Program-made: the position numbers and the translations under genes
Shown: positions 1 through 64,000 of the stretch, piece by piece
Layout of the letters: each line of letters opens with the position of its first letter
How positions within the stretch are numbered: position 1 is the first letter of the stretch
Notes under the pieces: model-generated
Database searches by the model: none
Told to the model about the DNA's origin: nothing
What the model saw: the letters and a program-made list of their open reading frames with translations, nothing else
Origin: Arenicola marina
Taxonomy: Eukaryota > Annelida > Polychaeta > Arenicolidae
Reading direction: 5' to 3'
Length of the DNA stretch: 64,000 bases
Assembly: GCA_964019135.1 (NCBI GenBank)
Contig: OZ025255.1
Location: 496,001 to 560,000 of the forward strand

Positions 1-580
1 AGCTACGGGGATCATTGTTCACCTTCTGCAGGATCTGCTGTTGAGTGTATTTAATTTCAGTTATAGCATCTTTTATTTTCTGTTGGTCCGTTTTCATCGC
101 CCGTAAGTCGCACAGGATTTCATCCTTAGCGAGCATGAAGGCATTGATGGCTCGGACAACAGAACCTGGCAGGTCCTCTTGGGCGTCAACTTCATCGTCT
201 TGCTCCGTGGCAAGCCTGTTCCTCGAGCTCAGGCTTAACATGGACATAAGCGAAAGGGAGGTGTCCCCTTCTATCACGTGGAAGAGCGTGAACACATCGT
301 TGGCTAATTTATCTGCTGCGTTGGATTTAGCGGTGTCCTTCCTACATATTAGCGTCCCCTTGGGAGTGTTCGCCCGATACTTTTTGCAGTAATCATACAA
401 CGCCGCTCTAGTATGATGCAAATGGCGTGTATCAGAACCACCGTCCTTCTTAATGGCCTCAGTGAAAGTAGCTTTTGGGAGGGACCCGTAGGAGGTTTTT
501 ATGATATTAAAAATATCTTCTTCTGTTTGAGTCGCGGCAATGTCATCATCATCATCGGGTTCAGCCGTTGTGTTATCCAT
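1..580 (-). CDS. Partial retroelement-like ORF, N-terminal about 193 codons, runs off the left edge
   Basis: Reading leftwards from an ATG at 580-578, the frame stays open to base 1 with no stop, so the gene is cut by the window edge. The predicted protein starts MDNTTAEPDDDDDIAATQ, is acidic at its N-terminus, and has a Lys/Gln/Glu-rich stretch near the edge (KTDQQKIKDAITEIKYTQQQ) that looks like a coiled coil. No polymerase, protease, zinc-knuckle or integrase motif is visible in this part. Bases 1-171 occur again at 3764-3934, where the reading frame continues into a further segment, so this sequence is multicopy and probably from a mobile element (a gag- or ORF1-like protein). That assignment is inference from repetition and architecture. 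A multicopy host gene is possible. Confidence 0.5.
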   Translation of the reverse strand, partial: MDNTTAEPDDDDDIAATQTEEDIFNIIKTSYGSLPKATFTEAIKKDGGSDTRHLHHTRAALYDYCKKYRANTPKGTLICRKDTAKSNAADKLANDVFTLFHVIEGDTSLSLMSMLSLSSRNRLATEQDDEVDAQEDLPGSVVRAINAFMLAKDEILCDLRAMKTDQQKIKDAITEIKYTQQQILQKVNNDPRS

Positions 581-818
581 TTAGCATGTAAGGTGAGGCG
601 TCCACGTGGTTGTTCTGCCCAGTGTTTACATCGGGCCCCAGTGCGTGCGATCGATGGTCACTCCACACTGACCACCTGTGTCTTGCCACGCAAGACTGAC
701 TCTCGTGAACTTGTACTTGTTGTGTTGGCCTCCGCGAGGCCCTGGCACGAGGACAGAGAACGCCTTCGCAAATACAAGTATGCAGGTCAAAACAACACCA
801 CAGGCTGAAAGCAACTCC
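581..818. other. 5' flank of the retroelement-like ORF
   Basis: This non-coding stretch lies upstream of the - strand ORF. Part of it (about 735-818, containing GAACGCCTTCGC) has a diverged relative at about 2015-2090, which suggests that both are leader sequences of related elements. Confidence 0.35.
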
Positions 819-1581
819 ATCCATGCGTCGATACTAAGCGAGTGGCGGCCCTTTTAACACGAAAGTTCCGCGGGTCGACAGCCCCGTAACCTCGTCATTA
901 AAGGTTGAGCGAGGGGGTGCTCCATTTAGAGCGCCCTGGTGTCCCAACTCAGGACAATTTGTCAATACTGCACGGACATTTATAGAGATGGTTCACCCCT
1001 ACCAAGTAGAGCAAAAATCACAGCTCTAGCTTTTCATGTTTCACGAATTTTCTCGTTTCATGAGAATCTGCATGCGTTAACATTGCGTGAATGTTCCGTT
1101 GCCATGGAAATGGCATTGAGACGGGAGTTCTATAGTAATCTATAGAATTTACCATAGTAATTTAAAATACTATAGTACCTTTATAGAATTCTATAGTACC
1201 TATAAAATTCTATAGCAATTACTATAGTAATCTACAGAATTCTATAGAATATTTTTACATGGGTAGCTCTGATTCTCCTTTGCTGTGGGAAAAGTTTTAT
1301 AACAGAAACCAACCTTAATCCTTTTCTTTTTACTTCCTGACAAGTAATGACTAATCACATAAGTAACCTTTACTTGAAAGGCAAAAATAGTCCAGTCTGT
1401 CACCAGAAATTCAAATGAAAACATGTGTTTTCACTGACCCAATGACTGGGTCCCTGAACAATGAACCAATTAGCATGGCTTATAATATCATGTGATGACC
1501 TTGCACATGTGCAGTGAACAACTTCCTATAAAAAAAATGGTGGCATGTTGTAAATTTTTAGGCCAGTAGGCAATTGTAGCT
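819..1581. repeat. 763-bp direct repeat, copy 1
   Basis: This block is nearly identical to 2805-3567 at a constant offset of 1986 bp. Both copies share short ORFs, an AT-rich patch of CTATAGAATTCTATAG-type words (about 1130-1250) and the same ends. Homology stops abruptly at both borders. Its placement next to a retroelement-like ORF would fit a long terminal repeat, but the ends are not an obvious TG...CA. Confidence 0.85.
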
Positions 1582-2804
1582 CCTTTTGAAGACGTTAACA
1601 ACTTTGGAAGAGTTTATACATCAGTAATTATATATAGAAAAGGACTTTTACATTGTTGAAACTAATTGTTACAGCTATATTTAAACAATTCAATTTGTCA
1701 TGTGAAGTTGATTTTTCACTATAGAATGCTACATGGTTATGATTCTTCAACCATAGCCATGGATTCATGGCTAGGTAATATCCAATACCACGTCTTATAA
1801 AATGGGGTAACATCCAAAGACAAAAATAACCGCAATTATTAATGTTGCGTGCTTTGCGACTTTGATGATGGTCTGAATACAGACGCCGACTTTAGTGCTC
1901 ATAGCTGGCTATTTCGAGGCCCGACGGATAATTTCAGACCACAAACGCCAACACCAAAAAAAGAAGTCTAATAAGGGTAATGGTTGTACATACCTTTCAT
2001 GACGCCTTCGCTCTAGGAACGAGAACGCCTTCGCTCAGAACAGTACGCAAGTCAAGACAACACAACAGACTAAAAGCCCCGCCATGTTTAAGGTGTGTGT
2101 CTATATAAGGACCAGCACCAGTCGCAAAGGACCCAGACATAGATTGACATTAGTGCACACGGATGGGTGTGTCGATGCTAACAAGTGTTAAAGGTTTGTC
2201 CCTTCCACACATAATACATAGACAGCATCCAATACGTCCCTTCCGCAAATAATAAACTAGGCAACATCCAATAAGTTCCTTCCACAAATAATAATATTTT
2301 GTACTAGATAAGATAAATTAGCCTGAGCAGAGGCAACATAACTTAGACTAGAATTAAACGTCTCAACGTTGAACTCCTGTCTAAATTCCATCCACCTCAA
2401 AGGAGCAACATCGCTAAAGCCCACATAAAGGAAATTGTGCTCCTTGCGTTCATGGCACTAAGCACGATGAGTGCTGACAAACGTATCACTTCGAGATTCA
2501 TATGCCAGAACGGCAATGACACCTCGACACGCACACGGTAATGAAACGGTGGGATGGCCACAGGAGCCGATATTTCAAGGACTGCTTTTTTTGACGCATA
2601 AACACAACTAACAAACCAACTTGGCTAAATATAATTTCAGTTGCAAAGTAATACTAAGACTATAATTTCAGTTGCGAAGTAAAACTAAGACCTATAATCC
2701 ACCACATTTCATTAAACATAGGCTGAAGGTACTGACAGAAGTTCATTGTTCCTGCTTCGCGCATCAAATTTCGATATTTTGTAGTAGTCTGCAACCAGTC
2801 CCTA
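1582..2804. other. Spacer between the two 763-bp blocks; no gene seen
   Basis: No convincing ORF is present. About 2015-2090 resembles the leader at 735-818 and is followed by a TATA-like word (CTATATAAGG at 2101), so this may be the promoter and leader of a second, diverged element. Confidence 0.4.
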
Positions 2805-3567
2805 ATCCATGCGTCGATACTAAGCGAGTGGCGGCCCTTTTAACACGAAAGTTCCGCGGGTCGACAGCCCCGTAACCTCGTCATTAAAGGTTGAGCGAGG
2901 GGGTGCTCCATTTAGAGCGCCCTGGTGTCCCAACTCAGGACAATTTGTCAATACTGCACGGACATTTATAGAGATGGTTCACCCCTACCAAGTAGAGCAA
3001 AAATCACAGCTCTAGCTTTTCATGTTTCACGAATTTTCTCGTTTCATGAGAATCTGCATGCGTTAACATTGCGTGAATGTTCCGTTGCCATGGAAATGGC
3101 ATTGAGACGGGAGTTCTATAGTAATCTATAGAATTTACCATAATAATTTAAAATACTATAGTACCTTTATAGAATTCTATAGTAACTATAAAATTCTATA
3201 GCAATTACTATAGTAATCTACAGAATTCTATAGAATATTTTTACATGGGTAGCTCTGAATCTCCTTTGCTTTGGGAAAAGTTTTATTACAGAAACCAACC
3301 TTAATCCTTTTCTTTTTACTTCCTGACAAGTAATGACTAATCACATAAGTAACCTTTACTTGAAAGGCAAAAATAGTCCAGTCTGTCACCAGAAATTCAA
3401 ATGAAAACATGTGTTTTCACTGACCCAATGACTGGGTCCCTGAACAATGAACCAATTAGCATGGCTTATAATATCATGTGATGACCTTGCACATGTGCAG
3501 TGAACAACTTCCTGTAAAAAAAATGGTGGCATGTTGTCAATTTTTAGGCCAGTAGGCAATTGTAGCT
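2805..3567. repeat. 763-bp direct repeat, copy 2
   Basis: Second copy of the block at 819-1581, with only a few substitutions visible. On its right side it abuts a fragment of the retroelement-like ORF. Confidence 0.85.
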
Positions 3568-3934
3568 GTCCTATCAGCAGGTGCGGACGACCGATGAGCT
3601 GTCCTATCAGCGGGCGCTCTTGCTGCAGAATTCGGTCTAGCCAGTGGGCGACCCTGGGCAGCTTTGTCGTTTAAGTCGTGGACGAAATTAGAGAGTGAAT
3701 CGATTCGACCCTGTGCAAACTTGCTCTCCGCCACTAGTTGTGCCACGACTGTTGCGCTCGAGCAGCTACGGGGATCATTGTTCACCTTCTGCAGGATCTG
3801 CTGTTGAGTGTATTTAATTTCAGTTATAGCATCTTTTATTTTCTGTTGGTCCGTTTTCATCGCCCGTAAGTCGCACAGGATTTCATCCTTAGCGAGCATG
3901 AAGGCATTGATGGCTCGGACAACAGAACCTGGCA
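3537..3934 (-). pseudogene. Fragment of the retroelement-like ORF
   Basis: On the - strand, 3934-3764 repeats bases 171-1 and then continues in frame to a stop at about 3537. It encodes the coiled-coil-like segment followed by a Ser/Ala/Arg/Pro-rich tail containing APADRTAHRSSAPADRTA. The last codons run into the 763-bp block, so the C-terminus is probably formed by the junction. At 3935 homology ends abruptly at a TATATATA-rich sequence, and the N-terminal half is missing. Confidence 0.6.
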
Positions 3935-4637
3935 GTATATGTATATATACTGTATATGATCAGCAAATGAATTCGTTATTTGAAATTCTGTTTCATTTGT
4001 CGCAGTGGAAGTCGCAGCTATGATTGACAATGAAGTTACAGGGTAGAGCGCTAAAGGCACAAGAAAACGACTGTTGAAGATTTCAGATGTATAAAGATAT
4101 ACTAGTGTTCAAGGAATCTCATTGAAGTTTGAGACTTCAAAGCGTTCCTAATTGTGCATGGTCCACATAACAGTTTTATTTCATTTGATAATCACTATTT
4201 TCCTTATGGTATCTCCAGCGCTATCTGTTACTCTGACCTCTATGCTGACTCAGTGGTTAACAATTAAACGTACAATAATACTATATGTATTCGCTACTAA
4301 CAGGATACCATGTACTGTTTATTTGCCTCTTATACTCAAGATAATTAGGATTTTAAATAGCGTAAATCACAGCCAAGACTCCCAACAGAAGTTTCGCGCT
4401 CAGTTAAACAATACACACGGTGAAGAATTGGAAGATAATACAAAATATATAAGACGGGGAAGAACAACATATATCTGATATTCAATATGTGGCCCGATAG
4501 ATGAATTTATCTGTGTCAAACGTCTAATCACCGATTAGCCATCTGATGGGGCTAGGTGCAACCGGCCCCAGGTGATCAGCGCCTTTAGAATTAATCCTTC
4601 GAAAAAGTGCAGTTGAGTAAATCGGATGAGTAGTCAA
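3935..4637. other. AT-rich region without a supported gene
   Basis: A 108-codon ORF (4152-4478, +) lies here, but nothing in it is recognisable and the composition is that of the flanking DNA. I treat it as a chance ORF. Confidence 0.5.
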
Positions 4638-4647
4638 CCACAAAAAA
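4638..4647. repeat. Target-site duplication, left copy (CCACAAAAAA)
   Basis: The ten bases immediately left of the transposon end TAGTCTCC are identical to 12585-12594, immediately right of the other end (...GAGCCTA). Confidence 0.75.
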
Positions 4648-5459
4648 TAGTCTCCTCCACAGCCCCCCACTGCGTGGCCAGCTCACTCAGATTGGGTCTG
4701 TAAACGGCTAAATTCACTGTACGGAATTCCGTACAGTGACGTCACAAAAATCCCATCAGCCTCCGCGGCATCTCACCAACCAAGATGGCGAGAGCAAGTG
4801 GTCGACATAACCATTCCCATGCAAAGCTGTGTAGTGCATGGCGTAAGAACACAATAATGCGTCATTACACTACACGATAAAGGTAAAACAAGATAGTTTT
4901 GATGTTTTGGTATCACTTTTTGATCATGACAAGACATAGTTTCTTCATTTTTTGGGAATTTTACAGTCAGCTTCATTGGCAGTTTACTGGCGCAGGTACC
5001 AACCCGGCAAAAATCTGTCGGAAAGTCGCTGAGCCTAAGGGACGGGCTATTTGATCCCAAGGGCGAGAGGGGGCGATGGTTTTGTTTCACTTTAAACTTC
5101 CAATCTAGAAGTCAATCTATTTTGCATGCAAAGAGTTGTAATGTCCAAAATTTTGATGTCTAAAATCTAGTCACAGCTATATAGGCACTGTAAAGCGACG
5201 GAAAGAGGGTAAATGGGGTAGCCCCGTTGCATGACCCCCCCCCCTAGCTATTACGCTGTGGGCCGCGCCGGAGCGGGCTCTCGTCTCCGTATCGTGCGAG
5301 GCCTCCAAGTCAGAGGGACTTCTTTCAGGACTAGGGGTGGGGGTGCGACTATGTGGCCCAATACCGCCCGCCCCTCCCTCTGTCACTTTACGATGCCCGT
5401 GAATTTAGATCTCTGTATTCTTTAACTGCACAACTATTTAAAAACGGCATTAAATCAGT

Positions 5460-5649
5460 CGGGGGCGGATCAAGGAATTTGGAAAATTCCCAGGGAGTGG
5501 GGGGGGGGGGTGCTCTCTAAAAACTTGCGGCCGGGGTGGGGGGGGGGGTACCCGAAGAACCCGACTTTGACAGTGTATGTTCAAGTTCCCAAGGGAGGGG
5601 GGGGGGATTGGTTTCAACCCCCCTGACCCCACCTCTAGTTCCGCCCCTG
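5460..5649. mobile_element. Small nested TIR element (copy A)
   Basis: The ends are near-perfect inverted repeats of the GGGGCGGATC type and CCGCCCCTG at the right end. The interior is rich in G tracts. The equivalent element sits at the same place in copy B, so it inserted before the dimer formed. Confidence 0.65.
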
Positions 5650-7721
5650 ATCTTAGCAGTATCTTCCTGTTGGAAGTTGGAATTAATGTGGTGAAAAATT
5701 TCTTCCATCACTATATACATTTATAATATATATATCATAATAATATCTGTCCTGCTAAAAGCCTTACCTGGCTCTAAGGTCACATGGTGTTGTTACATCA
5801 CGGCATACATGCTGCTTAGAGGGAGGCCTATTAATAAGCTTACAAACATGCCCCCCACCCTACCTCCTGCAATCAAATGGTTATGCCCCTTTTACAGCTA
5901 TAATGGGTCACCTGTTTTTTTTTTCAACATTGGTCATGTAAACTTTGATTGTTCAGCAACATTCATGTCATAAAAATCAATATAAAATTATCTGCATCAA
6001 CCTATTAAATTAATATTTTACTCTAATAAGTATCATTTTAAGTATTATCATAGATTATGTGTCATCATAATTATAAGCCTGTCATATTATATTTTTTGGC
6101 ACATTATTACAGTTAAATGTTTAAAAGTAATCAATAAACATTTTACTGTATCACTCCTCTCACATGCTGCGTCTTATAGTGAAAAGCTTTTTTTTGTTTA
6201 GGTGGTTTTATCTTTTGGTGAAATAGAAATTTGTATTATGTTATTTGGTGAAAGTTATAGGTTTTGATGAGAGAAAAAAGCTATTATAGTTCTGTAGCGG
6301 ATAAAATTACAGGTTCATTAACAGTTCTGTACATGTTTATGCAGGCTTCTCTTCACTTAGAAAAAGAATCTAGGGAGTTAACATTTCATGGTCACACACA
6401 TTCATAATAATTAAGTTAAGTCTACCAGACATTAACTTAAGCCTCAAATATCAAATAAATCATCAACAGGAAGTTTTAAGTACTAGATACCGGTATTTGC
6501 TTTAAAGAATAAAAATTATAATAAAATAAAACAGATTATAAATTTCTTTTTATAACAGTTATAACTGTAACTACATATATACATAAAGATGAGACTGCCT
6601 GAGAACATTATTGGATAGTTTTGCAGCAAAAAACGTGTGCTGCACGTATAACATGGAATATATCTGTTCCCCTGGGAATACTGGTAAGTAGAAAGGTATT
6701 TTGTGCTGCAGAAATTCCTCTTGAAGTTTCAGGGGTTCAGGAGATTTATATGTGTGCGTGAAGAACAAAATTATATTAACAAAACATCAGCCAAATTCGA
6801 TTGAAGAATAACAAACACATTTTATTGAAAGCATTAATAAGTATCATTTCATGAAACTAAATGAAAAACATTTCGTCTAATTATTCTTAGGTAGGATTGA
6901 TGTAAATCAACAATGGCTACCAAGTTTTCATAATGACCCAGCTCATAATTCTAACAAATCCCTGGCTTATTTCATTTCAAAATCTTGCATTAGCATGCAT
7001 TTGAACTGTGCTTCACTGTGATAGTCATGAAACAGCATCCTGTGATGGCTCCAGATGTGGTGTCCTGGTCTTGACAAAGCACCATTCTCGCAAGTTTAAC
7101 CTCTCACGAAAAAGTAACACTGAAGGGTTAACATGAGTTGGTTCTCCCCCATGTGTTCAATAGTCCAGTGCCTCAACCAGCCTCTTGACAATATGCTGTG
7201 AATATAAAAGTAACTTTTATATATTAGGGGTTTCACAGATTGATCATAAATTTGATACATGATTATATGTAATAAGATACTGGGCGAAGCTCTCATCATG
7301 GGAGTTTTGGAGATGCAGTGTATGACTAAACAAAGGTATCCAAGTAGAGCAGACAACTATGTACAATTCTCTCAGACAAAGTAAATTACCCAGGTGAAAA
7401 AAGTAATACTTGCTGCTTAACACTTGATCATCTGAGTTTACTATACAGAGCCATAATCTGCTCATATGTCATATTGCTCAATCAGTTGCTTAAAAATCAT
7501 GCTTAATTGTACTTCACATAAATGACAATAATAAGATGTTTTATACACTTCAGTCATGTGGTTATGTGCATGTCATGTACATATGAAGTCCTTACACAGA
7601 CACTATACCAGAAATAGATTATAACACTACCGAATTTAGATAAGAATTAAGGAATAAACAAGATTATTTAAGGCTAAAACCCTTCAAGTAATAAATAACA
7701 GGAATATATAAATATCCACAC

Positions 7722-7804
7722 CTATTCTAAATGCCTCAATAGCATTTGGCAAATGAATATTGTCTGGAGGTCTGCAAATATCTGCAGCATAGCTCTTCAT
7801 GCAT
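7722..7804 (-). pseudogene. Putative degraded transposon exon (copy A)
   Basis: The 83-bp segment is bounded by a TTTTAG acceptor and a GTGTGG donor on the - strand and encodes CMKSYAADICRPPDNIHL plus a further stretch. It is conserved in copy B at 11696-11778. The upstream partner exon in copy A (about 8080-8150) carries an in-frame TAA, so the gene is broken here. Confidence 0.4.
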
Positions 7805-9405
7805 CTAAAAGACAAAAACACAGATAAGTTTATTAAATTGTTGCAATAATTGTTATGATTGTTGGGTATGGTGGGGAGAGGTAAAATCATATGCTGGCCC
7901 TTTTATATTGACACACCACTGATATTACAGCTGCATAAAAAACATCATTAATTTAAAATGCAAAATTTGCCACAAATTAATCAACAGCATTTAATTGCAT
8001 CTGTATACCTAATGAAGCTAGCTTATATACTGATAATCATATGTAATGAAAACATAAAGAATTAAATATAACTGACCTGCAATTTCCAGCATAAATGTTA
8101 CTTCTGCCAGCTTATTTCTTCGCTGGTGTATAACCGAATTGACAGTGACACCACTGTCATTTCTCTTGGGCGGTCACTGAAGGCATCAGCTGATCAGCCC
8201 CCCCCCCACCCCTGAACTGGAAAGTAAACATTCTCGATTTTCGCGAAACGTCCGCCTGATCGGAGGATTCTTCCACGTATTTCCGCCTACAATCACATTA
8301 TTTTTTTCCTAAATAGCCATGCGTCTGCTTTTCTTTCCTGGTTGTTTCGTTTATATGCGTTAAAACTACTTTAGGAGCAAGTTTAAATCTTATTTCAGCC
8401 AAAACGCTTTTACTTTCTCCAAAACTTTGTCAAGGGCGGCCATGATGCACCCGCTGAGCTAAAGTTAGCACAGCCAATGAGAATATTCGAAACAGGCAGA
8501 GCGCGTTGACCAATCCCTGCCAACCTTAGATTAGCCGTTTACAGCCTCACATGGAGCGAGCGGAGGTGTAGTCTCCTCCACAGCCCCCCGCTGCGTGGCC
8601 AGCTCACTCAGATTGGGTCTGTAAACGGCCAAATTCACTGTACGGAATTCCGTACAGTGACGTCACAAAAATCCCATCAGCCTCCGCGGCATCTCACCAA
8701 CCAAGATGGCGAGAGCAAGTGGTCGACATAACCATTCCCATGCAAAGCTGTGTGGTGCATGGCGTAAGAACACAATAATGCGTCATTACACTACACGATA
8801 AAGGTAAAACAAGACCGTTTTGATGTTTTGGTATCACTTTTTGATCATGACAAGACACAGTTTCTTCATTTTTTGGAACTTTGCAGTCGGCTTCATCGGT
8901 GGTTTACTGGCGCAGGTACCAACTCGGCAAAAATCTGTCGGAAAGTCGCTGAGCCTGAGGGACGGGCCATTTGATCCCAAGGGCGAGAGGGGGCGATGGT
9001 TTTGTTTCACTTTAAACTTTAAATCTAGAAGTCGATCTATTTTTGGATGCAAAGAGGTTTAATGTCCAAAATTTAGATGTCTAAAATCTAGTTACAGCTA
9101 TATAGGCACTGTAAAGCGACGGAAAGAGGGGAAATGCGGTAGCCCCGTTGCATAACCCCCCCTGGTTATTCCGCTGTGGACCGCGCCGGAGCAGGCTCTC
9201 TCGTCTCCGTGTCGTGCGAGGCCTGCAAGTGCAAGTCAGAGAGACTCGTTTCAGGACTAGGGGTGAGGGAAGGGGTTGGGGTGCGACTATGCGGCCCAAT
9301 ACCGCCCGCCCCTCCCTCTGTCACTTTACGATGCCCGTGAATTTAGCATTCAAGGTGTGATCTCTCTATTTAACTGCAAAGGTATTAAAACGGCATTAAA
9401 TCAGT

Positions 9406-9635
9406 CAGGGGTGGATCTAGGAATTTGGAAAGGGGAGGGGGTTAATTGCTCTCTAAAAACTTGCGACCGGGTTGTAAGGGGGGGGGGGGGGGGTTGCGCT
9501 CTAAAACCTTGCGACCGCGTTGTAAGGGGGGGGGGAGGTACTCGAAAAACCCGACTTTGACAGTGTATGTTTAAGTTCCCAAGGGAGGGGGGGGAGGTTG
9601 CAACCCCCCTGACCCCACCTCTAGATCCGCCCCTG
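9406..9635. mobile_element. Small nested TIR element (copy B)
   Basis: It begins CAGGGGTGGATCTAG and ends CTAGATCCGCCCCTG, which are inverted complements except for one base. The interior contains long G tracts (9479-9493, 9527-9536). It is homologous to 5460-5649. Confidence 0.75.
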
Positions 9636-11695
9636 ATCTTAGCAGTATCTTCCTGTTGGAAGTTGAAGGAAGGGAGTTGGAATTAATGTGGTGAAAATTT
9701 TCTTCCATCACTATATATACATGTATAATATATATATCATAATAATATCTGTCCTGCTAAAAGCCTTACCTGGCTGTAAGGTCACATGGATACACCCTGC
9801 TTAGTGGGAGGCCTGATAAACTTACAACCATGCCCCCCACCCTACCTCCTGGAATTAAATGGTATGCCCCTTTTAAAGCTATAATGGGTCACCTGACTTT
9901 TTTTTTAAACATTTGTCATGTAAACTTTGATTGTTCAGCAACATTCAGGTCAAAAAGATCAATATAAAATTACCTGCATCAACCTATTAAGTAATATTTC
10001 ACTTTTATTAAGTATCATTATAAGTATTATCACATATTAAGCATCATCATAAACCTGTGTTATAATATTTTATTGCACACTATTACGTTTAATTGTTTAA
10101 AAGTAATCAATGAACATTTTACTGTATCACTCCTCTCACATGCTGCGTCTTATAGTGAAAAAGCTTTTGTTTGTTAGGTGATTTTATCTTTTGTTGAAAT
10201 AGAAATTCATATTATGTTATTTGGTGAAAATTATAGGTTTTGATTAGAGAAAAAAGCTATTATAGTTCTATAGCGGATAAAATTACAGGTTCATTAACAG
10301 TTCTGTACATGTTTCTGCAGGCTTCTCATCACTAAGAAAATGAATCTAGGAAGTTAACCTCTCATGGTCACACACATTCATAATAATTAAGTTCAGAGTC
10401 TACCAGACTTAACTTAAGCCTCAAATATCAATAAATCATCAATATGAGATTTTAAGTACTAAATACTGGTATTTGCTTCAAAGAGTATAACATATAATAA
10501 AATAAAACCTATTATCAATTTCTTTTTATAACAGTTATAATTGTAGCTACATATATACATAAAAATGAGAAAAGTGACTGCCTGAGAATCTTATTGGACA
10601 GTTTTGCAGTAAAAAAAGTGTGCTGCCACACGTATAACATGGAATATATCTGTTCCCTTGGGAATACTGGTAATTAGAAAGGTACTTTGTGCTGAAGTTT
10701 CAGGAGTTTAGGGGATTTATGTGTGTGCGTGTAGACAAAAATTATATTAACAAAACATCAGCCATATTTGATTGAAGAATGACAAACACATTTATTGAAA
10801 GCATTAATAAGTATTATTTCATGAAACTGAATGAAATACATTTCGTCCAATTATTCTTAGGTAGCATTGATGTAAATCAACATTGGCTATCAAGTTTTCA
10901 TAATGACCCAGATCATAATTCTGAAAAATCCCTGGCTTATTTCATATCAAAATCTTGCATTAGCATGCATTCGAACTGTGCTTCACTGTGATAGTCATGA
11001 AACAGCATCCTGTGATGGCTCCAGATGTGGTGTCCTGGTCTTGACAAAGCACCATTTTTGCCAGTTTGACCTCTCACGAAACAGTAACACTAAAGGTTTA
11101 ACATGAGTTTTCCTCCATGTGTTCAATAGTCCAGTGCCTCAACCAGCCTCTTGACAACATGCTGTGAATATAAAAATAACTTTTATATATTAGGGGTTTG
11201 ACAGATTGATCATAAATTTGATACATGATTATATATAATAAGGTACTGGGCCAAGCTCCCATCATGGGAGTTTTGGAGATGCAGTGTATGATTAAACAAA
11301 GGTATCTAAGTAGAGCAGACAACTATGCACAATTCTCTTAGACAAAGTAAATTACCCAGGTGAAAAAGTAATACTTGCTGCTTAATACTTGATCATCTGA
11401 GTTTACCATACAGACCCATAATCTGCTCATGTGGCTCATATGTCATATTGCTCAGTCAGTTACCTACAAATCCTGCTTAATTGTACTTCACATAAATGAC
11501 AATAATAACATGTTCTATACACTTCACTCATGTGCATATGTACATGTCATGTACATATGAAGTCCTTACACAGAGACTTTGCCAGAAATAGATTATAACA
11601 CTAACGAATTTAGATAAGAATTAAGAAATTAACTTGATTAATTAAGGCTAAAACCCTTCAAGTAATAAAAAACAGGAATATATAAATCTTCACAC

Positions 11696-11778
11696 CTATT
11701 CTAAATGCCGCAATAGCATTTGGCAAATGAATATTGTCTGGAGGTCTGCAAATATCTGCAGCATAGCTCTTCATGCAT
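11696..11778 (-). pseudogene. Putative transposon exon, downstream of 12037-12110 (copy B)
   Basis: Acceptor TTTTAG and donor GTGTGA flank a phase-compatible segment encoding CMKSYAADICRPPDNIHL. Joined to 12037-12110 the frame stays open across the intron. I do not recognise the protein family. Confidence 0.45.
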
Positions 11779-12036
11779 CTAAAAGACAAAAACACAGATA
11801 AGCTTATTAAATTATTACAATAATTTTCTTGGTGGGGAGAGGTAAAGTCATATGCTGGCCCTTTCATATTGACACACCATTAATATTACAGCTGCATAAA
11901 AAACATGATTAATTTAAAATGCAAAATTTGGCACAAATTAATCAAAGGCATTTAATTGCAGCTGTATACCCAATGAAGCTTACTCATAATCATATGTAAT
12001 GAAAACATAAATAATTTAAATATAACTGAAATTTAC

Positions 12037-12110
12037 CTGCAATATCCAGCATAGATGTTGCTTCTGCCAGATTTCTTCGCTGGTGTATAACCGCATTGAC
12101 AGTGACACCA
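12037..12110 (-). pseudogene. Putative Cys-rich transposon exon (copy B)
   Basis: On the - strand, between an ...GACAG acceptor and a GTAAAT donor, the frame reads WCHCQCGYTPAKKSGRSNIY and then AGYC before splicing to the exon at 11778. In copy A the same exon has an in-frame TAA. The closely spaced Cys/His residues hint at metal binding, but no family is recognised. Confidence 0.4.
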
Positions 12111-12584
12111 CTGTCATTTCTCTTGGGCGGTCACTGAAGGCATCAGCTGATCAGCCCCCCCCCCCCCCCCCCCCCTCCCGCGCTGAACTGGAAAGTAAAC
12201 ATTCTCGACTGGAAAGTAAACATTCTCGATTTTCGCGAAACGTCCGCCTGATCGGAGGATTCTTCCACGTATTTCCGCCTACAATCACATTATTTTTTTC
12301 CTAAATAGCCATGCGTCTGCTTTTCTTTCCTGGTTGTTTCGTTTATATGCGTTAAAACTAAGCTTACTTTAGGAGCAAGTTTAAATCTTATTTCAGCCAA
12401 AACGCTTTTACTTTCTCCAAAACTTTGTCAAGGGCGGCCATGATGCACCCGCTGAGCTAAAGTTAGCACAGCCAATGAGAATATTCGAAACAGGCAGAGC
12501 GCGTTGACCAATCCCTGCCAACCTTAGATTAGCCGTTTACAGCCTCACATGGAGCGAGCGGAGGTGGGGCTGTGGAAGAGCCTA

Positions 12585-12594
12585 CCACAAAAAA
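12585..12594. repeat. Target-site duplication, right copy (CCACAAAAAA)
   Basis: Identical to 4638-4647. The pair brackets the whole dimeric transposon. Confidence 0.75.
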
Positions 12595-12980
12595 GAGAAC
12601 AACTTCCGCTCCTCAGGGACAGGCGGGAGAAAGGAAAATAAACTCGATGCAACGCACATTATTAAAGAAATAATGGCTGAAATTGACCTCATTGATACAG
12701 CTTTACAAGCTGGAATGCGGTGGGTAACTGTTGAACACTGTTCGGCCATTGGTATTTTGTCAACATATAGCCTATGGCTAAAATGCATTGCAGAGCGGAC
12801 TTGTTTCAGAAATTCAGTCTTTGTTTAAAATTATTCACCTTCAACAACATCTGAAACCTAAGTAAAAGTTAAAAAATAAGTCAATGCACTGCCTATGTCA
12901 ATGAGGTAATACTAGATCAGTACCTAGGCCTACATATAACAAAACTGGTTTCAAATGCTCTCATCTGTCTTACTCTGTTA
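12595..12980. other. Unique DNA, no supported gene
   Basis: A 51-codon ORF starts at 12672 and contains a possible donor, but no partner exon was found. Confidence 0.4.
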
Positions 12981-13683
12981 CTAGCCTCGGGAGACCCACT
13001 CTGTTAGACTGTTCCGCCGTTGGGTCTCGGTTCCAGCCTGGGTTTTGCACGGGGACTTTTAAACAGAATAGGCGCATTTGGAAATTCTGAATTATCTGGA
13101 GGCACACTGGGGCTAAATATCATATTTTTGTATAGATTAATCTTTTACGTATTAAGTTCTTCCAAACAATCCAAAAGATTGATCATCTGTATCTGTGTCT
13201 GCAAAATGATTTACGAAGCACCAACGTCCGAACCAGGCGCCATACTTGTTTTTGGCGCGTGCTAGTGCCTGTGAATGCAGCCTGGTTCCAAACTTTGAAT
13301 TCTCTGTGAGAAAGGGCGCTGCTATTGTCCTTAACTGCAAAGTACCCATCTGACAGCGCCATCTAGCGAAGAATCGTAGGCTGGGAACCAAGTTGCATTC
13401 ACCAGGTACCAGCATGCGCCAAAACAGATATGGCGCCCTGTTCGGATGTTGGTGGTCCGTAAAACTTCTTGCAAACACATATACAGGTGATCAATCTTTT
13501 TGATTGTTTGGAAGAATTCGATAGCTAAAAGATTGATCTGTACAAAAATGTGATATTTAACCCCAGTGTGCCTCCAGATGATTCAGAATTTCCAAATGCG
13601 CCTATTCTGTTTAAAAGTCCCCGTGCGAAACCCAGGCTGGAACCGAGACCCAACGGCGGAACAGAGTGGGTCTCCCGAGGCTA
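12981..13683. mobile_element. Fold-back element with long inverted arms
   Basis: The left end TAGCCTCGGGAGACCCACTC is the inverted complement of the right end. The arms stay complementary for about 200 bases (about 12981-13190 against 13485-13683), including GTTGGGTCTCGGTTCC and its complement. The inner part contains a second set of related words. No coding sequence is apparent and no clear target duplication was seen. Confidence 0.8.
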
Positions 13684-13731
13684 CTGTCTTACCTGCTTAC
13701 TCTTACTCTTAGGCTTAGCTTAGACTATATC

Positions 13732-13789
13732 AGGGAGACCCACTCTGTGTAAGGATTAAATTTAAAACTTACGTAGAGTGGGTCTCCTA
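13732..13789. repeat. Short palindrome related to the fold-back ends
   Basis: AGGGAGACCCACTCTGTGTA and an inverted near-copy ending AGAGTGGGTCTCCT flank a short AT-rich loop. The arm shares GGGAGACCCACTC with the ends of the neighbouring element, so it looks like a minimal derivative. Confidence 0.75.
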
Positions 13790-15194
13790 GGACTAAGCCT
13801 ATAACTAATCCTGTGTGACATTTTTGATTTTACACAACAATGCGACATGTCCATACGATTACCATGATTAAAGTTGCATGTGGAGCTCTTTCCGGCCAAA
13901 ACTAAACAGGTCAAAATACAAATAAGAATCAGTCCTTGAATCATTCAAGATTGGTTTTGTCTATGCTCCACCCATGCCAGACTGCCAAATAGTGTCTCTT
14001 AGCCTTGCCCGTGATATCAATTTACCACAAATTTTCATTTCAGTGGTAAACGTCATCAGTTTGTGTGCTTCGCGATGCTTTGTTATAAGTAGCAATGCCG
14101 CGACAGAGTGCTGTGGTGTCGCGAGATAGACACATTTGCCACACCACAGCTGAAACGGCGAGGTTTATCAGGTTTCTGAATTTATGGAATGGAACAATCG
14201 AGTTTCCTGCAAATATTGATATAAATTTCGCCTGGGCTTAGTTTAGGCGGGAAAGAACTCGACATGCAATATTAATGTGCTACTCAAACATATATCATAT
14301 ATATATGATATACATATATTATATGCATGCCAAGAACTCTTTTGACAGCTTTCTTGTATCTGATACCTTGCAATGACAAAGCATTAAATAATGTGATATA
14401 TGATAACAAAGTATAATTTTATCTGACTTTATATAAGAATGTAATGTAAACTATTTTAGTTTATATAAATTTATCTGTAAATTTTATAATAAATATAAAG
14501 TTTTTATATCATAGATATATACTACAATATAAAAATGGTTTAACTGATCTTTTCTTGAACAGGTTTAAGCATATATTGTTACCACACAATAAAATCATGT
14601 ATATACCTTAACTTATAAATTTTATGTAATAATTATAGCAAATGGGACTAAGCCTAAACTAAAGTATTACCAGTTACAGCTGGTTACCATATTTTTTTAT
14701 TGAATTAGGCCTATCATTTATATGATATGTCATATTCATATAGTTATCTCATTAGTAAAGCTGGTTCGTTATTATTTTACTGTAAAATGTTTATGATCCT
14801 ACATATACTGATATTAGATGGGTATACATAGAATATAGAATGAGGATGGAATAGATTAACTCCAGTTAAGATGATGGCATGGATTAAAATGATATTACAT
14901 AGCTGCAAACCAAGGTAGAGGTTAGGGAATAAGGGAGGGAGTCAGATTAGTTATATTGCCTGGGGGTAGATACTGATAGCCATCAGATAATATCAATTGC
15001 AAAGGTGTACCTGTAATCATCTAAAACTGTAGTTTACATATTCAGATGTATTCCACCATTCTGCACATTTGCCATATTTTATGGATACCTATATAAGATA
15101 ATCTCAGTAACGGGTAGACAATTGTTGACAGGAGTCCACTCTCCAGACTTCTTTTCTTTTTCTGTTGGTTCATAGGCAGTTTGTCTTAACCATA
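13790..15194. other. AT-rich unique DNA, no supported gene
   Basis: Contains an AT dinucleotide patch (about 14290-14335) and no exon that I can support. Confidence 0.5.
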
Positions 15195-16015
15195 CTTTGG
15201 CCTGACACTTTGTCCTCCAAAGATGTAGATGGTTACCATGTAGCCCTGGTACTTGCCTCTCTGACCATGCCCGTAAACAGAGCAAGGGTGAGAGCCATGC
15301 CATTCACCAGGCCTAAAATTAAAAATCGTGGACCAGTGGCTCAAGTTAAAAGGTCCTAGCAGTATAAATATGCAGTGCCTACCCGTCAATGTACTCCACT
15401 ATGTTCCTGAAGCTTTTATAACATTTTCGTCGGACAGTCATTTCTTCGGTCGGTAGTGGATTTTCCTGTAATCCAGACAATTTTTGTCACCTCTTGCTTA
15501 GTTTTCAATGCTCCGCCATTCGCCAGATGTCAACAAATGCCGCCTGGCAGCGAGTGCTCACGCTAAGTTTGTTTACTTTTGGCGAATGGCAGAGCATTGA
15601 AAACGAAGCGAGAGATGACACAAATTGCCCCGGATTACAAGAAAATACACTGCCGACCAAAGAAATGACTGTCCGATGAAACTCAGGGACCTAATGGAGC
15701 AACTTGATGGGTAGGCTCTGCATATTTGTTCTGTTAAGACCTTCAACTTGAGCCACCAGTCTATGAGCGCGTTCGTTTATTCTCAACAGGTTTGCGTTGA
15801 AGATTCTTCAACGCAGCTAAACGTAAACATTAAACCTTCAACAGGTTGAGAATAAACAAACGCGCTCTATGATTTCTAATGTTAGGCCTGGTCAACAGCA
15901 TGGCGCTCACCCTTAATCAGTTTACGGGTGTGGTCAGAGAGGCATGTACCAGGGCTAGTTACCATGTAGCAGGTACAGCAGTAGTCAATGGGTTGTTTGG
16001 AGGCATGTCAGCATT
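15195..16015. mobile_element. Large imperfect fold-back element
   Basis: The left arm (about 15195-15524) is inverted and complementary to the right arm (about 15581-16015). Matching words include GTTACCATGTAGC, GTGGCTCAAGTT, ATCGGACAGTCATTTCTT and GCCATTCGCC around a loop of about 55 bases. The right arm is longer because a 99-bp MITE is inserted in it. Confidence 0.8.
15767..15865. mobile_element. 99-bp MITE with 7-bp direct repeat TCTATGA
   Basis: Terminal inverted repeats begin GCGCGTT and continue TTATTCTCAAC, nearly perfect over about 21 bases. The element is flanked by TCTATGA at 15760-15766 and 15866-15872. The other arm of the host fold-back lacks this insert, which marks it as an insertion. 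The element end and the repeat could be shifted by a base or two. Confidence 0.85.
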
Positions 16016-16414
16016 GGATTGCTCTATGTAACATATTGTTAATCCCCTTGATCAGTTGATGGCGTGTAAAAAGGTAATTTATGTATTTTACCTTTTTTAT
16101 TTCAATTGTAATTATATTATTTAAAAGACAGTGTTTATATTATTTCTTTTAACACTGCATCTGGAGTAGCATAACACTGCAACTGGAGTTCTCACTTGAA
16201 ATGCTTTAGAATAGTTACTAGTGTATATTTTTCATTATAGGGTCAGTCAAAACCGCAGCACATGTTTTCAAATGCCCAACTGAGAAAGCACTATACAGAG
16301 CCTGAGAGGAATACATACTTTTTCAGTCACAAATATATATATGTGTATATTTTGGTACTTGGGTATCATTGTTGTTTTAATCTTGCAGCTACATAGCTTT
16401 TACTACATTTTCAG
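16016..16414. other. Intron or upstream DNA before the first recognised KNL1-like exon
   Basis: No exon is seen. A branch and polypyrimidine-like run ends in TTTTCAG at 16409-16414. Confidence 0.5.
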
Positions 16415-16514
16415 AAAACAAGAAGAAAATTGTAAAATGAAACTAGCAGAAATAAGGAGAGAGGAATTGAGCAAAACAGACCCTGATATCAAGGAGAAAT
16501 TGCATCTCTTAGAG
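16415..16514 (+). CDS. KNL1: KNL1-like exon (coiled coil), first one recognised
   Basis: The acceptor is TTTTCAG and the donor GTATGT. It encodes KQEENCKMKLAEIRREEL and on to HLLE, which is highly charged and helix-like. The first base completes a codon begun in an unseen upstream exon. Three further degenerate copies of its end plus donor follow in the intron. Confidence 0.6.
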
Positions 16515-19500
16515 GTATGTATACAGTATGCATGATGCATAAAGAAATATCTACATCTCTTAGAGGTATGTGTAGATTCTGCCATATGCAAAGAGAAGAA
16601 GGTACCTACATCTCTCAAAGGTATGCTGTGTAATGCATGAAGAAGATTCTTCTCTTAGAGGTATGTATTGAGTCAGTATAATGCAGTACAGTTCCAACTC
16701 TTTTGTGCTCCTCTAATTTTCTAGAAAATTTCTTTGTTCTTAATATTTTCCAAGGATTATATGAAATATATGATTGGTTGTTATATTGTTAGATATCTCT
16801 TTGATGTGTGTACATGATTGGAACTTCATCTGGGATAAAAGCAAATAAGGTGGAATTGCATCTTTGAAATCAATGCGTTCAAGGCTATTCTTCTGGCTTA
16901 ATTGTTATTTGTTATGTTATGTGAATGTTATTTTATGTTTCAATGGTTATGTTGTCAGCCTCTATTATAGTTCTTAATAAGCCAAAACTGTGTTTAACTG
17001 TTTTTTTGTGTGTATTAAACCAGCTCATTGAGGTCAAAATGTGTTTGACATGCATTGCTATTGAGAAAAATAAATTGTTTTATTGCAGAATCAATATGCT
17101 AAGCTGAAGTATGACTTTCAAGCGCAGCAGGCCAACTGGTATGTCCTGGAGACTCTGGATGACGGGCGGATCCCGTCAGTTGAGGAGTCAGGTAATCCAT
17201 GTCACAGCTCCCGCCAGGGTCAGTGGGATTGGCTTGTCTTCCAAGGTAAACGGTGTCTGTATAATAGATTTATCTTCGTAGCCATGTTAACGGCAATTGT
17301 CGAAGTCTGATGCCTGAGACTACCGGTATGTTGGCCTTGATTCAGCACCTGTACGTTTACTGATATTGCCTGCTGCAGAATATGATACTCGCCATCGCAT
17401 CACTTGTATGATTGGGTGCCTTTTGTCCAGCCATGGCTGACTGAACGTTCGTCGTGTCTTCCAGCCCTTGATCTCCAGAGGGGTTCCACCACACTGAGCG
17501 AGCTCCGCGACCAGCTCAGTGACTCCAGATCCAGCATTGAGCAGCTTGCGGACTCTACCCAGGCCTGTGAGTAATACCCCCCACTCTACCCAGGTCTGTG
17601 AGTAATACCCCCCACTCTACCCAGGCCTGTGAGTAATACCCCCCACTCTACCCAGGCCTGTGAGTAATACCCCCCACTCTACCCAGGTCTGTGAGTAATA
17701 CTCCCCACTCTACCCAGGCCTGTGAGTAATACCCCCACTCTACCCAGGCCTGTGAGTAATACCCCCCACTCTACCCAGACCTGTGAGTAATACCCCCCAC
17801 TCTACCCAGGCCTGTGAGTAATACCCCCCACTCTACCCAGGCCTGTAAGTAATACCCCCCACTCTACCCAGGCCTGTGAGTAATACCCCCCACTCTACCC
17901 AGGCCTGTGAGTAATACCCCCCACTCTACCCAGGCCTGTGAGTAATACCCCCCACTCTACCCAGGCATGTGAGTAATACCCCCCACCCTACCCAGGCCTG
18001 TGAGTAATACCCCCACTCTACCCAGGCCTGTGAGTAATACCCCCCACTCTACCCAGGCCTGTGAGTAATACCCCCCACTCTACCCAGGCCTGTGAGTAAT
18101 ACCCCCACTCTACCCAGGCCTGTGAGTAATACCCCCACTCTACCCAGGCCTGTGAGTAATACCCCCACTCTACCCAGGCCTGTGAGTAATACCCCCCACT
18201 CTACCCAGGCCTGTGAGTAATACCCCCCACTCTACCCAGGCCTGTGAGTAAAACCCACTACTCTACCCAGGCCTGTAAGTAATACCCCCCACTCTACCCA
18301 GGCCTGTGAGTAATACCCCCCACTCTACCCAGGCCTGTGAGTAATACCCCCCACTCTACCCAGGCCTGTAATTAATACCCCCCACTCTACCCAGGTCTGT
18401 GAGTAATACCCCCCACTCTACCCAGGCCTGTGAGTAATACCCCCACTCTACCCAGGTCTGTGAGTAATACCCCCCACTCTACCCAGGCCTGTGAGTAATA
18501 CCCCCACTCTACCCAGGCCTGTGAGTAATACCCCCCACTCTACCCAGGTCTGTGAGTAATACCCCCCACTCTACCCAGGCCTGTGAGTAATACCCCCCAC
18601 TCTACCCAGGCCTGTGAGTAATACCCCCCACTCTACCCAGGTCTGTGAGTAATACTCCCCACTCTACCCAGGCCTGTGAGTAATACCCCCACTCTACCCA
18701 GGCCTGTGAGTAATACCCCCCACTCTACCCAGACCTGTGAGTAATACCCCCCACTCTACCCAGGCCTGTGAGTAATACCCCCCACTCTACCCAGGCCTGT
18801 AAGTAATACCCCCCACTCTACCCAGGCCTGTGAGTAATACCCCCCACTCTACCCAGGCCTGTGAGTAATACCCCCCACTCTACCCAGGCCTGTGAGTAAT
18901 ACCCCCCACTCTACCCAGGCCTGTGAGTAATACCCCCCACTCTACCCAGGCCTGTGAGTAATATCCCCCACTCTACCCAGGCCTGTGAGTAATACCCCCA
19001 CTCTACCCAGGCCTGTGAGTAATACCCCCCACTCTACCCAGGCCTGTGAGTAATACCCCCACTCTACCCAGGCCTGTGAGTAATACCCCCCACTCTACCC
19101 AGGCCTGTGAGTAATACCCCCCACTCTACCCAGGCCTGTGAGTAAAACCCACTACTCTACCCAAGCCTGTAAGTAATACCCCCCACTCTACCCAGGCCTG
19201 TGAGTAATACCCACCACTCTACCCAGGCCTGTGAGTAATACCCCCCACTCTACCCAGGCCTGTAATTAATACCCCCCACTCTACCCAGGTCTGTGAGTAA
19301 TACCCCCCACTCTACCCAGGCCTGTGAGTAATACCCCCACTCTACCCAGGTCTGTGAGTAATACCCCCCACTCTACCCAGGCCTGTGAGTAATACCCCCA
19401 CTCTACCCAGGCCTGTGAGTAATACCCCCCACTCTACCCAGGTCTGTGAGTAATACCCCCCACTCTACCCAGGCCTGTGAGTAATACCCCCCACTCTACC

Positions 19501-22500
19501 CAGGCCTGTAAGTAATACCCCCCACTCTACCCAGGCCTGTGAGTAATACCCCCTACTCTACCCAGGCCTGTAAGTAATACCCCCCACTCTACCCAGGCCT
19601 GTGAGTAATACCCCCACTCTACCCAGGCCTGTGAGTAATACCCCCCACTCTACCCAGGTCTGTGAGTAATACCCCCCACTCTACCCAGGCCTGTGAGTAA
19701 TACCCCCCACTCTACCCAGACCTGTGAGTAATACCCCCCACTCTACCCAGGCCTGTGAGTAATACCCCCCACTCTACCCAGGCATGTGAGTAATACCCCC
19801 CACTCTACCCAGGCCTGTGAGTAATACCCCCCACTCTACCCAGGCCTGTGAGTAATACCCCCCACTCTACCCAGGCCTGTGAGTAATACCCCCCACTCTA
19901 CCCAGGCCTATGAGTAATACCCCCCACTCTACCCAGGCCTATGAGTAATACCCCCCACTCTACCCAGGCCTGTGAGTAATACCCCCCACTCTACCCAGGT
20001 CTGTGAGTAATACTCCCCACTCTACCCAGGCCTGTGAGTAATACCCCCACTCTACCCAGGCCTGTGAGTAATACCCCCCACTCTACCCAGACCTGTGAGT
20101 AATACCCCCCACTCTACCCAGACCTGTGAGTAATACCCCCCACTCTACCCAGGCCTGTGAGTAATACCCCCCACTCTACCCAGGCATGTAAGTAATACCC
20201 CCCACTCTACCCAGGCCTGTGAGTAATACCCCCCACTCTACCCAGGCCTGTGAGTAATACCCCCCACTCTACCCAGGCCTGTGAGTAATACCCCCCACTC
20301 TACCCAGGCCTGTGAGTAATACCCCCCACTCTACCTAGGCCTGTAAGTAATACCCCCCACTCTACCCAGGCCTGTAAGTAATACCCCCCACTCTACCCAG
20401 GCCTGTGAGTAATACCCCCCACTCTACCCAGGCCTGTGAGTAATACCCCCCACTCTACCCAGGCCTGTGAGTAATACCCCCCACTCTACCCAGGCCTGTG
20501 AGTAATACCCCCCACTCTACCCAGGCCTGTGAGTAATACCCCCCACTCTACCCAGGCCTGTGAGTAATACCCCCCACTCTACCCAGGCCTGTGAGTAATA
20601 CCCCCCACTCTACCTAGGCCTGTGAGTAATACCCCCCCACTCTACCCAGGCCTGTGAGTAATACCCCCCACTCTACCCAGGCCTGTGAGTAATACCCCCA
20701 CTCTACCCAGGCCTGTGAGTAATACCCCCACTCTACCCAGGCCTGTGAGTAATACCCCCACTCTACCCAGGCCTGTGAGTAATACCCCCCACTCTACCCA
20801 GGCCTGTGAGTAATACCCCCCACTCTACCTAGGCCTGTAAGTAATACCCCCCACTCTACCCAGGCCTGTAAGTAATACCCCCCACTCTACCCAGGCCTGT
20901 GAGTAATACCCCCCACTCTACCCAGGCCTGTGAGTAAACCCCCCTACTTTACCCAGGCCTGTAAGTAATACCCTCCACTCTACCCAGGCCTGTGTGTAAT
21001 ACCCCCCGCTCTACCCAGGCCTGTGAGTAATACCCCCCACTCTACCCAGGCCTGTAAGTAATACCCCCCACTCTACCCAGGCCTGTAAGTAATACCCCCC
21101 ACTCTACCCAGGCCTGTAAGTAATACCCCCCACTCTACCCAGGCCTGTGAGTAATACCCCCCACTCTACCCAGGCCTGTGAGTAATACCCCCCACTCTAC
21201 CCAGGCCTGTGAGTAATACCCCCCACTCTACCCAGGCATGTAAGTAATACCCCCCACTCTACCCAGGCCTGTAAGTAATACCCCCCACTCTACCCAGGCC
21301 TGTGAGTAATACCCCCCACTCTACCCAGGCCTGTGAGTAATACCCCCCACTCTACCCAGGCCTGTGAGTAATACCCCCCACTCTACCCAGGCCTGTGAGT
21401 AATACCCCCCACTCTACCCAGGCCTGTGAGTAATACCCCCCACTCTACCCAGGCCTGTGAGTAATACCCCCACTCTACCCAGGCCTGTGAGTAATACCCC
21501 CCACTCTACCCAGGCCTGTGAGTAATACCCCCCACTCTACCCAGGCCTGTGAGTAATACCCCCCACTCTACCTAGGCCTGTAAGTAATACCCCCCACTCT
21601 ACCCAGGCCTGTGAGTAATACCCCCCACTCTACCCAGGCCTGTGAGTAATACCCCCCACTCTACCCAGGCCTGAGTAATACCCCCCACTCTACCCAGGCC
21701 TGTGAGTAATACCCCCCACTCTACCCAGGCCTGTGAGTAATACCCCCCACTCTACCCAGGCCTGTGAGTAATACCCCCCACTCTACCCAGGCCTGTGAGT
21801 AATACCCCCCACTCTACCCAGGCCTGTGAGTAATACCCCCCACTCTACCCAGGCCTGTAAGTAATACCCCCCACTCTACCCAGGCCTGTAAGTAATACCC
21901 CCCACTCTACCCAGGCTTGTGAGTAATACCCCCCACTCTACCCAGGCTTGTGAGTAATACCCCCCACTCTACCCAGGCCTGTGAGTAATACCCCCCACTC
22001 TACCCAGGCCTGTGAGTAATATCCCCCACTCTACCCAGGCCTGTGAGTAATACCCCACTCTACCCAGGCCTGTGAGTAATACCCCACTCTACCCAGGCCT
22101 GTGAGTAATACCCCCCACTCTACCCAGGCCTGTGAGTAATACCCCCCACTCGTCTCGGGTGCCTGTAATAGCCGGAGAGTTAGGCTGTCGTAAATAGACA
22201 GTAAATATTACTCGAGCAACTTCCCGTTGAAGTTATCCCATCACAGGGATGGAGGTGTATAAACACATAACTGTTATCTGGACACCGGTATGTGTCAAAA
22301 TGTTTAGAACTTGTTTCTATTGCGTTGGTATTCGTACTTGCAGTGTTTGAGGAATACAAGAGCCTCAGAGCAGCAGTGGACCAACTGGTACAAGGAACAA
22401 AGGTCAAGGTAAGTCCACAGTGCGAAATCCGGGTTCTAATAATTTTATCTTAATGCTGACCGTCGCCTTTGTTTAGGTCAGATTTCGATACCGATACATG

Positions 22501-25500
22501 CCTGGTAACTGCGAGTCTCAGGACAATAACCAGCCCAGTTGGCTCAGCGACTGTGTCCTCCAGAGACAGGCCATGGTGCCGTGTGTCCTGTATAACCGTG
22601 TAACTTATGTCCTGTGCTGTGCCCTCCAGAGACAGGCCATGGTGCCGTGTGTCCTGTATGACGGTGTAACTTATGTCCTGTGCTGTGTCCTCCAGAGACA
22701 GGCCATGGTGCCGTGTGTCCTGTATAACGTGTAACGTATGTCCTGTGCTGTGGCATCCAGAGACAGGCCATGGTGCCGTGTGTCCTGTATAACCGTGTAA
22801 CTTATGTCCTGTGCTGTGTCCTCCAGGGACAGGCCATGGTGCCGTGTGTCCTATATAACCGTGTAACGTATGTCCTGTGCTGTGTCCTCCAGAGACAGGC
22901 CATGGTGCCGTGTGTCCTGTATAACGTGTAACGTATGTCCTGTGCTGTGCCATCCAGAGACAGGCCATGGTGCCGTGTGTCCTGTATAACCGTGTAACGT
23001 ATGTCCTGTGCTGTGCCATCCAGAGACAGGCCATGGTGCCGTGTGTCCTGTATAACCGTGTAACTTATGTCCTGTGCTGTGTCCTCCAGGGACAGGCCAT
23101 GGTGCCGTGTGTCCTATATAACCGTGTAACGTATGTCCTGTGCTGTGCCCTCCAGAGACAGGCCATGGTGCCGTGTGTCCTATATAACCGTGTAACGTAT
23201 GTCCTGTGCTGTGCCCTCCAGGGACAGGCCATGGTGCCGTGTGTCCTATATAACCGTGTAACGTATGTCCTGTGCTGTGCCCTCCAGAGACAGACCATGG
23301 TGCCGTGTGTCTTATATAACGGTGTAACTTATGTCCTGTGCTGTGCCCTCCAGAGACAGGCCATGGTGCCGTGTGTCCTATATAACCGTGTAACGTATGT
23401 CCTGTGCTGTGCCCTCCAGAGACAGGCCATGGTGCCGTGTGTCCTATATAACCGTGTAACGTATGTCCTGTGCTGTGCCCTCCAGGGACAGGCCATGGTG
23501 CCGTGTGTCCTGTATAACCGTGTAACGTATGTCCTGTGCTGTGCCCTCCAGAGACAGGCCATGGTGCCGTGTGTCCTATATAACCGTGTAACGTATGTCC
23601 TGTGCTGTGCCATCCAGAGACAGGCCATGGTGCCGTGTGTCCTATATAACCGTGTAACGTATGTCCTGTGCTGTGCCATCCAGAGACAGGCCATGGTGCC
23701 GTGTGTCCTGTATAACCGTGTAACGTATGTCCTGTGCTGTGCCATCCAGAGACAGGCCATGGTGCCGTGTGTCCTGTATAACCGTGTAACTTATGTCCTG
23801 TGCTGTGCCCTCCAGAGACAGACCATGGTGCCGTGTGTCCTGTATAACCGTGTAACTTATGTCCTGTGCTGTGCCCTCCGGAGACAAGCCATGGTGCCGT
23901 GTGTCCTGTATAACCGTGTAACTTATGTCCTGTGCTGTGTCCTCCAGAGACAGACCATGGTGCCGTGTGTCCTGTATAACCGTGTAACTTATGTCCTGTG
24001 CTGTGCCCTCCGGAGACAAGCCATGGTGCCGTGTGTCCTGTATAACCGTGTAACGTATGTCCTGTGCTGTGCCCTCCGGAGACAGGCCATGGTGCCGTGT
24101 GTCCTGTATAACCGTGTAACTTATGTCCTGTGCTGTGCCCTCCGGAGACAGGCCATGGTGCCGTGTGTCCTGTATAATCGTGTAACTTATGTCCTGTGCT
24201 GTGCCCTCCAGGGACAGGCCATGGTGCCGTGTGTCCTGTATAACCGTGTAACTTATGTCCTGTGCTGTGCCCTCCGGAGACAGGCCATGGTGCCGTGTGT
24301 CCTGTATAACCGTGTAACTTATGTCCTGTGCTGTGTCCTCCAGAGACAGCGCCTCGCCGACCTGTGCGATGAGGTGAACAATCTGCTGCAACACGATGAC
24401 ACTGGAGAGTCGGTGAGTGAGGCATGATTGACATAAAAGGAAAGTACGAATTAATCGGTCACCATCAGCCAGTCCGTAAATCTCTAAGCGATTTCTCCAA
24501 TGTTACCATAGATATCAGCCAAAACATCTGTGAACGGCATTCATAAATGTGATTCCATGCGCAACGTAGAATGTCATAAACGTGTGGGGCAGGCCGGTGT
24601 AGGATGTCATAGAGTGGGTGAGAGGCTAGTGTAGGATGTCATAGAATGAGTGACAGGCTAGTGTAGAATGTCAGAGCGTGGGGCAGGCCGGTGTACGATG
24701 TCAGAAAGGCTGACAGGCTAGTGTAGGATGTCATAGAGTGGGGTGGCAGGTTAGTGTAAGATGTCATAGAGCGTGAGGCAGGCGAGTGTAGGATGTCATA
24801 GAGTGGGTGACAGGCTAGTGTGGGATGTCATTGAGTGGGTGACAGGCTAGTGTAGGATGTCATAGAGCGTGAGGCAGGCCGGTGTAGGATGTAATAGAAA
24901 GGGTGACAGGCTAGTGTAGGATGTCATAGAGTGGGGTGGTAGGCTAATGTAGGATGTCATAGATTGGGGTGACAGGCTAGTGTAGGATGTCATAGAGCGT
25001 GAGGCAGGCCGGTGTAGGATGTAATAGAAAGGGTGGCAGGCTAGTGTAGGATGTCATAGAGTGGGTGACAGGCTAGTGTAGGATGTCATAAAGTGGGTGA
25101 CAGGCTAATGTAGGATGTCATAGAGTGGGTGACAGGCTAGTGTAGGATGTCATAGAGTAGGTGACAGGCTAGTGTAGGATGTCATAGTGGGTGACAAGCC
25201 AGTGTAATATGTCATAGATTGGGGTGACAGGCTAGTGTAGGATGTCATAGATTGGGGTGACAGGCCTGTGTAGGATGTCATAGAGTGGGGTGACAGGCTG
25301 GTGTAAGATGTCGGAGTGAGTGATAGGCTAGTGTAGGATGTCACCGAGTGGGTGACAGGCTAGTGTAGGATGTCAGAGTGAGTGGCAGACCAGTGTAGGA
25401 TGTCATAAAGTGGTGTGGCAGGCTAGTGTAGGATATCATAAAGTGGGTGACAGGCTAGCGTAAGATGTCATAGATTGGGTGACAGGCTAGTGCAGGATGT

Positions 25501-28500
25501 GCTGGAGTTGGTGGCAGGCGAGTGTAGGATGTTATAGAGTGGGTGGCAGGCTAGTGTAGGATGTCACAGAGTGGGTGACAGGCTAGTGTAGGATGTCATA
25601 GAGTGAGTGGCAGACCAGTGTAGGATGTCATAGAGTGAGTGGCAGGCCAGTGTAGGATGTCATAGAGTGGATGACAGCCCTGTGTAGGATGTCATAGAGT
25701 GGGGTGACAGGCTAGCGTAAGATGTCATAGAGTGGGTGACAGGCTAGTGTAGGATGTCATAGAGTTGGGTGGCAGGCTAGTGTAGGATGTGCTGGAGTTG
25801 GGGGCAGGCGAGTGTAGGATGTTATAGAGCGGGTGGCAGGCTAGTGTAGGATGTCATAGAGTGAGGTGGCAAGCTATAGTAGGGTGTCACAGAGTGGGTG
25901 ACGGGTTAGTGTAGGATGTCATAGAGTGGGTGGCAGGTCTGTAGGATGTCATAGAGTGGGTGACAGGCCAGTGTAGGATGTCACAGAGTGGGTGGCAGGC
26001 CAGTGTAGGATGTCATAGAGTTGGATGACAGGCTAGTGTACGATGTCATAGAGTGGGTGACAGGCTGGTGTAGGATGTCATAGTGGGTGACAGGCTAGTG
26101 TAGGGTGTCATAGAGTGGGTGACAAGCCAGTGTAATATGTCATAGATTGGGGTGACAGGCTAGTGTAGGATGTCATAGATTGGGGTGACAGCCCTGTGTA
26201 GGATGTCATAGAGTGGGGTGACAGGCTAGTGTAGGATGTCACAGAGTGAGTGATAGGCTAGTGTAGGATGTCACAGAGTGGGTGACAGGCTAGTGTAGGA
26301 TGTCATAGAGTGAGTGGCAGACCAGGGTAGGATGTCATAAAGCGGTGTGGCAGGCTGGTGTAGGATGTCATAAAGTGGGTGACAGGCTAGCGTAGGATGT
26401 CATAGATTGGGTGACAGGCTATTGCAGGATGTGCTGGAGTTGGTGACAAGCCAGTGTAATATGTCATAGATTGGGGTGACAGGCTAGTGTAGGATGTCAT
26501 AGATTGGGGTGACAGCCCTGTGTAGGATGTCATAGAGTGGGGTGACAGGCTAGTGTAAGATGTCAGAGTGAGTGATAGGCTAGTGTAGGATGTCACAGAG
26601 TGGGTGACAGGCTAGTGTAGGATGTCATAGAGTGAGTGGCAGACCAGGGTAGGATGTCATAAAGTGGTGTGGCAGGCTGGTGTAGGATGTCATAAAGTGG
26701 GTGACAGGCTAGCGTAGGATGTCATAGATTGGGTGACAGGCTAGTGCAGGATGTGCTGGAGTTGGTGGCAGGCTAGTGTAGGATGTCACAGAGTGGGTGA
26801 CAGGCTAGTGTAGGATGTCATAGAGTGAGTGGCTGGCCAGTGTAGAATGTCATAGAATGGATGACAGCCCTGTGTAGGATGTCACAGAGTGGGTGACAGG
26901 CTAGTGTAGGATGTCATAAAGTGGTGTGGCAGGCTAGTGTAGGATGTCATAAAGTGGTGTGGCAGGCTAGTGTAGGATGTCATAGAGTGGGGTGACAGGC
27001 CAGTGTAATATGTCATAGATTGGGGTGACAGGCTAGTGTAGGATGTCATAGATTGAGGTGACAGGCCTGTGTAGCATGTCATAGAGTGGATGACAGCCCT
27101 GTGTAGGATGTCATAGAGTGGGGTGACAGGCTGGTGTAAGATGTCAGAGTGAGTGATAGGCTAGTGTAGGATGTCACCGAGTGGGTGACAGGCTAGTGTA
27201 GGATGTCACAGAGTGAGTGGCAGACCAGTGTAGGATGTCATAAAGTGGTGTAGCAGGCTAGTGTAGGATGTCATAAAGTGGTGTGGCAGGCTAGTGTAGG
27301 ATGTCAGAGTGGGGTGACAGGCCAGTGTAGGATGTCATAGAGTGGGTGACAGGCTAGCGTAAGATGTCATAGAGTGGGTGACAGGCTAGTGTAGGATGTC
27401 ATAAAGTGGTGTGGCAGGCTAGTGTAAGATGTCATAAAGTGGTGTGGCAGGCTAGTGTAGGATGTCAGAGTGGGGTGACAGGCCAGTGTAGGATGTCATA
27501 GAGTGGGTGACAGGCTAGCGTAAGATGTCATAGAGTGGGTGACAGACTAGTGTAGGATGTCATAGAGTTGGGTGGCAGGCTAGTTTAGGATGTGCTGGAG
27601 TTGGTGGCAGGCGAGTGTAGGATGTTATAGAGCGGGTGGCAGGCTAGTGTAGGATGTCATTGAGTGAGTGATAGGCTAGTGTGGGATGTCATAGAGTGGG
27701 TGACAGGCTAGTGTAGGATGTCATAGAGTGGGTGACAGGCTAGTGTAGGATGTCATAGAATGGGGTGACAGGCTAGTGTAGGATGTCATAGAGTGAGTGG
27801 CAGACCAGTGTAGGATGTCATAAAGTGGTGTGGCAGGCTAGTGTAGGATGTCATAAAGTGGGTGACAGGCTAGCGTAAGATGTCATAGATTGGGTGACAG
27901 GCTAGTGCAGGATGTGCTGGAGTTGGTGGCAGGCGAGTGAAGGATGCTATAGAGTGGGTGGCAGGCTAGTGTAGGATGTCACAGAGTGGGTGACAGGCTA
28001 GTGTAGGATGTCATAGAGTGAGTGGCAGACCAGTGTAGGATGTCATAGAGTGAGTGGCAGGCCAGTGTAGGATGTCATAGAGTGGATGACAGCCCTGTGT
28101 AGGATGTCATAGAGTGGGGTGACAGGCTAGCGTAAGATGTCATAGAGTGGGTGACAGGCTAGTGTAGGATGTCATAAAGTGGTGTGGCAGGCTAGTGTAG
28201 GATGTCATAAAGTGGTGTAGCAGGCTAGTGTAGGATGTCATAGAGTGGGGTAGCAGGCCAGTGTAGGATGTCATAGAGTGGGTGACAGGCTAGCGTAAGA
28301 TGTCATAGAGTGGGTGACAGGCTAGTGTAGGATGTCATAGAGTTGGGTGGCAGGCTAGTGTAGGATGTCATAAAGTGGTGTGGCAGCCTAGTGTAGGATG
28401 TCATATAAAGTGGTGTGGCAGGCTAGTGTAGGATGTCATAGAGTGGGGTGACAGGCCAGTGTAGGATGTCATAGAGTGGGTGACAGGCTAGCGTAAGATG

Positions 28501-31500
28501 TCATAGAGTGGGTGACAGGCTAGTGTAGGATGTCATAGAGTTGGGTGGCAGGCTAGTGTAGGATGTGCCTGAGTTGGTGGCAGGCGAGTGTAGGATGTTA
28601 TAGAGTGGGCGGCAGGCTAGTGTAGGATGTCATTGAGTGAGTGATAGGCTAGTGTAGGATGTCATAGAGTGAGGTGGCAAGCTATAGTAGGGTGTCATAG
28701 AGTGGGTGACAGGCTAGTGTAGGATGTCATAGAGTGAGTGACAGGCTAGTGTAGGATGTCAGAGTGGGTGACAGGCTAGTGTAGGATGTCAGAGTGGGTG
28801 ACAGGCTAGTGTAGGATGTCATAGGGTGAGTGGCAGGCCAGTGTAGGATGTCATAGAGTGGGTGTCAGGCTAGTGTAGGATGTCATTGAGTGGGTGATAC
28901 CTGGTGTAGGATGTCATAGAGTGAGGTGGCAAGCAATAGTAGGGTGTCATAGAGTGGGTGACAGGTTAGTGTAGGATGTCATAGAGTGGGTGACAAGCTA
29001 GTGTAGGATGTCATAGGGTGAGTGGCAGGCCAGTGTAGGATGTCATAGAGTGGGTGTCAGGCTAGTGTAGGATGTCATTGAGTGGGTGATACCTGGTGTA
29101 GGATGTCATAGAGTGAGGTGGCAAGCTGTAGTAGGGTGTCATAGAGTGGGTGACAGGTTAGTGTAGGATGTCATAGAGTGGGTAACAGGCTAGTGTAGGA
29201 TGTCATAGAGTGAGTGGCAGGTTAGTGTAGGATGTCATAGAGTTGGTGACAGGTTAGTGTAGGATGTCATAGAGTGGGTGACAGGTTAGTGTAGGATGTC
29301 AGAGTGCGTGACAGGCTAGTGTAGGATGTCATAGGGTGAGTGGCAGGCCAGTGTAGGATATCATAGAGTGGGTGGCAGGTCTGTAGGATGTCATAGAGTG
29401 GGTGACAGGCCAGTGTAGGATGTCAGAGTGGGTGGCAGGCCAGTGTAGGATGTCATAGAGTGGGTGGCAGGCCAGTGTAGGATGTCATAGAGTGGGTGGC
29501 AGGCCAGTGTAGGATGTCATAGAGTGGGTGACAGGCCAGTGTATGATGTCATGGAGGGAGTGGCAAGCTAGTTTAGAATCTCCTAGAGTGGGTTTCTGGC
29601 ATATATCTCTATGTTATGAGACTATGCTTCCACCTCCCTGCTGCAGGCGCCCACCACACAGCAGCCCGATGCCGTGGTCCTGGCGGCCAGGGAGATCAAC
29701 AGGTCTGACGGCCAGCTGTCTGCCTTGCAGGACGCCATGGAGCAGCTCAGTCACTCTGCGGAGGCACTGGGCCACATGACACACCGCCTGCACCGCGACA
29801 AACACTTCAGAAAATGGTAGGTACTCCAGGCGGCCTCCATCAGTGTGGTGTCGGCCTCCATCAGTGTGGTGTCGGCCTCCATCAGTCGGCCTCCATCAGT
29901 GTGGTGTCGGTCTCCATCAGTGTGGTGTCGGCCTCCATCAGTGTGGTGTCGGCCTCCATCAGTGTGGTGTCGGCCTCCATCAGTGTAGTGTCGGCCTCCA
30001 TCAGTGTAGTGTCGGCCTCCATCAGTGTAGTGTCGGCCTCCATCAGTGTAGTGTCGGCCACCATCAGTGTAGTGTCTGCCTCCATCAGTGTGGTGTCGAG
30101 TAACTGTTTCTATTGTCATTGATTCAGTGTTCTTCTCGCTCATTAAGGCATTACGAGCCCATTGTCTCAAAGTTTTGTGGCGAGCAGGTGGTCTTATTGT
30201 TGATATGGTTACCTAGGTGCGACGCCTGCCTGGAGTTACTCACCAGATTCAAGGGAGTACGAGAAAAGAGTTTCCACGGCAACACGTGGACCGTGGAGCT
30301 GTTCAAACCTAACCTAGAGCCCGACCAGCCCACCCTGGAGCTAGCCATCACATTCGCCTTCAAGAGAATCGGCTCTCCGCAAATTAAATATGTCAAGGTG
30401 AGGCCCTTGTAACGATGCACACTCATTGTCCACCCATAACGATACACATTGTCCACCCATAACGATACACATTGTCCACCCATAACGATACAGTCATTGT
30501 CCACCCATAACGTTACACATTGTCCACCCATAACGATACACATTGTCCACCCATAACGATACACACTGTCACTGTCCACCCATAACGATACACACTCATT
30601 TTTCACCCATAACGATACACATTGTCCACCCATAACGATACACACTGTCATTTTCCACCCATAACGATACACATTTTCCACCCATAACGATACACATTGT
30701 CCACCCATAGCGATACACACTGTCATTGTCCACCCATAACGATACACATTGTCCACCCATAACGATACACACTGTCATTGTCCACCCATAACGATACACA
30801 CTGTCATTGTCCACCCATAACGGTACACACTGTCATTGTCCACCCATGACGATACACACTGTCATTGTCCACCCATAACAGTACACACTGTCATTTTCCA
30901 CCCATAACGATACACATTTTCCACCCATAACGATACACATTGTCCACCCATAGCGATACACACTGTCATTGTCCACCCATAACGATACACATTGTCCACC
31001 CATAACGATACACACTGTCATTGTCCACCCATAACGATACACACTGTCATTGTCCACCCATAACGGTACACACTGTCATTGTCCACCCATGACGATACAC
31101 ACTGTCATTGTCCACCCATAACAGTACACACTGTCATTGTCCACCCATAACGGTACACACTGGCATTGTCCACCCATAACGATACACACTGTCATTGTCC
31201 ATCCGTAACGATACACATTCACATTGTCATTATTCACCCTAAAGTAATATGTTCTGTAAGTTTTAGATTACCAATCTATTATCCATGTCAAATAAAAGTT
31301 TATTCTGTCTTGAATTCCATACCTGAAAGCCTGTGAGCTATCCGGAGAGAAGCAAAATTGTTCACTGGAGCAGAAGTTGGTGGCCGGCTTTATATCCCTG
31401 CGCGCCTGTTCGCTCTTCGGTATTCTGTGTGATGTCGACCGCGGCTCGCTAAGACGTCCGCGCGCGATAAACTAGTCCGCGCAGTTTTATGTTGAAATTG

Positions 31501-34500
31501 TTGTTTTACAGACTCAACGAGATATAAAACATATGCATCATGGTTTTGAGATACTCTTAGTCTTGATTCTAAAATGTAAAAAAAACTAAGATGGCGCATG
31601 TAAGTAGGCTGCTTTAATGATGCGCTCGATGGATGCCAAACTACATGTGCTTTGCGATTAACTTTCTGTTGCCAGTGTTCATCGCCGGATTGTGACCTGA
31701 GTGACGTCACAGCGGAGGGCGTGCGCCGCAATGACGTCAGCTGGCTGTTGACAGAGGCTCAGCGCGCGTGGCGCCACAAGGTGTCGCTCGTCAGCGAGGT
31801 GGAGACACTTCGCAAACAGTAGGTTCTGCCACAAGGTGTCGCTCGTCAGCGAGGTGGAGACACTTCGCAAACAGTGGGTTCTGCCACAAGGTGTCGCTCG
31901 TCAGCGAGGTGGAGACACTTCGCAAACAGTAGGTTCTGCCACAAGGTGTCGCTCGTCAGCGAGGTGGAGACACTTCGCAAACAGTAGGTTCTGCCACAAG
32001 GTGTCGCTCGTCAGCGAGGTGGAGACACTTCGCAAACAGTATGTTCTGCCACAAGGTGTCGCTCGTCAGCGAGGTGGAGACACTTCGCAAACAGTAGGTT
32101 CTGCCACAAGGTGTCGCTCGTCAGCGAGGTGGAGACACTTCGCAAACAGTGGGTTCTGCCACAAGGTGTCGCTCGTCAGCGAGGTGGAGACACTTCGCAA
32201 ACAGTAGGTTCTGCCACAAGGTGTCGCTCGTCAGCGAGGTGGAGACACTTCGCAAACAGTAGGTTCTGCCACAAGGCGTCGCTCGTCAGCGAGGTGGAGA
32301 CACTTCGCAAACAGTATGTTCTGCCACAAGGTGTCGCTCGTCAGCGAGGTGGAGACATTTCGCAAACAGTAGGTTCTGCCACAAGGTGTCGCTCGTCAGC
32401 GAGGTGGAGACACTTCGCAAACAGTAGGTTCTGCCACAAGGTGTCGCTCGTCAGCGAGGTGGAGACACTTCGCAAACAGTAGGTTCTGCCACAAGGCGTC
32501 GCTCGTCAGCGAGGTGGAGACACTTCGCAAACAGTAGGTTCTGCCACAAGGTGTCGCTCGTCAGCGAGGTGGAGACACTTCGCAAACAGTAGGTTCTGCC
32601 ACAAGGTGTCGCTCGTCAGCGAGGTGGAGACACTTCGCAAACAGTAGGTTCTGCCACAAGGTGTCGCTCGTCAGCGAGGTGGAGACACTTCGCAAACAGT
32701 AGGTTCTGCCACAAGGTGTCGCTCGTCAGCGAGGTGGAGACACTTCGCAAACAGTAGGTTCTGCCACAAGGTGTCGCTCGTCAGCGAGGTGGAGACACTT
32801 CGCAAACAGTAGGTTCTGCCACAAGGTGTCGCTCGTCAGCGAGGTGGAGACACTTCGCAAACAGTAGGTTCTGCCACAAAGCAGGTTATTAGCCAGAACC
32901 CGCCTGCCCGCCGGATGGGCGGGCAGTTTCCATTTTGGCGAGCAGATTTTCAGTTTAGCGGGCAGTCAGGTGCTGTTTACCCGCCCAAAAAGGGCCTTTT
33001 GAACAGGAGGTTTAGAAGAAAATCATAGGGCTCACAATTTCATATGAACACTTTTTTAACGAGCCAAAATTTTAACTGGCAAAAAAAAAAATTCTGGCCA
33101 AGACGCTGCCACAAGATTTCGCTCGTCAGCGAGGTGGAGACACTCCGCAAACAGTAGATTCTGCCGCAAGGTGTCGAGGTGGAGACTCTCCACGTGTCTT
33201 GTAGGTATGCTGTACTGTGAGACCACGTGTCTTGTAGGTATGCTGTAGTGTGAGGCCACGTGTGTTGTAGGTATGCTGTAGTGAGACCACGTGTCTTGTA
33301 GGTATGCTGTAGTGTGAGACCACGTGTCTTGTAGGTATGCTGTAGTGAGACCACGTGTCTTGTAGGTATGCTGTAGTGAGACCACGTGTCTTGTAGGTAT
33401 GCTGTAGTGAGACCACGTGTCTTGTAGGTATGCTGTAGTGTGAGACCACGTGTCTTGTAGGTATGCTGTAGTGAGACCACGTGTGTTGTAGGTATGCTGT
33501 AGTGTGAAACCACGTGTCTTGTAGTATGCTGTAGTGTGAGGCCACGTGTCTTGTAGTATGCTGTAGTGAGACCACGTGTCTTGTAGGTATGCTGTAGTGC
33601 GAGGCCACGTGTCTTGTAGGTATGCTGTAGTGTGAGACCACGTGTGTTGTAGGTATGCTGTAGTGTGAGACCACGTGTCTTGTAGGTATGCTGTAGTGTG
33701 AGGCCACGTGTCTTGTAGTATGCTGTAGTGTGAGATCTCGTGTCTTGTAGGTATGCTGTAGTGTGAGATCTCGTGTCTTGTAGGTGTGCTGTAGTGTGAG
33801 GCCACGTGTCTTGTAGTATGCTGTAGTGTGAGACCACGTGTCTTGTAGGTATGCTGTAGTGTGAGACCACGTGTGTTGTAGGTATGCTGTAGTGAGACCA
33901 CGTGTCTTGTAGGTATGCTGTAGTGTGAGACCACGTGTCTTGTAGTATGCTGTAGTGTGAGACCACGTGTCTTGTAGGTATGCTGTAGTGAGACCACGTT
34001 TCTTGTAGGTATGCTGTAGTGAGACCACGTGTCTTGTAGGTATGCTGTAGTGAGACCACGTGTCTTGTAGGTATGCTGTAGTGTGAAACCACGTGTCTTG
34101 TAGTATGCTGTAGTGAGGCCACGTGTCTTGTAGTATGCTGTAGTGAGACCACGTGTCTTGTAGGTATGCTGTAGTGTGAGGCCACGTGTCCTGTAGGGAT
34201 GCTGTAGTGTGAGACCACGTGTGTTGTAGGTATGCTGTAGTGAGACCACGTGTCTTGTAGGTATGCTGTAGTGAGACCACGTGTCTTGTAGTATGCTGTA
34301 GTGTGAGACCACGTGTCTTGTAGGTATGCTGTAGTGAGACCACGTGTCTTGTGGGTATGCTGTAGTGTGAGACCACGTGTCTTGTAGGTATGCTGTAGTG
34401 AGACCACGTGTGTTGTAGGTATGCTGTAGTGTGAGGCCACGTGTCTTGTAGTATGCTGTAGTGTGAGATCTCGTGTCTTGTAGGTATGCTGTAGTGTGAG

Positions 34501-37500
34501 ATCTCGTGTCTTGTAGGTGTGCTGTAGTGTGAGGCCACGTGTCTTGTAGTATGCTGTAGTGTGAGGCCACGTGTCTTGTAGTATGCTGTAGTGTGAGATC
34601 TCGTGTCTTGTAGGTATGCTGTAGTGTGAGATCTCGTGTCTTGTAGGTGTGCTGTAGTGTGAGGCCACGTGTCTTGTAGTATGCTGTAGTGTGAGACCAC
34701 GTGTCTTGTAGGTATGCTGTAGTGTGAGACCACGTGTGTTGTAGGTATGCTGTAGTGAGACCACGTGTCTTGTAGGTATGCTGTAGTGTGAGACAACGTG
34801 TCTTGTAGTATGCTGTAGTGTGAGACCACGTGTCTTGTAGGTATGCTGTAGTGAGACCACCTGTCTTGTAGGTATGCTGTAGTGTGAGATCTCGTGTCTT
34901 GTAGGTATGCTGTAGTGTGAGATCTCGTGTCATGTAGGTGTGCTGTAGTGTGAGGCCACGTGTCTTGTAGGTATGCTGTAGTGTGAGACCACGTGTCTTG
35001 TAGATATGCTGTAGTGAGACCACGTGTGTTGTAGGTATGCTGTAGTGTGAAACCACGTGTCTTGTAGTAGGCTGTTGTGTGAGGCCACGTGTCTTGTAGT
35101 ATGCTGTAGTGAGACCACGTGTCTTGTAGTATGCTGTAGTGTGAGGCCACGTGTCTTGTAGGTATGCTGTAGTGTGAGACCACGTGTGTTGTAGGTATGC
35201 TGTAGTGTGAGACCACGTGTCTTGTAGGTATGCTGTAGTGTGAGGCCACGTGTCTTGTAGTATGCTGTAGTGTGAGATCTCGTGTCTTGTAGGTATGCTG
35301 TAGTGTGAGATCTCGTGTCTTGTAGGTATGCTGTAGTGTGAGGCCACGTGTCTTGTAGTATGCTGTAGTGTGAGACCACGTGTCTTGTAGGTATGCTGTA
35401 GTGTGAGACCACGTGTGTTGTAGGTATGCTGTAGTGAGACCACGTGTCTTGTAGGTATGCTGTAGTGTGAGACCACGTGTCTTGTAGGTATGCTGTACTG
35501 AGACCACCTGTCTTGTAGGTATGCTGTAGTGTGAGATCTCGTGTCTTGTAGGTATGCTGTAGTGTGAGATCTCGTGTCTTGTAGGTGTGCTGTAGTGTGA
35601 GGCCACATGTCTTGTAGTATGCTGTAGCGTGAGACCACGTGTCTTGTAGGTATGCTGTGGTTTGAGGCCACGTGTCTTGTAGTATGTCTTGTAGGTATGC
35701 TGTAGTGAGACCACGTGTGTTGTAGGTATGCTGTAGTGTGAGATCTCGTGTCTTGTAGGTATGCTGTAGTGTGAGATTTCGTGTGTTGTAGGTATGCTGT
35801 AGTGTGAGATCTCGTGTGTTGTAGGTATGCTGTAGTGTGAGATCTCGTGTCTTGTAGGTATGCTGTAGTGTGAGATTTCGTGTCTTGTAGGTATGCTGTA
35901 GTGTGAGATCTCGTGTGTTGTAGGTATGCTGTAGTGTGAGATTTCGTGTGTTGTAGGTATGCTGTAGTGTGAGATTTCGTGTGTTGTAGGTATGCTGTAG
36001 TGTGAGATCTCGTGTGTTGTAGGTATGCTGTAGTGTGAGATCTCGTGTGTTGTAGGTATGCTGTAGTGTAAGATCTCGTGTGTTGTAGGTATGCTGTAGT
36101 GTGAGATCTCGTGTGTTGTAGGTATGCTGTAGTGTGAGATTTCGTGTGTTGTAGGTGTGCTGTAGTGTGAGATCTCGTGTGTTGTAGGTATGCGGTGGAC
36201 TGGCTGCAGTCTGAGGGCAAGCTGCGCGTGTTGTTCGGCAAGGCGCTGCCCATGGTGTGCACGCTGAGGGTGGAGCCCGGCTACCCCACGAGCGGCCGCG
36301 TCACCCTCGAGAAGATCAACGACATCACCCGCGGCGAGAAGCTGGACAAACTCAAGGTGCCTGCTGCCAGGACGGACGCCGCGTTACTGTGACGGACGCC
36401 GTGTTACTGTGACGGACGCCGTGTTACTGTGACGGACAGTGTTACTGTGACGGACAGTGTTACTGTGACGGACATTGTTACTGTGACGGACATTGTTACT
36501 GTGACGAACAGTATTACTGTGACGAACAGTGTTACTGTGACGGACAGTGTTACTGTGACGGACAGTGTTACTGTGACGAACAGTGTTACTGTGACGGACA
36601 GTGTTACTGTGACGGACAGTGTTACTGTGATGAACAGTGTTACTGTGACGGACAGTGTTACTGTGATGAACAGTGTTACTGTGATGAACAGTGTTACTGT
36701 GACGGACAGTGTTACTGTGACGGACAGTGTTACTGTGACGGACAGTGTTACTGTGACGGACAGTGTTACTGTGACGTACAGTGTTACTGTGACGGACAGT
36801 GTTACTGTGATGCACAGTGTTACTGTGACGGACAGTGTTACTGTGACGTACACTGTTACTGTGACGTACAGTGTTACTTTGACGAACAGTGTTACTGTGA
36901 CGGGCATTGTTACTGTGAAGGACAGTGTTACTGTGACGGACAGTGTTACTGTGACGGACAGTGTTACTGTGACGGACAGTGTTACTGTGACGGACAGTGT
37001 TACTGTGACGGACAGTGTTACTGTGACGGACAGTGTTACTGTGACGGACAGTGTTACTGTGACGGACAGTGTTACTGTGACGGACAGTGTTACTGTGACG
37101 GACAGTGTTACTGTGACGAACAGTGTTACTGTGACGAACAGTGTTACTGTGACGAACAGTGTTACTGTGACGGACAGTGTTACTGTGACGGACAGTGTTA
37201 CTGTGACGGACAGTGTTACTGTGACGGACAGTGTTACTGTGACGGACAGTGTTACTGTGACGGACAGTGTTACTGTGACGGACAGTGTTACTGTGACGGA
37301 CAGTGTTACTGTGGCGGACAGTGTTACTGTGACGGACAGTGTTACTGTGACGGATAGTGTTACTGTGACGTACAGTGTTACTGTGACGTACAGTGTTACT
37401 GTGACGGACAGTGTTACTGTGACGAACAGTGTTACTGTGACGGACACTGTGACTGTGACGAACAGTGTTACTGTGACGAACAGTGTTACTGTGACGAACA

Positions 37501-39059
37501 GTGTTACTGTGACGAACAGTGTTACTGTGACGGACAGTGTTACTGTGAAGGACAGTGTTACTGTGACGAACAGTGTTGCTGTGACAGACACTGTTACTGT
37601 GACGAACAGTGTTGCTGTGACGGACCGTCTTACTGTGACGTACAGTGTTACTGTGACGTACAGTGTTACTGTGATGTACAGTGTTACTGTGACGGACAGT
37701 GTTACGGTGACGGACAGTGTTACGGTGACGAACAGTGTTACGGTGACGAACAGTGTCACTGTGACGAACAGCGTTGCTGTGACGGACAGTGTTACTGTGA
37801 CGAACAGTATTACTGTGAGGAACAGTGTTATGGTTATGGTACAGTGTTGCTGTGACGGACAGTGTTACTGTGACGGACAGTGTTACTGTGAAGGACAGTG
37901 TTACTGTGACGGACACTGTTACTGTGAGGAACAGTGTTACTGTGAGGGACAATGTTATGGTTATGGTACAGTGTTGCTGTGACGGACAGTGTTGCTGTGA
38001 CGGACAGTGTTACTGTGACGGACAGTGTTACTGTGACGGACAGTGTTACTGTGACGGACACTGTTACTGTGACGGACAGTGTTACTGTGACGGACAGTGT
38101 TACTGTGACGGACAGTGTTACTGTGACGGACTGTTACTGTGACGGACAGTGTTACTGTGACGGACAGTGTTACTGTGACGGACAGTGTTGCTGTGACGGA
38201 CAGTGTTATGGTTATGGTACAGTGTTACTGTGACGAACAGTGTTACTGTGACGAACAGTGTTACTGTGACGGACAGTGTTACTGTGACGGACAGTGTTAT
38301 GGTTATGGTACAGTGTTACTGTGACGGACAGTGTTACTGTGACGGACACTGTTACTGTGACGGACAGTGTTACTGTGACGGACAGTGTTACTGTGACGGA
38401 CAGTGTTACTGTGACGGACAGTGTTACTGTGACGGACAGTGTTACTGTGACGGACAGTGTTACTGTGACGGACAGTGTTACTGTGACGGACAGTGTTGCT
38501 GTGACGGACAGTGTTGCTGTGACGGACAGTGTTACTGTGACGGACAGTGTTGCTGTGACGGACAGTGTTGCTGTGACGGACAGTGTTACTGTGACGGACA
38601 GTGTTACTGTGACGGACAGTGTTACTGTGACGGACAGTGTTACTGTGAGGGACTGTTGCTGTGACAGACAGTGTTACTGTGACGGACAGTGTTACTGTGA
38701 CGGACAGTGTTACTGTGACGGACAGTGTTACTGTGACGGACAGTGTTATGGTTATGGTACAGTGTTGCTGTGACGGACAGTGGTACTGTGACGGACAGTG
38801 TTACTGTGACGGACAGTGTTATGGTTATGGTGCAGTACCAAGATGCAGTGGTAACTGGCGCTGTTGTTTCAGGAACAATGTCCGGTTGAGATGTTTTGAT
38901 CACTTTATCTTAGGTATCAATGTCGCAAACCGATTTTAATCTTCTTTGTGTTTGCAGCCGGCGTGCGAAAACCCGTCGCTCACTGAGTGGTTGGCCTACC
39001 TTCACGACAAGATGATGACTGGCCTCAAGTCTCTGAACTCTCACCCCGTCACTCACTGA
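16415..39059 (+). CDS. KNL1: Kinetochore scaffold 1 (KNL1-like), C-terminal 400 residues, ten exons
   Basis: Ten exons join in frame: 16415-16514, 17089-17191, 17465-17566, 22344-22408, 24344-24412, 29647-29816, 30217-30397, 31676-31818, 36188-36356, 38958-39059. All have AG/GT borders, and together they give 400 codons plus a stop. The first five exons and the start of the sixth are charged and heptad-like (coiled coil). The rest matches the layout of the tandem RWD domains at the KNL1 C-terminus: a beta-rich segment with TWTVELF and LAITFAF, a helix with SEVETLRK, then GKLRVLFGK and a terminal helix SLTEWLAYLHDK. In known KNL1 this region binds the MIS12 complex and anchors the outer kinetochore. 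Assignment is by remembered similarity of order and spacing, so it is probable rather than certain. The N-terminal MELT-repeat part was not found and should lie to the left. Nearly every intron holds a tandem array. Confidence 0.65.
16503..16667 (+). repeat. Incipient donor repeat: four degenerate copies of exon end plus GTATG(T)
   Basis: CATCTCTTAGAG|GTATGT recurs with the GT at 16515, 16566, 16621 and 16661 in diverged form (for example TCTCTCAAAG|GTATGC). It is a short version of the junction arrays seen in later introns. Confidence 0.7.
17089..17191 (+). CDS. KNL1: KNL1-like exon (NQYAKLKYDF...)
   Basis: TATTGCAG acceptor, GTAATC donor. It encodes NQYAKLKYDFQAQQANWYVL and continues to EESG. 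It is in phase with the preceding and following exons. The short downstream intron (17192-17464) has no array. Confidence 0.65.
17465..17566 (+). CDS. KNL1: KNL1-like exon (ALDLQRGSTTL...)
   Basis: CTTCCAG acceptor, strong GTGAGT donor. It encodes a Ser/Leu-rich helical segment ending LADSTQA. Its last 15 bases and the donor form the unit of the array that follows. Confidence 0.65.
17552..22150 (+). repeat. 31-bp minisatellite containing exon end and 5' splice site
   Basis: The unit is ACTCTACCCAGGCCT (exon end) plus GTGAGTAATACCCCCC (intron), 30-31 bp. Length divided by period gives about 148 copies. Substitutions are rare (GTCTGT, GTAAGT, ACCTGT variants). Almost every unit keeps a consensus donor, and reading through meets TAA at once. 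Confidence 0.95.
22344..22408 (+). CDS. KNL1: KNL1-like exon (FEEYKSLRAAV...)
   Basis: CTTGCAG acceptor, GTAAGT donor, 65 bases. It encodes FEEYKSLRAAVDQLVQGTK with heptad spacing. The phases match on both sides. Confidence 0.65.
22551..24350 (+). repeat. 66-bp minisatellite containing 3' splice site and exon start
   Basis: Each unit ends in CTGTGCTGTGCCCTCCAG followed by AGACAG, the start of the exon at 24344. There are about 27 copies. The unit is 22 codons with no stop and, from about 22930 on, is in frame with the exon (RQAMVPCVLYNRVTY and so on). Confidence 0.95.
24344..24412 (+). CDS. KNL1: KNL1-like exon (RQRLADLCDEV...)
   Basis: Encodes RQRLADLCDEVNNLLQHDD then TGES; donor GTGAGT. 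Exactly 23 codons. The acceptor is the last of about 27 near-identical acceptors in the preceding array, identified because only this copy continues into unique coding sequence. Confidence 0.65.
24585..29575 (+). repeat. 32-33-bp intronic minisatellite (GTGACAGGCTAGTGTAGGAT unit)
   Basis: About 150 diverged copies of a unit containing GGTGACAGGCTAGTGTAGGA and TGTCATAGAG fill the intron. Higher-order blocks recur (for example around TGTGCTGGAGTTGG). Splice junction sequence is not clearly included. Confidence 0.9.
29647..29816 (+). CDS. KNL1: KNL1-like exon (coiled coil before the RWD domains)
   Basis: CTGCAG acceptor, GTAGGT donor. It encodes a Gln/Ala/Leu-rich helix (REINRSDGQLSALQDAMEQL) and ends HRDKHFRK plus the first two bases of a Trp codon. 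In frame with both neighbours. Confidence 0.65.
29829..30100 (+). repeat. 21-bp intronic minisatellite
   Basis: About 12 copies of CCTCCATCAGTGTGGTGTCG plus one base, starting about ten bases after the donor. Confidence 0.9.
30217..30397 (+). CDS. KNL1: KNL1-like exon, first RWD-like domain
   Basis: CCTAG acceptor, GTGAGG donor. It encodes CDACLELLTRFKGVREKSFH, a strand pair around TWTVELF and LELAITFAF, and IKYVK. The order fits the first RWD fold of the KNL1 C-terminus. Confidence 0.65.
30428..31215 (+). repeat. 23/29-bp intronic minisatellite (CCACCCATAACGATACACA)
   Basis: Two interspersed unit lengths, with and without TGTCAT. It begins about 30 bases after the donor at 30398. The rest of the intron (31216-31675) is unique with nothing recognised. 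Confidence 0.9.
31676..31818 (+). CDS. KNL1: KNL1-like exon linking the RWD-like domains
   Basis: GCCAG acceptor, GTAGGT donor. It encodes CSSPDCDLSDVTAEGVRR and then WLLTEAQRAWRHKVSLVSEV ending in ETLRK. The helix SEVETLRK matches the position of the conserved inter-RWD helix. The last 46 bases are amplified in the following array. Confidence 0.65.
31773..32880 (+). repeat. 55-bp minisatellite: 46 bp of exon plus donor
   Basis: Twenty near-identical copies, each with 46 coding bases (HKVSLVSEVETLRK codons) followed by GTAGGTTCT. Only single-base differences are seen (TAGGTT, TGGGTT, TATGTT; AGGCGTC). Reading through the donor in the exon frame gives CAG TAG, a stop. Confidence 0.97.
32881..33184 (+). 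other. Unique intron segment between the donor array and the acceptor array
   Basis: Contains short inverted words (GCCCGCC/GGCGGGC), a poly-A tract, and one more diverged copy of the 55-bp exon-end sequence at about 33110-33165. Confidence 0.6.
33185..36200 (+). repeat. 30-33-bp minisatellite containing 3' splice site and exon start
   Basis: About 95 units of CTTGTAG|GTATGCTGTAGTG plus a TGAGACCACGTG-type segment. The last unit leads directly into the exon at 36188 (TTGTAG|GTATGCGGTGGAC). Larger blocks of mixed unit types recur. The exon frame hits TGA within the unit, so an upstream acceptor would truncate the protein. Confidence 0.95.
36188..36356 (+). CDS. KNL1: KNL1-like exon, second RWD-like domain
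   Basis: Encodes YAVDWLQSEGKLRVLFGKAL, then a strand (MVCTLRVEPGYP) and a helix (VTLEKINDITRGEKLDKLK). The donor is GTGCCT. The GKLRVLF strand and the following Pro-Thr turn parallel the second RWD domain of KNL1. Confidence 0.65.
36370..38830 (+). repeat. 18-bp minisatellite (GTTACTGTGACGGACAGT)
   Basis: About 135 copies, starting shortly after the donor. There are single-base variants and a recurring GTTATGGTTATGGTACAGT interruption. All six frames are largely open, which explains ORFs of more than 500 codons here. Confidence 0.95.
38958..39059 (+). CDS. KNL1: KNL1-like terminal coding exon
   Basis: TTTGCAG acceptor. It encodes PACENPSLTEWLAYLHDKMM, then TGLKSLNSHPVTH and a TGA. The helix resembles the last helix of KNL1. 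The stop is created by the start of the second repeat copy, so the native C-terminus has probably been replaced. The last copy of the array (40085-40157) keeps what may be the older ending. Confidence 0.6.
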   Translation, partial: PACENPSLTEWLAYLHDKMMTGLKSLNSHPVTH

Positions 39060-40135
39060 GTGGTTGGCCTACCTTCACGACAAGATGATGACTGGCCTCA
39101 AGTCTCTGAACTCTCACCCCGTCGCTCACTGAGTGGTTGGCCTACCTTCACGACAAGATGATGACTGGCCTCAAGTCTCTGAACTCTCACCCCGTCACTC
39201 ACTGAGGGGTTGGCCTACCTTCACGACAAGATGATGACTGGCCTCAAGTCTCTGAACTCTCACCCCGTCGCTCACTGAGTGGTTGGCCTACCTTCACGAC
39301 AAGATGATGACTGGCCTCAAGTCTCTGAACTCTCACCCCGTCACTCACTGAGTGGTTGGCCTACCTTCACGACAAGATGATGACTGGCCTCAAGTCTCTG
39401 AACTCTCACCCCGTCACTCACTGAGTGGTTGGCCTACCTTCACGACAAGATGATGACTGGCCTCAAGTCTCTGAACTCTCACCCCGTCACTCACTGAGTG
39501 GTTGGCCTACCTTCACGACAAGATGATGACTGGCCTCAAGTCTCTGAACTCTCACCCCGTCGCTCACTGAGTGGTTGGCCTACCTTCACGACAAGATGAT
39601 GACTGGCCTCAAGTCTCTGAACTCTCACCCCGTCACTCACTGAGTGGTTGGCCTACCTTCACGACAAGATGATGACTGGCCTCAAGTCTCTGAACTCTCA
39701 CCCCGTCACTCACTGAGGGGTTGGCCTACCTTCACGACAAGATGATGACTGGCCTCAAGTCTCTGAACTCTCACCCCGTCACTCACTGAGGGGTTGGCCT
39801 ACCTTCACGACAAGATGATGACTGGCCTCAAGTCTCTGAACTCTCACCCCGTCACTCACTGAGGGGTTGGCCTACCTTCACGACAAGATGATGACTGGCC
39901 TCAAGTCTCTGAACTCTCACCCCGTCACTCACTGAGGGGTTGGCCTACCTTCACGACAAGATGACTGGCCTCAAGTCTCTGAACTCTCACCCCGTCACTC
40001 ACTGAGGGGTTGGCCTACCTTCACGACAAGATGACTGGCCTCAAGTCTCTGAACTCTCACCCCGTCACTCACTGAGGGGTTGGCCTACCTTCACGACAAG
40101 ATGATGACTGGCCTCAAGTCTCTTTGAACTCTCGC
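38972..40135 (+). repeat. 73-bp tandem amplification of the terminal exon
   Basis: About 16 copies of coding sequence for SLTEWLAYLHDKMMTGLKSL and a few more codons. 73 is not a multiple of three, so each copy shifts frame. Two copies have lost one ATG triplet. Copies 1, 3 and others alternate between CGTCGCTCAC and CGTCACTCAC. Confidence 0.95.
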
Positions 40136-40157
40136 CCGGACACCAACATCTCGTCAC

Positions 40158-40479
40158 AGATGTGAGTTTGGGTGACGGCATTACAGGTACACAGCTGCCA
40201 CTCTGGGAGCGATGTCTCCGGGACGACTGCCAGTCTACGTGAGACCATGAATACACCACGCACAATACAACCACCACGTCACCTCAGGGATCTGCTTCAC
40301 TCACCAGTTCTTGTGTCATGTTCTCATGTTATTGCACAGTACAATGTAATCTATGTATGTAGCTAGCAGTGGGGTGGAGGGGCGCCACCTAGCGGGGCGG
40401 CCAGGCCACGTGGTCGTCTCTCAGCCTTAACTTCGCAGGTTGTCAGCAGAGTTAATATCCGAGCCTTCCCTCCTTGCCA
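40158..40479. other. Unique 3' flank of the KNL1-like gene
   Basis: No ORF or RNA gene supported. Confidence 0.5.
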
Positions 40480-41060
40480 TTTAGAGCCTTTCTCTGACGA
40501 TGGTGCCATTTGGAGCCTTTCATCTGATATTAAGGTGCCATTTGGAACCTTTCTTCTTCTGATGGGATGCCATTTAGAACCTTCCATCTGATATTAAGAT
40601 GCCATTTGGAGCCTTTCTTTAGATCATGGTGCCATTTAGCCTTCCTGCTGCTGTTAAGGTGCCATTTGGGGCCTTTCGTCTGTGCCATTTGGAGCCTTTC
40701 TTCTAATGATGGTGCCAATTAGCCTTCCTGCTGATGTTAATGTGCCATTTAGAGCTTCCTTCTGATGATGGTGCCATTTTGAGCCTTCCTTCTGATGTTA
40801 AGGTGCCATTTGGAGCCTTCCTTCTGATGATGGTTCCATTTTTAGCCTTTCTTTTGTTAAGGTGCCATTTAGAGCCTTCCTTCTGATGTTTAGGTGCCAT
40901 TTGGAGCATTCTTTCTGATGATGGTGCCATTTGCAGCCTTCCTTCTGATGATGGTGCCATTTGCAGCCTTCCTTCTGATGTTAAGGTGCCATTTAGAGCC
41001 TTCCTTCTGAAGTTCAGGCGCCATTTTGAGCATTCCTCTGGATTCTTCGTGCTGATTGTG
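40480..41060. repeat. 30-32-bp diverged minisatellite (GTGCCATTTGGAGCCTT)
   Basis: Alternating units end in TTCTGATGATG or TTCTGATGTTAAG. It is more diverged than the intronic arrays. Confidence 0.9.
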
Positions 41061-41218
41061 CCATTTTAGCCTTGCCGATCAAATCGCCATAAATAATGAG
41101 GTTCCAATATCGTTTTGATGTTTACAATAATCTCGTTTTACTAGTTACTGCTTATACAATGTTAGGGAGTTTGTCGCATGGTATAAATGCATTCAGTGTT
41201 GACAGCGTTGATCTGATT

Positions 41219-41224
41219 AATAAA
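41219..41224 (+). terminator. Candidate polyadenylation signal AATAAA for the KNL1-like gene
   Basis: Canonical hexamer in unique DNA downstream of the last exon. A second one on the same strand is at 41686-41691. Which one is used, if either, cannot be told from sequence. Confidence 0.3.
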
Positions 41225-41736
41225 CTGACCTCTGTGTTAAGATAATAGACTGTGTAGATATTAGGGATAGAATAGAAATTTGAGAGATGGAAGAGGTAAC
41301 TGTCCGGTAGCATTACTATTGATACCAGTCTACTAACATGTATGTTTGCAATAAGCTATGTTAGTCCTGTGCTTAGACGTAGCTGTCTGGTGTTCACAAC
41401 CTGTCAACCTACGTGCCATACATCGATACACCGTGAGCGAGCCAACTAGTACAGGACTGTTTGTTTGTATCGTGTTTGGTACCAGTAGATGTGTGTTGGC
41501 AGCCTGGTCTATGGCTATGTGTGGGAGGTACGCTTGCCGCCCGAACAACCTTCCAGTATTTTTGTGAAGTATAATACCTTGCTCAGTTTTAGTGACACGC
41601 TGAAAATGGCTAACAGCGGCGATGTGGGTATCGACTGTTCCATAACCAGGATATGACTGAACCAAGCCGACTGTATTTAGTAGTAAATAAATACACCAAA
41701 CCATGTGGTAGTTAGAAGTGACTTCAATACACGTCA

Positions 41737-41742
41737 TTTATT
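41737..41742 (-). terminator. Candidate polyadenylation signal for POLG
   Basis: TTTATT on the + strand is AATAAA on the - strand, about 1.4 kb beyond the POLG stop. Use is unproven. Confidence 0.25.
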
Positions 41743-42335
41743 GGGATTTTCTCCATGGTTCCTGAGTCTCAGTGAACATCGTTTCATTTCAATAGGTATA
41801 AGAACATCTTCTGGCGGAAGCACTATACGTAACCAATGGTAGCACCATTTGTAAAAAAAAAAAACTGGACAAGAACAATCACAAACACTTGTGGATCACC
41901 ACACACCTACATTAATCTAGGGCGAAGTCTGCAATACAGATACCTTGGTGTTTCCTCACACACAATGTTTTAAGTTCACGAAAGCTGGCCGCTCTTGAAA
42001 TAAATCTCCACAGAAACCCATATAGAACGCTTTCTTCAGTTCTCCCAGAAGCCGTGTGTCGATGCGTTAGGGATCGCTTGCACGTTCTTTAAATTAGTTA
42101 ATCTGTCTGACGTTTGGGAAAGCACTTGATGATAGACTCCAGAGCCAAATGTAGGCGGGCGGCTTATAGGAAGATTATTAAGGACCCGGGAAACCTACAA
42201 CTCAAAAGATGCGTCTTCCAACAGTCCTTGAAGCATACTGATCTGTGACACCATCACAGAACGCTCCAAACGACTGCTAACAGAATAATCAGGGGCGTGT
42301 AATAAGAACCAAACAGACCACACTGAACAAAGGTG

Positions 42336-43150
42336 CGACCACACATTAATCCACATCACCCATACACTAATCCACATCACCTCACACATTAGTCCACTTC
42401 ACCAATCCCATACATTCATACACTAATCCACATCACCCAACATTCATCCCATACTCTAATCCACATGACCCCATACATTAATCCACATCACCAATCCCAT
42501 ACACTAATCCACATCACCAATCCCATACACTAATCCACATCACCCCACACATTAATCCACGTCACCAATCCCATACACTAATCCACATCACCCCACACAT
42601 TAATCTACATCACCAATCCCATACACTAATCCACATCACCCCATACACTAATCCACATCACCCATACACTAATCCACATCACCTCGCACCACCCCGCACA
42701 TTAATCCACCTCACCCATACACTAATCCACATCACCCATACATTAATCCACATCACCCATACATTAATCCACATCACCCCGCACATTAATCCACATCACC
42801 ACATGCACTAATCCACATCACCACTCCCATACACTAATCCACATCACCCCATACACTAATCCACATCACCCCAGACACTCATCCACATCACCCATACACT
42901 CATCCACATCACCCCACACATTAATCCACATCACCAAATACACTAATCCACATCACATCACCACATACACCAATCCACATGACCCCATACACTAATCCAC
43001 ATCACCCCAGACACTTCTGCACATCACTCATACACTAATCCACATCACCCCACACATTAATCCACATCACCAAATACACTAATCCACAAGACCCCATACA
43101 CTAATCCACATGACCCCATACACTAATCCACATCACCACATACACTAATC
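42336..43150. repeat. Minisatellite in the POLG 3' flank (CACTAATCCACATCACC)
   Basis: Variable 18-22-bp units that end within a few bases of the POLG stop codon at 43153, so any 3' UTR begins in this array. Confidence 0.9.
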
Positions 43151-43152
43151 CA

Positions 43153-43304
43153 CTACGTAGACGACGCGGACTTGGCATGCTCCCTGCCAGGTTTGTTTCC
43201 GTCCACCGGTCTGCCTTCCTCTGGCTGGTTCCCTGGCTCGGCCCCCTGCGCCTTCAAACTGCCGCCAGTGCGCTCTAAGATTTCCGCCATCGTGAATGAC
43301 TCGC
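43153..43304 (-). CDS. POLG: POLG terminal exon
   Basis: The acceptor is TTGCAG. It encodes [20 protein letters not shown], aligned with the end of POLG, then a hydrophilic tail of about 25 residues ending KSASST and TAG at 43155-43153. Confidence 0.9.
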
Positions 43305-46300
43305 CTGCAACGAACGTCATGAAGACACTGCGTACATCGTTACACAATAACAGTTGATCCCCAGTAACGTACCCTGTCCCGTTACTATGGAGCAATACCG
43401 AGACAGCTGATCCCCAGTAACGTAACTTGTCCCGTTACTATGGAGAAATACCGAGACAGGTGATCCCCAGTAACGTAACTTGTCCCGTTACTATGGAGAA
43501 ATACCGAGACAGGTGATCCCCAGTAACGTAACTTGTCCCGTTACTATGGAGAAATACCGAGACAGGTGATCCCCAGTAACGTACCCTGTCCCGTTACTAT
43601 GGAGCAATACCGAGACCGGTGATCCCCAGTAACGTAACTTGTCCCGTTACTATGGAGAAATACCGAGACAGGTGATCCCCAGTAACGTAACTTGTCCCGT
43701 TACTATGGAGAAATACCGAGACAGGTGATCCCCAGTAACGTAACTTGTCCCGTTACTATGGAGCAATACCAAGACAGGTGATCCCCAGTAACGTAACTTG
43801 TCCCGTTACTATGGAGAAATACCGAGACAGGTGATCCCCAGTAACGTAACTTGTCCCGTTACTATGGAGAAATACCGAGACAGGTGATCCCCAGTAACGT
43901 AACTTGTCCCGTTACTATAGAGCAATACCAAGACAGGTGATCCCCAGTAACGTAACTTGTCCCGTTACTATGGAGAAATACCGAGACAGGTGATCCCCAG
44001 TAACGTAACTTGTCCCGTTACTATGGAGAAATACCGAGACAGGTGATCCCCAGTAACGTAACTTGTCCCGTTACTATGGAGAAATACCGAGACAGGTGAT
44101 ACCCAGTAACGTAACTTGTCCCGTTACTATGCAGCAATACCGAGACAGCTGATCCCCAGTAACGTAACTTGTCCCGTTGCTATGGAGCAATACCGAGATA
44201 GCTGATCCCCAGTAACGTAACTTGTCCCGTTACTATGGAGAAATACCGAGACAGGTGATCCCCAGTAACGTAACTTGTCCCGTTACTATAGAGAAAAACC
44301 GAGACAGGTGATCCCCAGTAACGTAACTTGTCCCGTTACTATGGAGAAATACCGAGACAGCTGATCCCCAGTAACGTAACTTGTCCCATTACTATGGAGC
44401 AATACCGAGACAGCTGATCCCCAGTAACGTAACTTGTCCCGTTACTATGGTGCAATACCGAGACAGCTGATTCCTATTAACGTAACTTGTCCCGTTACTA
44501 TGGAGCAATACCGAGACAGCCGATCCCCAGTAACGTAACTTGTCCCGTTACTATGGAGCAATACCGAGACAGCCGATCCCCAGTAACGTAACTTGTCCCG
44601 TTACTATGGAGAAATACCGAGACAGGTGATCCCCAGTAACGTAAATTGTCCCGTTACTATGGAGCAATACCGAGACAGCCGATCCCCAGTAACGTAACTT
44701 GTCCCGTTACTATGGAGAAATACCGAGACAGGTGATCCCCAGTAACGTAACTTGTCCCGTTACTATGGAGCAATACCGAGACAGGTGATCCCCAGTAACG
44801 TAACTTGTCCCGTTACTATGGAGCAATACAGAGACAGGTGATCCCCAGTAACGTAACTTGTCCCGTTACTATGGAGCAATACCGAGACAGCTGATCCCCA
44901 GTAACGTAACTTGTCTCGTTACTATGGAGAAATACCGAGACAGCTGATCCCCAGTAACGTAACTTGTCCCGTTACTATGGCGCAATACCGAGACAGCTGA
45001 TCCCCAGTAACGTAACTTGTCCCGTTACTATGGAGCAATACCGAGACAACTGATCCCCAGTAACGTAACTTTTCCCGTTACTATGGAGCAATACCGAGAC
45101 AGCTGATCCCCAGTAACGTAACTTGTCCCGTTACTATGGAGCAATACCGAGACAGCTGAGCCCCAGTAACGTAACTTGTCCCATTACTATGGAGCAATAC
45201 CGAGACAGGTGATCCCCAGTAACGTAACTTGTCCCAGTTACTATGGAGCAATACCGACAGCTGATCCCCAGTAACGTAACGTGTCCCGTTACTATGGAGC
45301 AATACCGAGACAGCTGATCCCCAGTAACGTAACTTGTCCCGTTACTATGGTGCCCTAGCCCTGACCCCCGGTACCGTAAGCCCTCTGACCGTACCGTGGG
45401 GGATGCCTTAGCCCTGACCCCCAGTACCGTAAGCCCTCTGACCGTACCATGGGGAAGGCCGTAGCCCTGGGCCCCAGTACCGTAAGCCCTCTGACCGTAC
45501 CGAGGGGAAGGCCGTAGCCCTGACCCCCAGTACCGTAAGCCCTCTGACCGTACCGTGGGGAAGGCCGTAGCCCTGGGCCCCAGTACCGTAAGCCCTCTGA
45601 ACGTACCGTGGGGAAGGCCGTAGCCCTGGGCCCCAGTACCGTAAGCCCTTTGACCGTACCGAGGGGAAGGCCGTAGCCCTGGACCCCAGTACCGTAAGCC
45701 CTCTGACCGTACCGTGGGGAAGGCCGTTGCCCTGGGCCCCAGTACCGTAAGCCCTCTGACCGTACCGTGGGGAAGGCCGTAGCCCTGGGCCCCAGTACCG
45801 TAAGCCCTCTGACCGTACCGTGGGCGATGCCTTAGCCCTGACCCCCAGTACCGTAAGCCCTCTGACCGTACCGTGGGGAAGGCCGTAGCCCTGACCCCCA
45901 GTACCGTAAGCCCTCTGACCGTACCGTGGGGAAGGCCGTAGCCCTGGGCCCCAGTACCGTAAGCCCTCTGACCGTACCGAGGGGAAGGCCGTAGCCCTGA
46001 CCCCCAGTACCGTAAGCCCTCTGACCGTACCGTGGGGAAGGCCGTAGCCCTGGGCCCCAGTACCGTAAGCCCTCTGAACGTACCGTGGGGAACGCCGTAG
46101 CCCTGGGCCCCAGTACCGTAAGCCCTTTGACCGTACCGAGGGGAAGGCCGTAGCCCTGGACCCCAGTACCGTAAGCCCTCTGACCGTACCGTGGGGAAGG
46201 CCGTAGCCCTGGGCCCCAGTACCGTAAGCCCTCTGACCGTACCGTGGGGAAGGCCGTAGCCCTGGGCCCCAGTACCGTAAGCCCTCTGACAGTACCGTGG

Positions 46301-49300
46301 GGAAGGCCGTAGCCCTGGGCCCCAGTACCGTAAGCCCTCTGACCGTACCGAGGGGAAGGCCGTAGCCCTGGGCCCCAGTACCGTAAGCCCTCTGACCGTA
46401 CCGTGGGGAAGGCCGTAGCCCTGACCCCCAATACTGTAAGCCCTCTGACCGTACCGTGGGGAAGGCCGTAGCCCTGGGCCCCAGTACCGTAAACCCTCTG
46501 ACCTACCGTGGAGGATGCCGTACCCCTGGGCCAAGCCGTGCGGGTTGGATGGCGTCACGCAGTCCAAGTGAACCTCCTTCCTCAAACATGTGTCCAGGTC
46601 AACTGCGCTGAAGAAGGCCACTGACTGCAAAAGGTAATATTAATGGACATGAGCCTTCCATCCAGCCACCAGCCTCACAGAGCACCCAGCCACCAGCCTC
46701 ACAGAGCATCCAGCCACCAGCCTCACAGAGCATCCAGCCTCACAGAGCATCCAGCCACCAGCCTCACAGAGCACCCAGCCACCAGCCTCACAGAGCATCC
46801 AGCCTCACAGAGCATCCAGCCTCACAGAGCATCCAGCCACCAGCCTCACAGAGCACCCAGCCACCAGCCTCACAGAACATCCAGCCACCAGCCTCACAGA
46901 GCAACCAGCCACCAGCCTCACAGACCATCCAGCCACCAGCCTCACAGAGCACCCAGCCACCAGCCTCACAGAACACCCAGCCACCAGCCTCACAGAGCAC
47001 CCAGCCACCAGCCTCACAGAACACCCAGCCACCAGCCTCACAGAGCACCCAGCCACCAGGCTCACAGAGCATCCAGCCACCAGCCTCACAGAGCACCCAG
47101 CCACCAGCCTCACAGAACACCCAGCCACCAGCCTCACAGAGCACCCAGCCACCAGGCTCACAGAGCATCCAGCCACCAGCCTCACAGAACATCCAGCCAC
47201 CAGCCTCACAGAACACCCAGCCACCAGCCTCACAGAGCACCCAGCCACCAGCCTCACAGAGCACCCAGCCACCAGGCTCACAGAGCATCCAGCCACCAGC
47301 CTCACAGAGAACCCAGCCACCAGCCTCACAGAACACCCAGTCACCAGCCTCACAGAACATCCAGCCTCACAGAGCATCCATCCACTAGCCTCACAGAACA
47401 CCCAGCCACCAGCCTCACAGAGCATCCAGCCACCAGCCTCACAGAGCATCCAGCCACCAAGCTCACAGAGCACCCAGCCACCAGCCTCACAGAGCACCCA
47501 GCCACCAGCCTCACAGAACACCCAGCCACCAGCCTCACAGAGCACCCAGCCACCAGCCTCACAGAACACCCAGTCACCAGCCTCACAGAACATCCAGCCT
47601 CACAGAGCATCCATCCACTAGCCTCACAGAACACCCAGCCACCAGCCTCACAGAGCATCCAGCCACCAGCCTCACAGAGCATCCAGCCACCAAGCTCACA
47701 GAGCACCCAGCCACCAGCCTCACAGAGCACCCAGCCACCAGCCTCACAGAACACCCAGCCACCAGCCTCACAGAGTCACCCTCAGAGACCACCATACTGA
47801 AGGGCCTTAATACAACAGGAACTCACCAGCGGCAGGTCGCCCATGTGGAGTTTGTGGGCGAACATGGCCCTGGTGAGGAGGTTGGTGACCTGGAGGGCGA
47901 GGGCGGCCCGCCAGCGGTCGTCGCTGGCCACCAGGTAGCGCACCTCGTCGTGGATGCTGATGGCGAAGCGGCCGTGGATGGCGTGGGCGTCGAGCAGCCA
48001 GCGCATAGACACCAGCAGTAGGTGGAGGTAGTCCACAGCAGAGCTCTGCACCACCCAGTTCACCCGGCTCGTCATGAACTGAAACAGCCACGAGGTCACT
48101 GTATTATACACCGTCACCATTACACTAAGACTATTGTATACACCGTCACCACTAAACTATATACTATTGTATACACCATCACCATTACACTACATACTAT
48201 TGTATACACCATCACCATTACACTAAGACTATTGTATACACCGTCACACTACATACTATTGTATACACCGTCACACTACATATATAAAACTATATACTAT
48301 TGTATACACCGTCACCACTAAACTATATACTATTGTATACACCGTCACCATTACACTAAGACTATTGTATACACCGTCACACTACATACTATTGTATACA
48401 CCGTCACACTACATATATAAAACTATATACTATTGTATACACCATCACCATTACACTATAGACTATTGTACACACTATCACACTACATACTATTGTATAC
48501 ACCATCACCATTACACTAAGACTATTGTATACACCGTCACACTACATACTATTGTATACACCGTCACACTACATATATAAAACTATATACTATTGTATAC
48601 ACCGTCACCACTAAACTATATACTATTGTATACACCATCACCATTACACTATTGTACACACCATCACACTACATACTATTGTATACACCGTCACCACTAA
48701 ACTATATACTATTGTATACACCGTCACCACTAAACTATATACTATTGTATACACCATCACCATTACACTACATACTATTGTATACACCATCACCATTACA
48801 CTAAGACTTGTATACACCGTCACACTACATACTATTGTATACACCGTCACCACTAAACTATATACTATTGTATACACCGTCACCACTAAACTATATACTA
48901 TTGTATACACCATCACCATTACACTATAGACTATTGTACACACCATCACACTACATTCTGCTTTTATAATGTTCAGAAGCAAAAGGAAAAACGAATAAAC
49001 GGTATATCCCGGGGATTCAAAGAGATGCAATGGTGTTATATTTACATTATCATATGTATATTTTTCTCATCCGCTCCTGTCATTTGATCGTTGTCGGTTT
49101 ATAGCACGTGTGTTAATGTTAATTCTTGACTTTTATATACCGATGTCAAATACAATTTAAACTGATCTTATCTCGTGGGGTTGTTCTTCCTCCGTAAAGT
49201 ATACCGATATGATATTGACATCATGATAGCTTGACGCCATGGTCTTAATCAACCCACTATAAAACATATAAGCGATAAGGGTACTGATTGATTGATAGCA

Positions 49301-52300
49301 CGTCTTGTCGATATCGAGGTTAGACAATAGTCTATAGTGTAATGGGGACGGTGTATACAATAGTATGTAGTGTAATGGTGATGGTGTATACAATACACCG
49401 TCACCACTAAACTATATACTATTGTATACACCGTCACCACTAAACTATATACTATTGTATACACCATCACCATTACACTACATACTATTGTATACACCAT
49501 CACCATTACACTACATACTATTGTATACACCATCACCACTAAACTATATACTATTGTATACACCGTCACCACTAAACTATATACTATTGTATACACCGTC
49601 ACCATTACACTACATACTATTGTATACACCATCACCATTACACTACATACTATTGTATACACCGTTACCACTAAACAATTTACTATTGTATACACCGTCA
49701 CCATTACACTACATACAATGGTATACACCGTCACCATTACACTACATACTATTGTATACACCATCACCATTACACTACATACTATTGTATACACCATCAC
49801 CATTACACTACATACTATTGTATACACCATCACCATTACACTACATACTATTGTATACACCGTCACCATTACACTACATACCATTGTATACACCGTCACC
49901 ATTACACTACATACTATTGCATACACCATCACCATTACACTACATACTATTGTATACACCGTCACCATTACACTACATACTATTGTATACACCATCACCA
50001 TTACACTACATACTATTGTATACACCATCACCATTACACTACATACTATTGTATACACCATCACCATTACACTACATACTATTGTATACACCGTCACCAT
50101 TACACTACATACTATTGTATACACCGTCACCATTACACTACATACTATTGTATACACCATCACCATTACACTACATACTATTGTATACACCGTCACCATT
50201 ACACTACATACCATTGTATACACAGTCACCATTACACTACATACTATTGCATACACCATCACCATTACACTACATACTATTGTATACACCGTCACCATTA
50301 CACTACATACTATTGTATACACCATCACCATTACACTACATACTATTGTATACACCATCACCATTACACTACATACTATTGTATACACCATCACCATTAC
50401 ACTACATACTATTGTATACACCGTCACCATTACACTACGTACTATTGTATACACCATCACCATTACACTACATACTATTGTATACACCATCACCATTACA
50501 CTACATACTATTGTATACACCGTCCCCATTACACTATAAACTATTGTCTAACCTCGATATCGACAAGACGTGCTATCAATCAATCAGTACCCTTATCACT
50601 TATATGTTTTATAGTGGGTTGATTAAGACCATGGCGTCAAGCTATCATGATGTCAATATCATATCGGTATACTTTACGGAGGAAGAACAACCCCACGAGA
50701 TAAGATCAGTTTAAATTGTATTTGACATCGGTATATAAAAGTCAAGAATTAACATTAACACACGTGCTATAAACCGACAACGATCAAATGACAGGAGCGG
50801 ATGAGAAAAATATACATATGATAATGTAAATATAACACCATTGCATCTCTTTGAATCCCGGGATATACCGTTTATTCGTTTTTCCTTTTGCTTCTGAACA
50901 TTATAAAAGCAGAATTTGTCCCTTTTTCAATTTGTTCTTCACAGAAGAGGGTTTCGGCAATTCCTTTTCCCATTATACCCTTTCGAAAAACAAAAAAGCA
51001 AAAAAGGTAAAAGACGTCAGAAACTGTTTCCCGTTTTTGAAAGGAGCAAAACGAAAATAGGTAACACTCGCGCGATACCTTTTACCCTTTTGTAAAGTAC
51101 AAAACGGAAATAGGTAACACTCGAGCGATACCGTTTTACCTATGGCTCCTGGCTCAGGTTCCGGGCTATGGCTCTCGGTGCCGGGCTATGGCTCTCGGTG
51201 CCGGGCTATGGCTCTCGGCTATGGCTCCGGTTCTTGGGCTTCCCGACGCTAGATTATGGCTTCGAGCTCTGAGCTATGGCTTCGGACTATGGCCCTGGGC
51301 TCAGGTCTCGGGCTATGGCTCAGGGCTCCGGGCTATGGCTCCGGGCTATGGCTCCAGGCTATGGCTTTGGGTATCGGGATATGACTCTCGATGCGGGGCT
51401 ATGGCTTCGAGCTATGGCTCCGGATGTCTGACTATTGGTTTGCCGGCTATGGCTCTGGGCGTCGGCTCTCCGTGCGCTGGACTATGGCTCTGTGCACCGC
51501 GCTGAAATCGGGAACGCCAGGGCGATAACGCGAGGGAAGAATGCGAGATCGGGAAAACGCGAGGGCTAGATCGCGAAGGCGAAAACTCGAGATTGATCTC
51601 GCCTTCGCATTTTCGCATTCTCGTGATCTCGCGTTCTTGCGATCTCGCCCTCGCGATTTCACCCTCGAGATCTCGCCCGGCACAGCCACAGCCAAAAGCC
51701 TGAGCCCGGAGTCATAGCCCGGAGTCATAGCCCGGAGCCTGAGCCCGGAGTCATAGCCCGGAGTCATAGCCCGGAGTCATAGCCCGGAGTCATAGCCCGG
51801 AGTCATAGCCCGGAGCCACAGCCCGGAGTCATAGCCCGGAGTCATAGCCCGGAGCCACAGCCCGGAGTCATAGCCCGGAGTCATAGCCCGGAGCCACAGC
51901 CCGGAGCCTGAGCCCGGAGCTCGAGCCCGGAGTCATAGCCCGGAGTCATAGCCCGGAGCCTGAGCCCTGAGTCATAGCCCGGAGTCATAGCCCGGAGCCA
52001 CAGCCCGGAGTCATAGCCCGGAGCCACAGCCCGGAGCCTGAGCCCGGAGTCATAGCCCAGAGTCATAGCCCGGAGCTAGAAACAAATTCGCTCGAGCGTT
52101 ACTCATTTTCGTATTGAAGTTCGAGGAAAGGATAAAACAGTATTACGCGAGTGTTACCTATTTCCATTTTGCACTTTACAAAAGGCTAAAAGGTATCGCG
52201 CGAGTGTTACCTATTTTCATTTTGCTCCTTTCAAAAAGGGCAAACGGTTTCTGATGACTTTTACCTTTTTTTGCTTTTTCATGTTTCAAAACGGTAGTTG

Positions 52301-55300
52301 GAAAAGGATTTGCCGAAACCCTTTTCCGACTAACCTTTTGTGAAACAGAAAATTGAAAAAGGGAAAATTTTGCTTTTATAATGTTCAGAAGCAAAAGGAA
52401 AAACGAATAAACGGTATATCCAGGGATTTCTTTGTATATCTCCGTTGTATAAAAAAGTATGACCACCCGAATGAAGAGCATATGAGGCGGTTTGGTGTTT
52501 GTTTGTCCAATATGTTTGAGTTGAGAGGTGGCAGTGATTACAGAATATGGGTGTACGCACGCCGCCAGCCACGAGCTGGGGCTCCAGCGCCTTGCTGATC
52601 TGACAGCCCAGCACCGGGGTCAGTGATTAGACAGTGTGGGTGTACGCACGTCGCCAGCCACGTGCTGGGGCTCCAGCGCCTTGGTGATCTGACAGCCCAG
52701 CACCGGGGTCAGTGATTAGACAGTGTGGGTGTACGCACGTCCCCAGCCACGTGCTGGGGCTCCAGCTCCTTGCTGATCTAACAGCCCAGCACCGGGGTCA
52801 GTGATTAGACAGTGTGGGTGTACGCACGTCACCAGCCACGTGCTGGGGCTCCAGCGCCTTGCTGATCTGACAGCCCAGCACCGGGGTCAGTGATTAGACA
52901 GTGTGGGTGTACGCACGTCACCAGCCACGTGCTGGGGCTCCAGCGCCTTGCTGATCTGACAGCCCAGCACCGGGGTCAGTGATTAGACAGTGTGGGAGTA
53001 CGCACGTCGCCAGCCACGTGCTGGGGCTCCAGCGCCTTGCTGATCTGACAGCCCAGCACCGGGGTCAGTGATTAGACAGTGTGGGTGTACGAACGTCACC
53101 AGCCACGTGCTGGGGCTCCAGCGCCTTGCTCATCTGACAGCCCAGCACCGGGGTCAGTGATTAGACAGTGTGGGTGTACGCACGTCGCCAGCCACGTGCT
53201 GGGGCTCCAACGCCTTGCTGATCTGACAGCCCAGCACCGGGGTCAGTGATTAGACAGTGTGGGTGTACGCACGTCACCAGCCACGTGCTGGGGCTCCAGC
53301 GCCTTGGTGATCTGACAGCCCAGCACCGGGGTCAGTGATTAGACAGTGTGGGTGTACGCACGTCGCCAGCCACGTGCTGGGGCTCCAGCGCCTTGCTGAT
53401 CTGACAGCCCAGCACCGGGGTCAGTGATTAGACAGTGTGGGTGTGGGTGTACGCACGTCGCCAGCCACGTGCTTGGGCTCCAGCGCCTTGCTGATCTGAC
53501 AGCCCAGCACCGGGGTCAGTGATTAGACAGTGTGGGTGTACGCACGTCGCCAGCCACGTGCTTGGGCTCCAACGCCTTGCTGATCTGACAGCCCAGCACC
53601 GGGGTCAGTGATTAGACAGTGTGGGTGTACGCACGTCACCAGCCACGTGCTTGGGCTCCAGCGCCTTGCTGATCTGACAGCCCAGCACCGGGGTCAGTGA
53701 TTAGACAGTGTGGGTGTACGCACGTCGCCAGCCACGTGCTTGGGCTCCAGCGCCTTGCTGATCTGACAGCCCAGCACCGGGGTCAGTGATTAGACAGTGT
53801 GGGTGTACGCACGTCACCAGCCACGTGCTTGGGCTCCAGCGCCTTGCTGATCTGACAGCCCAGCACCGGGGTCAGTGATTAGACAGTGTGGGTGTACGCA
53901 CGTCACCAGCCACGTGCTGGGGCTCCAGCGCCTTGCTGATCTGACAGCCCAGCACCGGGGTCAGTGATTAGACAGTGTGGGTGTACGCACGTCGCCAGCC
54001 ACGTGCTTGGGCTCCAGCGCCTTGCTGATCTGACAGCCCAGCACCGGGGTCAGTGATTAGACAGTGTGGGTGTACGCACGTCACCAGCCACGTGCTGGGG
54101 CTCCAGCGCCTTGCTGATCTGACAGCCCAGCACCGGGGTCAGTGATTAGACAGTGTGGGTGTACGCACGTCGCCAGCCACGTGCTTGGCCTCCAGCGCCT
54201 TGGTGATCTGACAGCCCAGCACCGGGGTCAGTGATTAGACAGTGTGGGTGTACGCACGTCACCAGCCACGTGCTGGGGCTCCAGCGCCTTGCTCATCTGA
54301 CAGCCCAGCACCGGGGTCAGTGATTAGACAGTGTGGGTGTACGCACGTCGCCAGCCACGTGCTTGGGCTCCAGCGCCTTGGTGATCTGACAACCCAGCAC
54401 CGGGGTCAGTGATTAGACAGTGTGGGTGTACGCACGTCACCAGCCACGTGCTTGGGCTCCAGCGCCTTGCTGATCTGACAGCCCAGCACCGGGGTCAGTG
54501 ATTAGACAGTGTGGGTGTGGGTGTACGCACGTCACCAGCCACGTGCTGGGGCTCCAGCGCCTTGCTGATCTGACAGCCCAGCACCGGGGTCAGTGATTAG
54601 ACAGTGTGGGTGTACGCACGTCGCCAGCCACGTGCTTGGGCTCCAGCGCCTTGGTGATCTGACAGCCCAGCACCGGGGTCAGTGATTAGACAGTGTGGGT
54701 GTACGCACGTCGCCAGCCACGTGCTTGGGCTCCAGCGCCTTGGTGATCTGACAGCCCAGCACCGGGGTCAGTGATTAGACAGTGTGGGTGTACGCACGTC
54801 GCCAGCCACGTGCTTGGGCTCCAGCGCCTTGGTGATCTGACAGCCCAGCACCGGGGTCAGTAATTAGACAGTGTGGGTGTACGCACGTCGCCAGCCACGT
54901 GCTTGGGCTCCAGCGCCTTGGTGATCTGACAGCCCAGCACCGGGGTCAGTGATTAGACAGTGTGGGTGTGGGTGTACGCACGTCGCCAGCCACGTGCTTG
55001 GGCTCCAGCGCCTTGCTGATCTGACAGCCCAGCACCGGGGTCAGTGATTAGACAGTGTGGGTGTGGGTGTACGCACGTCACCAGCCACGTGCTTGGGCTC
55101 CAACGCCTTGCTGATCTGACAGCCCAGCACCGGGGTCAGTGATTAGACAGTGTGGGTGTGGGTGTACGCACGTCACCAGCCACGTGCTGGGGCTCCAGCG
55201 CCTTGCTGATCTGACAGCCCAGCACCGGGGTCAGTGATTAGACAGTGTGGGTGTACGCACGTCACCAGCCACGTGCTGGGGCTCCAGCGCCTTGCTGATC

Positions 55301-58300
55301 TGACAGCCCAGCACCGGGGTCAGTGATTAGACAGTGTGGGTGTACGCACGTCGCCAGCCACGTGCTTGGGCTCCAGCGCCTTGGTGATCTGACAGCCCAG
55401 CACCGGGGTCAGTGATTAGACAGTGTGGGTGTGGGTGTACGCACGTCACCAGCCACGTGCTGGGGCTCCAGCGCCTTGCTGATCTGACAGCCCAGCACCG
55501 GGGTCGTGGGGCACTTCGACGTCGCAATCTCCTCCAGCTTGTTGAACATGGCCGACTCACTACAAACACAGATAGTACTGGCATTAACGACACAGTCAAC
55601 AACCTACAGAGGCCTATTAACGTTAAGGCGCCACTCGTTGACGAGAGCTCCTTCCCCAGGCCGGTTAAGGCGCCACTCGGTGACGAGAGCTCCTTCCCCA
55701 GGCCGGTTAAGGCGCCACTCGGTGACGAGAGCTCCTTCCCCAGGCCGGTTAAGGCGCCACTCGTTGACGAGAGCTCCTTCCCCAGGCCGGTTAAGGCGCC
55801 ACTCGGTGGCAAGAGCTCCTTCCCCAGGCCGGTTAAGGCGCCACTCGGTGACGAGAGCTCCTTCCCCAGGCCGGTTAAGGCGCCATTCGGTGACGAGAGC
55901 TCCTTCCCCAGGCCGGTTAAGGTGCCACTCGGTGACGAGAGCACCCTTCCCAGGCCGGTTAAGGCGCCACTCGTTGACGAGAACTCCTTCCTCAGGCCGG
56001 TTAAGGCGCCATTCGGTGACGAGAGCTCCTTCCCCAGGCCGGTTAAGGTGCCACTCGGTGACGAGAGCACCCATCCCAGGCCGGTTAAGGCGCCACTCGT
56101 TGACGAGAGCTCCTTCCCCAGGTCAGTTAAGGTGCCACTCGGTGACGAGAGCACCCTTCCCAGGCCGGTTAAGGCGCCACTCGTTGACGAGAGCACCCTT
56201 CCCAGGCCGGTTAAGGCGCCACTCGTTGACGAGAGCTCCTTCCCCAGGCCAGTTAAGGCGCCATTCGGTGACGAGAGTTCCTTCCCCAGGCCGGTTAAGG
56301 CGCCACTCGGTGACGAGAGCTCCTTGGCCAGGCCGGTTAAGGCGCCACTCGTTGACGAGAGCTCCTTCCCCAGGCCGGTTAAGGCGCCACTCGGTGACGA
56401 GAGCTCCTTCCCCAGGCCGGTTAAGGCGCCACTCGGTGACGAGAGCTCCTTGCCCAGGCCGGTTAAGGCGCAACTCGGTGACGAGAGCTCCTTCCCCAGG
56501 CCGGTTAAGGCGCCACTCGGTGACGAGAGCACCTTCCCCAGGCCGGTTAAGGCGCCACTCGTTGACGAGAGCTCCTTCCCCAGGCCGGTTAAGGCGCCAC
56601 TCGGTGACGAGAGCTTCTTGCCCAGGCCGGTTAAGGCGCCACTCGGTGACGAGAGCTCCTTCCCCAGGCCGGTTAAGGCGCCACTCGGTGACGAGATTTA
56701 ACAAATGTGAATATGTAATCACGAGATAAATGAAATTTAATTAGGAGAGTATACTGACAATATAAGCGATCTTATTGACGGTTGTCTGTTGAGAAGCCGG
56801 TGATGCTCCTACCTGCCTCCCTCCCATTTACTGACAGGGTCCTTGCCTTCAGCCACCTCCTCTTGGCTGCAACATAGAGACACGTAATATAGACAGAGGT
56901 AATTGTTATCAATGTAACGGTCTCACAATGTGCAAGACAGGCAGATGTAATTGTTATCAATGTAACGGTCTCACAATGAGCAAGACAGACAGATGTAATT
57001 GCTATCAATGTAACGGTCTCACAATGTGCAAGACAGACAGATGTAATTGTTATCAATGTAACGGTCTCACAATGTGCAAGACAGACAGAGGTAATTGTTA
57101 TCAATGTAACGGTCTCACAATGTGCAAGACAGACAAATGTAATTGCTATCAATGTAACGGTCTCACAATGTGCAAGACAGACAGATGTAACTGTTATCAA
57201 TGTAAAGGTATCACAATGTGCAAGACAGACAGATGTAATTGCTATCAATGTAACGGTCTCACAATGTGCAAGACAGACAGATGTAATTGTTATCAATGTA
57301 AAGGTATCAAAATGTGCAAGACAGACAGAGGTAATTGCTATCAATGTAACGGTCTCACAATGTGCAAGACAGACAGATGTAATTGCTATCAATGTAACGG
57401 TATCACAATGTGCAAGACAGACAGATGTAATTGTTATCAATGCAACGGTCTCACAATGAGCAAGACAGACAGATGTAATTGCTATCAATGTAACGGTCTC
57501 ACAATGTGCAAGACAGACAGATGTAATTGCTATCAATGTAAAGGTATCAAAATGTGCAAGACAGACAGATGTAATTGCTATCAATGTAACGGTCTCACAA
57601 TGTGCAAGACAGACAGATGTAATTGCTATCAATGTAACGGTCTCACAATGTGCAAGACAGACAGATGTAATTGCTATCAATGTAACGGTCTCACAATGTG
57701 TAAAACAGACAGATGTAATTGTTATCAATGTAAAGGTATCAAAATGTGCAAGACAGACAGATGTAATTTTTATCAATGTAACGGTCTCACAATGTGCAAG
57801 ACAGACAGATGTAATTGCTATCAATGTAACGGTATCACAATGTGCAAGACAGACAGATGTAATTGTTATCAATGCAACGGTCTCACAATGTGCAAGACAG
57901 ACAGATGTAATTGCTATCAATGTAACGGTCTCACAATGTGCAAGACAGACAGATGTAATTGCTATCAATGTAACGGTCTCACAATGTGCAAGACAGACAG
58001 ATGTAATTGCTATCAATGTAACGGTCTCACAATGTGCAAGACAGACAGAGGTAATTGTTATCCATGTAACGGTCTCACAATGTGCAAGACAGACAGAGGT
58101 AATTGCTATCAATGCAACGGTCTCACAATGTGCAAGACAGACAGATGTAATTGTTATCAATGTAACGGTCTCACAATGTGCAAGACAGACAGAGGTAATT
58201 GTTATCAATGTAACGGTCTCACAATGTGCAAGACAGACAAATGTAATTGTTATCAATGCAACGGTATCACAATGTGCAATACAGACAGATGTAATTGTTA

Positions 58301-61273
58301 TCAATGTAACGGTCTCACAATGTGCAAGACAGACAGAGGTAATTGTTATCAATGTAACGGTCTCACAATGTGCAACACAGACAAATGTAATTGTTACCAA
58401 TGCAACGGTCTCACAATGTGCAAGACAGACAGATGTAATTGCTATCAATGTAACGGTCTCACAATGAGCAAGACAGACAGATGTAATTGCTATCAATGTA
58501 ACGGTCTCACAATGTGCAAGACAGACAGAGGTAATTGTTATCAATGTAACGGTCTCACAATGTGCAAGACAGACAGAGGTAATTGCTATCAATGTAACGG
58601 TCTCACAATGTGCAAGACAGACAGATGTAATTGTTATCAATGTAACGGTCTCACAATGTGCAAGACAGATGTAATTGTTATCAATGTAACGGTCTCACAA
58701 TGTGCAAGACAGACAAATGTAATTGTTATCAATGTAACGGTCTCACAATGTGCAAGATAGACAGATGTAATTGCTATCAATGTAACGGTCTCACAATGTG
58801 CAAGACAGGCAGATGTAATTGTTATCCATGTAACGGTCTCACAATGTGCAAGACAGACAGATGTAATTGCTATCAATGTAACGGTCTCACAATGTGCAAG
58901 ACAGACAGATGTAATTGCTATCAATGTAACGGTCTCACAATGTGCAAGACAGACAGAGGTAATTGTTATCAATGCAACGGTCTCACAATGTGCAAGACAG
59001 ACAGATGTAATTGTTATCAATGTAACGGTCTCACAATGTGCAAGACAGATGTAATTGTTATCAATGTAACGGTCTCACAATGTGCAAGACAGACAAATGT
59101 AATTGTTATCAATGTAACGGTCTCACAATGTGCAAGATAGACAGATGTAATTGCTATCAATGTAACGGTCTCACAATGTGCAAGACAGGCAGATGTAATT
59201 GTTATCCATGTAACGGTCTCACAATGTGCAAGACAGACAGATGTAATTGCTATCAATGTAACGGTCTCACAATGTGCAAGACAGACAGATGTAATTGCTA
59301 TCAATGTAACGGTCTCACAATGTGCAAGACAGACAGAGGTAATTGTTATCAATGCAACGGTCTCACAATGTGCAAGACAGACAGATGTAATTGCTATCAA
59401 TGTAACGGTCTCACAATGTGCAAGACAGACAGAGGTAATTGTTATCCATGTAACGGTCTCACAATGTGCAAGACAGACAGAGGTAATTGCTATCAATGCA
59501 ACGGTATCACAATGTGCAAGACAGACAGATGTAATTGTTATCAATGTAACGGTCTCACAATGTGCAAGACAGACAGAGGCAATTGTTATCAATGCAACGG
59601 TCTCACAATGTGCAAGACAGACAGATGTAATTGCTATCAATGCAACGGTCTCACAATGTGCAAGACAGACAGATGTAATTGCTATCAATGTAACGGTCTC
59701 ACAATGTGCAAGACAGACAGAGGTAATTGTTATCCATGTAACGGTCTCACAATGTGCAAGACAGACAGAGGTAATTGCTATCAATGCAACGGTATCACAA
59801 TGTGCAAGACAGACAGATGTAATTGTTATCAATGTAACGGTCTCACAATGTGCAAGACAGACAGAGGTAATTGTTATCAATGTAACGGTCTCACAATGTG
59901 CAAGACAGACAGATGTAATTGTTATCAATGTAACGGTCTCACAATGTGCAAGACAGACAGATGTAATTGCTATCAATGTAACGGTCTCACAATGTGCAAG
60001 ACAGACAAATGTAATTGTTATCAATGCAACGGTATCACAATGTGCAATACAGACAGATGTAATTGTTATCAATGTAACGGTCTCACAATGTGCAAGACAG
60101 ACAGAGGTAATTGTTATCAATGTAACGGTCTCACAATGTGCAACACAGACAAATGTAATTGTTACCAATGCAACGGTCTCACAATGTGCAAGACAGACAG
60201 ATGTAATTGCTATCAATGTAACGGTCTCACAATGTGCAAGACAGACAGATGTAATTGCTATCAATGTAACGGTCTCACAATGTGCAAGACAGGCAGATGT
60301 AATTGTTATCAATGCAACGGTATCACAATGTGCAAGACAGACAGATGTAATTGTTATCAATGTAACGGTTTCACAATGTGCAAGACAGACAGATGTAATT
60401 GCTATCAATGTAAAGGTCTCACAATGTGCAAGACAGACAGAGGTAATTGCTATCAATGCAACGGTATCACAATGTGCAAGACAGACAGAGGTAATTGTTA
60501 TCAATGTAACGGTCTCACAATGTGTAAAACAGACAGAGGTATTTGCTATCAATGTAACGGTCTCACAATGTGCAAGACAGACAAATGTAATTGTTATCAA
60601 TGCAACGGTCTCACAATGTGCAAGACAGACAGATGTAATTGCTATCAATGTAACGGTCTCACAATGTGCAAGACAGACAGAGGTAATTGTTATCAATGCA
60701 ACGGTCTCACAATGTGCAAGACAGACAGATGTAATTGCTATCAATGTAACGGTCTCACAATGTGCAAGACAGACAGAGGTAATTGTTATCAATGTAACGG
60801 TCTCACAATGTGCAAGACAGACAGATGTAATTGTTATCAATGCAACGGTCTCACAATGTGCAAGACAGACAGAGGTAATTGCTATCAATGTAACGGTCTC
60901 ACAATGTGTTGTCCATGTTACCGTTGAAGACAACAGAGGATTGTTCCGATCCATTATACCAAGTGCCAAGGTTTCACGTTCTGGCTTTTTTTTTTTCAAG
61001 ATTGTCCTTGCTGTATCAGGTGACCATTTACATGTGAAGCATTTGGGAAGCTCTTTAAGACATAACATGTGTATTTACAAAAGTCTGATTAGCTCTGACA
61101 GTTGGTCTCATCACCTACCTCAAGTGACGGCGCGTTCGTCTGCCCTTGGTGGACTCGTACATGACCTTGGCCTTGCTCTTAGCCTCATGTGACGTCAGCC
61201 GGTGGTTGAACTGCCGCAGCAGCTGCTCGGCGAACCGCACGCCCGCGCCGTATATACGGCCGTAGTTAAACAC
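43153..61273 (-). CDS. POLG: DNA polymerase gamma catalytic subunit, C-terminal 281 residues, six exons
   Basis: Exons in transcript order: 61273-61119, 56866-56813, 55559-55445, 48078-47827, 46624-46507, 43304-43153. They join in frame with GT-AG introns to 281 codons plus TAG. This is the polymerase palm and fingers of the family A mitochondrial replicase. It starts at the O-helix motif [11 protein letters not shown] (motif B), continues with [32 protein letters not shown] and [14 protein letters not shown], then motif C HDEVRY with the catalytic Asp, [36 protein letters not shown] and TPSNPHGL. Length and order match the last quarter of vertebrate POLG closely. The C-terminal tail is longer and Gly/Pro/Glu/Lys-rich. 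The exonuclease, spacer and motif A exons should lie right of 64000. The enzyme replicates mtDNA in the mitochondrial matrix. Confidence 0.96.
43355..45350 (-). repeat. 53-bp intronic minisatellite (CCCCAGTAACGTAACTTGTC)
   Basis: About 37 copies. The unit length equals that of the adjoining array at 45351-46530, and parts of the unit (CCCCAGTAxCGTAA) are shared, so the two are probably one array that diverged into two families. Confidence 0.95.
45351..46530 (-). repeat. 53-bp minisatellite containing POLG exon end and donor
   Basis: On the - strand each of about 22 units has GGGCTACGGCCTTCCCCACG followed by GTACGGTCAGAGGG. This copies the end of the exon at 46507 (GGGTACGGCATCCTCCACG|GTAGGTCAGAGGG). 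There is no stop in any of the three - strand frames, so the exon frame stays open down to 45134. Confidence 0.93.
46507..46624 (-). CDS. POLG: POLG exon ([18 protein letters not shown])
   Basis: Acceptor TTTTGCAG, donor GTAGGT. It encodes [31 protein letters not shown] and GYGILH. Strongly conserved POLG residues. Confidence 0.95.
46655..47790 (-). repeat. 24-bp intronic minisatellite (CAGCCACCAGCCTCACAGAG)
   Basis: Fills the intron between 46624 and 47827. ATCC/ACCC variants alternate, and a shorter unit lacking CACCAGC occurs. It produces long spurious ORFs on both strands. Confidence 0.93.
47827..48078 (-). CDS. POLG: POLG exon with motif C (HDEVRY)
   Basis: Acceptor TTTCAG, donor GTGAGT. 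Exactly 84 codons: [20 protein letters not shown] at the start, SIHDEVRY at exon residues 41-48 (the catalytic Asp codon is 47949-47947), and [17 protein letters not shown] at the end. This is the best-conserved part of the palm. Confidence 0.97.
48105..48953 (-). repeat. 33-bp-family intronic minisatellite, left part
   Basis: Units such as ACTATTGTATACACCGTCAC plus CATTACACTA or CACTAAACTATAT, in several lengths. Confidence 0.93.
48954..49393. repeat. Inverted duplicate of 50515-50914
   Basis: Near-perfect reverse complement of the right-hand segment, including the first part of a fold-back arm (CTTTTATAATGTTCAGAAGC), about 330 bp of unique intron, and a few array units in reversed orientation. 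The orientation switch is abrupt at 49393/49394. Confidence 0.9.
49394..50545 (-). repeat. 33-bp intronic minisatellite, right part
   Basis: About 35 copies of CATTACACTACATACTATTG plus TATACACCATCAC, head to tail and more homogeneous than the left part. Confidence 0.95.
50855..52426. mobile_element. Fold-back element with internal inverted tandem arrays
   Basis: Arms of about 280 bases (50855-51140 and 52110-52426) are imperfect inverted complements, ending in GGGATATACCGTTTATTCG and its complement. Inside lie an array of TATGGCTCCGGGC units (51140-51500) and, in inverted orientation, an array of GCCCGGAGTCATA units (51690-52080), separated by a segment of repeated CTCGC/GCGAG words. There is no transposase ORF. 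Confidence 0.85.
52427..52544 (-). other. Short unique intron segment of POLG
   Basis: Lies between the fold-back element and the last unit of the exon-derived array. Confidence 0.4.
52545..55510 (-). repeat. 89-bp minisatellite: 61 bp of POLG exon plus donor
   Basis: About 33 copies. Each contains on the - strand 61 coding bases ([14 protein letters not shown] and on to the donor) and then GTGCGTACACCC. Some units are 6 bp longer (extra GTGTGG). The full exon is present only at the high-coordinate end, 55559-55445. Confidence 0.96.
55445..55559 (-). CDS. POLG: POLG exon ([14 protein letters not shown]...TPVLGC)
   Basis: TTTGTAG acceptor. It encodes [32 protein letters not shown] and a short end. 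The donor given here (GTGCGT at 55444-55439) is the first of about 33, chosen because it directly follows the unique part of the exon and joins in phase to 48078. Confidence 0.93.
55622..56700 (-). repeat. 42-bp intronic minisatellite (GCGCCACTCGGTGACGAGAG)
   Basis: About 26 copies, 14 codons each, open in several frames. Lies between POLG exons 56813 and 55559 and does not include their borders. Confidence 0.95.
56813..56866 (-). CDS. POLG: POLG short exon ([17 protein letters not shown])
   Basis: Acceptor TTGCAG, donor GTAGGA, 54 bases. In phase it gives [17 protein letters not shown], leading to the conserved GG-[ST]-ES.MFNKLE of POLG with Ser in the variable place. Confidence 0.85.
56890..60915 (-). 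repeat. 48-bp intronic minisatellite (CAATGTGCAAGACAGACAGA)
   Basis: About 84 copies of 16 codons. On the + strand it reads as Cys-rich [16 protein letters not shown] repeats and on the - strand as [14 protein letters not shown]. It has a higher-order structure: about 58660-59038 recurs at 59040-59418 with offset 380. It fills the POLG intron 56867-61118. Confidence 0.95.
61119..61273 (-). CDS. POLG: POLG exon with O-helix motif B
   Basis: Encodes [36 protein letters not shown] and [10 protein letters not shown]. Donor GTAGGT. The acceptor GCCAG is the first (lowest-coordinate) of about 44 in the adjoining array, the only one followed by the full exon. The Tyr residues of the motif select and position the incoming dNTP in this family. 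Confidence 0.95.
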
Positions 61274-64000
61274 CTGGCGACCGAGCAACAGGTCCAGTCA
61301 TCACCTCAACCCGTATATACGGCCGTAGTTAAACAGTTAACACCTGGCGACCGAGCAACAGGTCCAGTCACCACCTCAACCCGTATATACGGCCGTAGTT
61401 AAACACCTAGCGACCGAGCAGCAGGTCCAGTCATCACCTCAACCGTATATACGGCTGTACTTAAACACCTGGCGACCGAGCAACAGGTCCAGTCATCACC
61501 TCAACCCGTATATACGGCCGTAGTTAAACACCTAGCGACCGAGCAACAGGTCCAGTCATCACCTCAACCCGTATATACGGCCGTAGCTAAACACCTGGCG
61601 ACCGAGCAACAGGTCCAGTCATCACCTCAACCCGTATATACGGCCGTAGTTAAACACCTGGCGACCGAGCAACAGGTCCAGTCATCACCTCAACCCGTAT
61701 ATACGGCCGTAGTTAAACACCTAGCGACCGAGCAACAGGTCCAGTCATCACCTCAACCCGTATATACGGCCGTAGTTAAACACCTAGCGACCGAGCAACA
61801 GGTCCAGTCATCACCTCAACCCGTATATACGGCCGTAGTTAAACACCTGGCGACCGAGCAACAGGTCCAGTCATCACCTCAACCCGTATATACGGCCGTA
61901 GTTAAACACCTGGCGACCGAGCAACAGGTCCAGTCATCACCTCAACCCGTATATACGGCCGTAGTCAAACACCTAGCGACCGAGCAACAGGTCCAGTCAT
62001 CACCTCAACCCGTATATACGGCCGTAGTTAAACACCTGGCGACCGAGAAACAGATCCAGTCATCAGCTCAACCCGTATATACGGCCGTAGTTAAACACCT
62101 GGCGACCGAGCAACAAGGTCCAGTCATCACCTCAACCCGTATATACGGCCGTAGTTAAACACCTGGCGACCGAGAAACAGGTCCAGTCATCACCTCAACC
62201 GGTATATACGGCCGTAGTTAAACACCTGGCGACCGTGCAACAGGTCCAGTCATCACCTCAACCCGTATATACGGCCGTAGTTAAACACCTAGCGACCGAG
62301 CAACAGGTCCAGTCATCACCTCAACCCGTAGATACGGCCGTAGTTAAACACCTAGCGACCGAGCAACAGGTCCAGTCATCACCTCAACCCGTAGATACGG
62401 CCGTAGTTAAACACCTAGCGACCGAGCAACAGGTCCAGTCATCACCTCAACCCGTATATACGGCCGTAGTTAAACACCTGGCGACCGAGCAACAGGTCCA
62501 GTCATCACCTCAACCCGTATATACGGCCGTAGTTAAACACCTAGCGACCGAGCAACAGGTCCAGTCATCACCTCAACCCGTAGATACGGCCGTAGTTAAA
62601 CACCTAGCGACCGAGCAACAGGTCCAGTCATCACCTCAACCCGTAGATACGGCCGTAGTTAAACACCTAGCGACCGAGCAACAGGTCCAGTCATCACCTC
62701 AACCCGTATATACGGCTGTAGTTAAACACCTGGCGACCGAGCAACAGGTCCAGTCATCACCTCAACCCGTATATACGGCCGTAGTTAAACACCTAGCGAC
62801 CGAGCAACAGGTCCAGTCATCACCTCAACCCGTATATACGGCCGTAGTTAAACACCTAGCGACCGAGCAACAGGTCCAGTCATCACCTCAACCGTATATA
62901 CGGCTGTACTTAAACACCTGGCGACCGAGCAACAGGTCCAGTCATCACCTCAACCCGTATATACGGCCGTAGTTAAACACCTAGCGACCGAGCAACAGGT
63001 CCAGTCATCACCTCAACCCGTATATACGGCCGTAGTTAAACACCTAGCGACCGAGCAGCAGGTCCAGTCATCACCTCAACCGTATATACGGCTGTACTTA
63101 AACACCTGGCGACCGAGCAACAGGTCCAGTCATCACCTCAACCCGTATATACGGCCGTAGTTAAACACCTAGCGACCGAGCAACAGGTCCAGTCATCACC
63201 TCAACCCGTATATACGGCCGTAGCTAAACACCTGGCGACCGAGCAACAGGTCCAGTCATCACCTCAACCCGTATATACGGCCGTAGTTAAACACCTGGCG
63301 ACCGAGCAACAGGTCCAGTCATCACCTCAACCCGTATATACGGCCGTAGTTAAACACCTAGCGACCGAGCAACAGGTCCAGTCATCACCTCAACCCGTAT
63401 ATACGGCCGTAGTTAAACACCTAGCGACCGAGCAACAGGTCCAGTCATCACCTCAACCCGTATATACGGCCGTAGTTAAACACCTGGCGACCGAGCAACA
63501 GGTCCAGTCATCACCTCAACCCGTATCTACGGCCGTAGTTAAACACCTGGCGACCGAGCAACAGGTCCAGTCATCACCTCAACCCGTATATACGGCCGTA
63601 GTCAAACACCTAGCGACCGTGCAACAGGTCCAGTCATCACCTCAACCCGTATATACGGCCGTAGTTAAACACCTAGCGACCGAGCAACAGGTCCAGTCAT
63701 CACCTCAACCCGTAGATACGGCCGTAGTTAAACACCTAGCGACCGAGCAACAGGTCCAGTCATCACCTCAACCCGTAGATACGGCCGTAGTTAAACACCT
63801 AGCGACCGAGCAACAGGTCCAGTCATCACCTCAACCCGTATATACGGCCGTAGTTAAACACCTGGCGACCGAGCAACAGGTCCAGTCATCACCTCAACCC
63901 GTATATACGGCCGTAGTTAAACACCTAGCGACCGAGCAACAGGTCCAGTCATCACCTCAACCCGTAGATACGGCCGTAGTTAAACACCTAGCGACCGAGC
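61240..64000 (-). repeat. 63-bp minisatellite containing POLG acceptor and exon start, runs off the edge
   Basis: About 43 copies within the window. On the - strand each unit has a TCGCCAG acceptor, 26 coding bases (VFNYGRIY codons) and then GTTGAGGTGATGACTGG. The exon frame reaches TGATGA in every unit, so upstream acceptors would truncate the polymerase. Confidence 0.96.

Follow-up and report, generated by a model that had tools for sequence, protein, structure and literature searches.

Minisatellite arrays that include splice junctions in parts of two neighbouring genes of the annelid Arenicola marina

Minisatellite-like duplications of exon-intron boundaries, on the donor or the acceptor side, have been described in amphioxus as "mirages", a name found in the literature only for a few genes of that animal: Adh3, the globins BflGb6 and BflGb9, troponin C and PGBD5 (PMC3087553, PMC3902484). 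According to the accessible text of these papers, which bears out the first-pass annotation's reference to amphioxus mirages, the globin and PGBD5 cases consist of 2-7 copies of 60-160 bp and the Adh3 units measure 10-72 bp; an authentic copy is present in the gene, AG or GT is retained in many units, and splicing is reported to be undisturbed at Adh3 and the globins. In human segmental duplications, too, minisatellites lie at exon-intron boundaries and change the structure of genes; the available part of that paper describes 27 intron modifications, units averaging 30 bp in four copies, young paralogues and some novel introns (PMC2812944). An annelid minisatellite within an intron is also known from earthworm metallothionein genes, where intron 1 carries units of about 180 bp and the accessible text mentions no splice junction in the unit (PMC12783039). 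Accessible passages of other work on amphioxus and of one paper on Daphnia tandem repeats contained nothing about junction arrays.

The window analysed here is a 64-kb stretch of DNA in which parts of two neighbouring genes hold seven long arrays of 20-149 copies, against 2-7 in the amphioxus globin and PGBD5 cases; compared with the human cases the arrays are very long and the exons are retained. The mitochondrial gene order, F-E-P-T-nad4L-nad4-C-M on a single strand, is one we take to be annelid-type and unlike that of cephalochordates, so that the host lies outside the group of the published cases, a difference of taxon and not of structure.

Exon modelling of the window gave a plus-strand gene whose exons A-J form a single 400-aa open frame, their borders carrying AG and GT. 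It had been labelled KNL1-like, and nothing in Pfam, PDB or the protein collection backs that name; since the protein search leaves out much longer proteins, this does not disprove KNL1. The minus-strand gene is certainly POLG, judged by its sequence, as had been proposed: its last six exons form one open frame with homologues and, queried without the small exon, they match human POLG (PDB 8d33) with an E value of 1.2e-94. An upstream open reading frame (2-580) had no detectable homologue, no tRNA was predicted by ARAGORN anywhere in the window, and neither the phage search nor the Rfam searches at gathering threshold gave a hit. All features are listed in the table.

Genes, exons and tandem arrays in the window (positions count from its first nucleotide)
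Feature	Position	Strand	Description
Plus-strand gene	16415-39059	+	10 exons A-J
Exon A	16415-16514	+
Exon B	17089-17191	+
Exon C	17465-17566	+
Exon D	22344-22408	+
Exon E	24344-24412	+
Exon F	29647-29816	+
Exon G	30217-30397	+
Exon H	31676-31818	+
Exon I	36188-36356	+
Exon J	38958-39059	+	ends in stop
POLG, last six exons	43153-61273	-	single open frame
POLG exon	61119-61273	-
POLG exon	56813-56866	-	small
POLG exon	55445-55559	-
POLG exon	47827-48078	-
POLG exon	46507-46624	-
POLG exon	43153-43304	-	ends in stop
Junction repeat	16503-16667	+	degenerate, four copies 51, 55 and 40 bp apart; exon A end + donor
Junction array	17552-22151	+	149 copies, 31 bp; last 15 nt of exon C + donor GTGAGT
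Junction array	22551-24349	+	27 copies, 66 bp; exon E acceptor, 6 nt exon overhang
Junction array	31773-32879	+	20 copies, 55 bp; 46 nt of exon H + donor GTAGGT
Junction array	33190-36193	+	93 copies, 33 bp; exon I acceptor, 6 nt exon overhang
Junction array	45352-46532	-	22 copies, 53 bp; 26 nt of exon 46507-46624 + donor
Junction array	52532-55505	-	33 copies, 89 bp; 61 nt of exon 55445-55559 + donor GTGCGT
Junction array	61248-64000	-	at least 42 copies, 63 bp; 26 nt of exon 61119-61273 + acceptor; reaches window end
Exonic array	38972-40137	+	16 copies, 73 bp; inside last exon J, stop provided by second copy
Intronic array	24566-29593	+	157 copies, 32 bp; no junction
Intronic array	29831-30098	+	21 bp; begins 14 bp into intron after exon F; no junction
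Intronic array	30410-31228	+	29 bp; begins 12 bp into intron after exon G; no junction
Intronic array	36383-38821	+	135 copies, 18 bp; begins 26 bp past exon I; no junction
Array in presumed POLG 3' UTR	42339-43153	-	extends to stop codon
Intronic array	43350-45350	-	53 bp; no junction
Intronic array	46662-47781	-	24 bp; no junction
Intronic array	48105-50547	-	33 bp; 26 bp from acceptor; no junction
Intronic array	55622-56696	-	42 bp; no junction
Intronic array	56891-60908	-	48 bp; 24 bp from acceptor; no junction

Eight arrays hold an exon end and the adjoining donor or acceptor; the ninth is inside the last coding exon of the plus-strand gene. A caveat concerns the two acceptor arrays on the plus strand, at exons E and I, which have just six exon bases in common with the exon. 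All nine had been pointed out in the first-pass annotation and all were confirmed by TRF, the exon models and measurement of the exon overhangs (the 26-nt overhang at the last array was read directly from the sequence); TRF calls eight of the nine, the exception being the small repeat at exon A. As in the mirages, the unit contains exon and intron sequence across the gene's own splice junction, the authentic junction is retained with an open frame, and the unit length of the seven long junction arrays (31-89 bp) falls inside the published range of 10-160 bp. In these seven, GT or AG is kept in 380 of 388 copies, the authentic ones included. The units of the different junction arrays are unrelated to each other, also as claimed before. 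Mean identity between copies in the multi-copy arrays is 94-99% and, over so many copies, the existence of the arrays is not a matter of chance; whether their positions are non-random is a separate question. The junction arrays are more homogeneous than the other intronic arrays (P=0.005), a difference that simple tolerance does not predict.

Junction arrays are a part of a heavy array load. Arrays make up 83% of positions 16415-64000, and an array is present in 13 of the 14 introns complete within the window. It was considered that the non-spanning arrays might be decayed mirages, and this was rejected: the nine of them resemble no exon border outside the array or its intronic edge.

The assembly comprises 867 Mb with 18 chromosome-size contigs, and it was sampled blind to gene content by 18 ten-kb segments near chromosome starts and 18 four-kb segments from mid-chromosome. 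Long arrays take up on average 55% of the former and 29% of the latter, and every chromosome-size contig has them in at least one sample; the genome is notable for this very large minisatellite share. Growth is nonetheless uneven, since the first 16.4 kb of the window and 6 of the 18 mid-chromosome samples have no long array. Among 58 sampled arrays, merely two pairs from different samples share words, so that these are mostly unrelated minisatellites. Eight further junction arrays (four strong, one of them in a BAZ2-like gene, and four weaker) were predicted in the 36 samples, on five other chromosomes, which supports the earlier suggestion of a process that reaches beyond two genes. Donor-like motifs occurred in five of the 58 units against 1.76 in shuffles (P=0.03), a weak excess because the motif set was chosen by us.

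The best reading of these results, and one we consider probable, is pervasive genome-wide minisatellite growth that is tolerated when it straddles exon borders. Short tandem duplications would arise in many places and then expand by slippage or unequal exchange; selection would clear coding sequence of arrays, and because coding sequence is kept clear the introns and flanks would fill with them. After a duplication across an exon border, one exon would stay whole and one splice site would stay functional at the exon-facing end of the array, so that the duplication would be tolerated and could reach 20-150 copies, each carrying a decoy donor or acceptor. One array stops at a stop codon and another lies inside the last exon, which suggests that arrays occupy whatever space is tolerated, whether or not it holds a splice site. 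At three of the four donor arrays the decoys roughly equal the authentic site in strength. The exon-proximal copy is probably the one that splicing uses, and it would be the most likely choice because, under exon definition, an exon's closest acceptor and donor are paired with each other; mis-splicing at decoys would lead mostly to premature stops and decay.

Alternatively, exon borders could be preferred sites of origin, as the first-pass annotation had argued; splicing, R-loops or the steps in composition between exon and intron could, for instance, give rise to breaks or template switching there. Seven of 17 arrays span a junction (eight with the one that leaves the window), against 4.35 expected if arrays are seeded at random in short introns and overhang is tolerated (P=0.10); the 17 do not count the array cut by the window's end, the one in exon J or any that lie outside introns, and 15-array variants also leave aside the small exon A repeat, whose unit and intronic length were set by eye, and a 13-bp array inside a foldback element. 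This null is sensitive to ancestral intron length: with introns of twice the present single-copy length P falls to 0.03 and with five times to 0.0007 (6 of 15 spanning), the full range under alternative assumptions being 0.28 to 0.0007. A rank test tends towards borders (P=0.07) and the junction arrays appear younger, but the nine non-spanning arrays are placed uniformly (KS P=0.62) and the points at which junctions fall inside their units show no significant departure from uniform (n=14, P=0.15). Longer units span junctions more often (P=0.02), as geometry predicts. A triple-donor pattern had 7362 raw matches against 2773 for a reversed control (2.65x), many within the same array. When arrays were counted on the listed part of C1 there were 7 donor arrays in 11.1 Mb and 6 control arrays in 19.0 Mb, or 0.63 against 0.32 per Mb (P=0.16), with 606016-612276 taken as one array (8 donor arrays if split in two). 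The strand bias that an R-loop-linked origin might give was not significant: in 12 of 17 arrays the sense strand was the G-rich one (P=0.14). These tests do not support the targeting mechanism, and we regard border preference as unlikely.

It is very improbable that the decoys are functional, slowing or regulating splicing or creating protein variants. The near-complete retention of GT and AG would fit such a role, as would the open in-frame products predicted from 16 of 22 decoys at exon E and 7 of 21 at POLG exon 46507-46624; but a premature stop is predicted from 336 of 373 decoys, homogenisation would alone explain the retention, and the junction arrays have no unit sequence in common. An assembly artefact in the arrays or their copy numbers is a shade more remote still: long arrays are difficult to assemble and 200 N occur in two of the 18 samples taken first, but copies within arrays differ by scattered variants and are often more alike the closer they lie, intact reading frames flank the arrays, and arrays recur in the samples of every chromosome-size contig. 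Least probable of all is that the arrays are remnants of intron gain through tandem duplication of exon sequence, a model put forward for the amphioxus globins in the accessible text of PMC3087553. The intron 43305-46506, all array save 46 bp, speaks for it, but the other complete introns with arrays retain at least 82 bp array-free and the non-spanning arrays lack the likeness to exon borders.

What matters here is a host outside amphioxus in which as few as 36 small samples yielded predicted cases from five chromosomes. Splice-site choice among identical neighbours, whether tandem duplication is drawn to exon borders, and arrays as a source of intron lengthening or intron gain become testable at scale. 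A tentative proposition, which we rather doubt, is that minisatellite birth in this annelid-type genome is active enough for long junction-spanning arrays to be present in hundreds of genes, together with a real excess at exon borders; if true, it would be a genome-wide natural experiment with the spliceosome picking among up to 150 near-identical donors.

Exon models of both genes, assembled by hand and then checked for an open frame, each gave a single frame: 400 residues over the ten exons (A-J, 16415 to 39059) of the plus-strand gene and 281 residues over six minus-strand exons of POLG. Against DNA polymerase gamma (PDB 8d33) the POLG frame scores E 1.2e-94, with a query lacking the smallest exon, and 478 homologues pass a cut-off of E 0.001. 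The plus-strand protein had been called KNL1-like in the first-pass annotation, a label that is now putative, as Pfam, PDB and the protein collection returned no KNL1 match. The long arrays named in that annotation were recovered by Tandem Repeats Finder; from 16415 to 64000 the window is 83% array, and array is present in 13 of the 14 introns that lie fully inside it.

Junction arrays, in which the minisatellite unit spans an exon end together with its donor or acceptor, are real and are not limited to the genes of the window; the cases elsewhere are predicted from sequence (see table). Arrays can also exist without any splice site, as shown by one (38972-40137) that lies within the last exon of the plus-strand gene and another (42339-43153) that ends at the POLG stop codon. 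In the former the frame presently stops in copy 2, and the sequence after the final copy could have been an older C terminus of the protein. The C terminus (region 39040-40185) appears to have been altered by this array. Separately, a POLG intron holds a foldback-type element (50854-52428; inverted arms of 94 and 158 nt, 87%) with its own 13-bp array.

Junction arrays in the window and predicted junction arrays in the samples (L-numbers; chromosome-size contig in brackets)
Location	Junction	Strand	Array overhang	Repeat	Exact copies of junction word
Exon A	donor	plus		degenerate four-copy repeat covering donor	
Exon C	donor	plus	15 nt		
Exon H	donor	plus	46 nt		
POLG 46507-46624	donor	minus	26 nt		
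POLG 55445-55559	donor	minus	61 nt		
Exon E	acceptor	plus	6 nt		
Exon I	acceptor	plus	6 nt		
POLG 61119-61273	acceptor	minus	26 nt		
L016 (C18) 7084-10000	donor, strong			77-bp unit	35
L011 (C11) 1-1729	donor, strong			61-bp unit	23
L013 (C13) 1-1362	acceptor, strong			84-bp unit	16
L006 (C6) 4501-5352	acceptor, strong			71-bp unit	12
L016 2471-2769	donor, weaker			29-bp unit	3
L025 (C1) 1926-2244	acceptor, weaker			56-bp unit	3
L013 1505-1798	donor, weaker			decayed 43-bp repeat, most donors lost	2
L016 ~5100-5150	donor, weaker			15-bp repeat, three copies, below array cut-off	

The copied splice sites, or decoys, are well preserved; in the seven long junction arrays GT or AG is retained in 380 of 388 copies, the authentic copies included. 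When donors are scored against a U1-type consensus, the decoys of three arrays are about equal to their authentic site; those at POLG 46507-46624 are weaker, 2 of 21 reaching the authentic score. Use of a decoy is predicted to lead to an in-frame stop for 336 of 373. At exon E 16 of 22 decoys would, if used, be open and in frame, as would 7 of 21 at POLG 46507-46624, the other 14 being open and out of frame. Long open frames of 500 and 501 aa (22925-24427 and 45134-46639) run through these two arrays and reach into the exon, so that misuse of decoys could append repeat peptides. Five acceptors have been lost from the exon E array, all within the last seven of its 27 decoys (Fisher P=0.0003); the lost AGs (23850-24349) cluster close to the authentic acceptor, and these copies look like a single variant that spread.

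The background load of minisatellites was estimated from the assembly (867,369,267 bases in 762 contigs, at least 18 of chromosome size; the window is C8:496001-560000) in samples chosen blind to content: 18 near-end ones of ten kb (C1:1-10000, and from each of 17 others the stretch 1.00-1.01 Mb) and 18 of four kb from mid-chromosome. An array was counted as long from a unit of 10 bp, a length of 250 bp and 4 copies upward. Such arrays cover a mean of 55% (median 51%) of the former and 29% (median 24%) of the latter (P=0.02); three ten-kb samples (L008, L010, L018) are each a single array and L015 is nearly all one array. Long arrays are absent from 6 of the 18 mid-chromosome samples, one ten-kb sample (L012) and the first 16.4 kb of the window, which itself lies half a megabase from the contig end, inside the array-rich zone. 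That upstream part, without a long minisatellite, carries a large tandem duplication (4648-12566; two copies of ~3.9-4.0 kb, aligned blocks 85-100% alike). Among 58 arrays from the 36 samples and a contig piece (L019), words were common to two pairs from different samples.

The simplest account of the junction arrays is random seeding, tolerated, in a minisatellite-rich genome; the targeting of exon borders proposed by the first-pass annotation is a less probable alternative, the outcome depending on the intron lengths assumed. With units placed at random in short introns and overhang tolerated, 4.35 border-spanning arrays are expected and 7 observed (n=17, P=0.10). Without the two smallest arrays the figures are 4.17 expected and 6 observed (n=15, P=0.20), and when the length of the foldback element is taken out as well, 4.53 and 6 (P=0.28). 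P falls to 0.07, 0.03, 0.006 or 0.0007 on the assumption of ancestral introns 1.5, 2, 3 or 5 times as long as the present single-copy length. A rank test on 15 arrays shows a tilt toward borders at P=0.07 (two-sided KS 0.13); the positions of the nine non-spanning arrays are uniform (P=0.62). Within the unit the location of the junction is consistent with uniform (n=7, P=0.81), also when the blind-sample cases are added (n=14, P=0.15). Units are longer in junction arrays (P=0.02), as expected since geometry predicts that longer units span more often; that their copies are also more alike (P=0.005) was not expected. On the sense strand, 12 of 17 arrays have a positive GC skew (P=0.14).

Elsewhere, a search of 88 array edges with room, together with inspection of sequence, yielded eight further predicted cases, seven of them among the 58 arrays, which supports the suggestion that the phenomenon extends beyond two genes. 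Four are strong, with a junction word of 12-16 bases present unaltered 12 to 35 times, and four weaker. The exon adjoining the 77-bp array matches BAZ2B (PDB 7win, E 8.2e-06); the other seven are predicted from an open frame and splice consensus. Computed frames are open for the L013, L006 and L011 exons and for one of two in L025, whose third frame, judged by eye, holds a hydrophobic stretch. The L006 exon, putatively of a P5-type ATPase, had no match in PDB or Pfam. The decayed donor repeat of L013 lies on the opposite side of the exon flanked by the acceptor array; in contrast to junction arrays, a 63-bp array (L013 2144-2438) sits inside an apparent exon and keeps frame as a 21-residue repeat. 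An array apart from its exons (L040) and a 26-bp array stopping slightly short of an acceptor (L016) count against universal junction spanning, and most of the 58 arrays have no recognisable gene.

Genome-wide, a donor pattern (AGGTAAGT three times, spacing 28-58 bp, both strands; AGGTGAGT was formulated as an alternative) gave 7362 matches against 2773 for the reversed pattern, raw totals in which many matches share an array; chance could be the source of much of the 7362. Counted by eye on C1 among the matches listed, the donor pattern marks 7 arrays over 11.1 Mb and the control 6 over 19.0 Mb (P=0.16), so that the donor excess may be about twofold and is not established.

The last contig is mitochondrial and, over the 2.5 kb read, carries trnF, trnE, trnP, trnT, nad4L, nad4, trnC and trnM on one strand (nad4L and nad4 assigned from open frames; a weak trnS inside nad4L under one ARAGORN setting), an arrangement that is presumably annelid and differs from that of cephalochordates. 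In amphioxus, PMC3087553 describes junction-spanning minisatellites, called mirages, for Adh3 and a pair of globin genes; splicing is reported to be normal, and the Adh3 mirage to show somatic instability. PMC3902484 also lists troponin C and PGBD5, and human cases appear in PMC2812944. Among the matches listed in the open-access literature there was no annelid mirage report and no genome-wide count. The window arrays are structurally of the identical kind, but differ in their far higher copy number and, on present evidence, in animal group.
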